64,000 nt of DNA from a bacterium (GTDB taxonomy: Bacteria; AUK180): contig JAGLGN010000001.1 of the NCBI GenBank assembly GCA_023144005.1, positions 1 to 64,000 of the forward strand, written 5' to 3'. This document shows, piece after piece, positions 1 to 64,000 of this stretch. Position 1 is the first letter of the stretch. Each line of letters starts with the position of its first letter. A program made the position numbers and the translations under genes. Below the pieces are notes generated by a model. It was given only the letters and a program-made list of their open reading frames with translations. It did not search any database and was not told the origin of the DNA.

Positions 1-290
1 AGTGGGAGCCAGGATGAAATAAAACTGGATCCCACGGTCGCAAACTCCCTCTGGATGACATTCTCCTCTTCTTTATTTCCTTCCCGCATCCGCTCAACGG
101 GAGCCCGGCAACGCCGGGCGACCAACCCAAAAGAGTTTTGAACCATTTAAGCGACATTGACATTTTTAACGGCAGGAATGAATGGTGGCGAAGCCGAAAA
201 TATCCAATTGTCTGAGTGAGCTAAAGCTAACGAGTTTTGGGATTTTAGTGAATGATGGACGTGGTGAGTAGCGTCACAAAAAATGACATG
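1..290. repeat. Dispersed ~290-bp non-coding repeat, copy A
   Basis: This stretch matches the reverse complement of 36461-36753 at roughly 90% by eye, with only point differences and small indels. It contains a perfect stem-loop with 7-bp arms at 103-109 and 113-119 (GCCCGGC, loop AAC, GCCGGGC); copy B has the same stem with a different loop (GCT). No convincing reading frame spans it. The left end may continue beyond the window. It could be a repeat family member, a decayed element or a structured element; the function is unknown. Confidence 0.8.
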
Positions 291-332
291 AGAACAAAGA
301 CGGATCAAAACTCCATCAAATAATCTTTATTC

Positions 333-357
333 AATTGTCAATTTTACATTGACAATT
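333..357. repeat. Inverted repeat upstream of era
   Basis: Two 9-bp arms, AATTGTCAA at 333-341 and TTGACAATT at 349-357, are separated by TTTTACA. No T-run follows on the plus strand, so it is not an obvious terminator of upstream transcription. It may be an operator or a leftover of the neighbouring repeat. Confidence 0.4.
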
Positions 358-381
358 CAAAGATGATATTTGGTACGGTCC

Positions 382-410
382 TTTAAAAAAGAGGCAGAAT
401 ACTATATAAT
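382..410 (+). promoter_or_regulatory. Probable era promoter (leaderless type)
   Basis: A perfect TATAAT lies at 405-410, 7 bp before the era ATG at 418, with a weak -35 (TTTAAA at 382-387) 17 bp upstream. No Shine-Dalgarno sequence precedes the ATG. A start point about 7 bp after the -10 would put the mRNA 5' end at or next to the start codon. Confidence 0.45.
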
Positions 411-417
411 CCCCTAT

Positions 418-1302
418 ATGAAAAATGAATTCAGATCCGGCTTTGTTTCCATCTTCGGGCGCCCCAATGCGGGTAAGTCGACACTTATGAACAATTTCCT
501 TGGAGTGCCCCTTTCTTCGGTCTCCAGGAAACAGCAGACCACAAGAAACAGGATAACAGGAATTCTGAATGGAGATGATCATCAGATCGTGTTCCTCGAC
601 ACCCCCGGGATCACAAAGGCGGGTGCCGCGCTGAACCGCATACTCAATCAGTCAGCGAAAGGAGCGCTAGAGCTCTGCGATATAGTTCTCTATGTGATAG
701 ACGCATCAAGATACAGGGATGATCCCGAGCTCGAAGAATTGCTCCAGCGATCGGGCAAACGAGTCATATGCGCGCTGAATCAAGTTGACAGAATGGACAA
801 AAAAGCACTATTACCCATCTTGGAGAAATTCAATTCAAAGAAATTTGTCAGTGAAATAATCCCGATATCGGCTTTGAAGGGATCTAATCTTGATAAATTG
901 AGAGAACTGCTTATAAGAGAATTGCCGCAAGGTGAAATGTATTATCCAGCGGAATACATTTCGGCGAATCCTGAGAAATTCATTATCGCCGAAGCGGTCA
1001 AAGGCGCTGTTTTTAATTTAACTGGCGAAGAGATTCCGTACAGCACCGCTGTTATGGTAGAAAAGGTTGAGGAGAAGAAAAAGATCATCGTGGTATGGGT
1101 TGTTATTTATGTGGAAAGAGCCACGCAGAAAGGAATGATCATAGGCAAAGGGGGCAAGATGGTTTCCAGGATCGGCACATCATCCCGTATTCTGCTTGAA
1201 GAATTATTCGGCAAGAAATTCTACCTGGAGATATTCGTCAAGGTGAAGCCGCATTGGTCTAAAGACCAGGCCTTTTTAAAAGAATTGGGGTATACATACT
1301 GA
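418..1302 (+). CDS. era: GTPase Era
   Basis: Era is a GTPase that binds 16S rRNA near its 3' end and assists 30S subunit maturation. The 294-aa product has the G1 loop GRPNAGKS at residues 14-21, G3 DTPG at 61-64 and G4 NQVD at 121-124. A C-terminal KH RNA-binding domain carries the GKGG loop near residue 243. The length matches the family (about 300 aa). An in-frame TTG at 370 could extend the protein, but Era proteins normally begin just before the G1 strand, so the ATG at 418 is preferred. It is the first gene of a plus-strand run, and the next gene starts 1 bp after its stop. Confidence 0.96.
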   Translation: MKNEFRSGFVSIFGRPNAGKSTLMNNFLGVPLSSVSRKQQTTRNRITGILNGDDHQIVFLDTPGITKAGAALNRILNQSAKGALELCDIVLYVIDASRYRDDPELEELLQRSGKRVICALNQVDRMDKKALLPILEKFNSKKFVSEIIPISALKGSNLDKLRELLIRELPQGEMYYPAEYISANPEKFIIAEAVKGAVFNLTGEEIPYSTAVMVEKVEEKKKIIVVWVVIYVERATQKGMIIGKGGKMVSRIGTSSRILLEELFGKKFYLEIFVKVKPHWSKDQAFLKELGYTY

Positions 1303-1303
1303 T

Positions 1304-1702
1304 ATGAAGAAGTTCGTAAAAATTTTGAAATATTCAGAAGAATTCCAGAAGAAGGAAATACTTAATAAAATGGTGGAGCAGGCAGATGGAGATGAAGACC
1401 TTTTACAGCTTGTCTTGGAAAGAGAGACTCATTCTCCCACCTATATCGGGCACTTTACCGCGATACCTCATCTGATCTCTCCAAAGATCAAAAGCGATCA
1501 TTATATCCTTTTTCTCCTTGACCACAAGGTCCAATGGGGAGAAAAACAGATGGACCGTGTGTCATCCATCCTGCTTCTTTTTTCCTCTGACAGGGAGAAG
1601 ATCAAACATTTTATGTCAAAAGTGGCATTGGTCTTGCTCAAAAAGCCGCGGGGAGAACCCTTTTCAGGATCCGACCTGGAAGAGCTGATGAATGAAGAAT
1701 AA
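1304..1702 (+). CDS. PTS EIIA (fructose/nitrogen type)-like protein
   Basis: The 132-aa protein resembles the PTS EIIA-2 fold (PtsN/FruA type). It has the ERE-x-THSPTYIG segment, the active-site signature AIPH with candidate phospho-histidine H56, and the later hydrophobic strand of the family. EIIA-Ntr proteins act as phosphorylation-controlled regulators rather than transporters when encoded alone, which fits here because no EIIB or EIIC gene is nearby. The N-terminus is slightly shorter than typical PtsN. The gene sits between era and an exported NAGPA-like gene and overlaps the latter by 11 bp, so it is probably co-transcribed and co-translated. Its target is unknown. Confidence 0.7.
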   Translation: MKKFVKILKYSEEFQKKEILNKMVEQADGDEDLLQLVLERETHSPTYIGHFTAIPHLISPKIKSDHYILFLLDHKVQWGEKQMDRVSSILLLFSSDREKIKHFMSKVALVLLKKPRGEPFSGSDLEELMNEE

Positions 1703-2921
1703 TAGAAGCAAGACCCTTATTTACCTGCTTATGCTCTTTCTATTGCCGGCTTCGGTCTGTAATGCGAAAGCAATTTACCGCACGGAAACCATTTACATAC
1801 CCTCTCCCGTGACCATGCATATCTTATCTTTTGAAAAAGACGACTTCTTCATTTCCGTTCATACCGTTGAAGACCCCTATGTGAAAGAACTATCTTCCAT
1901 TGTCGAGAGTTCCGGCGCGCTTTTCGGCCTCAACGGAGGTTTCTTCGGAAGAGAAAATAATGAAATACTCGGCTTGCTCAGTTCAAACGGCAAGATCATT
2001 TCAAAGAAGAAATTATTCGGACGGGGCTCATTGATCGTGGGAAATGATAATTCCATTCGAATAGATATGTTGAGCAGAGAGGATCTGACCGGGGAAATTG
2101 CCCTGGAGGAACGCTTTATCCTTTCGGGCGGACATATAATTCTACGGGACTCCAAGGTACCCGAATTGAAGAGTAAAAAAAATCCGATGACAGCAGTCGG
2201 ATACAATGCGGACCGAATCTATCTCGTTGTCGCGGAAGGAAGAAATCTTACTTCATGGGGTATAGATGAGAAGCGTTTGGGCGCGTATATGAGAGAAATT
2301 GGTTGTACACATGCTATCGCGATGGACGGCGGCGGGTCCTCAGAACTCTGTTTTCATTCAGGAGCCGATGATGAGATCCGTTGCTCAGACGATCTATTCT
2401 CCAGCAACGGCAATCGGGCGGTAATAGTAAATGATACATCCGACGGCGGTGAAAGGCCTATCAAGACAGCAATACTCTTTTTTAAGAATGATTTTCTCTT
2501 TAATCCGGGAGAAGACCTTTCAGACCGGATCGTGAACAATGTGATCGCAAAACTGAACCGCCATTCATTTCATATTTCGAAAGCGGCGGGTACTTCGGAT
2601 ATTTTCAATGTGCAGCGCGCACAGAGAGAAGCGGTATATTCAGGTAAATACTCGTCCGGAAAAAGCGAAACAGAAGATGTCATGGTGCTTTTTGGAAAAA
2701 AAGGTAAAAATTATGTTCCAAAGCTCACCTTTTTTCCGGTACAGTCAGGAGAACCCCTGATCGAGATAACCGACGGACTGGAATATTATTCTATCGTCTC
2801 CAAGGACTCCAATATATATTTCTTCAACCTTCCTAAAGAGGAGATGCTCCGGCGGGATAAGCTCTGTGAACTTTTGATTTTTCATACCGTTAGTGATATA
2901 ATTAACAGTTCTAAGGAGTAA
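1692..2921 (+). CDS. Exported phosphodiester glycosidase (NAGPA) domain protein
   Basis: The 409-aa protein starts with a signal peptide of about 25 residues ending SVCNA, so it should be exported. Residues of about 50-250 resemble the NAGPA/phosphodiester glycosidase domain (PF09992 type), including FGLNGGFF and the hallmark DGGGSS at 212-217. In human NAGPA this fold removes a GlcNAc cap from phosphorylated glycans; bacterial members probably act on envelope glycans, but the substrate here is unknown. The C-terminal ~150 residues are not recognised. The start overlaps the preceding gene. A promoter for the next gene lies inside its 3' end. Confidence 0.75.
   Translation: MKNNRSKTLIYLLMLFLLPASVCNAKAIYRTETIYIPSPVTMHILSFEKDDFFISVHTVEDPYVKELSSIVESSGALFGLNGGFFGRENNEILGLLSSNGKIISKKKLFGRGSLIVGNDNSIRIDMLSREDLTGEIALEERFILSGGHIILRDSKVPELKSKKNPMTAVGYNADRIYLVVAEGRNLTSWGIDEKRLGAYMREIGCTHAIAMDGGGSSELCFHSGADDEIRCSDDLFSSNGNRAVIVNDTSDGGERPIKTAILFFKNDFLFNPGEDLSDRIVNNVIAKLNRHSFHISKAAGTSDIFNVQRAQREAVYSGKYSSGKSETEDVMVLFGKKGKNYVPKLTFFPVQSGEPLIEITDGLEYYSIVSKDSNIYFFNLPKEEMLRRDKLCELLIFHTVSDIINSSKE
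2874..2902 (+). promoter_or_regulatory. Internal promoter for galT-kdsA operon
   Basis: TTGATT at 2874-2879 and TATAAT at 2897-2902 are separated by exactly 17 bp, inside the 3' end of the preceding gene. The predicted start near 2909 leaves a short leader containing AAGGAG at 2913-2918, well spaced from the ATG at 2924. Confidence 0.65.
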
Positions 2922-2923
2922 TA

Positions 2924-3946
2924 ATGTCGGAAATCCGAAAGAATCCTGTTACCAATGGCTGGATAATCATATCCACTGAGCGGGCAAAGAGGCCCAGAGA
3001 CTATCATGCGGAAGAGATCCCTGACAGAGTCGATGTTCCGTGCCCATTTTGTCCGGGAAATGAAAGCCTGACCCCCGGGGAGATATTTTCATACAGAGCG
3101 CCGGAAGACGATGGGAAATGGTGGCTCAGAGGCTTTCCCGCACAGGCGCCAATACTCAAGATCGAAGGGGAAATAGACCAAAAAGGATTCGGTATATACG
3201 ATCATCTGAACGGTATCGGCGCACATGAGATCATTGTGGAAACCCCGGATCATCACGAGCGTTATGCGACCATGAACACCAATCAGATAGAAAAGATACT
3301 CTGGGCGTACAGGGACCGGATCATCGATCTGAAAAGGGATAAGCGGTTCCGATATATACTGGTCTTCAAGAATCACGGCAAACGCGCAGGTGCGTCCGAC
3401 ATCACTCATTTACACTCACAGATCATCGCTCTTCCTGTAACTCCAAAGAAGATCAAGGAGGAGTTGGAGAACGCCAGATTCCATTATAAACTCAAGGAAC
3501 GGTGTATATTCTGCGATATTATCGATCAAGAAATGCAATTAGAAGACCGGGTGATCATGAAAACAGCACACTTCATCGCTCTTGCTCCATGGGCACCCAG
3601 ATTTCCTTTTGAGACATGGATACTGCCCCTGAAACACTCACATGATTTCACTCAGATCTCCAAAGAGCAGGTAATGGACCTGTCCTATCTTTTCCGCTCC
3701 CTCTTCCGGGGACTTTCTGATATCCTGGGGGCTGACTTTTCATTCAATCAGATACTCCATGACACACCAAATTTGATCATGCAGGAGGGGTATTGGGATA
3801 CCATTGAAAAGGACTTTCACTGGCACTTCGAGATCATTCCCAGATTAACCGATATTGCGGGTTTTGAATGGGGAACAGGATTTTACATCAATCATCTTCC
3901 ACCGGAATATGCCGCCAAAGAATTGAGAAAAGCCATTTATAAGTAG
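2924..3946 (+). CDS. galT: Galactose-1-phosphate uridylyltransferase (GalT) family
   Basis: GalT transfers UMP between UDP-glucose and galactose-1-phosphate in the Leloir pathway. The 340-aa protein shows the family layout: CPFC at residues 40-43 (probable zinc ligands), the nucleotidylated-histidine region THLHSQ at 161-166, a second CIFC pair at 194-197, and the late segment DFHWHFEIIPR. The usual HPH motif reads HLH here, so substrate preference could differ from true GalT; a related sugar-1-phosphate nucleotidyltransferase is possible. A strong Shine-Dalgarno sequence (AAGGAG) fixes the start. It opens an operon whose later genes make heptose and KDO for LPS, so an envelope-sugar role is likely. 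Confidence 0.85.
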   Translation: MSEIRKNPVTNGWIIISTERAKRPRDYHAEEIPDRVDVPCPFCPGNESLTPGEIFSYRAPEDDGKWWLRGFPAQAPILKIEGEIDQKGFGIYDHLNGIGAHEIIVETPDHHERYATMNTNQIEKILWAYRDRIIDLKRDKRFRYILVFKNHGKRAGASDITHLHSQIIALPVTPKKIKEELENARFHYKLKERCIFCDIIDQEMQLEDRVIMKTAHFIALAPWAPRFPFETWILPLKHSHDFTQISKEQVMDLSYLFRSLFRGLSDILGADFSFNQILHDTPNLIMQEGYWDTIEKDFHWHFEIIPRLTDIAGFEWGTGFYINHLPPEYAAKELRKAIYK

Positions 3947-3952
3947 GTTGTG

Positions 3953-4915
3953 ATGAAAAATATACTATTGAAGAAACTCAAGAACCTGAAGGGAAAGAAG
4001 ATCGCTGTTATCGGAGATATTATCCTGGATAAATATGTTTACGGAGATGTCGACCGAATCTCCCCCGAAGCACCCGTCCCGGTTGTCAAGGTGAAAAGCA
4101 CCGATCTGAAACTCGGGGCTGCGGCCAATGTCGCAAAGAATATAATATCATTGGGAGGCACACCTATTCTGATCGGTTTGATCGGAGAGGACAGCAATGG
4201 AAAGATCATCAGGGACCTTCTTCTCAAAGAGGGCATAGAACCCTATTTCCTCATCATCAAGCAGGACTTCATTTCAATACTCAAAGAGAGGGTGATAGGG
4301 TTAAATCAGCAGGTGGTACGCATTGATTACGATCCCCCGGAAAATAATTTCAGGATCGTAAATCAGGTGATGGAGCGGCTGGAAAAGACAGAACCTGATG
4401 CCGTTATCATTGAGGATTACAATAAGGGCCTGATATATACAGCAATGGTCAGCAAGGTCACTAAGTGGTGTAAAGGCAAAGGGATTTTTACAGTTGCGGA
4501 TCCGCACCCGACAAGATCATGCACCTTCTATCGCGGAGTGAACGCGATCACACCCAATTCAAACGAGGCCAAAGCTCTACTTCATCTTAAGAACACGCCC
4601 TCGCCGGAAGAGATGACGAGAATGCTTTCCTCAAAATGCGGAACAGATATCACCCTGATCACGCGCGGAGCGCAGGGGATGCTTCTTTTTCACAGAGGGA
4701 AACACCATTTCATACCTACAAGGGCGAGAAAGGTATATGATGTCACCGGCGCGGGAGATACGGTCGTCGCGCTCTTTACAATGGCAAATGTATCCGGTTT
4801 TTCTCCCCTGCAGGCGGCGCAACTCGCGAATTACGGAGCCAGTTATGTGGTAACTGTAATGGGAACGGCGTCGGTCAATGAAATGATCCTGAAAGAGATG
4901 ATCAATGGAAGGTAG
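3953..4915 (+). CDS. rfaE1: D-glycero-beta-D-manno-heptose-7-phosphate kinase (HldE N-terminal type)
   Basis: This 320-aa PfkB-family kinase matches the kinase half of HldE/RfaE, which phosphorylates heptose-7-phosphate at C1 for ADP-heptose and LPS inner-core synthesis. Visible signatures are IGDIILDKYVYGDV followed by RISPEAPVPV near the N-terminus, LGAAANVAKN in the sugar-binding region, and the catalytic DVTGAGD at 263-269. A GTG lies directly before the chosen ATG and either could initiate. The nucleotidyltransferase half is a separate gene that starts 11 bp before this one ends, so the two act as a split HldE. Confidence 0.93.
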   Translation: MKNILLKKLKNLKGKKIAVIGDIILDKYVYGDVDRISPEAPVPVVKVKSTDLKLGAAANVAKNIISLGGTPILIGLIGEDSNGKIIRDLLLKEGIEPYFLIIKQDFISILKERVIGLNQQVVRIDYDPPENNFRIVNQVMERLEKTEPDAVIIEDYNKGLIYTAMVSKVTKWCKGKGIFTVADPHPTRSCTFYRGVNAITPNSNEAKALLHLKNTPSPEEMTRMLSSKCGTDITLITRGAQGMLLFHRGKHHFIPTRARKVYDVTGAGDTVVALFTMANVSGFSPLQAAQLANYGASYVVTVMGTASVNEMILKEMINGR

Positions 4916-5384
4916 CATCCTCACCGATCCTCAACTTATCAGGGACATCAGAAAAAGTAATAAAGGAAAAAGGATCGTCTTTACGAACGGATGTTTCGAT
5001 CTTCTCCATGCCGGGCATATAACCTATCTGAAAGAGGCAGCTTCTCTTGGTGATATTTTCGTAATAGGCATAAACACGGACGAATCCGTTTCAAAACTCA
5101 AGGGAGAAAAAAGGCCTCTTGTGGAGTTAAAATTCCGGGCAGCGGCACTGGCAGACCTTGGATTTGTGGACTTTGTTATTCCCTTTTGCGAAGATACGCC
5201 GATCAAGCTTATCGTAGAGATCACACCGCATGTACTTGTCAAAGGCGGGGATTATACTTCCGATGATATTGTTGGAGCGGAACATACCAAGAGCAATGGA
5301 GGGGAAGTTATCACGATCCCGTTCGTTCACCGGATCTCCACTTCCATGATAATAGATAAGATAACAAAGAGGTATTGTAAATAA
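4905..5384 (+). CDS. rfaE2: D-glycero-beta-D-manno-heptose 1-phosphate adenylyltransferase (HldE C-terminal type)
   Basis: The 159-aa protein is a cytidylyltransferase-fold enzyme (RfaE domain II) that makes ADP-heptose from heptose-1-phosphate. It has the nucleotide-binding GCFDLLHAGH at residues 29-38 (HxGH signature), KGEKRPL, and the C-terminal KGGDYTSDDIVGAE segment. Its start lies inside the end of the kinase gene, which indicates translational coupling. Its TAA stop overlaps the proposed AUA start of kdsB. Confidence 0.93.
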   Translation: MEGSILTDPQLIRDIRKSNKGKRIVFTNGCFDLLHAGHITYLKEAASLGDIFVIGINTDESVSKLKGEKRPLVELKFRAAALADLGFVDFVIPFCEDTPIKLIVEITPHVLVKGGDYTSDDIVGAEHTKSNGGEVITIPFVHRISTSMIIDKITKRYCK

Positions 5385-6091
5385 AAACTGCGATCTGTAT
5401 CCCTGTCAGAATGGGATCTACCAGATTTCCCGGAAAACCACTCGCCAAATTAGGCGGAAAACCAATGGTGCTGCATGTATGGGAGAATGCCCGGACAAGC
5501 CACGCGGGAAGCGATACCTTTATTCTTACGGACAGTAAGGAGATCAAGCTCGTCTGCAATGAGGCAGGAGCTGATGTTATAATGACACCGGAAGATGTCG
5601 CAAGCGGAACAGAGAGGATCGGGTCCGCCATGGAACGGCTTTCACAATATGATCTCATAGTCAATCTACAGGGTGATGAGCCCTTCTTTACAGGTGAGTC
5701 ACTGGATCTTCTGATGAGCGCATGGCCCAATGAGAAGAGTACCGTAACTGCATCCTGCTATTTTCCCATTTCCTCTCAGGAAGCGAAAGATCCCAATAGA
5801 GTCAAGGTTGTATTGGATAATCACTCAAATGCAATATATTTTTCAAGGTCCCCCATACCTTACGGAGGGCCTTTTTACAAACATATCGGTGTTTACCTTT
5901 ACAAAAAAGATTTTATCCTCGCCTATTTGAAGCTCAATAAGGGAATATTGGAAGTTTCGGAAAGATTGGAGCAGCTGAGGATACTGGAAAACGGGTACAA
6001 AATAAAGATGGTGCAGATATTTGAAGATACTTTGGGCATAGACACCCCTGAAGACATGAAAAGAGCGGAGGAAAAGATTGGAAAGATTTAA
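5381..6091 (+). CDS. kdsB: 3-deoxy-manno-octulosonate (KDO) cytidylyltransferase, probable AUA start
   Basis: KdsB activates KDO as CMP-KDO for lipid A glycosylation. From the first ATG (5411) the protein would begin at GSTRFPGKPLAKL and lose strand beta-1 and the IPxR nucleotide-binding segment found in the family. The frame upstream encodes KTAICIPVR, exactly what is needed. An in-frame TAA at 5378-5380 lies immediately before it, leaving ATA at 5381 as the only sensible initiator. AGAGGT at 5368-5373 is a well-spaced Shine-Dalgarno sequence. The resulting 236 aa is close to normal KdsB length. Other motifs include NLQGDEPF and a C-terminal EQLRILENGYKI. It overlaps the upstream stop and the downstream kdsA start. 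Confidence 0.9.
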   Translation: MKTAICIPVRMGSTRFPGKPLAKLGGKPMVLHVWENARTSHAGSDTFILTDSKEIKLVCNEAGADVIMTPEDVASGTERIGSAMERLSQYDLIVNLQGDEPFFTGESLDLLMSAWPNEKSTVTASCYFPISSQEAKDPNRVKVVLDNHSNAIYFSRSPIPYGGPFYKHIGVYLYKKDFILAYLKLNKGILEVSERLEQLRILENGYKIKMVQIFEDTLGIDTPEDMKRAEEKIGKI

Positions 6092-6854
6092 ATTCATCGG
6101 AGGGCCATGCGTAATAGAGAACAGAGATCATACATTATTCCTGGCGGAAGAGATACTCAAGGCGACAAAGGATATGGATATTGACCTGTACTTCAAAGCA
6201 TCATTTGACAAAGCGAATCGAACCGATTCCGCCGCTTACAGAGGGCCGGGAATCGATAAGGGTCTGGAAATACTTCGAAGCGTCAAAGAGGAACTCGGAC
6301 TCAAGATCGTCTCTGATATACATAATGTACAAGAGGCAGCTCAAGCCGCAGAGGTCTTGGATGTGATACAGATACCCGCTTTTTTGTGCAGGCAAACAGA
6401 CCTTATCAAGGCAGGGGCGGAAACCGGAAAGATCTTAAATATTAAGAAGGGGCAATTCCTCTCACCTGAAGATGCGCGATTTATAGTGAAAAAGGCCCGT
6501 GATTTCAATGCCGTCGATATCTGGCTCACCGAGCGGGGCAGCACTTGGGGATATGGCGACCTTATCGTTGATATGACAGCAATACCGGTAATGAGGTCCT
6601 ATAAGGTACCTGTGATCATTGATGCCACTCATTCCGTCCAACAGCCCGGTAAAGGGTACGGAAAAACCGGAGGTCGGCGGGAAATGGTGCCGACAATAGC
6701 GCTGGCGGCAATAGCGGCGGGTGCTGACGGGCTCTTTTTGGAAATTCATGATGAGCCCGAGAAATCTCCCTCAGATGCTGGAAATATCTATCCCGTTTCC
6801 CAATTGAGAGTTCTGCTTAAAAAGGTATTGGACATTTATGAAATTTTAGGGTAA
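6078..6854 (+). CDS. kdsA: KDO-8-phosphate synthase
   Basis: KdsA condenses arabinose-5-phosphate with PEP to make KDO-8-phosphate. The 258-aa protein has GGPCVIE at residues 8-14, KASFDKANRTD, IPAFLCRQTDL, and ERGSTWGYGDLIVDM followed by DATHSVQQPG. The cysteine at position 11 is the residue that binds the divalent metal in metal-dependent KdsA enzymes. The start is TTG, supported by GGAGG at 6067-6071 with 6-bp spacing and by homology of the N-terminus. It overlaps kdsB by 14 bp and ends the LPS operon; the next gene has its own promoter inside this coding region. Confidence 0.93.
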   Translation: MERFKFIGGPCVIENRDHTLFLAEEILKATKDMDIDLYFKASFDKANRTDSAAYRGPGIDKGLEILRSVKEELGLKIVSDIHNVQEAAQAAEVLDVIQIPAFLCRQTDLIKAGAETGKILNIKKGQFLSPEDARFIVKKARDFNAVDIWLTERGSTWGYGDLIVDMTAIPVMRSYKVPVIIDATHSVQQPGKGYGKTGGRREMVPTIALAAIAAGADGLFLEIHDEPEKSPSDAGNIYPVSQLRVLLKKVLDIYEILG

Positions 6855-6857
6855 AAT
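6828..6857 (+). promoter_or_regulatory. Leaderless-type promoter for the 138-aa gene
   Basis: TTGGAC at 6828-6833 and TAAAAT at 6852-6857 have an 18-bp spacer. The start codon at 6863 lies only 5 bp beyond the -10 box and lacks a Shine-Dalgarno sequence, so transcription should begin at or within the ATG. Confidence 0.6.
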
Positions 6858-6862
6858 ACCGT

Positions 6863-7279
6863 ATGGAGATAAAAACTAAGAAAGTAAAGGGTATGATGAT
6901 CTTCTATTTTGGAAAGGAAGAGAACACGACCCTCTCTATTATCGCTATGAACCCTCAATTACAAGTTACCTGCGAAGTAGAAAATCATCCAACCAATGTG
7001 TTCATGGCGCTCTGGGACCATTCAATGGACCTTAATTACTACCTTGATTCCGACATGAAATTTGTTTCTCAGGAGATCAATTCCGGCATTAAATGCCTCC
7101 CCCATTATGAGGAGACACTGAAGAAGCAGTATATGGAGATCTATGAGGAACTCAATAATACTTCGGACAGAAATATGAAGGGGCTTATGATAAAATCCCT
7201 CGCCAATTTGAAGGCCGCTTTGGTATTAATAAAGTGGTTCAACGGAAATTCCGACAAGTACGATTTCAGTACTCTTTAG
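6863..7279 (+). CDS. Unknown 138-aa protein
   Basis: I do not recognise this protein. It has no signal peptide or membrane segment. The N-terminal half looks like beta strands (MMIFYFGKEENTTLSIIAM) and the C-terminal half is predicted helical from sequence (ALVLIKWF). It has a leaderless-type promoter of its own. Its 3' end overlaps the convergent minus-strand gene by 14 bp. Reading-frame length, start context and codon use like its neighbours support a real gene. Confidence 0.65.
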   Translation: MEIKTKKVKGMMIFYFGKEENTTLSIIAMNPQLQVTCEVENHPTNVFMALWDHSMDLNYYLDSDMKFVSQEINSGIKCLPHYEETLKKQYMEIYEELNNTSDRNMKGLMIKSLANLKAALVLIKWFNGNSDKYDFSTL

Positions 7280-8033
7280 ACATTATATTTAATATCTCGC
7301 TTAATTGTTCGGTTATTTCAAAGAGAAAGAACAACTTCAGATCGGAGTCGGATAATTTATCGATATCGTCTTCAATGATCTTATAATAACGATTCAGGTC
7401 CTCGGAGATAAGAGATAGCTTTTCATTGGCAGACATACCCTCTTGAATTCCCCCGACCTTAAAGAGATCTCCTTTATGGAAGGCGGGGTCGCCGAATTCA
7501 TTCTCAACATGGAGAAATACGGAAATGCCCTTTCCCACACGGGCAAGGACCCCCGCATCGGAAACATTGATATCCATTCCCAGGCCGGCCAGGTAGAAAA
7601 GGAATGTAATCCTCATCCCCTCACTATCGCCGATCCAGGATGCATAGCTTTCAAAATTCTTCAATGCCTTCTTTCCCGGCTTTCCAAAAGGAAGCGAGGA
7701 ATAAAGCAGTTTATTGTATCTTGCGTAAGCGGTGAGTATCAGGGGATTGACCCCCGCAAAACTGAATATTATACTATTCAGGTATCCGTTAAGGATCAAC
7801 CCCATACCCGTTCGTACCCTCTTTTTTTCATTTATCAGTATCTCATTCAGAAGAAAGAATGCTGATAATTTCCTCAATTGAGCTGGATCTCCTGCAGAAG
7901 AGATATTCTCAAGTTTAAATATGATCTGAAGCAGAGTCCTGTGCCTGCGTATATAAGAATACACATCTATCGAATAACGCTTCAATATAAGCAGGACCTT
8001 CTTCTCAAAGAGGTCTTCCGGGAGTATTCTCAT
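7266..8033 (-). CDS. Unknown 255-aa, largely helical protein
   Basis: I do not recognise this gene. The protein is rich in leucine-containing helices, has no signal peptide, and carries a GKGISVFLHVENEFGDPAFHKGD-like stretch (broken here as GKGISVFLHV then ENEFGDPAFHKGD). That stretch is vaguely reminiscent of the late GK-x-x-D region of polyprenyl synthetases, but the first aspartate-rich motif is absent, so no function is assigned. The ATG immediately follows the stop of the CsgG-like lipoprotein gene, so the two form an operon. Confidence 0.6.
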   Translation of the reverse strand: MRILPEDLFEKKVLLILKRYSIDVYSYIRRHRTLLQIIFKLENISSAGDPAQLRKLSAFFLLNEILINEKKRVRTGMGLILNGYLNSIIFSFAGVNPLILTAYARYNKLLYSSLPFGKPGKKALKNFESYASWIGDSEGMRITFLFYLAGLGMDINVSDAGVLARVGKGISVFLHVENEFGDPAFHKGDLFKVGGIQEGMSANEKLSLISEDLNRYYKIIEDDIDKLSDSDLKLFFLFEITEQLSEILNIMSKEY

Positions 8034-9032
8034 TTATCTGTTAGTCAATTGCTCCAGAAGTTTCTCTCTGTCTGCCTTCAATTTGTAGAGTTCGTTCTTC
8101 TTCCTCATCACTAATTTATCAGCGCCGAATTTCAAGGCTTGGTCGATATATTTGATCGCATCGTCATACATGGCCTGCGCCTGATATGCAACCGCGAGAT
8201 TGTACAATGCTGCCTTCTGATCCTTGGGAATACCGGCCTTCGCTACCTCTTCCCACATCGGAGCGGCATTATCCCAAAGGGCGTTCTGAGCGAATTTCAC
8301 ACCTTCTTTGAGACGAGGGTCTTTCCCGGTAAGCAATCTCTCCGACTTGTATATAGTGTGGGGAGCGATCATGTTCACGAATTGCTTCGTCATCTTCTTC
8401 TGCATTCCGGAAAGCATGGAGAAGCCGCTTGAGAGCGCCTTGGCAGCCGCAAGCTTTGTGGGTTTTGATACCTTTGAGGAAGTGCTCTTGTCAAAGGTCT
8501 TTGACGCGATGATCTCGCCTGTGCTTACGGAGATGATCTTGAAGTTCAATTCAATGCGTGCTACACGCTGAGCATAATAATACCTCTCTGAGATCTTTTT
8601 CTTTGTTTCAGGATCTGTCTTCGTGCGTGTCCTATACTCCCCTGAATCCCTGAAAGAGTAATCGGAGATAGTGCCGGTAATTATGGCATCCGCTCCAAGC
8701 AGCTGGCCGACCTTCTGCGAGGCGGACTCTGCAGTAAGGCCGAGGATGGTAAGTTCATGTTCTCCTACAACTTTCTGCAGCTCTGATCTTTCGATAACCT
8801 TATAGAATTGATTGTCTAAAAGAGCTTGTGTTAAAGAAACGCCTACCTCTTCGGATGGTTTCATCCCGAATGAGCGCACCGCTCTAAAATCCATCACAGC
8901 AACTGTCTTTATCCCCGGCAATGAAAATTCCGCCGGTTCTAGCATCTTTATGCTGATCATACCGCCGCCGCAGCCGGCGATGATGGCAAAAACCAGTATC
9001 AGCAGGATCGAGTGAAAATAACTCTTCTTCAT
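8034..9032 (-). CDS. CsgG/FlgO-like lipoprotein with TPR tail
   Basis: The 332-aa protein begins with a lipoprotein signal whose lipobox is IIAGC, so it should be lipid-anchored in the envelope. The middle resembles the CsgG/curli-assembly family: VAVMDF, then NQFYKVIERSELQKVVGEHE, then LLGADAIITGTI. The last ~90 residues look like TPR helices (AALYNLAVAYQAQAMYDDAIKYIDQAL). CsgG itself forms an outer-membrane secretion pore; this broader family may only sense or organise envelope components. The start at 9032 is preferred over a GTG at 9044 because GAGGTG lies at the right distance and the signal peptide starts there. Confidence 0.8.
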   Translation of the reverse strand: MKKSYFHSILLILVFAIIAGCGGGMISIKMLEPAEFSLPGIKTVAVMDFRAVRSFGMKPSEEVGVSLTQALLDNQFYKVIERSELQKVVGEHELTILGLTAESASQKVGQLLGADAIITGTISDYSFRDSGEYRTRTKTDPETKKKISERYYYAQRVARIELNFKIISVSTGEIIASKTFDKSTSSKVSKPTKLAAAKALSSGFSMLSGMQKKMTKQFVNMIAPHTIYKSERLLTGKDPRLKEGVKFAQNALWDNAAPMWEEVAKAGIPKDQKAALYNLAVAYQAQAMYDDAIKYIDQALKFGADKLVMRKKNELYKLKADREKLLEQLTNR

Positions 9033-9049
9033 AATACACCTCACAGGGT

Positions 9050-9078
9050 ATTCTACCCTTTTAAGGATAATATTTCAA
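9050..9078 (-). promoter_or_regulatory. Promoter of CsgG-like lipoprotein gene
   Basis: On the minus strand TTGAAA (9073-9078) and TAGAAT (9050-9055) are exactly 17 bp apart. The -10 box sits in a small palindrome (AGGGTA-TTC-TACCCT on the plus strand), which could be an operator. Confidence 0.65.
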
Positions 9079-9120
9079 GAATAATACTAGGATTGAATAA
9101 TGTGAATTAAAAAAGAAGAA

Positions 9121-9149
9121 GGGGAGGGCCGCCAAGGACCCTTTCCCCC
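9121..9149 (-). terminator. Terminator after porV-like gene
   Basis: A GC-rich hairpin (GGGGAGGG pairing with CCCTTTCCCC, imperfect) lies 14 bp beyond the PorV-like stop. On the minus strand it is followed by TTCTTCTTTTTT. On the plus strand it is also followed by a short T-run. Confidence 0.65.
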
Positions 9150-9162
9150 TTTTTCGGAACTT

Positions 9163-10065
9163 CTAGAAGTGTAGTCCCAGAGAAAATTTCATGACATTGC
9201 TTAAGGCTTCTTCTGTTCCGATGCCGTATGAAAAGTCAATATCTATGAATTCGTATTTTACACCAACACCTGCGGTAAGGCCTTCGTTATCGGTATTACC
9301 CTTATATCCGATCCTCAATGCGATCATATCCGCAAGAACATATTCTGCTCCAACGGAGAATTTCACACCGCTTTCCATGTGATAGTCGACCTGACCGAAA
9401 CCGGTAATTCCGTCCATCACCTTGTATGCCAGTCCGAATCTGAGTATCATTGGAAATTTGAAGGTTTCTGTATATCCGATCTCTCCGAAGAGGTTCTGCA
9501 CAGAAAGGCCAACACAAATATTGTCCATGAACTTGGCTCTGATACCAATGTCGGCCGTGAAAGCGGTTGCTGTTTCTGTATCGATCTTCTGTGATACATA
9601 CTTCCCGCCAACACCGATCCCTATGGAATCAGTGATCTTTCGTCCATAGGCCAATGTAAGGGCCATGTCACCGGCACTGAATTCTTCGCCTGCGGTGCCA
9701 TCTGGATCTGTCAGAGTTGTTCTGAGCATATCATCGGCAAAACCAAGGTTTACAAGTCCAAGGCCAAATGTGCCAATTCCATCAAGATTATAGGTCAATC
9801 CGACATACTGTGTGTTTGCATCGGCGATCCAATCCTGATAGGATGCATTAAAGTGAATACCTTTCTGAAATCCTAAAGAACCCAAATTCCAGAATATTGC
9901 TTCCGCACCAAAAGGTGCAGCTACAACCGCGTCTCCCAGCGCTCCGGCCTTTGCACCTACGGGGATCTTAAGAAATGGTGCTCCCGTGGTACCGGCGCCG
10001 TCGGCGGAAAATGCGGCCATCCCAACCAAAAATACGGTCAGTAAGACCAAAATTGCTTTTCTCAT
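9163..10065 (-). CDS. porV: PorV/PorQ-family outer-membrane protein
   Basis: The 300-aa protein has a signal peptide (MRKAILVLLTVFLVGMAAFS). It then shows the signature of the PorV/UPF0164 family: GAPFLKIPVGAKAGALGDA followed by GAEAIFWNLGSL, then alternating amphipathic beta strands ending in FSLGLHF with a terminal Phe, typical of a beta-barrel. PorV is the outer-membrane shuttle that collects CTD-bearing cargo from the T9SS translocon. It sits directly downstream of a CTD-bearing protease and SprA is about 14 kb away, which supports that role; PorV-family barrels also occur without T9SS. AGGAGG at 10074-10079 fixes the start. Confidence 0.85.
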   Translation of the reverse strand: MRKAILVLLTVFLVGMAAFSADGAGTTGAPFLKIPVGAKAGALGDAVVAAPFGAEAIFWNLGSLGFQKGIHFNASYQDWIADANTQYVGLTYNLDGIGTFGLGLVNLGFADDMLRTTLTDPDGTAGEEFSAGDMALTLAYGRKITDSIGIGVGGKYVSQKIDTETATAFTADIGIRAKFMDNICVGLSVQNLFGEIGYTETFKFPMILRFGLAYKVMDGITGFGQVDYHMESGVKFSVGAEYVLADMIALRIGYKGNTDNEGLTAGVGVKYEFIDIDFSYGIGTEEALSNVMKFSLGLHF

Positions 10066-10101
10066 ATGTAAAGCCTCCTAATATGATTAATAAAGAGCGC
10101 A

Positions 10102-10122
10102 GGGGGGATCAGCGATCCCCCC
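10102..10122. other. Strong hairpin between protease and porV-like genes
   Basis: A perfect stem with 9-bp arms (GGGGGGATC, loop AGC, GATCCCCCC) lies in the short gap between the protease stop and the PorV-like Shine-Dalgarno sequence. No clean T-run follows on the minus strand, so it may cause partial termination or set an mRNA end that makes porV more abundant than the protease. Confidence 0.7.
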
Positions 10123-10131
10123 TTATTACGG

Positions 10132-13100
10132 TTATTTAACAAGAGCTACCTTCTTATAGATGGTGTCTCCGCCTTCTGTGGTCATAACTATGAAATACAC
10201 TCCCGATGCGACCGCGTTGCCGTCGTCATTCGTGAGCATCCAGCTGACCACCGCTCCGGTCTTATCGACCGCGGTATTGTAATCGCCGGGAAGTGTCATA
10301 CCGGATATCGTGGTTTGATCGTAGAAATCAACACCCTCGTCCATGGTCGCGACCTTTTCACCTGCGATATTGTAAATATTGACCTCTGTGATGTCATCCT
10401 GTAATTTGTCAACTATGATCCTGTCTATATCCACGCTCGCAATTGCTGGATTTGGGAATATTCTGACTTCATCAAAGTTATCAAAGAGACTTGCCTTAGG
10501 AACGGCCAATACAACATATACACCCTGCTTTTCGATGGTAGCGAAAGCCGCCATTGTAACATTCTCTTCTATCTCAAGGATATTGGAGTCAATGGCCTCT
10601 AAGCCATTGGATGCCACATAATAAAGCTGCAATCTGTAATTGTCAAGTCCTTCCACATATGCCTTTCTGAAAGTGAGCTCAAGCTCTGTGCCTTCAGGCA
10701 GGAAGCCGTCCTGCGGCTCAGTGTAGATCTGCCTTGATGCGCCGAAGTACTTATTGCCTTCAGGGATCGCGATCTTTCTGGTAACACTCTTGATGCTAAG
10801 GTCTTTATATCCGTATTCGGAAATTTCACCCTTGATCTTCACAGAGGTGCCTGAATGATCTTCCCATTTGTCGCCATAATCGCCGGCCTTGGTGCTCCAC
10901 CCGCCATAAACATTATCAACATCGGAAAATACCTGAAGTGTTGTTACAAGTGTCTCGGGATTATAGACGGAATACAAGAGCTTATCTCCGCCTTCCGGAG
11001 CCCATTTAACAAATGCCTGTGACGCATCGCCAGCGGCTGCCTGGCTGGGGAATATTGATTCCGGATCAGTCCACTCTCTTGCATAAACATCAAAGTTGAC
11101 ACCGTCCATCACTTCCGCGAATGTCGTGCCTGCACCCGTCAGCCCGGCATAGGTAACATTGTTGAAGGTATCGTTCATATCAACATTAAAGGATACCACA
11201 TCTCCGTTCTGTGAGAATGAAGGTGACCATGCGGGATGCACGCCTGTCTGGTACACTTCGGTGATCCTTGAATCATCAAGGTCTAATGCCCAATTGGCTA
11301 CAAGAGGTCCGTCATCGATCTCGGCAATGATGCCGCTCATCACATAAACACCGGATTTCTGAACACCGGAGCCTGCGGGCCTGTAAACGAATACTATAGA
11401 ATCGCCGTCAGGAGACCACTTGGGATTGAAACACTTGGGCTCAAGCGTTGAACTGTCAGACTGATCGGTCTGGAAATTGGTCAATCTTTCCGCATCCAGC
11501 GTCGTCGCATTACTGGGACTTTCGGCAACATAAACAACCAGCTCACCGGCATGACAGGCAACGATCCTTGCCTTTCCGTCGGCAAATACCGCACCGTCTA
11601 TATAATCGGGATCATACCATGTCGTTACATCAGGAGATGCGACAAAGCCATGAGGATAATATGCGGCACCGGGAGTACTGTCATCGGTGGGAACCTTGTA
11701 TATCTCGATATCGGTTCCATCCGACTGAGCATAATAGATATTGTTCGGCCCTACCGCGATCTGTGAAGAATGATGAAGATTAGCGGACACATTTGTGAAT
11801 GTTGTCAGCGTGACATCACCATAAAGCGCGGCATTTGCCGCCTTCACGATAGCGGGAGAGGAGCCGTAATGTGATTTGACATAGAAGGCATCATCGGGAT
11901 TGGCTCCCGGATAACCCCAGATTGGGTTCTGAATGGGCGCTGTCTCTGTAACAGTAGCAACACCACCGTATCCGAAGAATTCCATGATCGCTCTCACATA
12001 ATTGTCAAATGTGGAATTATAATAATACACATCGTCATAAGGAGTAAGTCCGGGCATACATGAACCCGATGCTACAGTTTTCACATCGTAATTCTGCGCA
12101 ACACTGGCTCTGTGCCAATGCGCAATGGTAGTCGACCAGCCGGGATTGAGAAGCTGCGGAGCACTTGAACACTTGGTCTCAGAGACAACAAGTACCTCAT
12201 CGGTATCTATCGCATTCCTTGGCACCATAGAATTGTGGATCGTATCGGGATCCTGCTGATTGTCAAATTGGAATCTCATGCCGTTACAGACGGAGAAAGT
12301 ATTCGACTCGCCATTAAAGGCGGAGACCATTCCGTCAGTGGAGATATAATCACCGCTTGTTGTAACATTCCAGGCCTCAACATTTGCTGACATCGAATCC
12401 CAGAATATACCTTCCTGATCGGTAGGATATGTCCACTCATAAGTCATTATCCACCAATCCTCAAGATACAGCCTCTTTCCGTCCGTATGGAGGTAATTAT
12501 TGATGGCTATCATATCATTCGGTGAGAATCCATTGGTTACATCCATTGGAGTTACATCATCATAGAATGATCTTGATGCATTGAAAAGAAAGACGACGTC
12601 ATAATCGGTGAGTGTGGGAAGAATGTCGATATTATTGGGATAACCCTTTTCTTCGGTGACATCGATCTGATAATCGTAAGCAAAACCGAGGTTCTGCAAT
12701 GCCTTGACAAATGGGTCAGCCCATATATCGCCCTTCGCGCCGGAATCAGTGATCCCATTGAAAAGCGAAGGGTATGTACCGCCCCAGAACCCGGCCAATC
12801 CGCCGTATGTCGTATCAACAACAAGTATGGCGGGTGATGCGAGTGTGCTGGGAACATAAACATAGGCGCAATTCGAATATGAAGTAAGCCCCTGATCATC
12901 AGTGGCTTCAATCATGAACCAGAAGTCATTTCCGACCAATCCGGTGGCTACCATCGTCTCGGCCGCGCCCGCGGCTGAAGGAGTAGGTGGGGTTCCGGTG
13001 GCTACTGCCTGCGAACCGAACTGTCCTGAAGTAAATGCCGCTGAATTGGAGTACCTTGCCTCATAAGAGGTTGCCGCTCCGGCTCCACCGCCGATAACTT

Positions 13101-16100
13101 CGTCATCGCCGGGAGCGTCCCATGCCAGTCTTGCTGAGCCGGCAGATGCGCTCGGGAAGGCGGTCAGAGTAAAGGGTGCCGGAGGAAAGGAATCGGTAAA
13201 GGCGCTACAGCCGAAATGACCGAGTATCCTGTCAACATAATCTTCCTGCTCTGCTGCATTTGTCATATAAGAGGTAAGAGCAGTGGAAAATACAGAATTG
13301 CCGTACTCTGTAACAATATTATAAGAGTTATTCGTCTCATAGGACATTGTCCCGGAACCCGCTGTCATACTGCAGTGGATTTCCCAATCAACGCTGAAGA
13401 AGGCTGAAAGCGAATCGCCTGAAGCAAAAGCACTGCCTGCCTGGCCTGTCGCGGGAGCGGTCCATGCGTTAAGAGCCCCGCCGAGTCCGTAATTGTCCCA
13501 CATACCGGCATATGAGGCACCGATATAATTAGTGGCGTAATCCGAATATGCGAAAGTGCCTTCGGCCCATTGAACTTCACTATAGAGGAAACCGCCGCCG
13601 TCGATCAGATTCTGAGGACGACTGGATTCTATAGATGTAAAGAGTGATTCCTGATTACCGCTGAGATTACAGATACCACCCATATAAAGAACCATGTCAT
13701 AACTGGTAAGGTCGCCTATATCACCGGCTGTCTGTGTCTGTACATAGGAATAGCCGAAATTGGCTACTCTTGACGCCCACAATGCTGCTGATTCGGTGGC
13801 ACCGCCGAAAAGATCTCCGCTGCCTTCTATCCAGATCAGTATCGCTTTTCCGGGATATGATGGTCCGCCCCAACCCACGGGAGCTGCAAGAACATCTATT
13901 GAGATCACATCGGAATAGCCGGAGTAATTATTTGCCTCATCCTGTGTTCTCAATCTGAAATCATAACTTTCGCCAGGTGTAAGTCCGGATGCGATATAGG
14001 ATTCACCGCCTTCGGGCATTGCCGGAGGAGATGGTTCGCCTGTAATATCAAGCCATGTGCCTGAAGAAGAAAGTTTGTATTCCAAGTCATAGTATAAGTA
14101 ACCGCCGGCAGCATTATTATTTCTGCCTATCCAGACATCATCTCCGGGAGCTGTCCAAGATATCGCAACAACACCCTCATTATAAGGATTGAGCTTCGCG
14201 GAAAGCGAAGTCACCGCAGGTGCCGTAACATCCGTGGGATTCGTGGACTGTCCCAATGTATTAAGTATATCATCCATATACTGGAGTCTGTCGGCATCAT
14301 AAGGAACTGTAGAGTTGATACCCGAGAAAAGAATATCGGAGAATATCGTATCGCCCTCACCGCCGCCTATATTCCAGTAAACGACACGGGTAACACCATT
14401 ACCCTGATCACCGTCAGAGGTTATCGCAGTGGAACCGTCGGTCGGTGAAAGCGGGGTATTGAAAGAATTTGTATAAGCTCCCCAGCCAGGATTATTATCA
14501 TTGCTCTCATAGGCACGATTGGAGCCCAGATTTGCGCCGGGGCCGGCGGAACCTGAAACATCGTTAATATTCTCTACCTGATCATAACCGTCATTGTCCC
14601 AATCAACAGCCGCGGCATCTGTGCCGAATTTGGCCCAGATCGAGGCACCACCATAAGTTCCTGAACGGCCGGCACCTTCAAAATAAAGACCACCGCCATC
14701 AGTAACATAATCCGTGAGTATATCGCATTCTTCGCCGGTAAGTATCATAACTCCGCCGGTCGGGGATCTTGCAGGGCTGTAATATGCGACATTTCCCGCA
14801 AGGACGAATACTACGTCAACTATCGCGGGAGAAAGGTCGGAAGGTACATTGTACTTGGTCAGATACTGCCAGTTCAACGCGCCCAATGCATCGTAAACAT
14901 ATTGTTCCGTGGGCTGTGAATATCCATTCACCGCGGCACCGGAATCGACATCAACGATCAATATCGGAATGCCGCCAACGGTCATTCTGAATGTTCTTGT
15001 GGTCGAGTAATCCTTCGCGCCTGAATCATATTTACCGGCAATATACAATGAGAATTCTATTTCATGCAGATTAGGTGTACTGGCATGTATTTCGATTTCC
15101 ATCGTATCGGAAGCGGCTTGAGTTCCACCGCCGCCGGCGATATTGGCATAAGCGGAAGTATCGTCCGTGATATTGATCCAATAATCATCCAGACTGATCG
15201 TTGCGGTACCATTGGTGAAAGTCGCTATAGCATCCGAACTTCCGTCATTTTTGAGCGTTACATTGATCTGAATGGTCTCGCCGGCTTCAACTATGCCGTC
15301 ATTATCTCCGCCTGTGGCGTCTGATTTCGTTTTTGAATCAAAGACAAGGAACGGGCTGGGAGAACAAAGCAACAATGCCGCATTTGCATCCAGAAGTCCA
15401 TGACCGTATTGCCAGTCATATGTCTCGGTACCTGAAATGGCTGAGGTCGCGGTAGGATTTACATTTCCATTGCTGGTATGATCCGCCGTACTTCCAAGGA
15501 TATCAATGATAACCTTGGGATCGACCGTTCCCGCTGAACCCATGAGCCCGATCAGAGCCGCCATGGAGGGGCAGGAATATGATGTACCGTAATTGCCTGA
15601 TCCCCAGTTTTGATCAGAAGGATCAGCGGTCGCACAATCGTAACCTGAACCGTTCCAGTTGGAAAAATCCATACCCGTACCGTACATATTTGCGCTCGGA
15701 GTAATACAGAACAACTGATCCAATTCCGCATTCGCGAAATCACCGGCAAGATCACCCTGCCAGCCTTCCGTTGAACCTTCGTCCCAATTGGATGAATTCC
15801 ACCAGGAACCTGTAGAACCGGTCGCGCCAACGGCGAATGAGCGGATATATCCAGCGGGATAACCCATTGCATTCGCGCCGTCATTACCTGACGCGACTAT
15901 TACTAATGTACCAGCATTCCATGCGTTCGTAACAGCGGTCTGTACCGTAGCTGAATAAGATGGTCCGCCATAAGAGCAGTTTATTGCAAGAGCGTTAATC
16001 GTACGGCCGTAGTCAATACCCTGCAGGCCATAAGCGATCGTACCGCCGCAGCTACCAGATTTATAGGGAGCGAGCATACATCCCGGGGCCATTCCGGCGC

Positions 16101-16944
16101 CGTCCTCACCATCGTTCATATCACCGAACATCATATTTGCTATGAATGTTCCATGACCAAAATCATCTTCGCCGTCGGTATCACTATTATAAAGATCGAT
16201 TATAGTCGCACCGTTATTGTATATGGCGACATTCTGAAGTTCACGGCTCTTTACATAGGATCCGGTGGGTTCAATATTTGCCGGATTAACCGCATCGGCA
16301 TCTGTATAAACTGAAACACCGGAGTCATTTACAACAAGGATGACCGAAGAAGAACCTGTTGTAATATTCCAGGCATCTTCCATATTCATCAATGTCCAAT
16401 GCCACTGACTCGAATAACCCGGATCGGTGGGAGTGTAATATGTGTAATTGATGGGCTGATATTCAGCATAATCAACTTCAGCATATCCATTCAGCTTCTG
16501 CACAAATGATTCTATCGTCTCGCCTTCGGGTACTGAGGCATTAAATGCATTCTCATCCGAAGCATAGAATTGAGGGAGTATTTCAGAACCGAGGTCCTTT
16601 AAAAATCTCCCTGCGCTGGCATGCGTCTTGGTGTCATGATCAATAAAACGTACCCAGACCTTATCGGCCTTAACCAGCACGGCCTTGCCGTTGCGGAGAT
16701 CGGATACACCTTTTACCACAATACCGTCACAGAGTTTCTTTACTTCACCTAATCTTACCTTAGGTTTGAAAAAAACCTTATCACCGGCATCATACTCCTT
16801 AAAATCGTCTGCATTGAACTCCTCTACCAAAGTAGCGTCGTCCCTTACAAGCGTATTAGGAGCTTTGACAAAACCATCGTCGCTTGCGGCAAAACCCGCG
16901 CTTAGAACGACAACAGCGATCAAAAGCAAGAAATACTTTTTCAT
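10132..16944 (-). CDS. Giant S8 subtilase with FnIII, propeller repeats and T9SS-type C-terminal domain
   Basis: The ~2270-aa secreted protein has a signal peptide and a propeptide-like region with FxPKVRLGEVK. A subtilisin domain follows with Asp in VNDSG near residue 206, His in GHGTF near 263, oxyanion Asn in ASGND and Ser in GTSYSCPSM near 453. Next come three Rossmann-like ILxVD modules (about 656-860, 1031-1190 and 1369-1600) that resemble GATase/ThuA-like folds, FnIII-like domains near 908-1015 and 1261-1365, and WSPDGD-type propeller repeats near 1838-1915. The C-terminal ~110 residues (FPNPA, VNIYNIAGEKV, ASGVYFIVM) resemble a T9SS type A sorting/FlgD-like domain. GGAGGT fixes the ATG at 16944. 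Confidence 0.9.
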   Translation of the reverse strand: MKKYFLLLIAVVVLSAGFAASDDGFVKAPNTLVRDDATLVEEFNADDFKEYDAGDKVFFKPKVRLGEVKKLCDGIVVKGVSDLRNGKAVLVKADKVWVRFIDHDTKTHASAGRFLKDLGSEILPQFYASDENAFNASVPEGETIESFVQKLNGYAEVDYAEYQPINYTYYTPTDPGYSSQWHWTLMNMEDAWNITTGSSSVILVVNDSGVSVYTDADAVNPANIEPTGSYVKSRELQNVAIYNNGATIIDLYNSDTDGEDDFGHGTFIANMMFGDMNDGEDGAGMAPGCMLAPYKSGSCGGTIAYGLQGIDYGRTINALAINCSYGGPSYSATVQTAVTNAWNAGTLVIVASGNDGANAMGYPAGYIRSFAVGATGSTGSWWNSSNWDEGSTEGWQGDLAGDFANAELDQLFCITPSANMYGTGMDFSNWNGSGYDCATADPSDQNWGSGNYGTSYSCPSMAALIGLMGSAGTVDPKVIIDILGSTADHTSNGNVNPTATSAISGTETYDWQYGHGLLDANAALLLCSPSPFLVFDSKTKSDATGGDNDGIVEAGETIQINVTLKNDGSSDAIATFTNGTATISLDDYWINITDDTSAYANIAGGGGTQAASDTMEIEIHASTPNLHEIEFSLYIAGKYDSGAKDYSTTRTFRMTVGGIPILIVDVDSGAAVNGYSQPTEQYVYDALGALNWQYLTKYNVPSDLSPAIVDVVFVLAGNVAYYSPARSPTGGVMILTGEECDILTDYVTDGGGLYFEGAGRSGTYGGASIWAKFGTDAAAVDWDNDGYDQVENINDVSGSAGPGANLGSNRAYESNDNNPGWGAYTNSFNTPLSPTDGSTAITSDGDQGNGVTRVVYWNIGGGEGDTIFSDILFSGINSTVPYDADRLQYMDDILNTLGQSTNPTDVTAPAVTSLSAKLNPYNEGVVAISWTAPGDDVWIGRNNNAAGGYLYYDLEYKLSSSGTWLDITGEPSPPAMPEGGESYIASGLTPGESYDFRLRTQDEANNYSGYSDVISIDVLAAPVGWGGPSYPGKAILIWIEGSGDLFGGATESAALWASRVANFGYSYVQTQTAGDIGDLTSYDMVLYMGGICNLSGNQESLFTSIESSRPQNLIDGGGFLYSEVQWAEGTFAYSDYATNYIGASYAGMWDNYGLGGALNAWTAPATGQAGSAFASGDSLSAFFSVDWEIHCSMTAGSGTMSYETNNSYNIVTEYGNSVFSTALTSYMTNAAEQEDYVDRILGHFGCSAFTDSFPPAPFTLTAFPSASAGSARLAWDAPGDDEVIGGGAGAATSYEARYSNSAAFTSGQFGSQAVATGTPPTPSAAGAAETMVATGLVGNDFWFMIEATDDQGLTSYSNCAYVYVPSTLASPAILVVDTTYGGLAGFWGGTYPSLFNGITDSGAKGDIWADPFVKALQNLGFAYDYQIDVTEEKGYPNNIDILPTLTDYDVVFLFNASRSFYDDVTPMDVTNGFSPNDMIAINNYLHTDGKRLYLEDWWIMTYEWTYPTDQEGIFWDSMSANVEAWNVTTSGDYISTDGMVSAFNGESNTFSVCNGMRFQFDNQQDPDTIHNSMVPRNAIDTDEVLVVSETKCSSAPQLLNPGWSTTIAHWHRASVAQNYDVKTVASGSCMPGLTPYDDVYYYNSTFDNYVRAIMEFFGYGGVATVTETAPIQNPIWGYPGANPDDAFYVKSHYGSSPAIVKAANAALYGDVTLTTFTNVSANLHHSSQIAVGPNNIYYAQSDGTDIEIYKVPTDDSTPGAAYYPHGFVASPDVTTWYDPDYIDGAVFADGKARIVACHAGELVVYVAESPSNATTLDAERLTNFQTDQSDSSTLEPKCFNPKWSPDGDSIVFVYRPAGSGVQKSGVYVMSGIIAEIDDGPLVANWALDLDDSRITEVYQTGVHPAWSPSFSQNGDVVSFNVDMNDTFNNVTYAGLTGAGTTFAEVMDGVNFDVYAREWTDPESIFPSQAAAGDASQAFVKWAPEGGDKLLYSVYNPETLVTTLQVFSDVDNVYGGWSTKAGDYGDKWEDHSGTSVKIKGEISEYGYKDLSIKSVTRKIAIPEGNKYFGASRQIYTEPQDGFLPEGTELELTFRKAYVEGLDNYRLQLYYVASNGLEAIDSNILEIEENVTMAAFATIEKQGVYVVLAVPKASLFDNFDEVRIFPNPAIASVDIDRIIVDKLQDDITEVNIYNIAGEKVATMDEGVDFYDQTTISGMTLPGDYNTAVDKTGAVVSWMLTNDDGNAVASGVYFIVMTTEGGDTIYKKVALVK

Positions 16945-17040
16945 AAAAACCTCCAAAATATTCATGCCTACGTAGATGCAATATTTATGCCATCATCTAA
17001 GTACCGATATATTGGACATAAGACAGCGTTTTTCTTCCAG

Positions 17041-17063
17041 ATTTCTGAAAGAATTTCAGAAAT
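17041..17063. promoter_or_regulatory. Perfect palindrome upstream of the protease gene
   Basis: Arms ATTTCTGAAA (17041-17050) and TTTCAGAAAT (17054-17063) flank GAA. It lies about 97-119 bp before the protease start, between that gene and an upstream terminator, with no T-run beyond it. That position suits an operator for a dimeric regulator. I could not read a convincing promoter between it and the gene. Confidence 0.5.
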
Positions 17064-17075
17064 TAGAATGAAGTC

Positions 17076-17111
17076 AAAAAAAAAAGGGGAGCACCGGAAT
17101 AGGCACTCCCC
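17076..17111 (-). terminator. Rho-independent terminator after the 277-aa lipoprotein gene
   Basis: On the minus strand GGGGAG and CTCCCC, extended by four more pairs including two wobbles, form a stem with a TATTCC loop, followed directly by ten T residues. It ends transcription of 17139-17972 and separates it from the protease gene. Confidence 0.9.
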
Positions 17112-17138
17112 TGTATATACGGTTAAACGATCAATGCA

Positions 17139-17972
17139 CTAGTTTCTAAGTTTGATCACCTGAACGATCGAGTCAGAGTATCCTGATTCATCGACGAAAT
17201 CAAAGGTGAGTGTCACAGTATTACTCCATGGCCCACCGGCTATAAGGGCAACCTTCTCGGGTCCTTCGGGATAATATGCCTCCACAGACAACATCACTGT
17301 TCTTACAGGTGTCTCTAATATTATCGTGGCCTGGAGAGCGGAATCAATAGTAAGAGCGTCGGTATCGGTATTTTCATAAATATTAACAATGAATTCATCC
17401 GCCCAGGTATCCGCAGCATCCTGTTTCACCACTGAAATAGTGGCGGTAACAGTTGAGGCGGGGTCGGAATCATCATCCTGAATATCTATAAAATATGATT
17501 GTTTTGTGGCAGCGACCTCAACCTTATAAGTAATGGGATTAGCAGGAGCCGCACCGTTCCATTCTACATTCGGAGGGCGGGACAAAACAATGATAGAGAA
17601 GACGGATTCTGTAGTAAAATTACCGTCAGAACCGGTAGCTCTGAACCAATACCTTCCCGCTGTTCGCGGAGAATACCATTTAAAGATATCCGGATCATCG
17701 GTTACCGCAGGAGGAGCTGCAATCTCAGGGTTAGTCCTTTCCGGATCGGCAACGATGGAAAACTCGACCACATCGCCATCATAATCTGTATAGTTAACAG
17801 TGACTGTAACAGTGTTATTACGAACCACCGTCTGTGGAAAAACATCAAAAAAGTTGATCATCGGAGCGCGATTATCCGGATCCAGCCCTTTTTCATTTGT
17901 CAAACAACCGGTCATAAAAAGCCCGGCTATAATAAGCAGACTAATAACGGAAAAGTAAACAACCTTCTTCAT
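17139..17972 (-). CDS. Lipoprotein with Ig/cadherin-like domains
   Basis: The 277-aa protein has a lipoprotein signal with lipobox MTGC. The mature part is beta-rich. It carries VTVNYTDYDGDVVEFSI and YWFRATGSDGNFTTESVFSIIV, typical of PKD/cadherin-like Ig modules in surface proteins, then a second domain with no clear match (KQSYFIDIQDDDSDPASTV). It is monocistronic, with its own promoter and terminator. A surface-adhesion or structural role is likely but not shown. Confidence 0.7.
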   Translation of the reverse strand: MKKVVYFSVISLLIIAGLFMTGCLTNEKGLDPDNRAPMINFFDVFPQTVVRNNTVTVTVNYTDYDGDVVEFSIVADPERTNPEIAAPPAVTDDPDIFKWYSPRTAGRYWFRATGSDGNFTTESVFSIIVLSRPPNVEWNGAAPANPITYKVEVAATKQSYFIDIQDDDSDPASTVTATISVVKQDAADTWADEFIVNIYENTDTDALTIDSALQATIILETPVRTVMLSVEAYYPEGPEKVALIAGGPWSNTVTLTFDFVDESGYSDSIVQVIKLRN

Positions 17973-17993
17973 AAGGTCCTCCTGATTTTTTTA

Positions 17994-18022
17994 AGTATAT
18001 CAAATATAAAAACACAAGTCAA
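17994..18022 (-). promoter_or_regulatory. Promoter of the 277-aa lipoprotein gene
   Basis: Minus-strand TTGACT (18017-18022) and TATACT (17994-17999) have a 17-bp spacer. AGGAGG follows before the ATG. Confidence 0.75.
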
Positions 18023-18047
18023 GAAAAAGTGAGTGTGACGTATGACG

Positions 18048-19325
18048 TTACTTGACTACCCCCAGTACCTTTAAATCCCAGGTTATTTCATTTATCTTGA
18101 AATTATCCCATGGGAAATATCTGAGTCCCGTATATACGCCCGGTTCATGAGGAGCATCTCCCATATTCTTCAATTCTTTTTTTGCCTGCCTGATTATTCT
18201 GTCCACTCCCTCTTTGGGTTGGGAATGCTTACCGGAAAGAAAAAGTTCAGGAGAATTATTCAGGAGCCAGAAATCTCTTGCATTTTCGCGACTTGGGTCA
18301 TTGAATAAACAAATGAAATCTACAGCATTCTTTTGCAGCATCTTCATAAGGTCTTTCTCTCCGCTTCCGGGAAGGGAGCTGTCAAAAACAAGGTACACAT
18401 GATATGTCTTCTCGGCGGGCTCATTTTCGAGTTTCATCACAGAATTAAATAGATCAGCTACTTCACCGACGGACGGAGATAATCTATGATAGGAATAATC
18501 CCATTGTTTTATTTTCCCCGCAGCCAATTCCAAAGATAATTTCCCGATCTTCTTAGAATTATAATAGGACTGCGCTTTGATAGTATCTCCATTCATCGAA
18601 GGTTTCTTAATAAGAATGCCGTTCATTCCGAAAAGCACCATATCCACATGCTTCAATTCAGCCAGTGCCGTAGCGGTCTCATTATTGACAAAGCCCGCGA
18701 CCACGATCAGGTCGTTCTTCTTTCGCTTTTCCCTGATCACCCGCTTGACCGCGGCGATCGGGTCACCGATATCATCGGCTGAAAATTCCTTGGAAATACT
18801 TACAGCCTTCAGGTCAGGGACCGAAACGCCAATTATCAGGATCCTTTGATCACCCACTCTCTTAATAACATAATCCTTGAAGAGCTTCAATTCACCTTTA
18901 TAATTTGCCATGACGAAATTATAACCAAGGGAAGAAATTGTCTCCCTAAGGTAATTTGCGGAATACTGGAACTCTGATAATCCCGGAATAACGGCGGCAT
19001 AATCAATGCGCCTGTAGGCATCCTTGAGTAATCTGTTGCGCTCTTCACCCTCAAGGGTGCCGAACCATTCTCCGTAGCCGCCGGCGAACATTCCGCCGGT
19101 ATCTATAAAGATCGAATTATCATCCTTCACATCACCCAGAAATTTCACTCGGCGGGATATACCGCCGTCAGGGTTGATAGGGCATGTACAAGGAGCTATC
19201 GAGCCGAATGTTTTACCTGTGAAAAATATATTCACTCCGGTTGATAAGCAAATGCTGGGAAAAATCAGAAGAACAAGGATCGTAAACAACAACTTTCTCA
19301 TGTGTAATTGTATTTTAATCACCAT
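18048..19325 (-). CDS. Exported UshA/metallophosphoesterase-like protein with CTC motif
   Basis: The 425-aa protein has a signal peptide but no lipobox. Its mature start (NIFFTGKTFGSIAPCTCPINPDGGISRR, split as FFTGKTFGSIAPCTCP then GGISRR) matches a UshA/5'-nucleotidase-like family that normally reads GxxxPCGCxxxxGGxARR. The family is related to metallophosphoesterases, but the usual DxH metal motif is not evident here, so catalysis is doubtful. A clear paralogue lies at 29801-30667. The start may be the ATG at 19325 or an in-frame ATG 24 bp later. The function is unknown, probably periplasmic. Confidence 0.65.
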   Translation of the reverse strand: MVIKIQLHMRKLLFTILVLLIFPSICLSTGVNIFFTGKTFGSIAPCTCPINPDGGISRRVKFLGDVKDDNSIFIDTGGMFAGGYGEWFGTLEGEERNRLLKDAYRRIDYAAVIPGLSEFQYSANYLRETISSLGYNFVMANYKGELKLFKDYVIKRVGDQRILIIGVSVPDLKAVSISKEFSADDIGDPIAAVKRVIREKRKKNDLIVVAGFVNNETATALAELKHVDMVLFGMNGILIKKPSMNGDTIKAQSYYNSKKIGKLSLELAAGKIKQWDYSYHRLSPSVGEVADLFNSVMKLENEPAEKTYHVYLVFDSSLPGSGEKDLMKMLQKNAVDFICLFNDPSRENARDFWLLNNSPELFLSGKHSQPKEGVDRIIRQAKKELKNMGDAPHEPGVYTGLRYFPWDNFKINEITWDLKVLGVVK

Positions 19326-19364
19326 AAAAAATCAAATCTCCTATTTAGTGTAGTGTTTCATACT

Positions 19365-19724
19365 TTATTTAGAAATGAACAGCTTCAACGCAATGGCCAT
19401 CAAATAGACCGCAAAAACCTTCCGCAAAAGATCCTCCGGGATATTAATGGCAATTTTCGAGCCAAAGTACCCGCCTATCATGAAGCCCGCGGCAATAAAA
19501 GCGCCGGCGGTGATATTAACAAATCCGGCTTTGTAATAGGTCATTGCAGCCAGGAGGCCGATGGGAGGGACCAGCAGGGCAAGTGTAGTCCCTTGAGCGG
19601 TTTTCTGAGTAAAACCGAACAAGAGCACCAATAAGGGCGTTATCATAGTTCCGCCTCCTATCCCTATGACCCCGCTTATCGAACCTGCAGCAAGTCCCAA
19701 TATAATAAAGCCGACAATATTCAT
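19365..19724 (-). CDS. Half-size TauE/SafE-like membrane protein
   Basis: The 119-aa protein has about four hydrophobic segments and the TauE/SafE N-terminal signature GVIGIGGGTMITPLL. Full TauE/SafE (DUF81) proteins have about 250 aa from two homologous halves; only one is present here, so it may work as a homodimer. Members are proposed to export sulfur-containing anions. The start at 19724 is chosen because CTCCTT on the plus strand (AAGGAG on the minus strand, 19732-19737) is 7 bp away; an adjacent ATG is also possible. Confidence 0.8.
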   Translation of the reverse strand: MNIVGFIILGLAAGSISGVIGIGGGTMITPLLVLLFGFTQKTAQGTTLALLVPPIGLLAAMTYYKAGFVNITAGAFIAAGFMIGGYFGSKIAINIPEDLLRKVFAVYLMAIALKLFISK

Positions 19725-19752
19725 CATCACTCTCCTTTGTATCTTATTATAC

Positions 19753-19780
19753 ATTATAAGGATAAGAAAAAGTTTTTCAA
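19753..19780 (-). promoter_or_regulatory. Promoter of TauE/SafE-like gene
   Basis: Minus-strand TTGAAA (19775-19780) and TATAAT (19753-19758), spacer 16 bp. It is divergent from the dsbD promoter just to its right. Confidence 0.65.
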
Positions 19781-19786
19781 GAACTA

Positions 19787-19814
19787 TTGACAATTCAATA
19801 TTAAGTATTATAAT
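19787..19814 (+). promoter_or_regulatory. Promoter of dsbD
   Basis: Consensus TTGACA (19787-19792) and TATAAT (19809-19814) with a 16-bp spacer. AAGGAG at 19828-19833 is 6 bp before the ATG. Confidence 0.8.
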
Positions 19815-19839
19815 ATTCTAAAACTCAAAGGAGTCAGCA

Positions 19840-21642
19840 ATGAAGAGAGCCATATTACTGATAATCACCGTCTTTCTGATGCTTTTCACCCTTATTAACG
19901 CAGAAGGAATTTTCGAAAAAGAAGATAATGCCATCGTAACATTTACCGTAAACGGGTCATTTATTTCAAAAGAGGGTCTTCTTCTGATAAGCATCGGCTA
20001 CCGTATCAAAGACAAGGTTCACATCTATACCTTTTCACCGATCGCCAACGACCTGGCCTTTGAAATAACCTCTGGAGAATTAGTAAAGGCGGACTTCCCC
20101 GAAAAGATCGAAAAAGACAATGAGATATTTCTGGCCGAGAAAGGAGAATTCTTCCTTTATATAAAAGATGCTCAGGGTGAGGGTAATGTAAAAATATCTT
20201 ATCAGGGATGCTCCGATGCCGGATTATGTTATATTCCGGAGAGCAGGAAAGTAAGTTATAAAGCAGAGATCTCTGAAGACCTGCCGAAAGAACTCTTTCA
20301 GAATGACACAAATGCTGAGCCTGAAAGTAATGAAATAGAAGCGGAGAGCCCTTCAGAAAGAAAGGATAAGAAATTGGAGGGATTATTGCGTAAGCATATC
20401 AACAACCCTCTCTGGGCGATCCTTCTTGTCTTTCTGGCGGGTATACTGACATCGCTGACGCCATGTGTTTATCCGATGATCCCTGTTACCATATCCTACT
20501 TCGGAAAAACCGGAGAAGGCGGATCCGTTAAAGGAAGTTTCATCGCGTCTGTCTTCTATGTACTGGGATTGGCGGCAACCTATACATCTCTTGGCGTCCT
20601 GGCGGGATTGACCGGATCGGCATTCGGCAGCTTCACAGGAAATAAATTCATCCTCCTTGCGTTCGCCGTATTGTTCTTCTTCATGGCTTTTATGATGTGC
20701 GATTATATCACCCTCCCCGGAACCGCTTTGATCTCAAGCGCAGGAAAAAGAAATAAAAGATCGTTCTTTCAGCCTTTTATCTTAGGATTAATTACAGGAT
20801 TGGTAGCATCACCCTGCGTCGGGCCTGTGGTGCTCTTTCTTCTTACGATCATTATTTCAAGCGGTAATATTGCATACGGAGCATTATTGATGTTCTTCTT
20901 CTCTCTGGGGTTGGGACTCATATTTATCTTTATCGGGACCTTCTCAGGAGCATTGAACAAACTGCCGCGTGCGGGAATGTGGATGGAAAGGGTCAAGGTG
21001 ATCTTCTCGATCCTCATGGTAGGAGTAGCGGTCTATTTTCTCCAAACAGCACTCGGATCATTCATCAAAGCGGGAGCAGCGGAGATATCGATCGGGATCG
21101 GAATAATGTTCGCTCTGTTCTTCCTGGGATTTTTCGATATTGATAATTGGAAAAATACCTCTGACATTTCAATGAAAAAGAGAGGACTCAAGATATTTCT
21201 TCTTTTCCTAGTATTTCTTCTGGGAACCGCCTTACTTATCAAGGGAGTGATCATTTCTTCCGGATATTTCTCTGCGGATAGATTAGAGAAAAGCGCTGTC
21301 TTGAAATGGCATGCTTCATTGGAAGAGGGCAAGAAAGCGGCTAAAAAGGAAGGTAAACTTATTTTCCTGGATTTCAGGGCGGATTGGTGTGTGATGTGCA
21401 GGGAGTTTGAGAATTTAACAACACATGACAAGCAGCTGCAGGATGCCTTGAATAATTTCATTCTGGTAAAACTTGATTACGATAAGAATGCCAAGCTCGC
21501 AAAAGAAAAGTTCAAGGTAATGGGATTGCCTACTTTCCTCATCCTGGATCATAACGGAAAAGTCCTTCTCCGTGAAAGCGGCTTCTTAAATCTTAAAGAA
21601 TTCCGAAAGGATCTTCTTGAAAAAATAGGGACGGTGCTTTAA
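19840..21642 (+). CDS. dsbD: Thiol:disulfide interchange protein DsbD
   Basis: DsbD carries electrons from cytoplasmic thioredoxin across the inner membrane to periplasmic thiol proteins. The 600-aa protein has a signal peptide and an N-terminal DsbD-alpha domain with the paired cysteines in GCSDAGLCY. A multi-span membrane core follows with SLTPCVYPMIP and SPCVGPVV, each holding a redox cysteine. The C-terminal thioredoxin domain has DWCVMC. The final residues GTVL and the TAA stop are encoded by the left inverted repeat of a RAYT element, so the natural 3' end has probably been altered by insertion. Confidence 0.95.
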   Translation: MKRAILLIITVFLMLFTLINAEGIFEKEDNAIVTFTVNGSFISKEGLLLISIGYRIKDKVHIYTFSPIANDLAFEITSGELVKADFPEKIEKDNEIFLAEKGEFFLYIKDAQGEGNVKISYQGCSDAGLCYIPESRKVSYKAEISEDLPKELFQNDTNAEPESNEIEAESPSERKDKKLEGLLRKHINNPLWAILLVFLAGILTSLTPCVYPMIPVTISYFGKTGEGGSVKGSFIASVFYVLGLAATYTSLGVLAGLTGSAFGSFTGNKFILLAFAVLFFFMAFMMCDYITLPGTALISSAGKRNKRSFFQPFILGLITGLVASPCVGPVVLFLLTIIISSGNIAYGALLMFFFSLGLGLIFIFIGTFSGALNKLPRAGMWMERVKVIFSILMVGVAVYFLQTALGSFIKAGAAEISIGIGIMFALFFLGFFDIDNWKNTSDISMKKRGLKIFLLFLVFLLGTALLIKGVIISSGYFSADRLEKSAVLKWHASLEEGKKAAKKEGKLIFLDFRADWCVMCREFENLTTHDKQLQDALNNFILVKLDYDKNAKLAKEKFKVMGLPTFLILDHNGKVLLRESGFLNLKEFRKDLLEKIGTVL

Positions 21643-22545
21643 TTCTTTAGTTTTTCAAATACTGTGTTATTCTGCCAGGACTTCTCCCAACAGCACGAGA
21701 TATACCCGACTTACTATAACCCCTTTTATATAAAAAGCGCACTAATTTCTTTAATGTAACAGTGAACTGATGATTCCATTTTAATTGGAATATATCCTCA
21801 TAGACATAATCCGTTTTCAAAAAATATTTATCGATCACTTCTTTTATGGGGGCTTTCTTCTCTTCAGAGCGCATGTCAAAGGATTTTAAAATAGTTTTCC
21901 TGGATCTTTTTGCAAGGTTCAAGTACTCTATTTTATCTCCAATTATATTCATACATTTGGGAATCTCTTCAAAGTCTGGCGATGCAGAAAAATCATCCAT
22001 CGAGGTCGTTTGCAAGAATCCAGGGATCTTCACAATGTTCTTAACATTAGAATTGTTTTGAGGATCGAAATAAATGCGATAGCTTGAGAAAGAATAATCC
22101 CCCGGCTTATCACAAAGATGTGCCTTCACAGGATTCATGTGTATGTAATGTATCAGGGAAATGAGATAATCTTCCTTCGCCACATAGAAAGATTTAAATC
22201 GGCCTTGAAAGACATGGCCAACCGTCATATATTTGGCATTAAAATATATGGCATAACTCGTATTCAGCGACCTCATCATTTTCTGAAGAGAATCAGTTTT
22301 CCTGTGTAGCAGGAAATGAACATGATTCCTCATCAGGCAAAAGGCATTCAAATCTATCTTAAGTTCGCTCAGTAATTTTCTTAATATTGCGAGATAGACC
22401 ATCATATCATCATCAGAAAAGAAAAGTGGGTTTTTCCGCTGACCTCTGGAAATGATATGAAAATAGGAATCCGGAAAATCAAATCTTGCAGTTCTATTCA
22501 CACATACCCCCCTACGAAAACTAAAGAATTAAAGCACCGTCCCTA
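21626..22545. mobile_element. RAYT element bounded by perfect 29-bp inverted repeats
   Basis: The left repeat (21626-21654, starting TAGGGACGGTGC) and right repeat (22517-22545, ending GCACCGTCCCTA) are perfect inverted copies over 29 bp. The only gene inside is a Y1/HUH transposase. The dsbD stop and the transposase stop lie within the left repeat, and the stop of the Clp-like gene shares its final base with the right repeat. No target duplication longer than the shared TAG is evident. This resembles REP-associated tyrosine transposase units flanked by their own palindromic sequences. Confidence 0.85.
21647..22501 (-). CDS. REP-associated tyrosine transposase (RAYT, Y1 family)
   Basis: The 284-aa protein is a HUH/Y1 transposase of the IS200-like superfamily. 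It has YFHIISRGQRKNPLFF at the N-terminus, the metal-binding His pair in MRNHVHFLL, GHVFQGRFKS, and the candidate nucleophile region HYIHMNPVKAHL. RAYTs cut single-stranded REP sequences, and the C-terminal helix-turn-helix-like tail (SGISRAVGRSPGRITQYL) could bind DNA. It begins with GTG after a G-rich stretch and is intact. It is embedded between inverted repeats and transcribed against dsbD. Confidence 0.92.
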   Translation of the reverse strand: MNRTARFDFPDSYFHIISRGQRKNPLFFSDDDMMVYLAILRKLLSELKIDLNAFCLMRNHVHFLLHRKTDSLQKMMRSLNTSYAIYFNAKYMTVGHVFQGRFKSFYVAKEDYLISLIHYIHMNPVKAHLCDKPGDYSFSSYRIYFDPQNNSNVKNIVKIPGFLQTTSMDDFSASPDFEEIPKCMNIIGDKIEYLNLAKRSRKTILKSFDMRSEEKKAPIKEVIDKYFLKTDYVYEDIFQLKWNHQFTVTLKKLVRFLYKRGYSKSGISRAVGRSPGRITQYLKN

Positions 22546-23901
22546 AGTTATAACAATTGTACCTTTACTTATATTAAATTTGAAGGACTTTTTTTGAGGA
22601 TGGTCCTTGATCTTCTTCAGGAGGGGTATAAGTAATTTCCTCTCAATAAATGAGGATATCTGATTTGGTACTACCTTGGTTTCTTTGAAGTATTCCTGAG
22701 CAAGATAGGAGACCACCGACTTTGTACAGTTGATCTCAAAGCCCTTTTCTTTGATTTGGTCTTTTACCAGGGCTATCTTCCTTTTGAATATTTCATGATA
22801 ATCCTCGACGGAAATATCGTTGAATATATAAACACCATCAAGGAGTGAGACAAATTCCGATCCGTATTCACTTGCGATAATGGTCTTGATCTCTTCATTT
22901 GTCTTCTCTTCTGTGGGGTTTTGAAAACCTATTTTCTTGGTGAGATTCTTAACAATATTTTTGTCCAGCGTTAGAATTAATACTGCATTTTCAAAGGAAA
23001 GCTTCTCCCCCTTGATAAAAATATGCCCCTTAGAGAATATCTGGGTCAATAGAAAGAAGAGTTTTTTAGAAATAAATTCAAAGTGCTTGATCAGGAAAAC
23101 CTTGTCTCTATCGGTCTTGACCATCTCTTTGAACATGAAAGATTGAATATCCTCGCGTGACTCAACTTCGGATGGTGGGTTCTCATTGGCGATATTCTCA
23201 ATTTCGTCCAGCATGCTCAAATCCAATTCCGCCACACTCTCTCTTGACTCAAAGACCACTTCCGCGATTGAATAGGCCAGTTCCGATTTCCCTGTGGATT
23301 TATTTCCTATGAACATAAATACACCGTTGGGCAAATAGGGTTTCAAGTCCAAAGAAAAATATTTCAATACAAGGAAATCCGAGATATCCGAAACAAAATC
23401 CCTGTTAAGGAATACCTTGCCGAGAAGATCATTTTCAAAATTAAATGGATCTATCTTTTTTCGGCGGGGACGGTGTGTGGGAGGTTTTAATTCTCCGGGT
23501 TTGAATTGACGGCCGAAGGTTCCCCTTGAATTCAGGATCGAATATCCTTTATCATACATATCCTGAGGGATATTTTTTGTTTTTACTCCCAATCTCAACG
23601 CCGATAGGACCAGATGGTTCAGGTCGATCTTCACTGAGAGATTATTTGAGGCAATGGTCGCCGCTCCGCTGAGCACCATTTCAAATTCATTGTCAAAGAG
23701 GACCTTTGATTCATTTTCTTTTAAGAAATCCACATATGTGGAAAAGAGTTCCACTGCGGAAGAGGATTCGGGAGAGATATATTTATTCCCGCTCGCCGCG
23801 AAATGTGAAAGTATCTTAAAAAGTCCGGGGTTCTGCGATTGATCATCCGCTTCTTCTCTGATGTCATTTAGGAATTTAGTCAATGCCTGAGAATATTTCA
23901 T
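22543..23901 (-). CDS. ClpA/ClpB D2-like protein with degenerate Walker B
   Basis: The 452-aa protein has a helical N-terminal region of about 180 residues, then one AAA+ module arranged like the second domain of ClpA/ClpB. Walker A reads GNKSTGKS near residues 199-206. The expected LLDEIEKA Walker B position reads FLIKHFEF near 268, followed by the usual FxxLxQIFxxG and IFIKGEKLSFENAVLILTLD context. A ClpB-like C-terminal small domain follows. Loss of the acidic Walker B pair predicts nucleotide binding without efficient hydrolysis. Only one AAA+ module is present. It starts 9 bp beyond a small CesT/YbjN-like gene, with SprA further upstream. Function unknown. Confidence 0.75.
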   Translation of the reverse strand: MKYSQALTKFLNDIREEADDQSQNPGLFKILSHFAASGNKYISPESSSAVELFSTYVDFLKENESKVLFDNEFEMVLSGAATIASNNLSVKIDLNHLVLSALRLGVKTKNIPQDMYDKGYSILNSRGTFGRQFKPGELKPPTHRPRRKKIDPFNFENDLLGKVFLNRDFVSDISDFLVLKYFSLDLKPYLPNGVFMFIGNKSTGKSELAYSIAEVVFESRESVAELDLSMLDEIENIANENPPSEVESREDIQSFMFKEMVKTDRDKVFLIKHFEFISKKLFFLLTQIFSKGHIFIKGEKLSFENAVLILTLDKNIVKNLTKKIGFQNPTEEKTNEEIKTIIASEYGSEFVSLLDGVYIFNDISVEDYHEIFKRKIALVKDQIKEKGFEINCTKSVVSYLAQEYFKETKVVPNQISSFIERKLLIPLLKKIKDHPQKKSFKFNISKGTIVIT

Positions 23902-23909
23902 ATTATAGC

Positions 23910-24344
23910 CTAATCAACGAAGCCCAGGAAGGAAGGCCTGACATCTCTGTATATATGGACCAGCAGATTGAGAAAGAACGGCAACTCGGCGGAAACCGTA
24001 TCTGTTTCTTTCAATAATGTGTAAACGATCTCGTTCTTCTGCTGTTCAACCGCAAATCTGCCATGCGAAGTTTCATCGTAATTCAGCTGGAGCAGGCGCA
24101 AGAACATTGCCCATTGTTTTGAGGGATTGGAAGGAAGATCCCCCATAGAAGCAGTGAGCCTTAGAAATTGACCGCTTTCATCAAGTATCTCCATCTGTAT
24201 CTTTATCACAGGGCCGTTCTTCTCTGTTTGAATGGAGAAGAACCATAGTCCCGGTATATCATCGACCTTTTCAAAAGGGATCTTCAGCTTGTTCAAGCCC
24301 TCATCCAACTTTTTTGCCTTTTCAAGAATAAGTTTTTTGTCCAT
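23910..24344 (-). CDS. Small CesT/YbjN-like protein
   Basis: The 144-aa protein has the alternation expected of type III chaperone-like (CesT/YbjN) folds. An N-terminal helix (KLILEKAKKLDEGLNKL) is followed by strands including WFFSIQ and IKIQMEIL, a middle helix (WAMFLRLLQLNY), a GRFAVEQQKNEIVYTLL hairpin and a C-terminal helix. The assignment is by pattern only. AAGGAGG precedes the ATG at 24344; an upstream in-frame ATG is less likely. It is followed closely by the Clp-like gene, which suggests a chaperone-adaptor pair. Confidence 0.6.
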   Translation of the reverse strand: MDKKLILEKAKKLDEGLNKLKIPFEKVDDIPGLWFFSIQTEKNGPVIKIQMEILDESGQFLRLTASMGDLPSNPSKQWAMFLRLLQLNYDETSHGRFAVEQQKNEIVYTLLKETDTVSAELPFFLNLLVHIYRDVRPSFLGFVD

Positions 24345-24361
24345 GGGGACCTCCTTATTGT

Positions 24362-24389
24362 ATTCTATCAAAATATTCTCTGAAGTAAA
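24362..24389 (-). promoter_or_regulatory. Possible promoter for the CesT-like/Clp-like pair
   Basis: Minus-strand TTTACT (24384-24389) and TAGAAT (24362-24367) are 16 bp apart, just after the AAGGAGG-containing leader begins. The -35 match is modest. Confidence 0.4.
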
Positions 24390-24394
24390 GGGGA

Positions 24395-27300
24395 TCAGAA
24401 AATAATATTTCCGCCGAAAGTAATTTTAAATTCTCTGTAATCAAGCCGGACTTCATTTAGATTATCGTAAATTGTGTATGAGATATTCGAGTTGAAAACG
24501 AAGTTCTTAGAGAATCTGTAATCAAATCCTCCATTCACATTGATATTATTTGATTCCGTGGCATTGATCTTATCGCTTCTTAGCATTGACATTGAAAATG
24601 CCAATTTGGTATTTACCGAGTTCTTTAATTTGATCTTTTTCTTCACAAAAGGTATCTTCAGCCCATACTTCAGGTCCATGCGGTAATTCCATGATGAAGA
24701 GAGTGTCAGATTGCCCTGAAAAGATTGAATGAGTCCCGCAATATTAGAGGTGGTCTCCACCCTATGTGAGTATGAGACACGCAAGGATTGATTGAGTTTT
24801 GATGAGAAATTGATGGGAAATGTCGCAGATGGTGTAAAGGTCTCCAGGCGGTAATTCGAATTCGACTTCTCATTGGATGTGTAATTGAATCCCAAGGTCA
24901 ATGAAGTCCTTTTGAGGAATTTGAAGAATTTGTCCAACTTTGTGATGGAGGCGTTTGAAACCAGCGAATGAGTGAAATCTGAATACGAACTGCCCAATTT
25001 TACCGTATCGGCTCTGCGGTAATTATAATTTCCCGATAGCGCTATAAATGACAATGGATTGTAGTTCATAGAAAAGGCGATCCTTTCCTGAACTGAAAGA
25101 TTATTGAATATCTCATCTTCAAATTGATCGGTAATGATCTTCACAGCATCTTCCACAGGGAAAATACCTGCCCAGCTTGAGATCTCGGACGCAGTAGAAT
25201 AATCGTAGGAGGCATTGATATTTATAGTTCCAAGGGAAAGGAATTTGGTCTTTCTGAAGATTGTAGAAAGGGACATACGATTGGATATGGAAACATTCGT
25301 AGAGAATTTCACATTAGTAGTGTCCTCCTCCGCTGATTTGTAATATGTTCTTGTTAAGGCACTTTTCACGGTAATATTCGGCTGTAGGAAATGTTTGAGA
25401 AGTTTTAAACTGGTGGAAAGATTATAGCTCATATTATCATTCTGCTTGAAACCGTCCTTTTCCGTATCATTATAGACAAATGTATTTTTCAGCTTGAGGT
25501 GTTTAATATCGAAATTCAAGGTGGCATTGTTTCTTGCGTCAAATGAATCCGTATCGGTATTATCATAATCCTGATTGAATTTCTTCAAAACAATGTTGCG
25601 GCCGCCGGAAATGTTGATATTCTGCAGAATAAAAAGCATATTACGGATCTTCACTGATACATTATGGATCTCATTGATGGCATTTGACTTGAGAAGGGCA
25701 TCTTCATCTCTGATGCCGTATGCCTTGTTCTGCCTGTTCGAATATGAATATGAGATCGACGGCAATTTAGACCAGAGAAGCTTGCCCAGATCCATATTTG
25801 TCGTAATACGGAAATTCTCACTTTCCGAGCGATAGTCGGCGACCCCGGAATCAGAGATATTGATGATCTCCTGAAGAGTAGAAGCGGAACTGGAATAACC
25901 CACCGTTATCGGAAGATACTTTATAGAATTCAGGGTAAGATTCGCGGATATTACCTCTTGGTCACGGCCGGTCCTTGAGCTTCCCAGAGAAGAAAAATTA
26001 CCGCCGACATTTGAATAAGATACAGATACGGGCCCAAGCCCGGGAAGTTCTGTGGATACAGCCGCTCTATATGCTGAATCCCTTAACACTTCGGGTGATT
26101 TCAAGATAATATTATTGATAAGTATCCTTCCTTCAATTGTTGTTTCTGTCTCAAGTTCAATTGCCATATACTTCACATTGTAAAGACTCGGGTTTCCCTC
26201 TTTCGAATATGAACCGTCGGCAACACGGGCATCTATCTGTTTAATATCGACCTCATTGGGTGTCCAGGAGCCGAAAGAGGGCTGAGCGAGAGGGAATCTC
26301 CAATAATTATTCTCATCGATACCCATTCTGAAATACAGCGTATAAGCTGCCGTATCAGGAAAGTGAGAAACAGAGCGTGAGGAGATCTCAAAGAACTTGT
26401 AATTACTTATATTAATGGCTTTGGACTCATTTTTCTCGGTGTAGCCAGTATGCGGCTGCGTGGAATTGCCGGTAATATAATAATCTATCAGCAATGCCTC
26501 TCTGTCTGTGATATCATCCTCATCAAAGAAGGCATCTCCAAAGGCCGGATCGTCCTTAGAAGCATTGGACAGATTGAAATACTCAATGAGATCGCCATCT
26601 ATCACGCGGCCCTTTTCCCATTGACTTCCTGAAATACCCAGATCCTGTATCTTGATCTGCACCGGGCCGGAAGTGGTCTCCACCCATAAGCGAAGATATT
26701 TAACGCTTGTAGCCGCGGGATTGCCGTATGTATCGGTTGCGGGATTGTCAAGGTTTAAAGGAATGGAGTAGAAGACCCAGCCGTCATTGCCGTCATTCGG
26801 GCCGGGAACGGATATAGAATAGGAATAATACCTGTCGGCGAAATCTACGAGGCCGTTGCCGTCCAGGTCCTCTTTCTGAAGGTAATTATCTCCGGCACCG
26901 TATGTGACCGGGCCGGAAGCAAAGCCGTTGAACTCTATTCCTATATCTTCAGAAATGCCGTCGACCTCGTCCAGACGGCCGTTAACGATCAATGTATCCT
27001 CGGAATCGTTCAAAGCATCGGCATCAGCATCCTCAGAGATCAGCCCTATATCGATATGCAGCGTAGCGATGGTAGCAGCGCCGGTATTCTTGATCCAGAA
27101 ATCCAAAGTGGACCGCTGTGAAATATCCATTAATGAGGATGAAATACAATTCGTTATCCCTCCCCAGCTGTCACTTTCATCAAGCTTGATCACCAAAGAG
27201 GTCTTCAACGGATTCTCGGAATAGAGATCAAATGTGTCATCCTGAGTAATGGGGCGGGAATCTCCATCGTTCGTGATATGATAAAAGCGGAACTTATTTT

Positions 27301-29779
27301 CAGCGGAATTAAATTCCGTATCTTCGGAATTCAGGGAAATGGTCATAGCGCGGGTCAGGACACCGGAAACAGCAGAGGGTTCGCTGGATAAATACCATAA
27401 TTGCCGGCCGCCGCTACCGGACGATCTCGTGAGCATGGTGGGTGATACATAGCTCTTTGTGCCCTCCATGGTGTCAAGTTCCGCTTCACCGTAGGTATTG
27501 GGGTTGTTGTAGGAATATGCATATTCAGCGGAAATATTGATCGGCTTCGGCTTGAGTTTACTGATAAGTGGGAGCTTGAAAAGAGTATCCTTTAAAAATT
27601 TTTCCGTGATCTTCAATGAAAGATCAACATCCGCCACGAATTTACTCTCCGGTTCTTCCCCCGGCTTGGGGATCTCATCACGGCCCTTCATATATTCTTC
27701 ACTTATAACAGTGGAGCCGATAAAGAAATTAGGGCTTATATTCCACTCGAGCCGATTTCCCAGCACATACTTCTGCTGTGAAGAGAAGAATGGTTCATAT
27801 TCATAATTGATCTCTATCTGGGCATTTCCCTTCAGAACATCATCATTTCGAAAGGTAAGAAAGCCGCTTCGGTAATCGATCGTATAGTCGGTACCGGTCT
27901 TCAATATCGCTCCATCAACCTTGACGACCTCGGAGCCCTCTTTGATATTCGGTGAAAGATAATAAAGCTTCTGCGGAGTATCGTACTTCATTTGGATCTT
28001 GAATCTTGTCTGTGAAATATCAAATGGCGAAGTCAGGCTGTCATTACGGGCATATATTCTTTTATTCGAGCACGCATCTATGATCTCATTGAGTTCCGAG
28101 GCGGAAAGCAGAAACCTTTCTGAATCCGCCATATCCCTGAGGTATCCGGAAACGGTGTCATTATCGGTAAGGTCGAATGGGGTAGCGTCCGGGAAAAAAA
28201 GATAACCGTTGTCAGTATCCAGTATCTCTCTGTCGCGGTCAATGATCCCGTCAAAGTCCTTGTCCAACCCGAAGATGGTCAGGTATTTAATGACCTTGCC
28301 GGTTGTTGTGGTATAGGTGGTATTATCATTATCGGAGTCATTGAGATTAATGATGCTCACACTGATATCATCCGGCGCGATACCCATGACTCCGGTGGAA
28401 TACGCATTCATCAGAGCATTTCCCGTAAAACGGTTCCTCGCGGTCTTGAGGAAGATATATCCTGTTATCGTGTCATTATTGCCGTCGGCGTCAAGGTCAG
28501 AGACCGCGCCGGAATACCAGGCATCGGAGGCGTCTTCATCTATGGCGCCGTCACCGTCATCATCCTCATATCCGTCAGCATCGTCATCTCCCGGAGGATC
28601 TTCATCAACCATGCCGTCATTATCATCATCTGTACCGGGCGGGGGGTCTTCATCAACCATGCCGTCGCCGTCATCATCAACGAATGGATCATACGGCAGG
28701 CCGACATAGAAAAATTCGCCGGTGAGAAGGTCCTCTACCTGAAATGCTGCGATAACAAGGCCGGAATCGTTTATTGATTTCTCCATAAACAGGATCCCGC
28801 GATTTGTGTCCACATAATAATCCTCACCCCGGAGCAATTGTTCAAAATTCCAGATCTGAACTCCTCCCTGTAAAGGCCCTATATTTATCACGGCATCGGT
28901 ATCATTGTTAATTCCATTGGCGTCATCATAGAAGATTATTTCTGAATTCGAAACTATCTGATACCTGCCGTCAAAGCGGCCCTTCAGATCCTGCCAGGCA
29001 TATGAAGACGGTGAAGTGCTTCTGTAAAGGGCATATAATCGATTTTTCTGATAACCGCCGTCATTGAGCTCTCTTTCTGTCTGACTCGTATTTCCTCTAT
29101 ATGTTTTTCCCATGGTTTGATTCTCGGAGATCCCCATTATGGGAAATAATTGCAGTTTTCCCGGAATAAATGCAACATCCTCAAAAACTATTTTGGCTTT
29201 AAGGCCAAAAAAATTCTTTGAATAGGAAACGAATTGTGTATTCGGAATGGAAAGGTTAATATTTCCCGCTTCAATGGATTTCAATATCTCATCCTCTTTT
29301 CCGGCGTATTTCAATGAAATGTTCTGGTTTATGGAATAATTCTGCTGAGTATCGTCATATTTGATCAGGAGATTGAGCCGTTCGCCCACGATACCCTTGA
29401 GATTAAGCTTCATTGACTGATTAAGCTGCAGATCGGTAGACGCATCCCTGTCAGGGTCATTCGGGTATACCTTATGTGAAAGAGAGAAGGAGATGTTCTT
29501 GAAGATATTCAAAGCGATCGAACTTTTAATAGCAGATATCTCCAACTCGGGAATAAAGCCCGTTTTACTCTCGGTAAGTATTAACGCCGGGCGTGGTAAA
29601 AAAGATTTGCGCTTCTTTAAAAATGACTTGTTCTCACCCTCAACCAATTGCGTTTTTGCAGGCGGAACCAAGGCAGCCGCCTCCGATTCTTCGTCAATTT
29701 CGATCATTTCCCCGTACAAGAATAGAGACATAAAGAGAAATATTATCATGCATAAGGTCTTGAATTTTTTACTAAACAT
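24395..29779 (-). CDS. sprA: SprA/Sov-like T9SS outer-membrane translocon protein
   Basis: The 1794-aa protein has a signal peptide and long beta-rich regions. Two segments are characteristic of SprA/Sov, the giant outer-membrane barrel of T9SS. One is LKYAGKEDEILKSIEAGNIN followed by SIPNTQFVSYSKNFFGLKAK near residues 155-200. The other is YYLSPNIKEGSEVVKVDG followed by TDYTIDYRSGFLTFRND near 600. The C-terminal third alternates SYxY-type barrel strands and ends GGNIIF. Unusually, residues of about 365-421 form acidic DDxxDGxxDED repeats like thrombospondin type-3 calcium loops. It is shorter than Bacteroidetes SprA (about 2400 aa). Its promoter is leaderless type, facing a lipoprotein operon. 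Confidence 0.85.
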   Translation of the reverse strand: MFSKKFKTLCMIIFLFMSLFLYGEMIEIDEESEAAALVPPAKTQLVEGENKSFLKKRKSFLPRPALILTESKTGFIPELEISAIKSSIALNIFKNISFSLSHKVYPNDPDRDASTDLQLNQSMKLNLKGIVGERLNLLIKYDDTQQNYSINQNISLKYAGKEDEILKSIEAGNINLSIPNTQFVSYSKNFFGLKAKIVFEDVAFIPGKLQLFPIMGISENQTMGKTYRGNTSQTERELNDGGYQKNRLYALYRSTSPSSYAWQDLKGRFDGRYQIVSNSEIIFYDDANGINNDTDAVINIGPLQGGVQIWNFEQLLRGEDYYVDTNRGILFMEKSINDSGLVIAAFQVEDLLTGEFFYVGLPYDPFVDDDGDGMVDEDPPPGTDDDNDGMVDEDPPGDDDADGYEDDDGDGAIDEDASDAWYSGAVSDLDADGNNDTITGYIFLKTARNRFTGNALMNAYSTGVMGIAPDDISVSIINLNDSDNDNTTYTTTTGKVIKYLTIFGLDKDFDGIIDRDREILDTDNGYLFFPDATPFDLTDNDTVSGYLRDMADSERFLLSASELNEIIDACSNKRIYARNDSLTSPFDISQTRFKIQMKYDTPQKLYYLSPNIKEGSEVVKVDGAILKTGTDYTIDYRSGFLTFRNDDVLKGNAQIEINYEYEPFFSSQQKYVLGNRLEWNISPNFFIGSTVISEEYMKGRDEIPKPGEEPESKFVADVDLSLKITEKFLKDTLFKLPLISKLKPKPINISAEYAYSYNNPNTYGEAELDTMEGTKSYVSPTMLTRSSGSGGRQLWYLSSEPSAVSGVLTRAMTISLNSEDTEFNSAENKFRFYHITNDGDSRPITQDDTFDLYSENPLKTSLVIKLDESDSWGGITNCISSSLMDISQRSTLDFWIKNTGAATIATLHIDIGLISEDADADALNDSEDTLIVNGRLDEVDGISEDIGIEFNGFASGPVTYGAGDNYLQKEDLDGNGLVDFADRYYSYSISVPGPNDGNDGWVFYSIPLNLDNPATDTYGNPAATSVKYLRLWVETTSGPVQIKIQDLGISGSQWEKGRVIDGDLIEYFNLSNASKDDPAFGDAFFDEDDITDREALLIDYYITGNSTQPHTGYTEKNESKAINISNYKFFEISSRSVSHFPDTAAYTLYFRMGIDENNYWRFPLAQPSFGSWTPNEVDIKQIDARVADGSYSKEGNPSLYNVKYMAIELETETTIEGRILINNIILKSPEVLRDSAYRAAVSTELPGLGPVSVSYSNVGGNFSSLGSSRTGRDQEVISANLTLNSIKYLPITVGYSSSASTLQEIINISDSGVADYRSESENFRITTNMDLGKLLWSKLPSISYSYSNRQNKAYGIRDEDALLKSNAINEIHNVSVKIRNMLFILQNINISGGRNIVLKKFNQDYDNTDTDSFDARNNATLNFDIKHLKLKNTFVYNDTEKDGFKQNDNMSYNLSTSLKLLKHFLQPNITVKSALTRTYYKSAEEDTTNVKFSTNVSISNRMSLSTIFRKTKFLSLGTININASYDYSTASEISSWAGIFPVEDAVKIITDQFEDEIFNNLSVQERIAFSMNYNPLSFIALSGNYNYRRADTVKLGSSYSDFTHSLVSNASITKLDKFFKFLKRTSLTLGFNYTSNEKSNSNYRLETFTPSATFPINFSSKLNQSLRVSYSHRVETTSNIAGLIQSFQGNLTLSSSWNYRMDLKYGLKIPFVKKKIKLKNSVNTKLAFSMSMLRSDKINATESNNINVNGGFDYRFSKNFVFNSNISYTIYDNLNEVRLDYREFKITFGGNIIF

Positions 29780-29788
29780 TTATATAAT
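29760..29788 (+). promoter_or_regulatory. Promoter of the 29801-33521 signalling operon
   Basis: TTGAAT (29760-29765) and TATAAT (29783-29788) are 17 bp apart. The ATG at 29801 is 12 bp beyond the -10 box without a Shine-Dalgarno sequence, predicting a leader of about 5 nt. Confidence 0.7.
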
Positions 29789-29817
29789 ATTCTAACAACA
29801 ATGTTGAACTATTACAA
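29789..29817 (-). promoter_or_regulatory. Promoter of sprA, head-to-head with the plus-strand promoter
   Basis: Minus-strand TTGTAA (29812-29817) and TAGAAT (29789-29794) are 17 bp apart. The sprA ATG at 29779 lies 9 bp past the -10 box with no Shine-Dalgarno sequence. The -10 boxes of the two opposing promoters are adjacent. Confidence 0.65.
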
Positions 29818-30667
29818 GGGCATTGCACTTATTCTTCTCTCCTGTTTATTGTCTTTTTCCTGCAATAAGAATGCCATGGAATACTCAGACTCTATAATGT
29901 TCACGGCAAACACTATGGGATATACCGAACACTGCGGTTGTAAAGTAAAAAGAGGCGGGATTGCCGAGAGAGCTACTCTTTTGAAAGAAATTTCCAAGAA
30001 TTCGGAAAGTGTATTTATTCTTGACGCAGGGAATTCCATTTCCTCAATACAGGTACCGAGCACGAAGCTCTTAGAATTATATGAATCACTTGACTATGAC
30101 GCCTATTTCATCACCGCATACGAATATAGGAAACTCGTAAAATTCTTTGCCTCCGAAATAGAGAATTCCCCGATACTCTTCTCTTCATTCACATTGCTGA
30201 ATAAAGATGGGAAGCAAATGTTCAAACCATATATCGAAAGGACGGTAAACGACGAAAATATCCTCTTCATTTCACTTACGGGACATACTAATATCCCCTC
30301 ATATTATGAAGATATGCATCTTATGGATAAGGAGACCGCAAAGAAAGGTCTGAAAGAACTGGCCGGACAATATGACGGAGTATTCCTGATCACCGATTTT
30401 CCCCGGATAGAATATGAGTTATTTGAAATGGGCGTAAAGAATATCCGATTTGCCTTTCATCTTGACCTTCTGCATGAAAAGGGGCGGGCGAAGATAAACG
30501 ATGCCGGCGGAGTGTCAATGCTTCTGCCTTCCGACGGAAAGTTTTTCTGGCATATCGGATTCTTGAGATCGCCCGAAGAGCAGGAAGCAGAAGAAAGGTT
30601 CACTTTGTTTGATGTCAGGGACGGCCTTGAAAAAGACAAAGACCTGATACGCCTTATGGAGAAATAA
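29801..30667 (+). CDS. UshA-like lipoprotein with CGC motif
   Basis: The 288-aa protein has a lipoprotein signal (lipobox LSFSC). It then has FTANTMGYTEHCGCK followed by GGIAERATLL, the same family signature as 18048-19325, here with the canonical CGC. The family is metallophosphoesterase-related, but DxH and the later NHE/GHxH metal motifs of UshA are not visible, so it is probably non-catalytic or divergent. It opens an operon with an FHA protein, a cyclase and a membrane protein, suggesting an envelope sensor. The start ATG lacks a ribosome-binding site, consistent with a nearly leaderless mRNA. Confidence 0.65.
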   Translation: MLNYYKGIALILLSCLLSFSCNKNAMEYSDSIMFTANTMGYTEHCGCKVKRGGIAERATLLKEISKNSESVFILDAGNSISSIQVPSTKLLELYESLDYDAYFITAYEYRKLVKFFASEIENSPILFSSFTLLNKDGKQMFKPYIERTVNDENILFISLTGHTNIPSYYEDMHLMDKETAKKGLKELAGQYDGVFLITDFPRIEYELFEMGVKNIRFAFHLDLLHEKGRAKINDAGGVSMLLPSDGKFFWHIGFLRSPEEQEAEERFTLFDVRDGLEKDKDLIRLMEK

Positions 30668-30668
30668 T

Positions 30669-31460
30669 ATGATGAAATTTATCTACTTTACTTCTGGAAT
30701 ACTTGAAGGGTCCGGATTTCCTCTGAAGGACGGAATGACCGTGGGCAGAGCGCCGGAAAATAATGTAGTGATCAAGGACAATTTTGTTTCGAAGCTTCAT
30801 TCCGCTTTTTCTGAACGATCCGGAGATATGTATCTGATTGACAAAAAGTCCCATAACGGCATCTTCGTAAATAATCTGAAGTATCGCGTTAAAAGACTTC
30901 ATCCCGGAGACAGGATCAAGATCGGGAAAAATATCTTCATCTACTACGAAGGGGAAGAGGACCTTCTGAACAGGGAGTATGAGCTGTTTAAGACCGATAA
31001 AAAAGTCCATGTAAAAGATGAACTGCTGAAGATCGCTGAATTCCATGAAAAATATTTGAAGATATTTTACCGCATTATTTCCCCTTACCTTCAATCAAAA
31101 GACAGCAATCTCTTCTGGAAGACGCTGAAAGATATCATATATCGTTTTAATATTGAGAATTTCCTTTTGGCCCGCATAAAGGATAATAAACTGGAAAAAA
31201 CCGATATCATGACCTCATTCTATGATAAAGCACCTCAGATCAAGCCGGAGATCATAGAAATACTGAAGCAGGAGCAGGTCGTAACCCTGGTCAGGGGGGT
31301 GAAATCCATTAAACTGAGAGAATATCTTCTTCTGTACCCATATCAAAGAGGCGGGAAATATTATGTTTGGGTACTGGGGCGTTTTGTGCAGGGGGAAATG
31401 GATCAGGAAGATCTTAATCAATTATACTTCACCGGCCTAATCCTTTCATTTTTAAAGTGA
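30669..31460 (+). CDS. FHA domain protein with GAF-like C-terminal region
   Basis: The 263-aa protein begins with an FHA domain: TVGRAPENNVVIKD, then SKLHSAF and SHNGIFVNN, the phosphothreonine-recognition loops near residues 23-80. The remaining ~160 residues look like a divergent GAF-type sensor (IYRFNIENFLLARIKDN). The architecture implies binding of a phosphorylated partner, though no Ser/Thr kinase gene is seen in the window. The next gene, a nucleotide cyclase, overlaps its stop by GTGA, so the two are translationally coupled and probably work together. Confidence 0.85.
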   Translation: MMKFIYFTSGILEGSGFPLKDGMTVGRAPENNVVIKDNFVSKLHSAFSERSGDMYLIDKKSHNGIFVNNLKYRVKRLHPGDRIKIGKNIFIYYEGEEDLLNREYELFKTDKKVHVKDELLKIAEFHEKYLKIFYRIISPYLQSKDSNLFWKTLKDIIYRFNIENFLLARIKDNKLEKTDIMTSFYDKAPQIKPEIIEILKQEQVVTLVRGVKSIKLREYLLLYPYQRGGKYYVWVLGRFVQGEMDQEDLNQLYFTGLILSFLK

Positions 31461-32131
31461 GTGACGAGAAACTTTTCGAAATAGTTGATTTTGTTCGCGG
31501 TGACAATGTAGTAATAGCGTTTATTGACCTTTGCGGCTTCACCAAAATGGTTGACAAGGCGGTGAACGCGGATTCAGAGAACAGGATCATCACGATCCTC
31601 AATAATTTCTATAAATTCTCTTCTCAATCTGTTTATTCACACGAGGGAGTTATCGATAAATTCCTGGGTGACGGAATAATGGCTTTGTTCGGAAGTATAT
31701 TCAACCGGAATTACGAAATGGATTCCCGGGACTTTCTTCTTAAAGCTGTCGAGGCCTCCCTTACCATCAGCACTTTCATGGACATCCTGGGGGGAGACAT
31801 CGGAATTCCCCTGAAGATATCAACAGGGATATGGATGGGTGATGTTTTTATGGGGTTCTCATCCTCACAAGGGCAGAACGGAGAAGTATCAGTGATCGGT
31901 GACCCGGTGAATGTTGCGTCGAGGCTGCAGAAATCCTCTGAAGAAAATCAACTTCTGATCCCCTTCATTCCCGATGTGGATTTCAAAAAAAAATTGGATC
32001 TTATTATAAAACCTTACGGCATGGTGAAGATCTACGATAAAATAGAGGTCAAAGGCAAGGGCAGGCCGCTCAATGTTTTCAAAATACTGCCCGAAGAACT
32101 CTATTGGGACAGGAAAGATGAAAAAACATAA
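31457..32131 (+). CDS. Class III adenylate/guanylate cyclase
   Basis: This 224-aa protein is essentially a stand-alone class III cyclase catalytic domain. The first metal aspartate is in IAFIDLCGFTK, the second in DKFLGDGIMALFG, and the ribose and transition-state residues are in IGDPVNVASRLQ. It has no membrane segment or sensor of its own, so control probably comes from the translationally coupled FHA/GAF-like protein. The substrate (ATP or GTP) cannot be decided from sequence alone. The start is GTG overlapping the upstream stop. Confidence 0.88.
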   Translation: MSDEKLFEIVDFVRGDNVVIAFIDLCGFTKMVDKAVNADSENRIITILNNFYKFSSQSVYSHEGVIDKFLGDGIMALFGSIFNRNYEMDSRDFLLKAVEASLTISTFMDILGGDIGIPLKISTGIWMGDVFMGFSSSQGQNGEVSVIGDPVNVASRLQKSSEENQLLIPFIPDVDFKKKLDLIIKPYGMVKIYDKIEVKGKGRPLNVFKILPEELYWDRKDEKT

Positions 32132-33521
32132 TAGGCTAATAACATCGGCATTCTTATTGCTTCTGCTCTTTGTGCACATTTTCTTCTGGTTCTCCCGGCC
32201 GGGATTCACCGCAGCAGAAGGATTGTCATATCGATCTGCGGCGGGAATGGGTATCCTTATGTATATCTTTCAATTTCTGGAACATTATTTGGGCATTTTC
32301 GGCAGCCGAGCCGCGGGATTGTTCTTTTTTATCCTTTTTGCTGTGATCATCTCTTTAAAAAAAGGCGTTTTTACCGCTCTCCTATATACCGCCGCAATGC
32401 TCTCAGTACCGATATTGAATTTCCACATAAGGATCTTCTGCTTCATGCATGCAGCGATCATCGTGTTCTTTTTCTTATCATATTTGAAGGGAAAGATGAA
32501 ACTCCTCACTCCCCTGCTCTCACCTATTGCGGCTATAATGAGGCTGGGAGAGGGAGGAACGGACGGGATCGACCTTATCGGAGCATTTACAGGCATAGCA
32601 ATATTTCTCTTTTTCTCACCGTTCGGGATCCTTGCTTCATCGGGAATAATAATAATGACCCTCTTGTGGGTATTGGCGCGAAGAAGCAGGATTGTATTAA
32701 ATATCGTGATCCTGGCATTTCTTGCAGTAGTTTCTCTCTTATCACTTGAATTTGTGCCTGTGATATCGCATACTGCGGCAATGATCACCGTCTTACTTCT
32801 ATTCTATTCTTTCAATACAAAAGCACTCAGGACATCTGTGCTTCTGATATCCGGGGCTTTTATTATCCTGGGATTTCTTGGGATCACTTTGAGGCCGGTA
32901 AACTTTGATCTTAAAGGAGCCGATTACATGAAGACATCACTTCTATCGATCCCTCATAAGAATATTAAAGAATTCTCCCCATATCTCAATAATGCCATTC
33001 TGTCTGAAGAGCTGTTTTTCCTCGGAGAAGAAAACTTTATTTCATTCCCCGATCTGAACAATCAGGCGCCTCCGGAACAATACAGATACCTGATAATCGA
33101 CCCGTTCTTAAGCAAAACTATTAGCAAGAACCCCACCGGACTGACCAGATTCAGAAGATGGGAGGCGGTTCTTGGATCAATCAGCGGAAATACTAGATCT
33201 GCGGTCTTCGAGAACCCTTATTATTATTTATTGGGAATGATCGCCTATATTGACGATAGGGTCACCGATGAAAGTGTTCTTCTTTCTCCCGAGGCGTACG
33301 CGCTTTTTAAAGGGAACGGGATTTCCATAAACAAAGTCCTCTTCTTTAAAAGCAACACTAATTTCCTGATGAAAACCAAATTCATTCTAATGAAAAAAAG
33401 CATGCTGGACGGCCGTGGCGGGGGTTTATTGAAAGGAATAAAAGCTCGTTTGGATTATGAGAAATGGAAAGTGGTGATGGAAGAAGGAGAGCATATTCTC
33501 CTGAGAAATCCTGCTATGTAA
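32118..33521 (+). CDS. Unknown polytopic membrane protein
   Basis: The 467-aa protein has about eight to ten hydrophobic segments in the first ~260 residues, then a soluble C-terminal domain of ~200 residues without recognisable motifs. I cannot name the family. The start at 32118 is chosen because AGGA precedes it and the first membrane helix follows. The longer in-frame start lies inside the cyclase gene. It overlaps the cyclase gene by 14 bp and is the last gene of the operon, so it may be the membrane output or anchor of the signalling module. Confidence 0.6.
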   Translation: MKKHNRLITSAFLLLLLFVHIFFWFSRPGFTAAEGLSYRSAAGMGILMYIFQFLEHYLGIFGSRAAGLFFFILFAVIISLKKGVFTALLYTAAMLSVPILNFHIRIFCFMHAAIIVFFFLSYLKGKMKLLTPLLSPIAAIMRLGEGGTDGIDLIGAFTGIAIFLFFSPFGILASSGIIIMTLLWVLARRSRIVLNIVILAFLAVVSLLSLEFVPVISHTAAMITVLLLFYSFNTKALRTSVLLISGAFIILGFLGITLRPVNFDLKGADYMKTSLLSIPHKNIKEFSPYLNNAILSEELFFLGEENFISFPDLNNQAPPEQYRYLIIDPFLSKTISKNPTGLTRFRRWEAVLGSISGNTRSAVFENPYYYLLGMIAYIDDRVTDESVLLSPEAYALFKGNGISINKVLFFKSNTNFLMKTKFILMKKSMLDGRGGGLLKGIKARLDYEKWKVVMEEGEHILLRNPAM

Positions 33522-33542
33522 AAAGGGGGGCTCGCGCCCCCC
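33520..33542 (-). terminator. Terminator of the ferredoxin transcript
   Basis: GGGGGGC and GCCCCCC (33525-33542) form a stem with a TCGC loop. On the minus strand the stem is followed by TTTTT (33520-33524), so it terminates the cPGS-ferredoxin operon. On the plus strand it could also mark the 3' end of the convergent operon. Confidence 0.8.
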
Positions 33543-33553
33543 TGCAAAATCCT

Positions 33554-33727
33554 CTACTCGATAACTATACAGCTGGTCGGGCAGTTATCAACAGCTTCCT
33601 GAACACAGTCAGCCGTTTCTTGGGAAATAACATGTGCCTTTCCGTCATCGGTGATCTCAAAGACCTGGGGACAGATAGAAGCGCAAACGCCACATCCGAT
33701 ACATCCATCTTCGTCAATTCTGATCAT
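33554..33727 (-). CDS. Small [4Fe-4S] ferredoxin
   Basis: This 57-aa gene encodes CIGCGVCASICP near the N-terminus and a CPTSC pair at the end, the pattern of single-cluster bacterial ferredoxins. Six cysteines are present at positions 9, 12, 15, 19, 49 and 53, plus one at 41. The start ATG follows GGAGG that overlaps the stop region of the cPGS-like gene, so the two are co-transcribed. It probably carries low-potential electrons; its partner is unknown. Confidence 0.93.
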   Translation of the reverse strand: MIRIDEDGCIGCGVCASICPQVFEITDDGKAHVISQETADCVQEAVDNCPTSCIVIE

Positions 33728-33736
33728 GTTAGCCTC

Positions 33737-35053
33737 CTATAAATTAAATTTATCTTTAAGGACAGTCTCCAGAGAGATATCCTTTTCAGCAAGGTCGTAA
33801 TATACTCTGACATAGGGTTTCTTAATATCAATGATCCTGGTGAGATCAATGGGAGTCGCACCCAGAACGACATCACAATCCACATTATTGATCGTTGTCT
33901 CAAGATCTTTCATTTGTGCCGAACCATAGCCCATCGCCGGTAATATCTGCTCCATATGCGAATACTTCTCGTAGGTGGCTTTAATGGAATCCACCGCATA
34001 TGGGCGGGGATCGATGATCTCGGAAGCCCCGAAATTCTTCGCGGCAATAAATCCCGCACCGTATTCCATTTCACCATGAGTGAGCGTGGGGCCGTCTTCG
34101 ACCACAAGGACTCTTTTCCCTTTTATGGATTCAGTGTCCTTGATCGTAACGGGAGAATCGGCGTGAATGATGACAGCGGCGGGATTATATTTTTTAATAT
34201 TTTCCTCAACCTCTTTTATCTTCTGCGCATCCGCCGAATCTTCTTTATTAATAATGACATAATCGGCGGATCGCAAATTCGTCTCGCCAGGATAATATTT
34301 CACTTCATGTCCCGGCCTGTGAGGATCCGCGATCGTAAAGGTAAGGTCCGCTTTGTAGAATGAAAAGTCATTGTTGCCGCCGTCCCAAAGCACATAATCA
34401 GCTTCCTTCTCGGCTTGCCTGATAATGGATTCATAGTCAACACCGGCATATACGACAGCGCCTCTGTCTATATGGGGCTCATATTCCTCTCTCTCTTCTA
34501 TGGTACATTCATGCTCGTCAAGATCCTCATATGTCGCGAATCTCTGAACCTTCTGTTTCTCAAGGTCACCATAGGGCATCGGATGTCGTATCACAACTAC
34601 TTTTTTCCCGGCGGCTGCCAGAACTTCAAGGATTCTTCTGGTCGTCTGTGATTTCCCGCAACCTGTACGGACCGCCAGGATCGAGATGAGCGGTTTTGAA
34701 GATGCGATCATCGTATCTGAAGGGCCGAGCAGACAAAAGGATGCCCCTGCTGCCTGTACCTTTGATACCTGATGCATCACATACTCGTGAAGCACGTCGG
34801 AATAGGAGAAGTATACTTCCTCAATATTGTGCTCTTTGATGAGTTTGTTCAGGTCTTTCTCATCATAAATAGGAATACCCTGAGGATATAATTCGCCCGC
34901 AAGCGAAGCGGGATATTTTCTGCCTGCGATATCCGGAATCTGGGCAGCGGTAAAACACAATACCTCGAAGCCATCATTATCTCTGAAATAGGTGTTGAAG
35001 TTATGGAAATCCCTTCCTGCCGCACCCATGATCAGAACTCTTCTTTTAGCCAT
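33737..35053 (-). CDS. Cyclic 2,3-diphosphoglycerate synthetase-like GTPase
   Basis: The 438-aa protein matches a family annotated as cyclic 2,3-diphosphoglycerate synthetase-like GTPases. It has an N-terminal Rossmann-like region (VLIMGAAGRDFHNFN), then a P-loop ILAVRTGCGKSQ near residues 124-135, then VLWDGGNNDFSFYKADLTFTI, in which a conserved Asp-rich segment follows the P-loop domain. In archaea the named activity makes a thermoprotectant; bacterial members are mostly uncharacterised, so the activity is uncertain. GGAGG precedes the ATG. A ferredoxin gene follows within 10 bp, a link that is unexplained. Confidence 0.8.
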   Translation of the reverse strand: MAKRRVLIMGAAGRDFHNFNTYFRDNDGFEVLCFTAAQIPDIAGRKYPASLAGELYPQGIPIYDEKDLNKLIKEHNIEEVYFSYSDVLHEYVMHQVSKVQAAGASFCLLGPSDTMIASSKPLISILAVRTGCGKSQTTRRILEVLAAAGKKVVVIRHPMPYGDLEKQKVQRFATYEDLDEHECTIEEREEYEPHIDRGAVVYAGVDYESIIRQAEKEADYVLWDGGNNDFSFYKADLTFTIADPHRPGHEVKYYPGETNLRSADYVIINKEDSADAQKIKEVEENIKKYNPAAVIIHADSPVTIKDTESIKGKRVLVVEDGPTLTHGEMEYGAGFIAAKNFGASEIIDPRPYAVDSIKATYEKYSHMEQILPAMGYGSAQMKDLETTINNVDCDVVLGATPIDLTRIIDIKKPYVRVYYDLAEKDISLETVLKDKFNL

Positions 35054-35101
35054 AATATACCTCCAAAATACATTATTATTTAAATGGGGAAATGTCTTCT
35101 T

Positions 35102-35129
35102 ATAATACCACTTTAAACTTAAAAGTCAA
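35102..35129 (-). promoter_or_regulatory. Promoter of cPGS-like gene
   Basis: Minus-strand TTGACT (35124-35129) and TATTAT (35102-35107), 16 bp apart, with a leader of about 40 nt containing GGAGG. Confidence 0.6.
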
Positions 35130-35152
35130 GCACTCTAAAAATGGTAAATACC

Positions 35153-35181
35153 TTGCTTTTATGCGGATAAAATTATATAAT
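35153..35181 (+). promoter_or_regulatory. Leaderless-type promoter of folD-like gene
   Basis: TTGCTT (35153-35158) and TATAAT (35176-35181) are exactly 17 bp apart. The ATG at 35187 is 5 bp past the -10 box and has no Shine-Dalgarno sequence, so the transcript should start at or beside the A of the ATG. Confidence 0.75.
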
Positions 35182-35186
35182 CGACC

Positions 35187-35990
35187 ATGGAATTGATCAA
35201 AATCAGACCCCTCGTTGCAAGGTTGTCGGAAGAGGTACTGGGAATCACCCGGAATGAGAAAATCCCCGGCTTAGCCGTTCTTCTCGGAGCCCCCGATCCG
35301 GATGCCATCTTCTATGCCGATTCTATCTTAAAAACGGCTGAAAAGCTCAATATTGACGCCAAGATATTTAATTATTCCAAAGAAGACGAATTTATCGGCT
35401 TGATCAAAGGGAATGAACTTGCCGGCTTTGGGGGGATATTGGCACTTTCCCCTTATCCCGATAAAATGGACGAAAACCGCCTTCAGATCATACCGCCGCA
35501 TAAGGATGTGGATTGTATCACGCATGTGAGAATCGGCGAATTGAACTCGGGTGTAAGCAAATTAGCTCCGGCCACCGCAGCTGCGGTAATTGAGATCATT
35601 GATCATTTTCGCGGAGACATTACAGGCGCTCGCGTGACAGTTGTCGGCAGATCACTGAGAGTGGGAAAGCCGCTGATGCCGTTATTACTGCAGAGAAATG
35701 CCACGGTGACCTTATGTCACTCAAGAACAAAGAACCTTGAAGAAAGGACAGCAGAAGCCGACATCGTGATCACCGCGATCGGTAAAGCCGAGTTACTTAC
35801 AAGGGAATTTTTTTCTGATGGCCAAATTATCATTGATGTGGGGATCAACAGGACTGACGACGGCTTCACAGGTGATGTAAGGCGCAAAGATCTTAAGGAA
35901 ATGGATATCAGTATAACAAAGGTCCCCGGCGGTGTCGGGACGGTTACAACGATAGTGATATTTAAAAATCTTCTGGATCTTATGATCTGA
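35187..35990 (+). CDS. folD: FolD-like methylene-THF dehydrogenase with altered cyclohydrolase residues
   Basis: The 267-aa protein aligns along its length with FolD (methylene-tetrahydrofolate dehydrogenase/cyclohydrolase). The NADP-binding GRSLRVGKP and ATVTLCHSRT, and the C-terminal KVPGGVGTVT, are well kept. In the N-terminal folate domain the tyrosine is present (Y43), but the catalytic lysine of FolD (human Lys56) falls on I47 and the glutamine (human Gln100) on L87, while the Asp in KDVD remains. Cyclohydrolase activity is therefore doubtful; it may be a dehydrogenase or act on another substrate. No second FolD is seen here. Confidence 0.75.
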   Translation: MELIKIRPLVARLSEEVLGITRNEKIPGLAVLLGAPDPDAIFYADSILKTAEKLNIDAKIFNYSKEDEFIGLIKGNELAGFGGILALSPYPDKMDENRLQIIPPHKDVDCITHVRIGELNSGVSKLAPATAAAVIEIIDHFRGDITGARVTVVGRSLRVGKPLMPLLLQRNATVTLCHSRTKNLEERTAEADIVITAIGKAELLTREFFSDGQIIIDVGINRTDDGFTGDVRRKDLKEMDISITKVPGGVGTVTTIVIFKNLLDLMI

Positions 35991-36369
35991 TACATAGATA
36001 TAGGCTTTGCTTCGCAGAGCACAAGCGATACGCTACGCAGTGCACAAGTGACAAGTGCACAAGACAAAGAAATAATAAGAAATATTCGTAGGGATATGGC
36101 TCGACCGATAATTCATCTTTTCATTATTAGCATATGCTTTTCTCACATCATTTCATGATGTTCAAAAAGAAAATAATATATTATTGTTCCGGAAGGTGTT
36201 CTCTTTTCTTTTCGCTTTTTCCTTCGGACCGAAGCATGCACTCATTAAAATGCATGAACTCGTTCGGAAACTTCCTCTCTCAGACAGCATGTCATTTTTC
36301 CTCGAACATTCGTTCCTGCCTCTAAAAGCTCTAACGATCGCTCACTCCTTCCGGAACTCTCGGTTGGGC
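35991..36369. other. Repeat-rich intergenic DNA without a credible gene
   Basis: The segment starts with near-heptameric GCACAAG/TGACAAG units (36042-36070). It continues with a region whose phrases (CATGTCATTTTT, CGCTCACTC, GGAACTCTCGGTTGG) echo the adjacent dispersed repeat. Short reading frames exist on both strands, but none has a start signal, known motif or protein-like composition. I see no gene here. Confidence 0.6.
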
Positions 36370-36386
36370 GCACGGCTGCGCCGTGC
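36370..36386. repeat. Palindrome related to the dispersed repeat stem
   Basis: GCACGGC, loop TGC, GCCGTGC. It is preceded by CGGTTGGGC, as the stem in copy B is preceded by GGTTGGTC. Compared with copies A and B (GCCCGGC/GCCGGGC) one base pair has changed on both sides (C-G to A-T), which preserves pairing. Confidence 0.6.
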
Positions 36387-36460
36387 TCGAGGTTGGTGAG
36401 AGACGAAGCAGAGAAAATACCATCAGCCATTGCTCCTGTATTTATGGATCAGAACACTGG

Positions 36461-36753
36461 CATGTCATTTTTTGCGATGATACTCACCACGGCCATCATT
36501 CATTAAAATCCCAAAACTCGTTAGCTTCCGCTCACTCAGACAATTGGATATTTTCGGCTTCGCCATCATTCATTCTTGCCGTTAGAAATGTCAATGTCGC
36601 TTAAATGGTTCAAAACTCTTTTGGGTTGGTCGCCCGGCGCTGCCGGGCTCCCGTTGAGCGGATGCGGGAAGGAAATACAGAAATGGAAAGTGTCATCCAG
36701 ATGGAGTTGGCGACCGTGGGATCCAGTTATATTTCATCCTGTCTGTTCCCACT
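36461..36753. repeat. Dispersed ~290-bp non-coding repeat, copy B (inverted relative to copy A)
   Basis: This is the inverted match of 1-290. It contains the stem GCCCGGC (36632-36638), loop GCT, GCCGGGC (36642-36648). Its right end also has a hairpin-like phrase GGATGAC/GTCATCC around a GGTCGC-type core, found again near 55362-55393. The differences from copy A are scattered substitutions, more typical of a repeat family than of a recent duplication. Confidence 0.8.
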
Positions 36754-36784
36754 TTACACCTCGCACTTCACACTTCACACTTTC
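36750..36784. repeat. Heptanucleotide tract (CACTTCA type)
   Basis: Five consecutive 7-bp units can be read: CACTTTA, CACCTCG, CACTTCA, CACTTCA, CACTTTC. It directly follows dispersed repeat copy B. Similar 7-bp tracts with other unit sequences occur near 55267, 57321 and 60729. Confidence 0.7.
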
Positions 36785-36793
36785 TTTTACACT

Positions 36794-36835
36794 TGTCCCA
36801 TATCTTGTTTGGGGTACGGCGTAAAATGATCGTAA
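36794..36835. repeat. 42-bp repeat, copy 1
   Basis: It matches 55528-55569 at about 39 of 42 positions (core TCCCATATCTTGTTTGGGGT, then CGGCGT). Both copies lie immediately downstream of the stop codon of a minus-strand gene (8 bp and 34 bp away), so it may be a 3'-end element. Confidence 0.7.
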
Positions 36836-36842
36836 AAAAGAA

Positions 36843-38243
36843 TTAATGGCTTGAGCGAAATATCGGTTTCCCAGCTACTTTAGGCGGCTCTATTTCGATA
36901 AATTCCGTACTCCCATCATGATCTAACACTAAGAATCCCCACTTATCAGGGCGGGAGATCTCCAACACCCTGCCGAAAGGATCCACTATCACCGCCCAAC
37001 CGCGATTTATTGCCCTGATCACCCAGACATTTGATTCCACAGCCCGGAAGACCGATGTAGAGATCCCTGATACCGGACCGGCGCTGTAACCGTACCATCC
37101 GTCATTTGACATATTCGCGATCACCTTGCTGCCCTTCATTGACGCGGAACGGACAAGGCCGCCAAATCCTATTTCATAGCATATGGGTGTGTAAACTGAT
37201 ACGCCGTTTATGATAAAAGAGTTGATCTGCTCTGATGGCGCAAAGTTCATATATTGGCCGTATAATGAATTAAATACCGGCCAGTTCTTCATGGGGAAGT
37301 ATTCTCCGAAAGGAACCAGATGATTCTTCGAGTAGATCCCTGCCACATCGCCGGAGATGTTAATGTGAACTGATGAATTGTAATAATTCTCCTGCGAATA
37401 GGTAAGAGCGCCGAATATAACCGCTGTTGAATTCACAGATGATAACAAACTGACCTTTCTGAATTCATAAGAATATTCATTAAGGACAAAAGGGAATGAG
37501 GTCTCTGACCACACCACCGCGTCCACCTCTTGCTCAGATAAGAACGCTTCGGTGGGAGAAAGATGATAGTCAAGAAGAACGATCAGGTCATCTGTCCTTT
37601 TGTCTTCAGGTTCAAATGAGGTCTGTAAAGCAGCGATACGAAGTCCGGGAGAGGGAGCCTTCCAATTGAAAAATCCCAACGGTGAAAAATATATGAGAAG
37701 CAGACATCCCATAATGGCCCACTTCCTCTTATGCTTCATTGCCGCGGCTGAGGCAAGGGCGACGATAAAAAATCCCACCCCGTATACGGTAAAGAAACGC
37801 GCCGGCAGAATAAGAAACGGTACACGGAAAAGCGCGTAGCCCAAATGATTGAAGGGAAAGCCAGAAATAAAACTACCTCTTATGAGTTCAAGGACAAGCC
37901 AGAACAAAGGCGCAAGAATATATTTTAATTTGGAAAATCTTCTGAGCAGGACAATAAAGAGCAGATTGTAAAGGGCAAGATATGCGGAAAGAAGAATCAC
38001 GGCAAGCAGGGAAAGGACTATATTCAATCCTCCGAAATAATGTATTGTGTGAGACAACCAACTGTATAAGAATATGTTCACCACAATGCTTCCAAGAAAG
38101 AAATAAACAGGCCTGATCTTATCTGCGGATCTAACAGCGAAGTATATGAAAAGGAATGGGAAGGCAGCTTGAACGATCAAGGGGTATTTAATCAAAAGGT
38201 TAGGAAAGGAAAAGAGATAAAAGAAAAGGGGCAGAATGACCAT
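36843..38243 (-). CDS. lnt: Apolipoprotein N-acyltransferase
   Basis: Lnt adds the third acyl chain to lipoproteins in the inner membrane. The 466-aa protein has about six to seven membrane segments, then a nitrilase-like domain with the catalytic triad Glu in VVWSETSFPF, Lys in YSKNHLVPFGEYF and Cys in TPICYEIGFG. The frame stays open for another 327 bp upstream, but that extension runs through a MITE-like element and encodes no Lnt-like sequence. The ATG at 38243, one base inside the element edge, is therefore taken as the native start. Two in-frame ATGs inside the element could now serve instead. No Shine-Dalgarno sequence is seen. Confidence 0.9.
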   Translation of the reverse strand: MVILPLFFYLFSFPNLLIKYPLIVQAAFPFLFIYFAVRSADKIRPVYFFLGSIVVNIFLYSWLSHTIHYFGGLNIVLSLLAVILLSAYLALYNLLFIVLLRRFSKLKYILAPLFWLVLELIRGSFISGFPFNHLGYALFRVPFLILPARFFTVYGVGFFIVALASAAAMKHKRKWAIMGCLLLIYFSPLGFFNWKAPSPGLRIAALQTSFEPEDKRTDDLIVLLDYHLSPTEAFLSEQEVDAVVWSETSFPFVLNEYSYEFRKVSLLSSVNSTAVIFGALTYSQENYYNSSVHINISGDVAGIYSKNHLVPFGEYFPMKNWPVFNSLYGQYMNFAPSEQINSFIINGVSVYTPICYEIGFGGLVRSASMKGSKVIANMSNDGWYGYSAGPVSGISTSVFRAVESNVWVIRAINRGWAVIVDPFGRVLEISRPDKWGFLVLDHDGSTEFIEIEPPKVAGKPIFRSSH

Positions 38244-38244
38244 G

Positions 38245-38515
38245 GTGTACTGTTCCATAAATACCATAGCAATGGCTGCTATTATTTTTTTTCCGTATTC
38301 AAGACGCGAGGAACGCCGCATACCCACAGCGGTATGTAAGAAACGAGCAACGCAGAAGACATAAAAAAGAATCAGCCCGAAGGGAATATTATCTTTGGTC
38401 AATTTATTCCTCTCTCTTCGCTTACGGACCACAAAGGGTACGCTGCGCTTATTGTTCGTTGGAATTGCCTCAAATCTAATCATTCCATTGTCATGGTATT
38501 TATGGAACAGTACAC
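38245..38515. mobile_element. MITE-like element with 23-bp terminal inverted repeats
   Basis: The ends 38245-38267 (GTGTACTGTTCC...) and 38493-38515 (...GGAACAGTACAC) are perfect 23-bp inverted repeats enclosing about 225 bp without a gene. The interior includes a small stem CATACC/GGTATG. No obvious target-site duplication flanks it. It lies between the solute-binding protein gene and lnt and directly abuts the lnt ATG, so it may have supplied or removed expression signals. No transposase with matching ends is in the window. Confidence 0.75.
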
Positions 38516-38532
38516 TAGGGATATAAGGCCTA

Positions 38533-39639
38533 CTATTTGATCTTCTTAAGAAATTCAAGGGAGGATTCATTATGTATTATTGAGTTCTTTAAAACATTCG
38601 ATAACTTCTTTCTTATGCTGTACCAATTTTCATCGGGGGGCTCCAATACCAATTCAACGTCCTTCAGTATCTCTCCGCCGGCATGATTTTCGGAAATGGG
38701 AAGGTACCCGGATTCCAAACACCATTGTCCAAGACGGTCGCCCGAATAAAACCAGTCAAGAAATATCTTCAGTAACGGCCTCTTTTTTCGACTGGAATTC
38801 ACATAGAGATTTCCCCCCGAAACAACGGAATACGGTTTTCCACTTTTTCCGGCGGGGTAATTGATCCGCCGCCAATTAAAATCGATCTTCTTCTCCATGA
38901 ATCTTATTGAGACGATGGAAGAGAATATTATTGGGACCTTCCGTGATGTCCAAAGATCCTGAAAGGTATAGCCGCTCTTTATCAGTATATGCTTGTTCTT
39001 AAAATTATCGCGGATCATGTCCAATGCCTCAACAGCGGTCGGAGAAGAAAGGTCATCAAGGTCACCCCCAAGATTTAAAAGGAGATTCTCGAAGAACCAA
39101 ACACCAAGATTATATGCCATAGCAGGACGCTTCCCATTAGAAAATGATGACAGAAAAGTATCAAGATATTCAATATCATTCAATGAGGCGATCTGCTTTG
39201 GCTGTAGCAGATCTTCATTTATGTAAAGCATCATTATGCTCTTATTAAACGGCAGGCCGAATTGCTTGCCGGAAAAGGAAGCGTCTTCTAATAATTTGGG
39301 GTGCAGGGCGGCCAGAAGCTCATCTGAGAGAATATCGCCGGCCATACCGATGCCTTCATGTGATATCTGACTCAACCAGGATGAATACCCCAGAAAGATA
39401 TCGGGATAATCGAAATTCTTGGAATCCAGACCTTCCAATTTTTTCAGAAGGGCGGAATAATTGCCCATAAAAACAGCTCTTACTTTTATATCGGAATGAG
39501 ATGAATTAAAATCATTGATGACATCTTCTAATTTCGCCTGAAGGGGGCCCTCAAATACATGCCAGAAGAACAATTCGGTGGCGGCCGCCGGTATGATGAA
39601 AATGCCGATCATCAGAAATACCGTAAGATACTTTTTCAT
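38533..39639 (-). CDS. Extracellular solute-binding protein, family 1 type
   Basis: The 368-aa protein has a signal peptide (MKKYLTVFLMIGIFIIPAAA) and the shape of sugar-type ABC binding proteins: LFFWHVFEGP at the mature start, then DIFLGYSSW, FGLPFNKSIMMLYINEDLL, and a C-terminal LKIFLDWFYSGD. No lipobox is present. No ABC permease or ATPase gene is nearby, so it may serve a distant transporter or another binding role. The start at 39639 is 9 bp past the preceding stop; an upstream start would overlap that gene. Confidence 0.8.
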   Translation of the reverse strand: MKKYLTVFLMIGIFIIPAAATELFFWHVFEGPLQAKLEDVINDFNSSHSDIKVRAVFMGNYSALLKKLEGLDSKNFDYPDIFLGYSSWLSQISHEGIGMAGDILSDELLAALHPKLLEDASFSGKQFGLPFNKSIMMLYINEDLLQPKQIASLNDIEYLDTFLSSFSNGKRPAMAYNLGVWFFENLLLNLGGDLDDLSSPTAVEALDMIRDNFKNKHILIKSGYTFQDLWTSRKVPIIFSSIVSIRFMEKKIDFNWRRINYPAGKSGKPYSVVSGGNLYVNSSRKKRPLLKIFLDWFYSGDRLGQWCLESGYLPISENHAGGEILKDVELVLEPPDENWYSIRKKLSNVLKNSIIHNESSLEFLKKIK

Positions 39640-39647
39640 GAAAGAAC

Positions 39648-40778
39648 TCAAATGATCCTTTTCATGGAGCGGAACCATTCAACCACGGCTCTTAAATCCA
39701 GGATGGTAACGTTCAGTCTATTATTGTGGGCCTCAACATCCCTTAAATACTTATTTAGTAATTCTCCTGAATCCTTCCATTTTTTTGTAAATTCAACACA
39801 CTTATCATTCAAAATGACGGAATGATCTATTAACTTGCCGCCGGTTTGATTCGATTCAGCGATCTTCTCTTTGAGATCCCCCAGATCGGCGGTCAAGGAG
39901 TTCAGTAATTGATAAAGATTTTCAAAAGTTATCTTTATCTCGCCGGAAAGTTTCATTATTTCCTCATTCTTTTTAAAGAAGCCTATAACCTCGCCCATTC
40001 GCTTTTTCCCCTCGTCACTCTCCTGATATATCTGCCTCAATTCCTCTCCAATAACTATGAATTCATCCGCGACATCGCCCTTTTTGATCGCCTCAAGCTG
40101 AATATTGAGATATACAAGTTTTATATTGTCAAAGATGGTACTGTACTCTTTCTTGATCTGGTCCAATTTGATGAGATAATTGAATATTTCAGAAATAAAA
40201 TCGAACATCCCGGAATATGCGCTGTACGCTGAGTTGAATTTATCCAATGCTTCAAAAAGTTTTTCCTCCAGAGACATCAAGTCAACTTCACCGAAAAGAC
40301 CGACATCAGTGACTTCGGGATCAAATTCAAGAACAGGGAATTCAAAATCCAGGCCTTTCGGCTCAAGAAGCCTGATCTTCTTCAAGAGATCCCGCTCAAA
40401 TTCATCAAAGCCTTCATTGAATCCCTTTATCGCATCGTTATACCTCTCTTCAATACTTTTCATTTCATCACGGCGCTGAAGAATTCCGTGAGCGAGGTCT
40501 TTAAGGTAGATAAAATCTTCAGGATCGGTCTCGCCGGAAAGAGATGTAAGAAGAACGGTTATCTCCTTATTCACTTGTTCCATTTGCGCCGCAAGATCTT
40601 TTCGGACCTTCAAATGTACAAAGACCCAGAATATTGAACAAATAAAAAAGAAAACTCCGGCTATCCGCACCCAAATAAGGGGAAAGATAGACAAGACGGT
40701 ACCTATGCCTATAAGATAGAAGCCCAGTAACTCTTTGCCTTTAAAAAATTCGATTAATTTGCTATACAGGTTTTTAAT
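39648..40778 (-). CDS. Chemoreceptor-like coiled-coil membrane protein, probable AUU start
   Basis: With an AUU start at 40778 the protein has 376 aa, two adjacent N-terminal membrane helices (LLGFYLIGIGTVLSIFPL and VFFFICSIFWVFVHL) and a long coiled coil. Near residues 223-260 the segment LNIQLEAIKKGDVADEF followed by IVIGEELRQIYQES matches the hairpin tip of methyl-accepting chemotaxis proteins (usual form LNAAIEAARAGE...FAVVADEVRKLAE), but diverges at conserved kinase-contact positions. There is no ligand-binding or HAMP domain. GGAGG at 40785-40789 is 6 bp from the AUU, which overlaps the truA stop; the nearest alternative, a TTG at 40694, has no ribosome-binding site and loses one helix. 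Confidence 0.65.
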   Translation of the reverse strand: MKNLYSKLIEFFKGKELLGFYLIGIGTVLSIFPLIWVRIAGVFFFICSIFWVFVHLKVRKDLAAQMEQVNKEITVLLTSLSGETDPEDFIYLKDLAHGILQRRDEMKSIEERYNDAIKGFNEGFDEFERDLLKKIRLLEPKGLDFEFPVLEFDPEVTDVGLFGEVDLMSLEEKLFEALDKFNSAYSAYSGMFDFISEIFNYLIKLDQIKKEYSTIFDNIKLVYLNIQLEAIKKGDVADEFIVIGEELRQIYQESDEGKKRMGEVIGFFKKNEEIMKLSGEIKITFENLYQLLNSLTADLGDLKEKIAESNQTGGKLIDHSVILNDKCVEFTKKWKDSGELLNKYLRDVEAHNNRLNVTILDLRAVVEWFRSMKRII

Positions 40779-41526
40779 ATCCTACCTCCCATAAGTAAAG
40801 CCCATAGGGGTCCGCCACTATGGTCTTATTCCGCATTTCCTCTTTACTGTCTAAAAGTTCCTTGAGAAAGAGAGGCGACATCGCCCCTGATGCAGCCGAA
40901 AGAAGCGTTCCCATGATCCGGCGCACCATATTATACAAGAATCCATTTGCCGTGATCTCCGCAACGCAAGTGCGCCGGCGTACTTGAAGATCAAATGCCG
41001 TGATCTTTCTTACATGATTTGATACAGCCGGATTATTAGATGAATAATTTGTAAAATCATGTTCTCCCAGAAAATAGCGGCTTAACGATTCGAATAAATT
41101 CCAGTCCACTTTGTTAAAGTCCACATAAGTTCTGTAAAGGCGTTTGAACGGAGAAAAGCCGGCGGCATCATCCATAAAAAAGCGATAGGTTCTGAAAGTT
41201 GCCGACCTTCTGATGTCAATATAACTTCCCGGAAAATCCACTCGCCGAATTCGAACTGCATCGGGAAGGTGATCGTTCAACACAGAGATAAGCTTCTTCT
41301 CAGGGATACGCAGGTCAGTGCCCACCGATACCTTCTGGCCTCTGGCATGAACTCCCCTATCGGTTCTCCCCGCTACTGACCATTTGTATTCAGTAAAGAG
41401 TTTGTTAAAGATCCTGGCAAATTCGCCCTGAACTGTAGGGACATCGCTTTGAATGCCCCAGCCATAATAAGCGCTGCCGTCATATTCAATCGTGAGAATA
41501 AAATTATCAGGAAAAACCGAGTTCAT
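40774..41526 (-). CDS. truA: tRNA pseudouridine(38-40) synthase TruA
   Basis: TruA makes pseudouridine at positions 38-40 of tRNA anticodon stems. The 250-aa protein has IEYDGSAYYGWGIQ, the catalytic aspartate in GRTDRGVHARGQ, FRTYRFF, and NGFLYNMVRRIMG. All are standard TruA motifs. The start at 41526 is chosen as the smaller overlap with the upstream gene; an in-frame ATG at 41544 is equally possible. It is in the middle of an envelope-gene operon, with overlaps on both sides. Confidence 0.95.
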   Translation of the reverse strand: MNSVFPDNFILTIEYDGSAYYGWGIQSDVPTVQGEFARIFNKLFTEYKWSVAGRTDRGVHARGQKVSVGTDLRIPEKKLISVLNDHLPDAVRIRRVDFPGSYIDIRRSATFRTYRFFMDDAAGFSPFKRLYRTYVDFNKVDWNLFESLSRYFLGEHDFTNYSSNNPAVSNHVRKITAFDLQVRRRTCVAEITANGFLYNMVRRIMGTLLSAASGAMSPLFLKELLDSKEEMRNKTIVADPYGLYLWEVGY

Positions 41527-44500
41527 CAAGTTTATCGCCGACATCCTTATAATTCGGGTCCATTAAAAAGAGTTCTTTGAAATGCTTGATCGCCTGATCT
41601 TTATTTCCCACTTCCAATTCCAGGTCACCTAGTTTATAAAGGATGATCTTCTTTTCCAGTCCATCCGTTAGATCAATCAGTTTCTTATATGATTGCAATG
41701 CGGGTTTCATCAAACCGATCTTCACAAAGCCCTCGCCCAGGATCTGAAGTATCTCGCTTCTCTCATCAACAGGTATCTCTTCACTCTGATATGGTATCCC
41801 CTTGATGACTTTCATCGATTCATCCGTATTGCCAAGGGAATAGTGACAGAATCCCGCATAGGCCATCGCTTTGTAGCGGAAAGGTGATTCTGCAGATAAG
41901 ATGTGAGAGAACTCCTCAAGGGCCTCATCATATCTCTCTTCTTCGTAGAATTGTACCGCCATCGTCATTCTCACTTCACGGTTCTCACCCGCCATATCAG
42001 GTTCGTCATCAGTATCACTGACAGACGAATCTATCCCCCATGCTCCGTCCGCAGGCTCGTGATAACCGGCATCGTATTCATCTTCTGTGTCCTCGCTGCG
42101 CAATTGCTCGCTATGATCCGTATCTTCCGGCAGGTCAAGGCCTGCATTCTCATTTTCCGGGGAAACGGGGACCTCAGTTTCGGAGGAGGGTTCAACGCCC
42201 AGATCAATACCGCCGAGTTCAATGTTTTCGGCATTGTTATCCGCAAGCGCGGGATCTTCATATTCGGCAGCCGGGGCTTCCGGCGAGGGTGTCCCCATAT
42301 CAAGGCCGATACCGGAATCCTGCATTTGATCAACACTTAAGGCAGTATCAGATTCCGCGAACTCCTCATCCACATCTTCTTGAAAATGTATGTTCTCCGA
42401 AGAGAACTCATCCTTATCTTCAATTATTTGTTGCTTCATCAGCTCTTCTTTTTTCTTCTTCTGTCTCTTGAAGAAAAATACTAAAAATACAATAACCCCG
42501 ACCAGTCCACCGGATGCGGCGATGATAAGATACATATTCGCATTGATAAAGATATTGCCTTTCATTCCGGTAAGGCCCGGGAAATTGGGGTTCTTGGCAT
42601 GCAGTTTGTTCCAGGCTTCTTTTGCGACACCCCATTTCTTGGCCTTCACGGCATCATCCATTTCGCGATAGAGATCCATCGAATAAGAATAATTCTTCAT
42701 CGCCGTTTCAATTGCCTTATTGGTGCTGTTCAATTCAAAGGCCTTTTCTAATTTTTCGTAACCCACAACAATACGGCCGCCGGCAAAATCCCTTTCTCCC
42801 TCTTCAAATAATGCCTTGGATTCTTTATAATCAGCGATCTTCTTTTTCAAAGAGCTGCGCATTTCAGAGAGTTTTTCATATTCAGAGGATGTTGATTCAA
42901 TTTCTAAAAGGATCTTTTTCGCTTCTTTCACCTCATCGTTTTCCAAGGCCTTCTGAAATGAATCATAGGAAATGGAAAGAAAGTTCTCCACTATCTTTGA
43001 AAATTGCTCCGCTGAATCCTTGTAATCAGGATCAATATTAAGCACCTTTTTAAAATACACCGCGGCAAGATTAATATTATTCTGCTGAAGAAAAGCGGTG
43101 GCGATTTTGTAGAAATTCGTTTTTCTTGTCTCATTAAGGGAGTACATTATCTTGGCATTGTTCTTATTGCTCTCCACGACACTTCCCGTGCGAAAGGGGT
43201 CACCTTTCTCATTGAAACAAAAGAGCTCGCCGATCTTTGATTCGATCTTATTCGGGTCAGTGAACATATAGAAATTACCGTCCGTTGAATTCACGGCAAT
43301 ATCTACTATACCGTCAGCATCAAAATCCCCAACGAAGGGCTGGGCTTTTATCTGCTGAGTTCCTTTGGTTATGAATTTATACCCCTGAAGAAGAGCTTTT
43401 GTTTTTGAATTATAGACCTCAATGATTCCGTTATCATTAGCAATGACGATATCTCCGTAAAGGTCTTGGTTGAAATCATAAATAGTGGGTGTCGAAGATA
43501 CTTTACTGGTGGTCAGCGACCATAATTTTTTACCGGTCTCCCCGTTCAAACAGGTCACGATCCCTTTGTGGGTTGCGAAGATCACTTCCTCTATACCGTC
43601 CTTATTGATATCATCAACAGAAACCGCTCCCAAGATCGGGTCTTCTGTATTGAAATACCACAACTCCTTTCCATTTGAAGCATCCACACCGACGACCCGG
43701 TATTCCTTAAAGGGGATGATCAGAATGATCTTGGAGGAGGACCTCAGTACAGTTGGAGAAAAGAGAATGGGAGAGTTCTTCTTAGAATATGTCCAAAGAT
43801 GTTTAAAATTAGCTCCGTTCAAAGCCGTGACCGAGCCCGAATCGGTACCGATAATAATATCCTTGACATAATCGCGGTTGATATCATGGACCAGTGGTGA
43901 ATCCTTAACCGGGCGGCGATCATCCACCATTGAAAATTCATGCAGATCGATCTTCTTCTCAAAATTTCCCGTATGAAGGTCCACTAAAACCAGATTTTCA
44001 TTTCTTGTTCCGAAAGCTATATAGTATTTATTTCTCTTCTGAAAAAGGCTCATGGGACCGGTGATCTCATCATCGGACAAGGTGTTCGTCCAGATGATAT
44101 AGTCATTGACCTTTATATCCTCCTTTTTCTCAATTACATCTTTATTTAGTTTTGAGTAATCAAAGACGACCAGTTTGCCGCTTTGGCTGAACGCCAAAAT
44201 TATATCTTCGGTACCATCCTTGTTCACATCAAAAATGAATGGCGGGATGTGCGTTTTCTCATTAAAGGGGATCTTAACAGCATAGAAAATGTCATTTTTC
44301 TCATTAACATACACTTCCCCGTTAGGCGCCCAATTGGAAGACAACGCCGCATAGAAGCTTTTCATGGTCTCAGCGTTCAAAACGATCAACTCGCCCTCAT
44401 CCGAGATCAAAGCGAATTCACTTATTGAATCGTAATCCATGTCACCGACAGAGGGGATCAGGCCTTGTTTGGAATTAACAGGGAATTTGTAACTTGCGGC

Positions 44501-44566
44501 ATTGATCAGCAAAGCGCTCATCAGCACAAGCAAGAAACAAAGTGAAAATCTCAACATTTTATTCAT
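41507..44566 (-). CDS. Membrane protein with extracytoplasmic beta-propeller and cytoplasmic TPRs
   Basis: The 1019-aa protein has a signal sequence. A PQQ/FG-GAP-like propeller follows (about 30-460; repeats such as DINKDGIEEVIFATHKGIV and DFDADGIVDIAV with calcium-type DxDxDG loops), then a helical TPR region (about 480-670). A single membrane helix near 685 (NMYLIIAASGGLVGVIVFL) is followed by basic residues, an acidic Pro/Glu-rich linker of ~150 residues, and C-terminal TPRs (about 870-1015). The layout suggests an envelope sensor or scaffold linking periplasm and cytoplasm. AGGAG precedes the ATG. Not a family I can name. Confidence 0.75.
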   Translation of the reverse strand: MNKMLRFSLCFLLVLMSALLINAASYKFPVNSKQGLIPSVGDMDYDSISEFALISDEGELIVLNAETMKSFYAALSSNWAPNGEVYVNEKNDIFYAVKIPFNEKTHIPPFIFDVNKDGTEDIILAFSQSGKLVVFDYSKLNKDVIEKKEDIKVNDYIIWTNTLSDDEITGPMSLFQKRNKYYIAFGTRNENLVLVDLHTGNFEKKIDLHEFSMVDDRRPVKDSPLVHDINRDYVKDIIIGTDSGSVTALNGANFKHLWTYSKKNSPILFSPTVLRSSSKIILIIPFKEYRVVGVDASNGKELWYFNTEDPILGAVSVDDINKDGIEEVIFATHKGIVTCLNGETGKKLWSLTTSKVSSTPTIYDFNQDLYGDIVIANDNGIIEVYNSKTKALLQGYKFITKGTQQIKAQPFVGDFDADGIVDIAVNSTDGNFYMFTDPNKIESKIGELFCFNEKGDPFRTGSVVESNKNNAKIMYSLNETRKTNFYKIATAFLQQNNINLAAVYFKKVLNIDPDYKDSAEQFSKIVENFLSISYDSFQKALENDEVKEAKKILLEIESTSSEYEKLSEMRSSLKKKIADYKESKALFEEGERDFAGGRIVVGYEKLEKAFELNSTNKAIETAMKNYSYSMDLYREMDDAVKAKKWGVAKEAWNKLHAKNPNFPGLTGMKGNIFINANMYLIIAASGGLVGVIVFLVFFFKRQKKKKEELMKQQIIEDKDEFSSENIHFQEDVDEEFAESDTALSVDQMQDSGIGLDMGTPSPEAPAAEYEDPALADNNAENIELGGIDLGVEPSSETEVPVSPENENAGLDLPEDTDHSEQLRSEDTEDEYDAGYHEPADGAWGIDSSVSDTDDEPDMAGENREVRMTMAVQFYEEERYDEALEEFSHILSAESPFRYKAMAYAGFCHYSLGNTDESMKVIKGIPYQSEEIPVDERSEILQILGEGFVKIGLMKPALQSYKKLIDLTDGLEKKIILYKLGDLELEVGNKDQAIKHFKELFLMDPNYKDVGDKLDELGFS

Positions 44567-44577
44567 CGAAAAAACTC

Positions 44578-44997
44578 CTATATTTTTTCTAAATAAGACG
44601 GCAGAATTCCTTTGCCTTCAAAGAAGCCTCCGCCAAAGGTGCCGTCGTATATATACTTCGTTCCGCAAAGAGAACTGATCTTCGGAAGTATGATCTCATA
44701 AACATCCATCGAATCCATTAGTTTTCTGATCTTCTCCAAGCCCTCGATGACCGGTATCGTCATATCCATTCCATTTTCAAGAAGGAACAAAGCTTTGCCT
44801 GCAAGAAGGTCTGCGCCGGTTCCACCAAAGAGTTCGCCGGCCTGGAAATACAGTTCTTGCGTATCATATCCGTATTCTTTAAGACAGATGGGAATAAGAA
44901 GATGTCTGGTATAGTCCTTTTTCAGCTCCTCACTCACTCTGCAATAGGGACAGGAATGAGGGAGATTAGAAACCAGACACTTTGCGACAAGTTTCAT
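44578..44997 (-). CDS. Unknown 139-aa protein with CPYC motif
   Basis: I do not recognise this protein. It carries SCPYC near residue 15, a glutaredoxin-like Cys pair, but the rest (ELFGGTGADLLAGKALFLLE, KYIYDGTFGGGFFEGKG) does not look like a thioredoxin fold. No signal peptide is visible. Its ATG overlaps the stop of the PpiC lipoprotein gene (ATGA), so the two are translationally coupled, and the propeller/TPR gene follows 11 bp later. Confidence 0.6.
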   Translation of the reverse strand: MKLVAKCLVSNLPHSCPYCRVSEELKKDYTRHLLIPICLKEYGYDTQELYFQAGELFGGTGADLLAGKALFLLENGMDMTIPVIEGLEKIRKLMDSMDVYEIILPKISSLCGTKYIYDGTFGGGFFEGKGILPSYLEKI

Positions 44998-45923
44998 TTG
45001 TAAATATACTCCTCATTGATGAATATATCTCTTTTCTTGATCAGATCGGCTATTAATCTCTCATACTCATCATCTATCTTCGTCTTTAATATTTCTTTCC
45101 TGATATCTTCCCTGGCCTCTTCGAGGGGAATGAATTTCGAACTGACCTTTTTTTTCACCCAGAAGATGTGAAAGCCGAAGGAGGTCTGTATCGGTTTTGA
45201 GATCCTGTTCACTCTCTGTTTAAAGATCAGATTTTCCAACTCAGGCGGAAGGTCACCACGCTCGACCCAGCCTAAGCTTCCATACTTCGCCCGATAAACA
45301 TCCGTATTGTATATCGCGGCAAATTCGTCAAACTTGTTCTTATCTTTATTAATCTCAGCATAGACCTTCCTGGCATCTTCCTTCTCCTTCAGAAGGATTT
45401 GAGAGACAAGAACGGATTCCTTGGAAAAGAAACTATCCTGATGAGACATATAATATTTCTCTGTCTCTTCATCAGTTACATTGAGGTCTATCTTCTCTTT
45501 CAATTTGCGATTTATCACACAGATCTTTGAGATCCGGTCAATGACATCCGGATCGATATCCCGATTATCTTCACTGCCCAGAACTGAAAGTACAGTATCA
45601 AGCTCTTCCTTCTCCTCACCCACCATGGTTTCAGATACCAGAATATCCACTATCATATTCAGCAGAAGTTTCCGCTTGACATTCGGAGGTAAGGTCAGTA
45701 TGTCTTTGTCGGAATAGTACTCAATAAATCGGTCCTCGGTGATCTCTTTATCATCCACACGGGCAATAACGATATTGCTTGTATTTTCGGATCGGCCAGA
45801 ACATCCATTGAGAATAAAACTTGATAATATGAAGAGTAATGAAAACAGAAAGGTTCTGAAAAATAAGGCCGGGATCGAATAATCTCGAATAAACCCTTTG
45901 TTCTTCAAACAAAAAAATAGCAT
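44994..45923 (-). CDS. PpiC/PrsA-type peptidyl-prolyl isomerase lipoprotein
   Basis: The 309-aa protein has a lipoprotein signal with lipobox ILNGC, a SurA/PrsA-like N-terminal chaperone region (VIARVDDKEITEDRFIEYY), and a parvulin domain with VSQILLKEKEDARKVYAEI, YGSLGWVERGDLPPELE and SFGFHIFWV. It should assist folding of exported proteins at the membrane. The signal region is longer than usual (about 40 residues before the cysteine), so the real start could be later at a non-ATG codon. It is the first gene of the operon running to lnt. Confidence 0.88.
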   Translation of the reverse strand: MLFFCLKNKGFIRDYSIPALFFRTFLFSLLFILSSFILNGCSGRSENTSNIVIARVDDKEITEDRFIEYYSDKDILTLPPNVKRKLLLNMIVDILVSETMVGEEKEELDTVLSVLGSEDNRDIDPDVIDRISKICVINRKLKEKIDLNVTDEETEKYYMSHQDSFFSKESVLVSQILLKEKEDARKVYAEINKDKNKFDEFAAIYNTDVYRAKYGSLGWVERGDLPPELENLIFKQRVNRISKPIQTSFGFHIFWVKKKVSSKFIPLEEAREDIRKEILKTKIDDEYERLIADLIKKRDIFINEEYIYK

Positions 45924-45934
45924 TTTCCCTCTTT

Positions 45935-45963
45935 TGTATACATAAGTAGATAATTATATTCAA
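45935..45963 (-). promoter_or_regulatory. Promoter of the ppiC operon
   Basis: Minus-strand TTGAAT (45958-45963) begins right after the mfd stop, and TATACA (45935-45940) is 17 bp away. The ATG is 11 bp beyond, giving a very short leader. Confidence 0.6.
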
Positions 45964-48900
45964 TTATGCTAAATTTTTCAATATATTTCTCAAGGTTTTT
46001 AGGATATTTCCAGGAGGAAGACTGACTTTGACCTGGTCTTTTCCTCTCTTCACATCTATCTTGAACATAGATTTAACACTGTGAAAGACCTTCTCAACCG
46101 TGGCGGAAGACGATATGGTCAATACATTATTCTTGTATGAAACAGCTGAGATCTGATTCTCAAGCGCCTTGATCTTGATCCACTGATATTCAAAGAGTTC
46201 ATTGACCTTCTCCGGTATGTTATTGTAAACCTCATACAGGCCTCGGCGAATGCTCTCCAATTTATCTTCCGAGCGGCAATTTACGATCTCAAGATAAAGG
46301 CGCTGCCGTTCTATGTGCAGAGGGATAAATTCCTTTGGGATATAAGGCAGTACTCCGATATCAAGTTCGGTATCCATGAGGACTTCGCCTCTTTTCAATT
46401 TCTCTATCAGGCGGTTCAGTATCTTCAGATACATCCCCAAGCCGATATTTGCGACATTCCCGGACTGCTGAGCTCCAAAAATATTCCCGATACCTCTTAT
46501 TTCAAGGTCCTTCATCGCAAGGCGGGAGCCGGAACCAAGATCCTGATATTCTCTAATGGCAGAGAGGCGCTTGACCGCATCCGGGGTCATACGCTCCAGA
46601 GAATCAACGAAGATATACGCATATGCCTGACGATGGGACCTGCCCACTCGGCCGCGCAATTGATAGAGTTGAGACAGGCCGAAATTTTCACCGTTATTGA
46701 TAATGATAGTGTTCACATTCGGCAGGTCTATCCCTATCTCAATAATGGTAGTGGACAGAAGAAGATCATAAAGGCCTCTTTGGAAGCTCTTCATTTTTTC
46801 CTCTATCTGGCCCGTAGACATCCTGCCGTGAAGGGTCAATATGCTTATAGAAGGTATGATCTCCTTGATCAGGGCCTTCATTCTTTCAAGTTCTTTTATA
46901 TTATTGTGTACAAAAAAGATCTGTCCGCCCCGCTTGACCTCTTCAAGGATGGCGCTTTTCAGTACATCTCTATCAAATAGTGAGATGATGGTCTTCACGG
47001 CACGCCGTCCCGGAGGAGCTGTCTCTATTACCGAAAGAGGGCGGATGCGCGAAAGTGACATGTAAAGAGTTCTTGGAATAGGCGTAGCGCTCATGGTCAA
47101 GGCATCGATATCCTTCTTCAGGATCTTGATATTCTCCTTTGCCTTGACTCCAAAACGCTGCTCTTCATCAATTATCAGAAGCCCGAGGTCCTTGAACTTA
47201 ACATCCTTCGACAGAAGTCTGTGAGTTCCGATGAGTATATCCACGCCCCCACGGGCGAGGTTTTTGACGACCTGCTTCGCTTCCGCAGTTGTCAACATCC
47301 TGGAGAGCATCGCGACAGAGATCCCATACCTCTCAAATCTATTACGGAAAGTTATCAAATGCTGTTCGCAAAGTACCGTGGTCGGAGCAAGCACAGCGAC
47401 CTGTTTCCCGTCGAACACCGCCTTGAAAGCGGCTCTCATAGCAACTTCCGTTTTGCCGAAGCCGACATCACCTACGAGGAGCCTATCCATGGGTTTCGCG
47501 GATTCCATATCCTTGGAGATCTCCTCTACTACTTTCTTCTGGTCTTCGGTATCCTCATATGCGAATGAATCGTAAAAATCCCGGTGCATATCCGAATCTC
47601 CCGAAAAAGAGAACCCTTGTGTGACCTCTCTTTCGGCATATAGCTTGGCAATGGACAGCAGCATCCTTTCCAATCCCTGCACCGCGCGGGCTTTCTTCTT
47701 ATCCCAGGCACCGGAGCGAAGCGAATCCAACACGGGATGATAACCCCCGCCGGAAATATATTTATGCACCTTTGACAATTTGTCGATGGGAAGATAAAGC
47801 GTTTCCCGGTTTTTATACTCGATCACGAAAAAGTCGCCCCAATGTGATGCGATCCGCCGATTCTCTATACCCCTGAACCTGCCAATGCCATAGTCCTCAT
47901 GCACTATATAGTCGCCTGCGTTGATATTCTTTAATTCCTTATCCACTTGAGCCGTAGGGCCTCTTTGTACGGATGAGGACTCTCTTCTGCTCGAGAGCAG
48001 GTCCTTCTCAGAAACAAAGACCATGTTCTCTCTAGAGTAAACAAAGCCCGAAGGAACATCACCCTTGAAAAAATATATCTTCGGATTGGTTTTAATATTG
48101 AAGAGGACCTTGGAAACGATCTCTTTCAAAGGCCCTACACGATTAGGGTTCCTCACAAAAAACAAAATAACTTGTTCATCTGAAAGCCATTTCTCAAATG
48201 TACGGGCGAAGAGTTGTGTGTTATTTGCGAAATTTATCAAACCGTAGGTAAGAAATTCCGTATTGTAGTCCAGGCTGCTTATCATTGAGAAGGTCTTCAA
48301 TATGGTTCGCTTGGATGTGATCGATTCGAATCTCTCTATGGGTTCGTCTATCTTTCTTAGAAGTTTCTCCCCCATGAGAAAAGATAATCTTTCACGCGTT
48401 TTCTCAACATTGTCCAGAACGGCAATATCATTTCTATTGAATCTCTGCTGAAGGTCCTCCTTCTTTTGGCACTCTATTTCTTCGGGAACCATGGTAAAAT
48501 CAGATATCTCGCTTCCTTTTTCATGGGTTTCCGGATTGAAGCAATAGATGGCTTCGATCCGGTCATCAAGAAATTCTATCCTAAGGGGTTCATCGGACCC
48601 GTACGGAAAAATATCTACGGTGTCTCCCCGTATGCTGAACTCTCCCATCTCCCAAACGATCGATTTCTTAGTAAAACCGCTCTTTTTCAGATGTTCATAA
48701 AGCTGCTCTAATTGCAGCTGAGAACCTGTGGAAAGATGGAGTACGCTATTGAGGATTTTCCGCTTTGAAGGTATCTTGCGGAATACGAACTCAAAGGGCA
48801 GTATTATAAAACGCGGTTCGGCGGAGGAATAGAATTTGAAAAGCGACTCGACGCTTATTTGCCCCTGATCATCACCTGAGAGAAGAAGTATCTTGTCGTC

Positions 48901-49125
48901 ATCAAATATCGAAGTGAGCATCTGATGATGCTTCTGTGCAACATAGGGCGAGAAGGAAAAGTAATATGTGTTGAAGCCGAATCTCTTGAAAGACAGATAT
49001 GAGAAAAGCAGATTCAGTAAAGAAGAGTTGGATGAGACCCTTTGCGCAATATTGCCTTTTCTGTTATATAGGGCGGCAAAGTCCTTGAAAGACCTTGTTG
49101 AAGTAAGTATTTTTTCAATGGTCAT
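45964..49125 (-). CDS. mfd: Transcription-repair coupling factor Mfd
   Basis: Mfd releases stalled RNA polymerase and recruits UvrA. The 1053-aa protein has the UvrB-like N-terminal region, the RNA-polymerase-interacting CarD-like domain ([17 protein letters not shown] near residue 415), then the RecG-like translocase. Walker A is [11 protein letters not shown] near 546, DEEQ near 651, and the downstream motifs include [20 protein letters not shown] and [11 protein letters not shown]-terminal TRCF domain completes it. It is slightly shorter than E. coli Mfd (1148 aa). It overlaps the RecJ-like gene by ATGA and ends the M42/PNP/RecJ operon. Confidence 0.97.
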
Positions 49126-51257
49126 TCCCTGGGTTCTATATCCTTCACATAGATAAGCGGCTGATCTTCGTATTTCTTGAGCATCGGTGTATAGAGAATG
49201 CTGTAAACCTTTCCCCTCTCAAGCCTCGGGCCGAAACTTCCATTATAAAGAGATATTCCGAAGTACTTCTGCGAATTTTTTCCGAACTCCATAAAAAGGG
49301 ATTTCCCGTCCTTTCCATATCTTCTGAAGTCCTCTAAAATAATATTGCGTTCAAGATAGGTAGGCGGCGGCATTTGTTTGCCGAAAGGGCCGCACATCTT
49401 AACGATATGCAAATGGTCCTTAGATACCTTTTCTACGGGCAAAAAATCATCATAAAAGAGCGATTCCGCCTCAAATTGTTTTTCAAATCCATTGAACCAC
49501 TCTTCAAATCTCTCTATAAATGAAGGTATCTTCACGTTTTCTATGGTGAACCCGACAGCTTTCCCGTGGCCTCCGAAGGTTAAAAAAAGCTCCGGATTCT
49601 CTTCAAAGAATTTCAGAATATTTCCGTTCAAGAAACGCGAAGAACCGTAAAGCGGTGTATCCTGAATAAGGATGACCGTCGGGGCATCCAGATTCTTGGC
49701 CAATTGTGCCGCGATAGCCCCTTTTCTCGATTCGAATTTCTTGTCTACCAGCATAACACGCACATTACCGTTCGGATTCAATTCCCTGCCGATCTCCAAT
49801 GCTTTTTTAGGCGTGGCTTCGGTAAAGGCTTTTCTCTTGAAAATATTCAATCGTTTGGAACGGAAGAAGCCGTCGATCTCCTCCATCTCTCCGGAGCGAT
49901 GCTTTGAATTCAATACAGGGATCAATTTATCATATACATAAAATGAATTGATGAGATAGGCCGAGTACTTGGTGTCTCTCAGTATCTTTGAAAAATCGAT
50001 ATAATTGTCTATCTTCTTCATGAAAAGATAATTGATGCCATCTATCATCATTCTATCGGAACATACGGTTATATAATAGATCAGAAGGGCCTCGTCCCTG
50101 GAAAAGGTCCTTAAATTATTTTCCTTTTTTAATATTTCCAGGAAAAGGCGGTATAAAGCCTTCGTATCATTTTTCGCACGATGAAAAGGGCCTCGGTAAA
50201 GATTCATGCTTTTGACGATATTGCCCAGAGAATATGAGCTCAGCCCCTTAAAAAATTTCCTTGACAAATTTACCGTGTCAATAAACTCATTTGTCAATAC
50301 CGGAAGTCCGAAACGCTTAAAATGATTATTCAGAAAAGAAATATCGAAGTTAACATTATGCGCAACGACCGGATGATCGGCGATAAAACCGTGAAGAACA
50401 GGGAAGAGCGCCCTGGGGGCCTTTCCTTTATTCTTCAACAGACGATTATCTATTCTTGTAAGGGCAACTATTTCCTTACTTAATTGTTTATCTGTGTGAA
50501 CAAGGGAATTAAAACGGGAAACGACCTCGCCGCCGGTAACCTTCAACGCAGAGATCTCGATGATGTGATCGGTAGCCGGATCCATTCCGGTGGTCTCAAC
50601 ATCGAGAAGTATATAGGTTTTCTGGAAAACGGGATTGGCCGTCCTTTCCAGATGCCGCTTCAATAAATATACCATGCCGGCCGCAGAGGGATAGCCGCCG
50701 GTGTGGAAGTTTGGATTATAATAAATCACTCCGGGTACTTCATAATAATCCTGAAGGTGATGATCAATGACCAGAGTGGATATGCCTTCCTTTATAAGGG
50801 CTTCCAGGCCTTCCGATGAGTTCTGGCCCATATCAAGAAGTATGACCGCCTCATAGCCGTCAGATATGATCTTCTCCGCATCATCCTTTGTGAAAAGAGG
50901 GATCGGGCCCCAGAATTCCTTGTAAAATACATTTTGAGAATTTGAGAGTTCCGAGTTGATCAGGGCCATCAGCTTCATAGCGCCATAGCCGTCCAGATCG
51001 CGGTCATATATCACTGCGACCTTACTGTCATCCCCCAGCACCTCTTTCACGAATTCACCCGCCTGAACAACATGTGATACTGCTTCATATTCAAGATACA
51101 GGGGAAAATCCTTATCCCAGAAAGGAAGAATATTCTCCTTTTTCCGGCGCATATAAAAGGATACCACATCGCGCTCTATGGCATTCTTGAAGGAGAAATC
51201 CTCGACTTTCTTCTGATTAAGGGGGTATTTTTTCCACTTGATATCGTCAAAGAACAT
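49122..51257 (-). CDS. RecJ-like DHH exonuclease with inserted DEDDh exonuclease domain
   Basis: The 711-aa protein begins as a RecJ-type DHH phosphoesterase: YDRDLDGYGAM near residue 83, LLDMGQNS and VIDHH near 162. After GGYPSAAGMVYLLKRHL the RecJ fold is interrupted by a complete DnaQ-like DEDDh exonuclease (about 213-375) with LLDVETTGMD, HNVNFDISFL and FHRAKNDTKAL. RecJ-like sequence then resumes (LLIYYITVCSDRMMI) and ends with a DHHA1 domain carrying FGGHGKAVGF near 563. All metal-binding motifs of both nucleases appear intact, although the first RecJ motif reads DRDLDG rather than DYDADG. It lies directly upstream of mfd, suggesting DNA repair. Confidence 0.85.
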   Translation of the reverse strand: MFFDDIKWKKYPLNQKKVEDFSFKNAIERDVVSFYMRRKKENILPFWDKDFPLYLEYEAVSHVVQAGEFVKEVLGDDSKVAVIYDRDLDGYGAMKLMALINSELSNSQNVFYKEFWGPIPLFTKDDAEKIISDGYEAVILLDMGQNSSEGLEALIKEGISTLVIDHHLQDYYEVPGVIYYNPNFHTGGYPSAAGMVYLLKRHLERTANPVFQKTYILLDVETTGMDPATDHIIEISALKVTGGEVVSRFNSLVHTDKQLSKEIVALTRIDNRLLKNKGKAPRALFPVLHGFIADHPVVAHNVNFDISFLNNHFKRFGLPVLTNEFIDTVNLSRKFFKGLSSYSLGNIVKSMNLYRGPFHRAKNDTKALYRLFLEILKKENNLRTFSRDEALLIYYITVCSDRMMIDGINYLFMKKIDNYIDFSKILRDTKYSAYLINSFYVYDKLIPVLNSKHRSGEMEEIDGFFRSKRLNIFKRKAFTEATPKKALEIGRELNPNGNVRVMLVDKKFESRKGAIAAQLAKNLDAPTVILIQDTPLYGSSRFLNGNILKFFEENPELFLTFGGHGKAVGFTIENVKIPSFIERFEEWFNGFEKQFEAESLFYDDFLPVEKVSKDHLHIVKMCGPFGKQMPPPTYLERNIILEDFRRYGKDGKSLFMEFGKNSQKYFGISLYNGSFGPRLERGKVYSILYTPMLKKYEDQPLIYVKDIEPRE

Positions 51258-52053
51258 CTATGAATCCTTTAATAAATCCCCGGAATTTGTTTTCCGCCTT
51301 TTTACCGATCTGTATCACTTCTTCATGTGAAAGCTCTGTTTGCGACAGCCCCGTACCCAGATTAGTGCAAAGAGACAGTCCCAGAATGTCCATATCCAAT
51401 TGCCGCGCCATGATGATCTCCGGGACCGTAGACATTCCTACAAGATCGGCGCCGAGAAGAGACACCATTCTCACTTCCGAAGTAGTTTCATAAGTCGGCC
51501 CTGTAAGAAAACAATATGTCCCCTCTTTGAGGTCAATATCAAGATCACGCAATATGTTCTTTGCTTTTTCACGCATATCCGCATTGAAGGGAGCTGACAT
51601 ATCAATAAATCTCGGGCCGGTATCCGGGGGATGTCCGATCAGAGGATTATCCTGCACCAGATTGATATAATCCTTCAGGAGAACGAGATCGCCGGGAAGT
51701 ATTTCCTTATTGACCGAGCCGGCAGCATTGGTAAAGATCACTTTCGATATCTTCAAATGGTGCATAAGTCTTACGGGAAACGCGACTTCCCACATGGAAT
51801 ACCCTTCATAATAATGGATACGGCCTTTGAAAAATGCGATATTTTTTCCCTTATATCTCTGAATAGAGAATACACCTCCATGGCCTTCCACCGTGGGGTG
51901 CGGGAAACCCGGAATATCTGTGAATTTGACGGAGAACAGCTCCTCAAATTCTGAATCGGCGATATTGATACCGGAGCCCTGAACAATAGCAAGATCAATT
52001 TTCTCTGAAAATGAGTTCCTTATAAAGTCGGCTGCAGTGGCGGATTGCTTCAC
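51247..52053 (-). CDS. punA: Purine nucleoside phosphorylase
   Basis: PNP splits purine nucleosides with phosphate for salvage. The 268-aa protein shows the trimeric PNP family motifs: VQGSGI near the N-terminus, FFKGRIHYYEGYSM, TNAAGSVN, GPTYETTSEVRM and GADLVGMSTVPE. GSGI replaces the usual GSGL. The start is GTG overlapping the stop of the preceding M42 gene. It shares an operon with three peptidases and two DNA repair genes. Confidence 0.92.
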   Translation of the reverse strand: MKQSATAADFIRNSFSEKIDLAIVQGSGINIADSEFEELFSVKFTDIPGFPHPTVEGHGGVFSIQRYKGKNIAFFKGRIHYYEGYSMWEVAFPVRLMHHLKISKVIFTNAAGSVNKEILPGDLVLLKDYINLVQDNPLIGHPPDTGPRFIDMSAPFNADMREKAKNILRDLDIDLKEGTYCFLTGPTYETTSEVRMVSLLGADLVGMSTVPEIIMARQLDMDILGLSLCTNLGTGLSQTELSHEEVIQIGKKAENKFRGFIKGFIDVL

Positions 52054-53066
52054 AGGGCACCCCCTATTTTACCTTTGACCGCCGCGACAAGGAGTTTGAT
52101 GGTATTTTCAACATCCGTTGAAGATATCATCTCGGATGGAGTATGAATATATCTTGTGGGGATAGATATTCCTATAGAGGGAATGCCTTTTTTCACCAAT
52201 GACATGGTGCCGGCATCCGTTCCTCCGCAAGGAAGGACTTCGAGCTGATGCGGTATCTTATTTTTCTTCGCGATAGAAATGAAATGCTCCTTCAATTTCG
52301 GATGGGAGATCAGTGAAGCATCCATTATTTTGATGGCAGGGCCTGAATCCAGCCGCATATTAAGATACATATTTTCTCTGGTATCATCCGAATCGGTCAC
52401 ATCCACAGCGATAGCAATATGAGGGGCGATGCCGAAAGCGCTTGTAGCGGCGCCGAGGCCGGAAAATTCCTCTTGAACGGTGAATACAAAATTCACGGTA
52501 TCCTTCAGATCTGCCGATGCAAGTTCTTTGATCACTTTAAGCAGAACATATACACCGATTCGGTCATCCAATGCCTTTGAAATGATCCTGCCGTTGGCGG
52601 CCTTTACCAGATCACGGGCAAAAACCCCAAAGGTGCCGATGGGGAGAAGCTTTTCCGCTTCCTTCCTATTCTTTGCTCCGATATCGATGAAGAATTTGTG
52701 CATTTCGATCTCCGGTTTGGGATATGTCTTCTCTGATGAGATCACCCCCCAGGTTCCGTTTTCAAATTGCACACGATTCCCAAAAAGGCCTTCTTTATAA
52801 ACAAAACCGACCGGAGAGGCCTTGATAAAGCCGTCCTTATCTATATATGTGGAGATCAATCCTATTTCATCCAGATGAGCAGCCAGAAGGATCTTCTTCC
52901 CCGAATTACCCAGGGTAACACGAGTGGAACCATGTACATCCCTTTTTGTTTTTAATTTCATTTTCTTTAATTCTTCTGAAACAAGATCGGCCACGGCAAA
53001 TTCACGGCCTGACGGGCCGAAAGCGCTCGTAAGCTTTTCCAGTAATTTAATATCCAAAGCCATCAC
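52050..53066 (-). CDS. M42 family metallopeptidase (1 of 3)
   Basis: The 338-aa protein is an M42 (FrvX/glutamyl aminopeptidase) enzyme. The first metal His and Asp are in AAHLDEIGL, the bridging Asp in DDRIGVYV, catalytic Glu in VQEEFSGLG, Asp in AVDVTDSDD, and the last His in RYIHTPSEM. M42 peptidases form dodecamers that finish degrading peptides in the cytoplasm. The start overlaps the stop of the next upstream M42 gene by 4 bp. The best-preserved metal-binding set of the three paralogues is here. Confidence 0.93.
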   Translation of the reverse strand: MMALDIKLLEKLTSAFGPSGREFAVADLVSEELKKMKLKTKRDVHGSTRVTLGNSGKKILLAAHLDEIGLISTYIDKDGFIKASPVGFVYKEGLFGNRVQFENGTWGVISSEKTYPKPEIEMHKFFIDIGAKNRKEAEKLLPIGTFGVFARDLVKAANGRIISKALDDRIGVYVLLKVIKELASADLKDTVNFVFTVQEEFSGLGAATSAFGIAPHIAIAVDVTDSDDTRENMYLNMRLDSGPAIKIMDASLISHPKLKEHFISIAKKNKIPHQLEVLPCGGTDAGTMSLVKKGIPSIGISIPTRYIHTPSEMISSTDVENTIKLLVAAVKGKIGGAL

Positions 53067-54097
53067 TTTCCTCCATAGAGTTTTTTGAGCTTCAGCTGAA
53101 GAAGAGAGATCCCCTCTTCAAGCAGTTTCAAGGTGTTTTCCACATCCTTAATAAGAATCATTCCCACGGGGGCGTGTATGTATCTCACCGGAACGGAAAC
53201 ACAGATAGAAGGGATACCCGTTCTGTGTCTGAGTAAATAGAAGGTTTCTGTCCCCCCTGTAGCGGTCATCTTATATTGGAACGGGATGCTATTCATTTTA
53301 GCAACCTCTTCAAGTAATTTTTTTAATCCCGAATTACCGATAGACATTCTGTCCATGGCGGTTATCGCGGGGCCGTTGCCGCATATGGTCGAAGGGGAAT
53401 TGTCAAGGCCTTCATCCGGAGAAGAGTGCGAGGTGGTGCCTTCAACGGCAAATGCGAAGTCGCCCTTGATCATATGAAGAGCGGATTGTATTCCGCGGAG
53501 ACCAACCTCTTCCTGAACGGTAAATACACCTGTTATATCGATATCCCAATCCTTCTTCAGTATCTCTGAAATAATAAAGCACCCGATGCGGTCGTCCCAG
53601 GCCTTTCCTCTGATCCACCCGTTATCTGTTTTCTCGGGTACGGTGTAGAATGTGGCATAATCACCCAAGCTCACGAGCTTCGCCGCGCTTTGCTTGTCTT
53701 CGCATCCGATGAAGATCCTGAGGTCCTTGACCTTAAGGACATCCTTTCCGCGTTTGAGGTGTACCGGCGGAGACATAATAACGCCACGAAGCCGGTTTTC
53801 TCCGATCTGTACTGCCTTCGAAGGGAGAAGGCGAGAGTCTATGCCGCCGACTGTCCTGAAGGATAATGTCCCGTCCTTATTTATCTTGGATATGAGGAAA
53901 CCGACCTCATCCATGTGAGCGGAGAGGATGATACCGGACCCCTTGATCTTTCCACGCTTAATACCGATAAGGGAGCCAAGCGATGATTGTTTGAATTCAA
54001 CTCCGTGCGGCTCCAGTTCGTCTCTTAAAAGGTCCGATACGGACTCTTCATTCCCCGAAGGGCCAAAGGTAGCGGAGAGCTCCATCGCGAATTTCAT
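53063..54097 (-). CDS. M42 family metallopeptidase (2 of 3)
   Basis: The 344-aa protein has M42 motifs SAHMDEVGF, WDDRIGCF, VQEEVGLRG and RYIHAPVGM. The strand that in copy 1 reads AVDVTDSDD reads AVEGTTSHS here, so the usual Asp ligand is replaced by Glu. It shares clear overall similarity with copies 1 and 3 but not near-identity, so the triplication is old. The ATG overlaps the copy 3 stop. Confidence 0.92.
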   Translation of the reverse strand: MKFAMELSATFGPSGNEESVSDLLRDELEPHGVEFKQSSLGSLIGIKRGKIKGSGIILSAHMDEVGFLISKINKDGTLSFRTVGGIDSRLLPSKAVQIGENRLRGVIMSPPVHLKRGKDVLKVKDLRIFIGCEDKQSAAKLVSLGDYATFYTVPEKTDNGWIRGKAWDDRIGCFIISEILKKDWDIDITGVFTVQEEVGLRGIQSALHMIKGDFAFAVEGTTSHSSPDEGLDNSPSTICGNGPAITAMDRMSIGNSGLKKLLEEVAKMNSIPFQYKMTATGGTETFYLLRHRTGIPSICVSVPVRYIHAPVGMILIKDVENTLKLLEEGISLLQLKLKKLYGGK

Positions 54098-55101
54098 TAT
54101 TGCCCCCCTTTGAAGTCCTGAATGAAGTATTTGATAAGGTCGGATATGCGCTTAAGAACATCCATTCTTACCGCTTCACCAGGAGAATGCATCGAGTACA
54201 CCGGAAATGAGATCCCCACGGTAGCGTGATTGCCTGAAATAGAATACTGATAAGCATTTGTGCCATTTACGGATTCTTCTATCTCGCGCACGCATTTAAT
54301 AGAATGTTCCTCCGCCAATTTCTCTAATTGATGATTATATTTCCTTGAATAATTCGGGCCGAACATCAATGCCAATGTATCCGACGGAAAGGTCCTGTCC
54401 TCATCTGCACCTTTTTGTTTCGCGAAGGTGGCATCAATAACTATCGCCAGATCGATGATGTCATTGGCGTCAGTGGAAGCACCCCTTATCCCGACCTCTT
54501 CCTGAACGGTTGAACGGAAGATCACGGTGGGTACTGGATCAAAATTTTTCAGAAATTCCGCGATCGCAAGAAGGATCCAAAGGCCGCCCTTATTATCAAT
54601 ACCGGGGCCCACGAGAAAATCTCCCGCTGCGAATGGTTCGAAGGCGAAAAATATAGGATCACCGATATCAATAACCTTCAATAGCTCCTTACGGGTCATC
54701 GCAGGATCCAGAAGTATGTCCCGCAACGGAATGGGTTTGTCCTTTTCACCCGGAAGCATCAGATGCGGCGGTTTTGTCGCCGCGATCGCCGGAACCTCTT
54801 CCTTCCCGAGAATGGTGTATCTTCCACCGGGAATTACATTCGGATCGATACCTCCGATATTATGCACCCTGATAAAGCCATTGTCCTCGATCTTCTTGAC
54901 AACCATTCCGATCTGATCATAATGAGCATCCAAGAGTATCGTAAAGGGATATTTTCCTATCTTACGGGCTTCGATATTGCCCAAAGGTGAAACATTTGTA
55001 TCCAGACCGGCATCTGTAAACCTTTTCACGAGGAATTCCTGTAAATTTTTCTCAAAACCCGATATCGAAGGTTTCTGAAGCATTTCTTTAAGCAGTTCCA
55101 T
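54097..55101 (-). CDS. M42 family metallopeptidase (3 of 3)
   Basis: The 334-aa protein has LDAHYDQIGM, PGIDNKGGLW, VQEEVGIRG, VIDATFAKQKG and VYSMHSPGEAV. The aspartate before IG is preserved, while the second-site region (DNKGG in place of DDRIG) resembles a distinct M42 subgroup. It is the first gene of the operon, with AAGGAG 10 bp from the ATG and a good promoter upstream. Confidence 0.92.
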   Translation of the reverse strand: MELLKEMLQKPSISGFEKNLQEFLVKRFTDAGLDTNVSPLGNIEARKIGKYPFTILLDAHYDQIGMVVKKIEDNGFIRVHNIGGIDPNVIPGGRYTILGKEEVPAIAATKPPHLMLPGEKDKPIPLRDILLDPAMTRKELLKVIDIGDPIFFAFEPFAAGDFLVGPGIDNKGGLWILLAIAEFLKNFDPVPTVIFRSTVQEEVGIRGASTDANDIIDLAIVIDATFAKQKGADEDRTFPSDTLALMFGPNYSRKYNHQLEKLAEEHSIKCVREIEESVNGTNAYQYSISGNHATVGISFPVYSMHSPGEAVRMDVLKRISDLIKYFIQDFKGGQ

Positions 55102-55122
55102 AATGAAAGCACTCCTTTGTTA

Positions 55123-55150
55123 ATTATAGCACAATACCAGTATTTTTCAA
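55123..55150 (-). promoter_or_regulatory. Promoter of the M42-PNP-RecJ-mfd operon
   Basis: Minus-strand TTGAAA (55145-55150) and TATAAT (55123-55128), spacer 16 bp. AAGGAG follows in the leader before the ATG at 55101. Confidence 0.75.
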
Positions 55151-55527
55151 TCACAGATTCGATACAAGTACAAAATCTCGGATTGAAAAATAGGGGCGAA
55201 GTACGGGGGGGGGGAAGTAGGGATGCTTCACAGTGGAACATGGGAAGGGATGATAGGCTTAAGTATAGTGAACAGTGAATAATGAAGAAATGAACAGTGG
55301 GGAAAACACAAGAAGCAAATACCGTATGGATTACCGCTTTCGCGGGAATGACAAAGGAAATGGATTCTTCAGTCGCTAACACTTCTTCAGAATGACATTC
55401 AAAGATGTGCGAAGAATGTTTCCGTGTGATGCTATACATTGCGTAGAGTGTACAATTGTTTCACAATTTTCAACTCTCCGCTTGGAACTTTTGCACCAGG
55501 ACAGTCGAACTCCTGCGGAGTACGGCG
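55151..55527. other. Intergenic region with short repeats, no gene
   Basis: Contents include a run of ten G at 55205-55214 and heptamer-like units AGTGAAC, AGTGAAT, AATGAAG (55267-55287). A hairpin CCGC-TTTC-GCGG (55334-55345) lies within a GGATTACCGC...GGGAATGAC phrase. Another hairpin-like phrase (55362-55393) pairs ATTCT with AGAAT around AGTCGC and is followed by GAC. No reading frame here looks protein-like. Confidence 0.6.
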
Positions 55528-55569
55528 TGTCCCATATCTTGTTTGGGGTGCGGCGTGAAATGATTGTAA
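55528..55569. repeat. 42-bp repeat, copy 2
   Basis: It matches 36794-36835 with about three differences and lies 34 bp beyond the stop codon of the TGS-uridine kinase gene. Confidence 0.7.
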
Positions 55570-55603
55570 CAGGATATCGAATGGGGTAAACGAAACAGCG
55601 GTT

Positions 55604-57250
55604 TTAGTACGAGAAAGAGCCGCCGCCGAGAAATTCCTTCAGTATCGAAGTAGGCGGAATCTCATCCGGTGGTAAGGTCACAAAATATGAAAGGAAATTT
55701 CTTAATCTCTTGGCTTCGTAATAAACCGGTGAATTCATATCGATCTCTCTGAGAATGGCGTCCGCATCTCCCTTTAATACCGCTAATTCATAGAGAAGGG
55801 CGGAGTTGAACATCATGTCCGCATTTTCCTGGAAAGGAAAGATCCAGCGGCCCTCGCCCCGTCTCACGGACGGCCATCTTTTCAAGGTGTCCTCCGCTTT
55901 ATAATCTCTGAATTTAGCATCCCTGACCATACGCCTTATCAGGCGGGAATCCGTAGTAGGGATACGGTTATTAGAATCAATATTAAGCTGCGTAAGGGCA
56001 GAGACATATACCTTGAATTTCATTATTTCGGGTATATAATGGGTCAATTTAGGATTAAGTCCATGTATCCCCTCGACCAGAATTACCTGATCCCTTTCCA
56101 ATTGCAATTTATGCCCGTTGAATTCCCTCTTGCCGGTCTTGAAATTATATTCAGGCAATTCCACTGTTTTTCCCTGGAAAAGCTGTATAAGATGCTCATT
56201 GAACAATTGAATATCAATGGCATCAATGTGTTCGAAATCATGATTGCCGTCCTTATCCACAGGCGTTTTGTCTCTTTCTACGAAATAGTCGTCCAGAGAT
56301 ATCATCGATGTCTTGAGGCCGACGACCTGCAGATGGATCGACAGACGCTTCGTGAAGGTGGTTTTGCCCGAAGAGCTGGGGCCTGCGATGAGCACGAGTT
56401 TGACCTTATCGAGAGTTCTCAGTTTATCCGCGATATAAGAGATCTTCTTTTCATGTATCACCTCTGATATCTTGATCAGCTGAGATATCTTGCCGTTCAT
56501 GACAGTTTTATTCAAAGAACCGACATCGCAGACATTCAGGACATTCTGCCAGTCCTCAAATTCATGGAAGACCTCAAATATCTTCTTCTGTTCTCTGAAC
56601 GGAGGCACCTTGTCAGGTGAAGAGCCGTTGGGAAAAAGCAATAACATCCCGCCCGGATAATAGCGCAAGTCAAATGTTTTCAATACGCCCGTGGAAAGCA
56701 CCAGCGGACCGTAGAAGAAGGCTTTTTCACCATTCAGGGAATAAAGCGTTACCGAATCCGAATATACATTCTTAAAGAGACTCATCTTATCTGTCTGTCC
56801 GAGACTTTTAAAATATTCGATCGCCTCTTCAATATCAACGGTCTCTTTTTTTATGGGTTTATCGGCCTTGATTATCTTCCGCGCCTCCCTCTTCAGATCT
56901 TCGATATCCTTGAAGGAAAGAAGCTTTCTTTTTTTGAACTCCATGAAAAGACCGCCAGAAAGCGAATGCTGGACCATTAATGTGTCTTTGGGGAAAAGTT
57001 TCTTCGCGGCGGCTACCATAACGAAGTACAATGAGGTGGAGTATATCCTTAACCCCGATGGGGATTTAATATCGATCGGCACTATTTTGCAGTCTCTTTT
57101 CAATTTATCTCCGAGATCTACAAGTTCATTGTTCAGAAAAGCGCCAAGTGTCGGATATTTGCTTTTATGCACTGATTTCTCTATCGCATGGGCAACCGTG
57201 CTACCCTTTTCTATTTCAAATTTTTTCTTGTTTATGTTAACTTTAATCAT
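55604..57250 (-). CDS. TGS-uridine kinase-like fusion protein
   Basis: The 548-aa protein starts with a TGS/ThrRS-like region (VNINKKKFEIEKGSTVAHAIE, then the threonyl-tRNA-synthetase SAD-like HSLSGGLFMEF). It ends with a uridine kinase/phosphoribulokinase-type P-loop domain: GPSSSGKTTF near residue 292, SLDDYFVERD, and ILVEGIHGLNPKL. This architecture is known in bacteria as a nucleoside kinase family; the physiological substrate is unclear. AAGGAG at the right distance fixes the start at 57250; an upstream in-frame codon is less likely. Confidence 0.88.
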   Translation of the reverse strand: MIKVNINKKKFEIEKGSTVAHAIEKSVHKSKYPTLGAFLNNELVDLGDKLKRDCKIVPIDIKSPSGLRIYSTSLYFVMVAAAKKLFPKDTLMVQHSLSGGLFMEFKKRKLLSFKDIEDLKREARKIIKADKPIKKETVDIEEAIEYFKSLGQTDKMSLFKNVYSDSVTLYSLNGEKAFFYGPLVLSTGVLKTFDLRYYPGGMLLLFPNGSSPDKVPPFREQKKIFEVFHEFEDWQNVLNVCDVGSLNKTVMNGKISQLIKISEVIHEKKISYIADKLRTLDKVKLVLIAGPSSSGKTTFTKRLSIHLQVVGLKTSMISLDDYFVERDKTPVDKDGNHDFEHIDAIDIQLFNEHLIQLFQGKTVELPEYNFKTGKREFNGHKLQLERDQVILVEGIHGLNPKLTHYIPEIMKFKVYVSALTQLNIDSNNRIPTTDSRLIRRMVRDAKFRDYKAEDTLKRWPSVRRGEGRWIFPFQENADMMFNSALLYELAVLKGDADAILREIDMNSPVYYEAKRLRNFLSYFVTLPPDEIPPTSILKEFLGGGSFSY

Positions 57251-57273
57251 TTCTCTCTCCTTAGGAAGCACCG

Positions 57274-57302
57274 ATTATAGCAAAAAAGCAGATAATTTTC
57301 AA
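57274..57302 (-). promoter_or_regulatory. Promoter of the TGS-uridine kinase gene
   Basis: Minus-strand TTGAAA (57297-57302) and TATAAT (57274-57279), spacer 17 bp. Confidence 0.8.
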
Positions 57303-57320
57303 TATCAGAGGGCATAGAGA

Positions 57321-57411
57321 AATGAATAATGAGAAATGAGAAATGAATAATGAATAATGAAGAATGAAGAATGAAGAATGAATAATGAATAATGAAGAAT
57401 GAATAATGAAA
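57321..57411. repeat. Heptanucleotide array, about 13 units (AATGAAT/AATGAAG)
   Basis: Thirteen adjacent 7-bp units fit AATGARN: AATGAAT (5), AATGAAG (5 including variants), AATGAGA (2), AATGAAA (1). It lies just upstream of the TGS-uridine kinase promoter. Units are not separated by unique spacers, so it is not a CRISPR. It resembles short tandemly repeated heptamer families known from other bacteria. Confidence 0.85.
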
Positions 57412-57575
57412 AATTGAAGAATAACACAAAGAGATTCTTATCTCAAATAATTTTTCGGTTACGGGTGTGTTTCCTTTTCCCTTACACACTTGTGCCTTGT
57501 CCCTTCCCACCTGTTCCACTGGGTCCACTTGTCCCTGGGTTCACTGCGAAGCGTCATTGTTAATGTATTTTTGAA
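57412..57575. other. Intergenic tail with 19-bp repeat
   Basis: A 19-bp segment at 57487-57505 (CACTTGTGCCTTGTCCCTT) is repeated exactly at 60726-60744. CTGCGAAGCGTC near 57545 recurs near 60800. No gene is seen. Confidence 0.55.
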
Positions 57576-58346
57576 TCAGAGCACTAAGGAACAAGGCTGA
57601 CCGGATACAAAAAAATGGTATTCTCTGAATCCCAGTGATTTTAAAAGCACCGCCGTCTCCCCGTATCCGGTACCGATTTGAGATAGGTGATGCGAGTCGG
57701 AGCCTATAGAGAGCAAGCGGCCGCCCATATCCTTATACATGGCAAGTATTTTTCGTGAAGGGTATTGTTCCCCGGGAAATTGCCGATACCCTGAGGTGTT
57801 CACGCCGAGGGCAATATCTCTTTCAATGATGTTTTGAAGTATACTCTCTATCTTTCCGAAATATACGAACTCCTCATATAAGGAAGAGTATTTTTTAATA
57901 TAGTCCAGATGTCCCAGAACATTCATCCCCCCCCATGAAGACAATTTCAATATAAGGTCAAAATATGGCGCGAGCCTATCGCCCGCTGCGGCGGCCCAAT
58001 GGCGGATCAGAATATCTTCGATATAGTGTACCGCCCCTATTATCAGGTCAAAACTGTTCTGTGAAAGAAAATCCTCCACGCCTGCGAGGTACTTCGGCTG
58101 AAAGGTGACCTCGATACCATGGAGTATCTTGATACGGAACTCCTTTCTCAATGCGATGATATCATCACGAACCTTCTCATATGAATAAAAACCAAAGCCG
58201 CCATCGGCCGGGTCGGCATCGAAATGTTCGGTAGATGTAACCACTTCCAACCCCATGGCGTGCTGCCTGTTGATCATCGCAGCAAGCGAGCTGCGGGCAT
58301 CATGCGAATAGGTAGAATGAAAGTGATTATCGGTCCTGATGAGCAT
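57576..58346 (-). CDS. PHP-domain phosphatase (histidinol-phosphatase-like)
   Basis: The 256-aa protein is a PHP phosphoesterase. Metal-binding motifs follow the HisK/HisJ order: TDNHFHSTYSHD at the N-terminus, STEHFD, HGIEVTF, GAVHYIED, LGHLDYIKKY and GSDSHHL. PHP members include histidinol phosphatases and capsule-related tyrosine phosphatases (CpsB/YwqE). Here it follows an SLBB protein and an O-antigen-ligase-like gene, so a role in surface polysaccharide control is at least as likely as histidine synthesis. The ATG overlaps the SLBB stop (TGATG). Confidence 0.85.
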   Translation of the reverse strand: MLIRTDNHFHSTYSHDARSSLAAMINRQHAMGLEVVTSTEHFDADPADGGFGFYSYEKVRDDIIALRKEFRIKILHGIEVTFQPKYLAGVEDFLSQNSFDLIIGAVHYIEDILIRHWAAAAGDRLAPYFDLILKLSSWGGMNVLGHLDYIKKYSSLYEEFVYFGKIESILQNIIERDIALGVNTSGYRQFPGEQYPSRKILAMYKDMGGRLLSIGSDSHHLSQIGTGYGETAVLLKSLGFREYHFFVSGQPCSLVL

Positions 58347-58795
58347 CAGATATCTTTTGAGATCAGGTAGAAAACATTCAATATAATTGCCAGTTGAGAA
58401 ATGAAGGTCACAAAAGATGTCCATCCCTTGCGTATATTCTTATTGACCATGATTATATCTCCATCCATCAATTCGGGGAGATCTGTCTTGTCATCCTTTT
58501 TGAAAAATTTCTTTAAATTCACCTCAATGATCTGCTTCTTGCCTTCCGGATACCTTACGATCAGAATGTTTTTCATATCGGCATAATCATTGAGTCCGCC
58601 GGCGCGGGTCAAAGCCTCGATAATGGTTGTCCCGTATTCCACCTTATACACACCGGGCACACCGACCTGGCCCAATATGTTCACCTGAATTATCAGCTTA
58701 TCCTCATGTGTAAGCTCCAATCCTTCGGCAAGCGGACATTCAGTAACAATAAAAATCATGGTAAATAGTACTAAAATAAATCTAATCTTTCTCAT
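58346..58795 (-). CDS. Small SLBB-domain protein with C-terminal membrane helix
   Basis: The 149-aa protein has a signal peptide, an SLBB domain (VNILGQVGVPGVYKVEYGTTIIEALTRAGGL, spread over about residues 40-75), and a C-terminal hydrophobic helix (FVTFISQLAIILNVFYLI). SLBB domains bind glycans and occur in Wza-type polysaccharide exporters; here it stands alone without the Poly_export domain. AGGAG precedes the ATG at 58795, which lies inside the end of the upstream ligase gene. Confidence 0.8.
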   Translation of the reverse strand: MRKIRFILVLFTMIFIVTECPLAEGLELTHEDKLIIQVNILGQVGVPGVYKVEYGTTIIEALTRAGGLNDYADMKNILIVRYPEGKKQIIEVNLKKFFKKDDKTDLPELMDGDIIMVNKNIRKGWTSFVTFISQLAIILNVFYLISKDI

Positions 58796-60662
58796 GGGAC
58801 TCCTCACGAACTCTCTTTAGATCAAGTAATCTGTATTCATATAAATGCACCGGCCGGCCATCATAAACATATGAAAAGGCCGGGAAAAATTCCGCGTTTA
58901 TCTGTTTTGCTTTCTGAATCAATTTCGGATTGTTCTCCAGAAGGCCGAGCTTGTACCACGCCACCGCGAAATTGGGTTCTAATTCCACTGCCGTTTTAAG
59001 GTATTCAATAGCGCGGTGTTTATCGGAAAGGGATGTAAAAAGATCGGCGGTAAATTCCAAAAAATATACATCATAGGGATCAAGTATTTTGGCCTCTTCC
59101 AGGTTTGTCTCAAATATCGCATTATATCCCGGATCTTTCAAGAACTGGCTCACAAAGCGCAGATACTCCAGGCGGGCTTTTTTAAAATATGGATTTAATC
59201 TCAACGACTCTTCCAGCGATGCGGCATATTCTGTCAGGTATTTTTCATTTCTTGTGGCATTGAAAAGGTGACCGAAGCGCTGGGCCTCGAGGTATTCCAA
59301 TTGATGGGATCGCGTAACCGTCTTAAGTACATTAAAGGAAGCGGCAGGATTACGGCCTGCGTTCTTGATATTTTCAAAGTATTTGGAAGGCGTCATCGCA
59401 AGGATATTCTCAAAACGGAACAATCCAAGAAAGATCACTATCAGCAAAAGAGCGGTATTCAGTATCATCCAATTGCCTGTCTTGATCCTGAACGGTTCTT
59501 TGAAACGGGTATTTATCTTGAGGCCGGCTGTAAATAGAAATATCGCAGGCAGAAGCAGGCCGGGCGTAACAAGTGAATCATTGACCATGGAATGGATCAA
59601 GAGCGCTAGCAGCCCGTACCCTTCCGGGCCGGGTTTGTAATAAAAGAGAAGCAGCAGCGGCAATGTCAATATAAGAAGCGTGCCGAAAATACCGGTTGAT
59701 GTCATCATGTATAAAAACAGATTATGCGGATGGGAAACGCGCTTAGGGTACTTCGCCATATAGTATTCTGTTGGATATCTGTATTTCTGAACACGATATT
59801 TATATTGCGCCAATCCGACACCGAAAGCCGGGGTTTCCTTTATAAGGTCAAGTGAAGAACGCCATATATTCAATCTGTCCCAGATGAAAGGTGTCTTTTC
59901 CTTTTCCGAAAACAGTTTGTCCTGTATGGGGTTATTGAGAAGCAGGATCACGGCAGCACTGAAAATGACCAGCATGACCGCGAGGACTATTTTCTTCCAC
60001 TTGACCGCCATCAATAAAAACACACCGACCAGAGCAAGATAAGCTCCCCTCGATCCGGTAAAAAGCACCATCATAAAGAAAAGCAGGAAACTGATGAAGA
60101 CCGCTATCTTCCATTTCTTCTTAACTGTTTTCAGTATGGTAATTCCGGAAAAGAGTCCCAGGATCAGCATATCCGCAAAGAGATTAGGGCTAAAGAATGT
60201 TCCTGTGGGTGAATTTCCGAATATCATCTGAGTGAATCCGATGACCAGCTGCAGCAGTGCCAGCAGATAGATCACCGAGGATATGAAAAAGATATCAAGC
60301 TGCTGTTGGATCAGCGTGAAACTCAGAAAAAGGAGTATCGCATAGAAGAAAAGTGATTCCAGAGATTCTCCCTTGACAGGAGCAAAACGAATGGTAAGGA
60401 TCAAAAGGTAGATCAACAGCAGGGAGGAGAAAAAAACAAATAACTTGATATGTCCTGTAAAGAACAGTTTCTTTTTCCTATTTGCGCAATACAGTGAAAA
60501 CACCGCCCAAAGGATGGCCGTTACCATGAGAAAATACTTTCCAAAGGGGTCGGCACAACCATAGAAGAGAAGAGAAATGATAAGAAGCACAGGCGTCAGC
60601 CACATGGCGAGTTGACCGGAAATTATATGTTTTTGTACTTTTTGATATCCTATCTCCTGCAC
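58782..60662 (-). CDS. O-antigen ligase/polymerase-like membrane protein with TPR tail, probable GTG start
   Basis: The 626-aa protein has about a dozen membrane helices, with the Wzy/WaaL central region (TGSRGAYLALVGVFLL and the periplasmic loop containing GVGLAQYKYRVQKYRYPTEYY, then SHPHNLFLYMMTSTG). About 200 C-terminal residues follow with TPR motifs (AIEYLKTAVELEPNFAVAWY). It probably ligates or polymerises a surface glycan. An ATG 21 bp upstream overlaps the -10 box of the predicted promoter, so it cannot be in the transcript. The GTG at 60662 has AAGGAG 5 bp before it and is preferred. Confidence 0.85.
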   Translation of the reverse strand: MQEIGYQKVQKHIISGQLAMWLTPVLLIISLLFYGCADPFGKYFLMVTAILWAVFSLYCANRKKKLFFTGHIKLFVFFSSLLLIYLLILTIRFAPVKGESLESLFFYAILLFLSFTLIQQQLDIFFISSVIYLLALLQLVIGFTQMIFGNSPTGTFFSPNLFADMLILGLFSGITILKTVKKKWKIAVFISFLLFFMMVLFTGSRGAYLALVGVFLLMAVKWKKIVLAVMLVIFSAAVILLLNNPIQDKLFSEKEKTPFIWDRLNIWRSSLDLIKETPAFGVGLAQYKYRVQKYRYPTEYYMAKYPKRVSHPHNLFLYMMTSTGIFGTLLILTLPLLLLFYYKPGPEGYGLLALLIHSMVNDSLVTPGLLLPAIFLFTAGLKINTRFKEPFRIKTGNWMILNTALLLIVIFLGLFRFENILAMTPSKYFENIKNAGRNPAASFNVLKTVTRSHQLEYLEAQRFGHLFNATRNEKYLTEYAASLEESLRLNPYFKKARLEYLRFVSQFLKDPGYNAIFETNLEEAKILDPYDVYFLEFTADLFTSLSDKHRAIEYLKTAVELEPNFAVAWYKLGLLENNPKLIQKAKQINAEFFPAFSYVYDGRPVHLYEYRLLDLKRVREESHEKD

Positions 60663-60681
60663 GTTTTCTCCTTGCTCTTTC

Positions 60682-60710
60682 ATTATATCTATATTTCTTT
60701 CATTTTGCAA
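60682..60710 (-). promoter_or_regulatory. Promoter of the ligase-SLBB-PHP operon
   Basis: Minus-strand TTGCAA (60705-60710) and TATAAT (60682-60687), spacer 17 bp. The first in-frame ATG overlaps this -10 box, which supports the downstream GTG start. Confidence 0.75.
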
Positions 60711-60728
60711 GAATTGTATTCTTCCCAC

Positions 60729-60799
60729 TTGTGCCTTGTCCCTTGTGCTCTGTCCCATGCTTCTTCTCGCACCAACCTCCAACCTCCAGACTCTAACCT
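60729..60799. repeat. Two heptanucleotide tracts
   Basis: TTGTGCC, TTGTCCC, TTGTGCT, CTGTCCC run in register from 60729 to 60756. CCAACCT, CCAACCT, CCAGACT, CTAACCT run from 60772 to 60799. Both fill the gap between two divergent promoters. Confidence 0.7.
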
Positions 60800-60824
60800 C
60801 TGCGAAGCGTCCCCTTGCCTGTTC

Positions 60825-60853
60825 TTGATTTTGCCTGTTTTAAGTGATAAAAT
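60825..60853 (+). promoter_or_regulatory. Promoter of the PLP-enzyme gene
   Basis: TTGATT (60825-60830) and TAAAAT (60848-60853), spacer 17 bp. Confidence 0.75.
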
Positions 60854-60861
60854 GTCTTTTA

Positions 60862-60877
60862 GGGTCTTAAGAGACCC
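60862..60877 (+). other. 5'-leader hairpin
   Basis: GGGTCT, loop TAAG, AGACCC sits at the predicted 5' end of the mRNA and directly abuts AGGAG (60878-60882). It may stabilise the transcript or affect ribosome access. Confidence 0.6.
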
Positions 60878-60891
60878 AGGAGTTTAACGCA

Positions 60892-62358
60892 ATGACATCA
60901 AAAGAAAAGGTACTTGAAAACACGATTAAACGCTGCAGGGAAAGAAATATTATCCTTCCTACTTATGAACAATTAAGAGACCCCGATAAGATACCCGAAG
61001 GGATCAAAGAAGAATTGAAGAATATCGGTCTATGGGACCTGAATTCACGAAACCTCTTCAGACTCACCTGGAAGAACGAGCCTGTAAAATCCGGAGGCGG
61101 ATTCGGGGATGTGAACTTCATCGAATTCCCAAGTGAATTGACCGGAGTGAAGGCCAGGGTCATCGGCCTTGTTGGAAAATATTTCCCGACAGGTGCACAT
61201 AAGGTAGGCGCCACATTTGGGCCACTCATATCCCGCTTGCTTACCGGAGAATTCGACCCGACTACACAGAAGGCGGTATGGCCGTCAACCGGCAATTATT
61301 GCAGAGGCGGAGCATATGATTCATACCTTCTGGCATGCCACGCAATAGCGATCCTTCCTGAAGGAATGTCAAGAGAGAGATTTGACTGGCTTGAGAAGGT
61401 CGGCGCGGAGATATTCGCCACTCCCGGATGTGAAAGCAATGTAAAAGAGATATACGACAAATGCCATGAACTGAAAAAAGAAAGAGGAGATGAGATCATC
61501 GTCCTTAATCAATTCGATGAGATCGGTAATGCCATCTGGCATTATGTCGCTACCGGATCTGCCATGGAAGAGGTCTTCAATCAGATCAAGGGTGAAGATT
61601 CAAGACTATCTGCTATTTTCCTTACCCAGGGATCCGCTGGCACCTTAGGATGCGGTGAATACCTGAAGGAAATATTCCCCACCATGAAGATCGGCGCAGG
61701 CGAAGCATTACAATGCCCTACATTACTTTACAATGGTTATGGCGGACATCGTATAGAAGGGATCGGCGACAAGCATGTTCCATGGATACACAATGTAAAG
61801 AACATGGACATGGTCGTGGATATAGACGACAACGCTTCTATCGCTTTGATGAGACTTTTTAATGAAAAAGCAGGGCATGACCTACTCAAGGAAACAGGGA
61901 TTACTCAAGATATACTGGACAAATTGGACCTTCTCGGCATCTCCTCTATCGCGAATGTTCAAGGAGCGATCAAAATGGCCAAGTATTACGAAATGACAGA
62001 AAAAGATGTTATCTTCACCGTACTCACGGATTCCATGGAGATGTACGGATCCAGAATAAAAGAAGAAAGGGAGAACGCCGGAGAATACACTGCACTGCAA
62101 GCCTCAGCCGATATGTCCAGGTATCTGTATGGCCTTGGGACAGATCATATGCTGGAGCTTTCCTATTATGACAGAAAAAGAATGCATAATCTCAAGTATT
62201 TCACTTGGATAGAGCAGCAGGGTAAGGATGTCGAAGAACTCAATGCACAGTGGTATGATGATGATTATTGGACCAAACAATTCCATTCCTATGAAAAGTG
62301 GGATGAAGAGATCAATGAATTCAATGAACGGACAGGACTCTTAAAAGATTATACCTGA
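60892..62358 (+). CDS. PLP-dependent enzyme of the TrpB/cysteine-synthase fold
   Basis: The 488-aa protein resembles fold-type II PLP enzymes. The PLP lysine is K104 in FPTGAHKVGATFG, followed by WPSTGNYCRGGAYDSYLLA (the substrate-binding loop) and a glycine-rich QGSAGTLGCGEYL for the phosphate. It is longer than TrpB (about 400 aa) and lacks the usual TrpB start. It belongs to a group often annotated only as a pyridoxal-phosphate dependent enzyme. No trpA or cysteine-synthesis gene is adjacent. It ends convergent with, and overlapping by 10 bp, the next minus-strand gene. Confidence 0.75.
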   Translation: MTSKEKVLENTIKRCRERNIILPTYEQLRDPDKIPEGIKEELKNIGLWDLNSRNLFRLTWKNEPVKSGGGFGDVNFIEFPSELTGVKARVIGLVGKYFPTGAHKVGATFGPLISRLLTGEFDPTTQKAVWPSTGNYCRGGAYDSYLLACHAIAILPEGMSRERFDWLEKVGAEIFATPGCESNVKEIYDKCHELKKERGDEIIVLNQFDEIGNAIWHYVATGSAMEEVFNQIKGEDSRLSAIFLTQGSAGTLGCGEYLKEIFPTMKIGAGEALQCPTLLYNGYGGHRIEGIGDKHVPWIHNVKNMDMVVDIDDNASIALMRLFNEKAGHDLLKETGITQDILDKLDLLGISSIANVQGAIKMAKYYEMTEKDVIFTVLTDSMEMYGSRIKEERENAGEYTALQASADMSRYLYGLGTDHMLELSYYDRKRMHNLKYFTWIEQQGKDVEELNAQWYDDDYWTKQFHSYEKWDEEINEFNERTGLLKDYT

Positions 62359-63056
62359 TCCGAAAATAATATTGTTTTCTTTCCGTGGGGCTGGAATTCT
62401 TTGGTTCCTCCCCCGCGGGAAATGATGTCAAGTATTTTCATATCGTTTTTTTCAAAAACTGACGAGAAGATCCCATTTATCCGGTACTCTCTCATCATTT
62501 CAGGATCGTTCGTGGCGGATGGCCCGAGCAAATAGATCGAAGCATCTTCCGATATATGTTCTAATAGTGAAACATAGGTTCCATTAGAGACCGCCGTGGC
62601 GGTCATTATCACACAATCAGCTTTTTCCAGAGACGCGAATTCGTCTTCTACGGAGAAACTATCGGATTTCGTGGGGTCTCTGTCAAAGACCGCCAAGGAG
62701 ATATTCTCTGAATTAAATTTACGGACGAGAGGTCTGAACATGCCGATCATGACAATACAGTCAAAAGAAGAGAAATCAATGGCTTCAAAGATGTCCATAT
62801 GAGAAAGATGAGGACTGTCGATATTAAAGATCGCATTGACATAGCAATTGTAAATAATACGGTCGGCAAGATTATCAAGATCAGGAAAAGGGGAAGAGCT
62901 GTGATCTACGGAGAGTGCGCCGCCGGGGTTTGCGCAAACACCGATGGAACCGTCCTTTAGCATCATCGCTGAATACTTTTTTCCGAATTCCACACGTGAA
63001 ACGAGATTATGTATAAAGCCGTGTCTTTGAAGAAGGAATCTCAGCGGATCGATCAT
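62349..63056 (-). CDS. DUF364/heavy-metal-chelation-domain-like protein
   Basis: The 235-aa protein has a Rossmann-like C-terminal half, VMIGMFRPLVRKF, AVFDRDPTK, VIMTATAVSNGTYVSLLEHI and YLLGPSATNDPEM. This resembles the putative heavy-metal chelation domain (DUF364, PF04016), found in proteins of unknown function that are often linked to metal or cofactor metabolism. No active site can be read. Its ATG overlaps the stop of the nitroreductase gene by 4 bp, so the two are co-translated. Confidence 0.65.
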   Translation of the reverse strand: MIDPLRFLLQRHGFIHNLVSRVEFGKKYSAMMLKDGSIGVCANPGGALSVDHSSSPFPDLDNLADRIIYNCYVNAIFNIDSPHLSHMDIFEAIDFSSFDCIVMIGMFRPLVRKFNSENISLAVFDRDPTKSDSFSVEDEFASLEKADCVIMTATAVSNGTYVSLLEHISEDASIYLLGPSATNDPEMMREYRINGIFSSVFEKNDMKILDIISRGGGTKEFQPHGKKTILFSDQV

Positions 63057-63622
63057 CTCCCATACCCGTTGAAAAACACAAAATCCTTCTGCTCCTTTCG
63101 ATTCTTTGAGCCAACACTTAATTTAGAGATCTTTTCCATCATTCCCGGAGAGGAATCCGAAGGATAGCCAAGGGGAGAGATCGCAACGATCTCAAATCTT
63201 TTTGGAATGGAAAGAAGAGATCTCAGTTTTTTAGAAGAGAACCACGCGACCCAACAGGTGCCAAGTCCATACTCCCATGCCGCCAGTATCAAATGCTCCA
63301 TGGCAATGGCAAAATCGACCAGATAATAATCTATTCCGTTGAACCTCAGATTCTTTTTTTTGTCGGCCAATCCCACGATGAGCACAGGCGCAGAATTGAG
63401 AAAACCGATATTGGTATTGATCCCCGTGGCCTTGACGGCCTTGCTTTTCAATTCAGGATCATCGATGATAATGAATTCCCAAGGTTGACGATTCCGCGCC
63501 GACGGGGCCCAGCGGGCCGCCTCGAGTATAGAATCGATCATTTCTCTGTCAATTGGAGCTTCTTTATATTTTCTCACGCTCTTTCGTGTAAGAAATAGCT
63601 TTATTTTTTCCTTATCACGCAC
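63053..63622 (-). CDS. Nitroreductase-family flavoprotein
   Basis: The 189-aa protein has TRKSVRKYKEAPIDREMI and AARWAPSARNRQPWEFI (FMN-binding N-terminus), followed by the family's AAWEYGLGTCWVAWF and LSIPKRFEIVAISPLGYP. It probably reduces nitro or quinone-type compounds with NAD(P)H. GTG start; AAGGAG is 9 bp upstream, within the end of the upstream gene. Its partner genes (DUF364-like and an unknown) suggest a small redox operon. Confidence 0.88.
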   Translation of the reverse strand: MRDKEKIKLFLTRKSVRKYKEAPIDREMIDSILEAARWAPSARNRQPWEFIIIDDPELKSKAVKATGINTNIGFLNSAPVLIVGLADKKKNLRFNGIDYYLVDFAIAMEHLILAAWEYGLGTCWVAWFSSKKLRSLLSIPKRFEIVAISPLGYPSDSSPGMMEKISKLSVGSKNRKEQKDFVFFNGYGR

Positions 63623-63625
63623 TGC

Positions 63626-64000
63626 TCAGAACTCCTTTTCACCGCATCTCAGTATCTTTTCTATACCGAAGAACATCGGCCCGCCCTTGACCTCACCCGC
63701 AAGTTTCCACAGATCCGGATTATACGGGTCGGCCGCTAGCGCGGCTGGCAACTTCTCCGGATCGGTCATTGCCATTACCATATTCAACCTCAGGCCGGCG
63801 TACTCCCGCATCTGCTTCTTTATACCTTCTTGTATAAATTCATTTTCTAAGAGGGCGGCGGTCAGGTAAGATAGCGCAAATGTTTTTTCATCCCTGTAAT
63901 CCCTTCCCAGAGATTCAACATATTCCCAGATCTCTTCCTTTTCATAAGGAGCAAGCGATTCTCCCCTTAAGAGCATCTGAAAGAGATAAGGGCCCCGGAA
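63626..64000 (-). CDS. Unknown protein, 5' end truncated by the window edge
   Basis: The frame stays open to the window edge, reading FRGPYLFQ before the internal methionine, so the true start lies outside. The visible 124 residues are acidic and helical (TPR-like spacing in PYNPDLWKLAGEV) with no motif I recognise. It overlaps the nitroreductase's ribosome-binding site and is probably the first or an early gene of that operon. Confidence 0.6.
   Translation of the reverse strand, partial: FRGPYLFQMLLRGESLAPYEKEEIWEYVESLGRDYRDEKTFALSYLTAALLENEFIQEGIKKQMREYAGLRLNMVMAMTDPEKLPAALAADPYNPDLWKLAGEVKGGPMFFGIEKILRCGEKEF

Follow-up and report, generated by a model that had tools for sequence, protein, structure and literature searches.

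Reviews present the T9SS as a system restricted to the Bacteroidota or the FCB group, with PorLM as its motor (PMC4793230, PMC11205867, PMC12421860). Within the Bacteroidota, all type A cargo relies on a single PorV, and dedicated shuttles exist only for type B (PMC12618676). The type B cargo of F. johnsoniae needs genetically linked PorP/SprF shuttles; nine of the 12 type B cargoes adjoin their shuttle, and the three orphans share one (PMC12618676). Type B cargo has also been found bound to its PorP/SprF shuttles (PMC9143113), and PorE, which binds peptidoglycan, takes part in PorE-PorP anchoring (PMC9143113, PMC7192894). Outside the Bacteroidota, proteins that match TIGR04183 have been described in Poribacteria; no Por structural genes were recognised there, and how these proteins are exported was described as unknown (PMC3909097).

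Here we describe a locus that shares with the type A systems of F. johnsoniae and P. gingivalis an SprA barrel, a PorV-family carrier and a type A-like CTD, in a genome that differs from them in that neither PorL, PorM and PorN nor the C25 sortase was detected. At least 16 PorVs each lie beside a CTD gene here, whereas type A has one PorV for all cargo (PMC12618676). As in type B systems, the carrier gene adjoins the cargo gene, several pairs occur together with orphans, and the carrier is proposed as the anchor (PMC12618676, PMC9143113). In contrast to type B, the carriers belong to the PorV family, many of the CTDs match the type A profile, and no gliding motor was found. An OmpA-type peptidoglycan-binding domain is linked to a cargo carrier, as in PorE-PorP anchoring, but here the carrier, a PorV-family protein, has OmpA and SPOR as fused domains of its own. 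The presence of TIGR04183 proteins outside the Bacteroidota recalls the Poribacteria (PMC3909097); in the present genome, SprA and PorV are identified as well. In the literature searched, which comprised few subscription journals and preprints, no account was apparent of SprA without PorL/M across phyla or of PorV-CTD gene pairs, and novelty is unproven. We propose a reduced T9SS in which dedicated PorV carriers probably double as anchors of their cargo, a reading to which we give a probability of about 60%.

Results

The locus and its host genome

The window, that is, the whole stretch of 64,000 nucleotides that was analysed, is part of a 180-kb contig in a genome of 2.67 Mb (96% complete, 0.2% contaminated). 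Its family, f1, is represented by five genomes from four genera (G000, the window's own, and G001 to G004), and a second family of the same class, f2, by G005 and G006; all other sampled genomes share only the rank of domain with the window genome. The features of the locus are as follows.

8034-9044, minus strand: putative CsgG/LpoB-like lipoprotein containing TPR, immediately downstream of porV (PF03783, E=1.3e-18)
9163-10065, minus strand: PorV-family outer-membrane barrel, putative dedicated carrier (NF033709, 6h3i_F)
10132-16965, minus strand: diverged S8 subtilase cargo of 2277 aa with an fn3-type region and a CTD, 66 bp upstream of porV
10135-10461, minus strand: Por_Secre_tail CTD at subtilase residues 2169-2277 (TIGR04183, PF18962, local CTD profile)
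22543-23901, minus strand: AAA protein, ClpB/ClpA-like but with the C-terminal half alone, downstream of sprA (PF07724, 5.4e-8; TIGR03346, 5.9e-20)
23910-24371, minus strand: conserved 153-aa protein between the AAA gene and sprA, without family match, conserved with the AAA gene
24395-29779, minus strand: homologue of the SprA/Sov outer-membrane translocon with 1794 aa, encoded once in the genome (TIGR04189, 6h3i, hhalign)
28529-28681, minus strand: acidic DxDxDG block at about residues 367-417 of SprA (comparison of SprAs)

The original prediction, made from the sequence alone, was of a T9SS-like set in a genome outside the Bacteroidetes. Both parts hold, given that SprA, PorV and CTD were all identified by profile, and that G068, G209 and G339, the genomes in which PorL/M/N are all present and which presumably belong to the Bacteroidota, share only the domain with the window genome.

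SprA matches the NCBIfam model TIGR04189 with E=2.4e-58 and 197.5 bits, slightly below the cut-off of 200 bits. A profile built from six family members matches F. johnsoniae SprA (6h3i) with E=1.5e-24 in two colinear stretches, and its comparison by hhalign with a profile of other SprAs gives a probability of 100 and E=2e-82 over 1041 columns. When the single SprA sequence was searched against the PDB with phmmer nothing was found, the 6h3i match having come with the family profile; Pfam SprA_N does not match the window's SprA, and PF14349, which gave zero matches in any genome searched, controls likewise, is uninformative. SprA is kept in all five f1 genomes, and both f2 genomes have contig fragments of it. 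As had been noted from the sequence, the protein is about 25% shorter than in the Bacteroidota (1794 aa against 2370-2403 aa) and carries an added acidic block, now found in all five f1 genomes and in f2 (L022). This DxDxDG block is class-specific, the other SprAs examined having none at the same place; it gave weak calmodulin matches in a profile search, and a guess at its role would be the binding of Ca2+.

The barrel gene next to the subtilase proved to be PorV-family as expected, scoring 186.8 bits against NF033709 (cut-off 90), and its family profile matches the PorV chain 6h3i_F with E=9.4e-38. The giant subtilase with a Por-secretion-like end was likewise corroborated: the Asp-His-Ser motifs are in place at residues 214, 271 and 462, and the C-terminus scores 23.8 bits against TIGR04183 (cut-off 23), a type A-like CTD. 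Pfam S8 does not match the protein and NCBIfam subtilase models do (mycosin, 1.4e-8), which marks it as a diverged S8 protease. An orthologue is paired with PorV in G004 (L128); partial orthologues comprise the C-terminal part in G001 and G003 and a more distant one in G006 (32% identity). The CsgG-like gene does not adjoin the pair in G004, where SprA lies on one contig and the subtilase-PorV pair on another; SprA, PorV and the CTD subtilase occur within 20 kb only in the window's genus. AlphaFold models made from one sequence each, for PorV and for the subtilase CTD, were discarded (mean pLDDT 31 and 38).

Genes beside sprA

Clp-like and CesT-like genes had been reported to adjoin sprA. The two genes are indeed beside it in G000, G001, G003 and G004 (three of the four genera of the family), but not in G002, and no profile confirmed the label 'CesT-like' for the 153-aa protein. 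We considered these genes as an energy source or as chaperones for secretion and set the idea aside, as the pair is not beside sprA in G002 and direct use of ATP at the outer membrane is implausible.

Motor, ring and sortase genes

Profiles for PorM (TIGR03517) and PorL (TIGR03513) were run against 386 genomes, and that for PorN (TIGR03523) against 24. SprA was found in 151 of the 386 genomes and convincing PorL/PorM in three; strong matches to PorL, PorM and PorN, with E-values of 1e-30 or lower, are confined to one set of three genomes, G068, G209 and G339, the first of which has the three proteins without an SprA match. Sequence profiles found no PorL, PorM or PorN in the 96%-complete window genome. 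PorL and PorM were likewise not found in f1 or f2, with the three control genomes positive, and PorN had no match in the window's class, with three positives among the 24 genomes. Profile searches of a further 18 genomes that carry SprA and lie outside the Bacteroidota also found none of the three proteins. SprA without PorL/M is therefore a common state among the sampled genomes, and not peculiar to the window's lineage.

The C25 protease, which has the PorU fold (PF01364), is present in f2 and in most other SprA-bearing genomes tested, and outside f1 its genes often lie directly beside PorV. It has no match in the five f1 genomes, so the PorU that was to be sought in the rest of the genome did not turn up. 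All these absences are at the level of profiles, and strongly diverged versions may exist.

From the lack of PorK/L/M/N in the window, the original prediction had supposed a reduced or a dispersed system. 'Reduced' fits what was found; 'dispersed' does not, as PorL, PorM and PorN were found nowhere in the genome or in its relatives. The prediction had also counted a genome-wide absence of PorL, PorM and PorT homologues against itself. PorL and PorM were indeed not detected in the genome, but this does not void the finding, since the genome has SprA together with 16 or more PorVs and some 35 CTD proteins, SprA is family-wide, and many of the sampled genomes have SprA without PorL/M.

The strongest of the alternatives, though one that we regard as unlikely, is an ordinary T9SS in which the PorV-CTD neighbours are simple operons and the profiles miss the motor, ring and sortase because of their divergence. 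GldL, GldM and GldN are short proteins that evolve fast, SprA itself lies slightly below its curated cut-off and is missed by Pfam SprA_N, and the component search comprised SprA, PorV, CTD, PorL, PorM, PorN and C25. However, PorL/M/N are convincing only in the same three genomes and not in SprA-rich relatives such as f91, and C25, easily detected in other phyla and in f2, is not seen in the five f1 genomes.

PorV-CTD gene pairs

The window genome has at least 16 PorV genes, 13 found by the PorV/PorQ profile and three by local profiles, and 27 CTD matches at E<=0.01, with about 35 CTD proteins overall. All 16 known PorV genes adjoin a CTD gene on the same strand, the CTD match of the 16th pair (L234) reaching only E=0.0014. 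PorV stretches from 22 genomes were picked blind to their neighbours, except for three stretches that were chosen for CTD/C25 matches. In f1, an immediate same-strand CTD neighbour was found for 41 of 41 PorVs (15 of 15 in the window genome), with gaps of -32 to 129 bp. Other ORFs in the same stretches have a CTD neighbour in 68 of 929 cases (Fisher p about 5e-43, a value that is indicative given that ORFs are not fully independent; the contrast is large). Among the f2 PorVs, 11 of 16 are paired, three lie at contig ends and two are unpaired; for the PorVs of SprA-bearing genomes beyond the window's class, the figure is 29 of 46 (28/45 in the second Fisher test), some of these being PorU-PorV pairs. 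About 20 CTD genes of the window genome have no adjacent PorV. Pairing is thus complete on the carrier side and partial on the cargo side.

The paired cargoes of the window genome carry domains of a surface type, namely LTD, Big, fn3, beta-helix and S8; Ig-like and repeat proteins are also among them. The one-carrier-per-cargo layout extends well beyond positions 9163-29779, to which the original prediction referred.

Because porU and porV adjoin elsewhere, the CTD subtilase beside PorV could be taken for a stand-in for the PorU sortase that processes cargo without C25. Its gene position matches that of the C25-PorV pairs in G007, G009, G013, G015, G036 and G339, its catalytic motifs are intact, and the pair is kept in f1 and f2, although in f2 only the C-terminus of the cargo is visible. 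Yet most other carriers in the window genome adjoin non-protease genes, a second S8-CTD cargo pairs with a different PorV, and C25 also occurs in those f2 genomes that have the pair, all of which makes such a role quite improbable. Least probable of all is that the pairs form a surface-display module independent of SprA, with the barrel itself as exporter: the link within the pairs is much closer than any that they have to sprA, a single-copy gene that mostly lies in another part of the genome, but SprA is kept in 5/5 genomes of the family and 2/2 of f2, and the nearest relation of the PorV family profile is to the PorV that partners SprA (the PorV survey consisting of SprA-bearing genomes).

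Co-divergence of carrier and CTD

In the window genome, tree distances among PorVs correlate with those among their paired CTDs (Mantel r=0.71, p=0.0002; Spearman 0.67), and the correlation is kept after removal of per-gene rate effects (r=0.67). Without one member of a recent duplicate pair, the centred correlation is 0.41 (p=0.003). A correlation was also found in G004, in f2 and in other phyla; in G003 alone, with seven pairs, it is not significant (r=0.23, p=0.25). This co-divergence fits a matching of carrier and cargo, but it could come in part from the joint inheritance and duplication of pairs as units, and not from binding specificity.

Domains fused to the carriers

Several PorV carriers of the window genome exceed 420 aa. 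The one at L120:9417-11498 has OmpA and SPOR C-terminal to the PorV barrel, as does its f2 orthologue in G005; orthologues of equal length stand beside a CTD protein in 7/7 f1/f2 genomes, the domains having been verified in G000 and G005. Another carrier has tandem helix-hairpin-helix domains, at a locus that includes a ComEC homologue in f1 and f2. Three further carriers of the window genome, all paired, are fused to a CsgG/LpoB-like domain:

L120:1519-2964: PorV-CsgG/LpoB-like fusion
L138:4594-5988: PorV-CsgG/LpoB-like fusion
L139:9309-10667: PorV-CsgG/LpoB-like fusion

Judging from barrel topology, the fused domains are presumably periplasmic.

Discussion

The adjoining carrier and cargo genes suggest that carriers are dedicated to single surface proteins, to which they may stay attached. 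In a reduced T9SS of this kind, cargo that carries a signal peptide as well as a type A-like CTD would reach the periplasm through Sec, and would then cross the outer membrane via the single SprA barrel. Each of the PorV barrels, at least 16 in number, would most likely be the specific carrier of the neighbouring CTD protein. The cargo would most likely remain bound to its own barrel, because no C25 sortase was detected that could cut the CTD; the carrier would then also be the surface anchor, with one carrier spent on each cargo molecule, and this would account for the tight pairing of PorV and CTD genes. That a carrier would move its neighbour through SprA and hold it is proposed from PorV-family homology and the type B precedent. 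The fused OmpA and SPOR, CsgG/LpoB-like and helix-hairpin-helix domains would tie the complex to the cell wall or to other machinery. The CTD proteins without an adjacent carrier presumably share one, and pairing is therefore not strictly one to one; nor does it require loss of the sortase, given that pairs and C25 occur together in f2.

In F. johnsoniae, cargo becomes trapped on SprA when GldL is lost (PMC10994853). A motorless translocon should therefore stall, unless there is another energy source or release differs here.

A bolder proposal, which we hold as possible but doubtful, is that a T9SS free of motor and sortase would be common outside the Bacteroidota. In it, a single-use PorV for each cargo would draw the protein from SprA and hold it permanently, in some cases tied to the wall by OmpA/SPOR or linked to DNA uptake by helix-hairpin-helix domains and ComEC. 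The motor-free form could be the ancestral state, with the rotary motor and the recycling sortase as later additions in the Bacteroidota.

Taken together, SprA, PorV and CTD without a detectable motor or sortase, in a different phylum, contrast with the picture given in reviews. The export core, the need for a motor, and the recycling or consumption of carriers become testable in these organisms. The finding may also help to explain the CTD proteins of phyla such as the Poribacteria (PMC3909097).

Surroundings of sprA

Among the SprA proteins examined, the DxDxDG acidic repeat block (28529-28681) was confined to the window's class. The gene is adjoined by a divergent trio that is kept throughout the window's family, and in the other family of the class (stretch L022) its neighbour is a more distantly related UshA-like gene.

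29801-32131: UshA-like, FHA and nucleotide cyclase domain genes, the divergent trio

Elsewhere in the window, an IS200/Y1-type transposase-like gene (21647-22501) sits between dsbD and the ClpB-like gene; it was also found within the window's genus, and was absent from the corresponding place in G004 (L032), of the same family. The 438-aa CobW/HypB-like nucleotide-binding protein encoded at 33737-35053 had no equivalog match.

GldL, GldM and GldN were all present in G068 (L098, L105, L217), which shares only its domain with the window, and our search of the sampled genomes for SprA gave no match there despite these genes.

PorV carriers and their cargo

L120:8474-11498: PorV-OmpA-SPOR fusion with CTD neighbour; orthologues in L130, L131, L132, L134, L144 and L151
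L135:393-9977: ComEC locus; also L154, L158 and L166

The OmpA and SPOR domains were demonstrated in L120 and L131, the remaining orthologues matching in length, and in each of the class's seven genomes the fusion or its orthologue adjoins a CTD protein, which measures about 310 aa wherever it is complete. L140:10335-11777 (Peptidase_S8, E=7e-62) encodes a second cargo of the S8 subtilase-CTD type, which has its own PorV as partner.

The ComEC locus, conserved across both families, comprises a ComEC homologue (Competence domain, E=2e-38), a helix-hairpin-helix (HHH) protein, a carrier in which PorV is joined to ComEA-like HHH domains in tandem, and a CTD cargo bearing lamin-tail domains in L135, where it was scanned full-length. 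This suggests a putative role for the carrier-cargo pair in DNA uptake.

Follow-up and report, generated by a model that had tools for sequence, protein, structure and literature searches.

The locus described here raises the question of how one nuclease comes to lie inside another, and what a protein built in this way does. RecJ is treated as a uniform 5′–3′ enzyme in nearly all bacteria, spirochaetes included. A Borrelia recJ mutant, for example, has been discussed purely as a 5′–3′ exonuclease mutant (PMC9159922). The window, by which we mean the whole 64,000-nucleotide stretch of DNA that was analyzed, contains a recJ gene at 49122..51257 on the minus strand, a single unbroken frame with an ATG start that encodes 711 aa. 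A sequence-only reading had proposed that a DnaQ-like exonuclease is nested in the DHH region of this RecJ and that both catalytic sets are intact, and this is borne out. Pfam identifies DHH (residues 79–201), RNase_T/DEDDh (217–372, E 1.1e-28) and RecJ_OB (603–699; 49161..49451, minus strand), both folds appear in the AlphaFold2 model, and the DEDDh and RecJ residues are all present by sequence. The RNase_T match (PF00929), an HMM comparison that had been set beforehand as a check, scores 101.2 bits against a cut-off of 24; a DHHA1 match at 513–589 (E 0.0013) falls under the Pfam cut-off.

The order of features along the protein, all on the minus strand, defines the insertion. RecJ motif I (DRDLDG, residues 85–90; 50988..51005), motif II (D142-M-G144; 50826..50834) and motif III (DHH, 165–167; 50757..50765) are followed by one further helix (192–205) and then by the inserted DEDDh (DnaQ-type) domain (residues 214–380; 50118..50618), which is also matched to PDB entries in both sequence and fold. 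The RecJ core resumes at the motif IV metal ligand D401 (50055..50057), so that 186 residues separate motifs III and IV, compared with 10–24 in ordinary RecJs; the borders first read, 213–375, were right to within a few residues. The five DEDDh residues are D219 and E221 (D219-x-E221, 50595..50603), D305 (50343..50345), and H359 and D364 (HRAKND, 50166..50183), and they are kept across the window's family, f1. All f1 copies likewise have the RecJ metal ligands D85, D87, D89, D142, H166, and D401 (DrRecJ D79, D81, D83, D135, H159, and D223). Further along, R454, S539, R541, and H564 are the equivalents of DrRecJ Arg280, Ser371, Arg373, and His397, located in motif V (N450..R454; 49896..49910) and in the phosphate-binding S539-x-R541 and GGH 562–564 of DHHA1 (motifs VI and VII; 49566..49643). 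The window protein scores 137.7 bits against TIGR00644, below the curated cut-off of 396.9, and insert-type RecJs from most lineages elsewhere score above it, with a maximum of 551.9.

Structure prediction, suggested at the outset as a check, supports both folds and the insertion point. The final AlphaFold2 model used an alignment of 63 sequences and has a pLDDT of 90.6 and a pTM of 0.88, with most of the DnaQ domain at pLDDT 95–99. An earlier model from 7 sequences was poor at residues 399–481 and much worse throughout the RecJ part, and both models place the RecJ and DnaQ folds in order. Foldseek aligned the window model with RecJ over its full length (best E 2.5e-25), with TM scores of 0.54–0.60 to 5f55, 6lrd, and 2zxo over 740–750 columns, gaps included. 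The insert matches the DnaQ fold with a TM score of 0.92 to 8h2f and 0.87 at 1.7 Å to 2ido. On sequence and fold together, it is well supported as a likely 3′–5′ exonuclease.

Such an arrangement could arise trivially, if a misassembly or a false gene fusion had joined two genes. All five f1 genomes carry the DnaQ-inserted recJ with the same junction, at identities of 46–100%: the copy in G001, from the same genus, is near-identical and those in three further genera are 46–60% identical. It therefore does not result from an assembly error. The gene is also found in two public contigs (RS_12_30 and AUK180), and the same insertion site recurs in many other families, including one genome assembled as a single contig of 2.5 Mb (G170). 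Nothing was found in favor of a chimera; it is ruled out by this recurrence, and its probability is negligible.

Nor is the protein a single oddity, as it first appeared, because a search for the domain order finds the same architecture across Spirochaetota and other phyla. We define an insert-type RecJ as one with an insert of at least 100 aa between motifs III and IV and no equivalent of DrRecJ Arg109; the window protein has 186 aa at this site and lacks the arginine. It belongs to a previously undescribed RecJ subfamily whose members come from Spirochaetota and four or more further phylum-level groups, and which is marked by same-site inserts of 183–191 aa as against the 10–24 aa of ordinary RecJs. 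Among 386 diverse genomes, the architecture with an intact DEDDh set occurs in families f1, f2, f19, f31, f70, f74, and f187, and f117, f219, and f58 have degenerate inserts in that position. Family f2 is of the same class as f1, and its copy in G005 is interrupted by the contig end. The phylum of G170 is identified as Spirochaetota from plasmid matches of two of its members: one G489 contig is a Borrelia hermsii plasmid (100% identity), and one from G461 is a Brachyspira hyodysenteriae plasmid. The insert looks intact in about 15 of 120 Spirochaetota genomes and is diverged, at 110–190 aa, in most of the remaining RecJs inspected in that phylum; those of Borrelia, Brachyspira, and a Treponema-like genome lack the catalytic residues (the last, G439, is a single-contig genome of 1.14 Mb that takes this label from its size alone). 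Two of the spirochaete RecJs inspected are without a full insert, L139 (46 aa left) and L140. Elsewhere, the insert is present in all three genomes of a small phylum around G035 and in both of those around G074 and G215, is limited to one family in the phylum of G078, and has decayed in three of three genomes in the phylum of G121.

Other candidates for membership or origin were set aside. In G019 the DnaQ domain starts a different protein, and a phage or plasmid origin was dropped when the best matches there proved to be plain RecJ. A search of IMG/VR gave DnaQ-domain matches and one contig with separate, adjoining dnaQ and recJ genes. On that putative viral contig (IMGVR_UViG_3300025010_000029, 165,697 bp; L332 1135-3516), a gene for a 202-aa DnaQ-type protein is directly upstream of one for a 565-aa RecJ-type protein. 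In the open-access literature, to which the search was confined, we found no account of a RecJ with an inserted exonuclease and nothing on spirochaete RecJ domains or RecJ signature indels, although an earlier mention may exist elsewhere; the word RecJ is absent from the main paper on spirochaete indels (PMC3726837).

The decayed inserts differ in how much of their ancestry can be recognized. Profile comparison with DnaQ gives an E of 1.9e-19 (99%) for the insert of f117, which makes its homology firm at the sequence level. For the Borrelia and Treponema-like inserts a pairwise profile comparison (E 3.1e-5, 73%; reversed control 0.31) is suggestive of the same homology, and the Brachyspira insert gives a weak match (0.0045). 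No match to DnaQ was obtained in profile comparison for the inserts of f262/281/58, f294/276/297, f264, and f219, and an HMM search with a profile of intact inserts did not set most decayed inserts apart from shuffled controls. Support for a common origin of decayed and intact inserts comes instead from their position, the loss of Arg109 and their placement in the tree. The inserts of L119 and L055 (f264 and f219) are 166–178 aa long, at the same site and without detectable DnaQ similarity; those of L059 and L063, from the small-genome lineage f58, are 109–115 aa and resemble those of the spirochaete families f262 and f281.

With the insert columns removed, the tree of the RecJ core groups 32 plain RecJs in a single clade with 100% support. 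Presence of the insert requires two changes on this tree, the second of them at L139, a spirochaete RecJ placed among insert-type sequences. The tree of the DnaQ domain is weakly resolved; it does not reject a single clade (AU p 0.236) and places the f1 domain as sister to that of f2 (88/97). The insert was thus probably gained once, which, on an unrooted RecJ-core tree, is the simplest reading of these sequence data rather than proof.

The insertion goes together with a second change, in the pocket that holds the 5′ end of the substrate. In DrRecJ, Arg109 grips the 5′ phosphate, Tyr80 and Tyr114 grip the terminal nucleotide and Tyr114 excludes ribose; kcat/Km falls from 17.1 to 1.1 in Y80A and 1.6 in R109A (PMC4846377). 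We scanned all RecJ columns for positions that plain RecJs conserve and insert-type RecJs have lost. The best separators, in order, were Arg109 (100% in plain, 0% in insert-type), Tyr80 (94% and 0%, mostly Arg or Lys), Arg274 (91% and 0%), and Phe269 (82% and 14%, mostly Trp). The equivalent of Arg109 is present in 33 of 33 plain RecJs and 0 of 62 insert-type RecJs, and the P-x-R..GYG motif in 33 of 34 RecJs without a full insert (L139 is the exception, and L050, whose row ends before the pocket region, is left out) and again in 0 of 62, counts that overstate independence because the rows include close relatives. The change nevertheless runs through every insert-type family sampled. Outside f1, nearly all insert-type RecJs retain Tyr114; in f1 proteins the whole loop with Arg109 and Tyr114 is gone (the site in the window is at residues 119–123; 50889..50903, minus strand), and in the window protein Tyr80 is replaced by Arg86 within motif I. 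Judged from these alignments, the subfamily has a remodelled 5′-nucleotide pocket.

This bears directly on the claim that the RecJ half works 5′–3′, which cannot be assumed when Arg109 and Tyr80 are lost throughout the subfamily and the Tyr114 loop as well in f1. The DHH site may differ from that of DrRecJ in polarity and substrate, because the features that set polarity and DNA specificity in DrRecJ are among those that changed. It probably still acts as a hydrolase, given that four f1 sequences with only 43–63% mutual identity in the RecJ part all retain its ligands. With so divergent a core and with Arg109, Tyr80, and the Tyr114 loop lost, its predicted activity in the window protein may be weak, of the other polarity or directed at RNA.

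The complement of related proteins in each genome leads to a different possibility for f1. Every f1 genome also encodes a plain RecJ of ∼540 aa with a complete pocket, and in every non-f1 lineage searched the insert-type RecJ is the sole strong RecJ match. In the window's own genome, RNase_T matches just one other protein, which is 291 aa long and lacks the DEDD residues, and the recJ insert is thus the genome's sole predicted intact RNase_T-type exonuclease. That 291-aa protein (L036 322-1197, G000:C7) has a DnaQ-like N-terminal part followed, by eye, by a WYL-type regulatory domain. In f1, therefore, the RecJ half might serve chiefly as a scaffold or act as a modified hydrolase, and the protein might work as a 3′–5′ DEDDh exonuclease that substitutes for ExoI or ExoX. 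Along with the second RecJ, the lost loop and the lack of another intact RNase_T exonuclease, the rates of divergence point this way: the identity between f1 and f2 is 22% in the RecJ core and 35% in the DnaQ domain, and the stem of the window's family carries 3.28 changes per column in the core and 0.59 in the DnaQ domain. However, all six metal ligands and the equivalents of Arg280, Ser371, Arg373, and His397 are kept in the four divergent f1 sequences, and retention at 43–63% identity is unlike a dead domain. We regard this alternative as unlikely, although it is one to be taken seriously.

The recJ insert is also the only RNase_T match in G002–G004, G006, G023, G170, G420, G219, G396, G442, and G449, some of which are incomplete drafts. 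No RNase_T match was found in the genomes of Borrelia hermsii and Brachyspira hyodysenteriae, and in the Treponema-like G439 the decayed recJ insert is accompanied by a DnaQ-type protein encoded separately. It is conceivable, but doubtful, that the two sites form one machine in which the DEDDh domain would replace both the lost 5′-phosphate contact and end recognition, and single-stranded DNA would be removed from both ends; where no other RNase_T-type protein is encoded (G170, for example), the insert would then be the sole DEDDh exonuclease, possibly with editing or ExoI-like work.

Gene neighbors offer a further guide to function. The window has M42 peptidase genes, then those for purine-nucleoside phosphorylase, RecJ, and Mfd, all on the minus strand: the phosphorylase gene (51247..52053; NCBIfam NF006054, above cut-off) overlaps recJ by 11 bp and is a neighbor conserved across lineages, mfd (45964..49125) overlaps it by 4 bp, and an M42 peptidase gene lies at 52050..53066. 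Three successive M42-type peptidase genes with overlaps of 1–4 bp occupy 52050-55101, and f2 has such a block of three as well (L201). The f2 order is M42 genes, a GNAT gene, phosphorylase, and recJ, without Mfd, and the M42–phosphorylase–recJ order shared by f1 and f2 identifies the loci as orthologous. In line with the first reading, the adjacency to mfd suggests a nuclease that is coupled to Mfd and handles ends of either polarity during repair, whether by nucleotide excision, at mismatches or at stalled forks. In this respect, Mfd is also directly next to recJ in G004 and G001, the known roles of RecJ are in repair, two polarities in one protein could serve two-directional mismatch excision, and several lineages have neither a RecJ nor an RNase_T exonuclease besides this protein. 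Among the loci compared, however, Mfd adjoins recJ nowhere outside f1, the sister f2 included, and the conserved neighbors are nucleoside phosphorylases. An Mfd/repair operon was consequently dropped as a general rule, and a repair nuclease of this kind now seems rather unlikely, although a role in repair excision is compatible with the data and may hold where the insert-type protein is the only RecJ.

The neighbors that recur elsewhere are purine-nucleoside phosphorylase, thymidine/pyrimidine-nucleoside phosphorylase, phosphopentomutase, and cytidine deaminase. With search queries drawn from insert-type loci, a phosphorylase was found in the stretch around recJ at 16 of 29 intact, 8 of 22 decayed, and 0 of 23 plain loci, or, by family, in 14 of 26 insert-type and 0 of 21 plain (Fisher p 4.4e-5). 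A PNP_UDP_1 protein is encoded somewhere in 20 of 21 control genomes, the window's own among them. In about half of the insert families no phosphorylase lies close to recJ, none of the loci examined has an identified nucleotidase beside it, and neighboring genes need not belong to one pathway. In f58, the recJ gene of G205 sits in a salvage cluster with phosphopentomutase, purine and pyrimidine phosphorylases, and cytidine deaminase. In the Spirochaetota families f19, f287, and f280 (L202, L206, L212–L215, L219, and L230), it is aspartate carbamoyltransferase (pyrB) that adjoins an insert-type recJ. Because of the phosphorylase neighbors, DNA turnover or salvage fits better than transcription-coupled repair. 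The same enzymes would suit RNA as well as DNA, and the protein might instead degrade RNA or oligonucleotides, in the manner of NrnA, archaeal RecJ2, Orn, or RNase T, and feed ribonucleoside salvage. The absence in f1 of the loop with the ribose-excluding tyrosine of DrRecJ (PMC4846377) agrees with this, as does the preference for RNA that archaeal RecJs can have (PMC5615345). Against it, Tyr114 is kept in nearly all non-f1 insert-type RecJs, the OB domain is retained and the insert is closest to the exonucleases of PolC and DinG, and we consider RNA degradation quite improbable.

From the architecture, conserved residues, distribution, pocket change, and neighbors, all seen directly, we infer an activity, polarity, substrate, and role as follows. 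The DHH-domain loop that joins motif III to motif IV would have received a PolC/DinG-like DEDDh exonuclease, probably in a single event, and the 5′-nucleotide pocket would have been rebuilt along with it. The DEDDh domain would trim the 3′ ends of single-stranded DNA, and the DHH/DHHA1 core, which would recognize ends in an altered way, would hydrolyze from the opposite end and release 5′-mononucleotides. One main use would be DNA turnover that feeds nucleoside salvage, as the purine and pyrimidine phosphorylase neighbors suggest, with excision work also expected where the insert-type protein is the only RecJ. In f1, the separate plain RecJ could cover the usual 5′–3′ role, and the inserted protein would be an additional RecJ with a retuned RecJ half. 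Taken as a whole, a two-ended single-strand exonuclease with DNA turnover for salvage as one main use is the explanation that we favor, with somewhat better than even confidence.

These observations point to spirochaete-type RecJs as a subfamily of their own, distinguished by a nested second nuclease, whether alive or decayed, and by a different 5′-end pocket. They make the origin of RecJ polarity directly testable, and suggest that the breakdown of DNA is genetically linked to nucleoside salvage.

Several known systems have features in common with the protein. It shares with bacterial RecJ (Deinococcus radiodurans, Thermus thermophilus, Staphylococcus aureus; TIGR00644) the DHH–DHHA1–OB order, the metal ligands, the fold, and the equivalents of Arg280, Ser371, Arg373, and His397, and differs in its DEDDh insert of ∼170 residues, the replacement of Arg109, Tyr80, and Arg274, and, in f1, the loss of the Tyr114 loop. 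With PolC/DnaQ-type exonucleases (Thermotoga maritima PolC, 2p1j, to which the insert is ∼34% identical; the S. thermophilus DnaQ domain, 8h18/8h2f) the insert has fold, length, and the five DEDDh residues in common, but those exonucleases are free-standing, within a polymerase or terminal, whereas the window domain is inside another nuclease. In M. jannaschii RecJ1 and RecJ2, the polarity of a RecJ-family enzyme can reverse, and archaeal RecJs vary in this respect; these proteins are archaeal and, in the portions of the paper available, no inserted exonuclease domain is seen (PMC5615345). Cdc45 also combines a RecJ fold with an insertion in the DHH domain and the absence of Arg109 (PMC4873980; PMC4846377), but its insertion is helical and may lie at a different site, its nuclease site is dead, and Ser371 and Arg373 are lost as well. 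DinG of S. aureus and B. subtilis is likewise a DEDDh exonuclease joined covalently to a DNA-processing enzyme, and its N-terminal DEDDh domain is an active 3′–5′ exonuclease (PMC12345164; PMC12525004); in DinG the domain is fused at the terminus of a helicase, and in the window protein it is nested inside a second nuclease.
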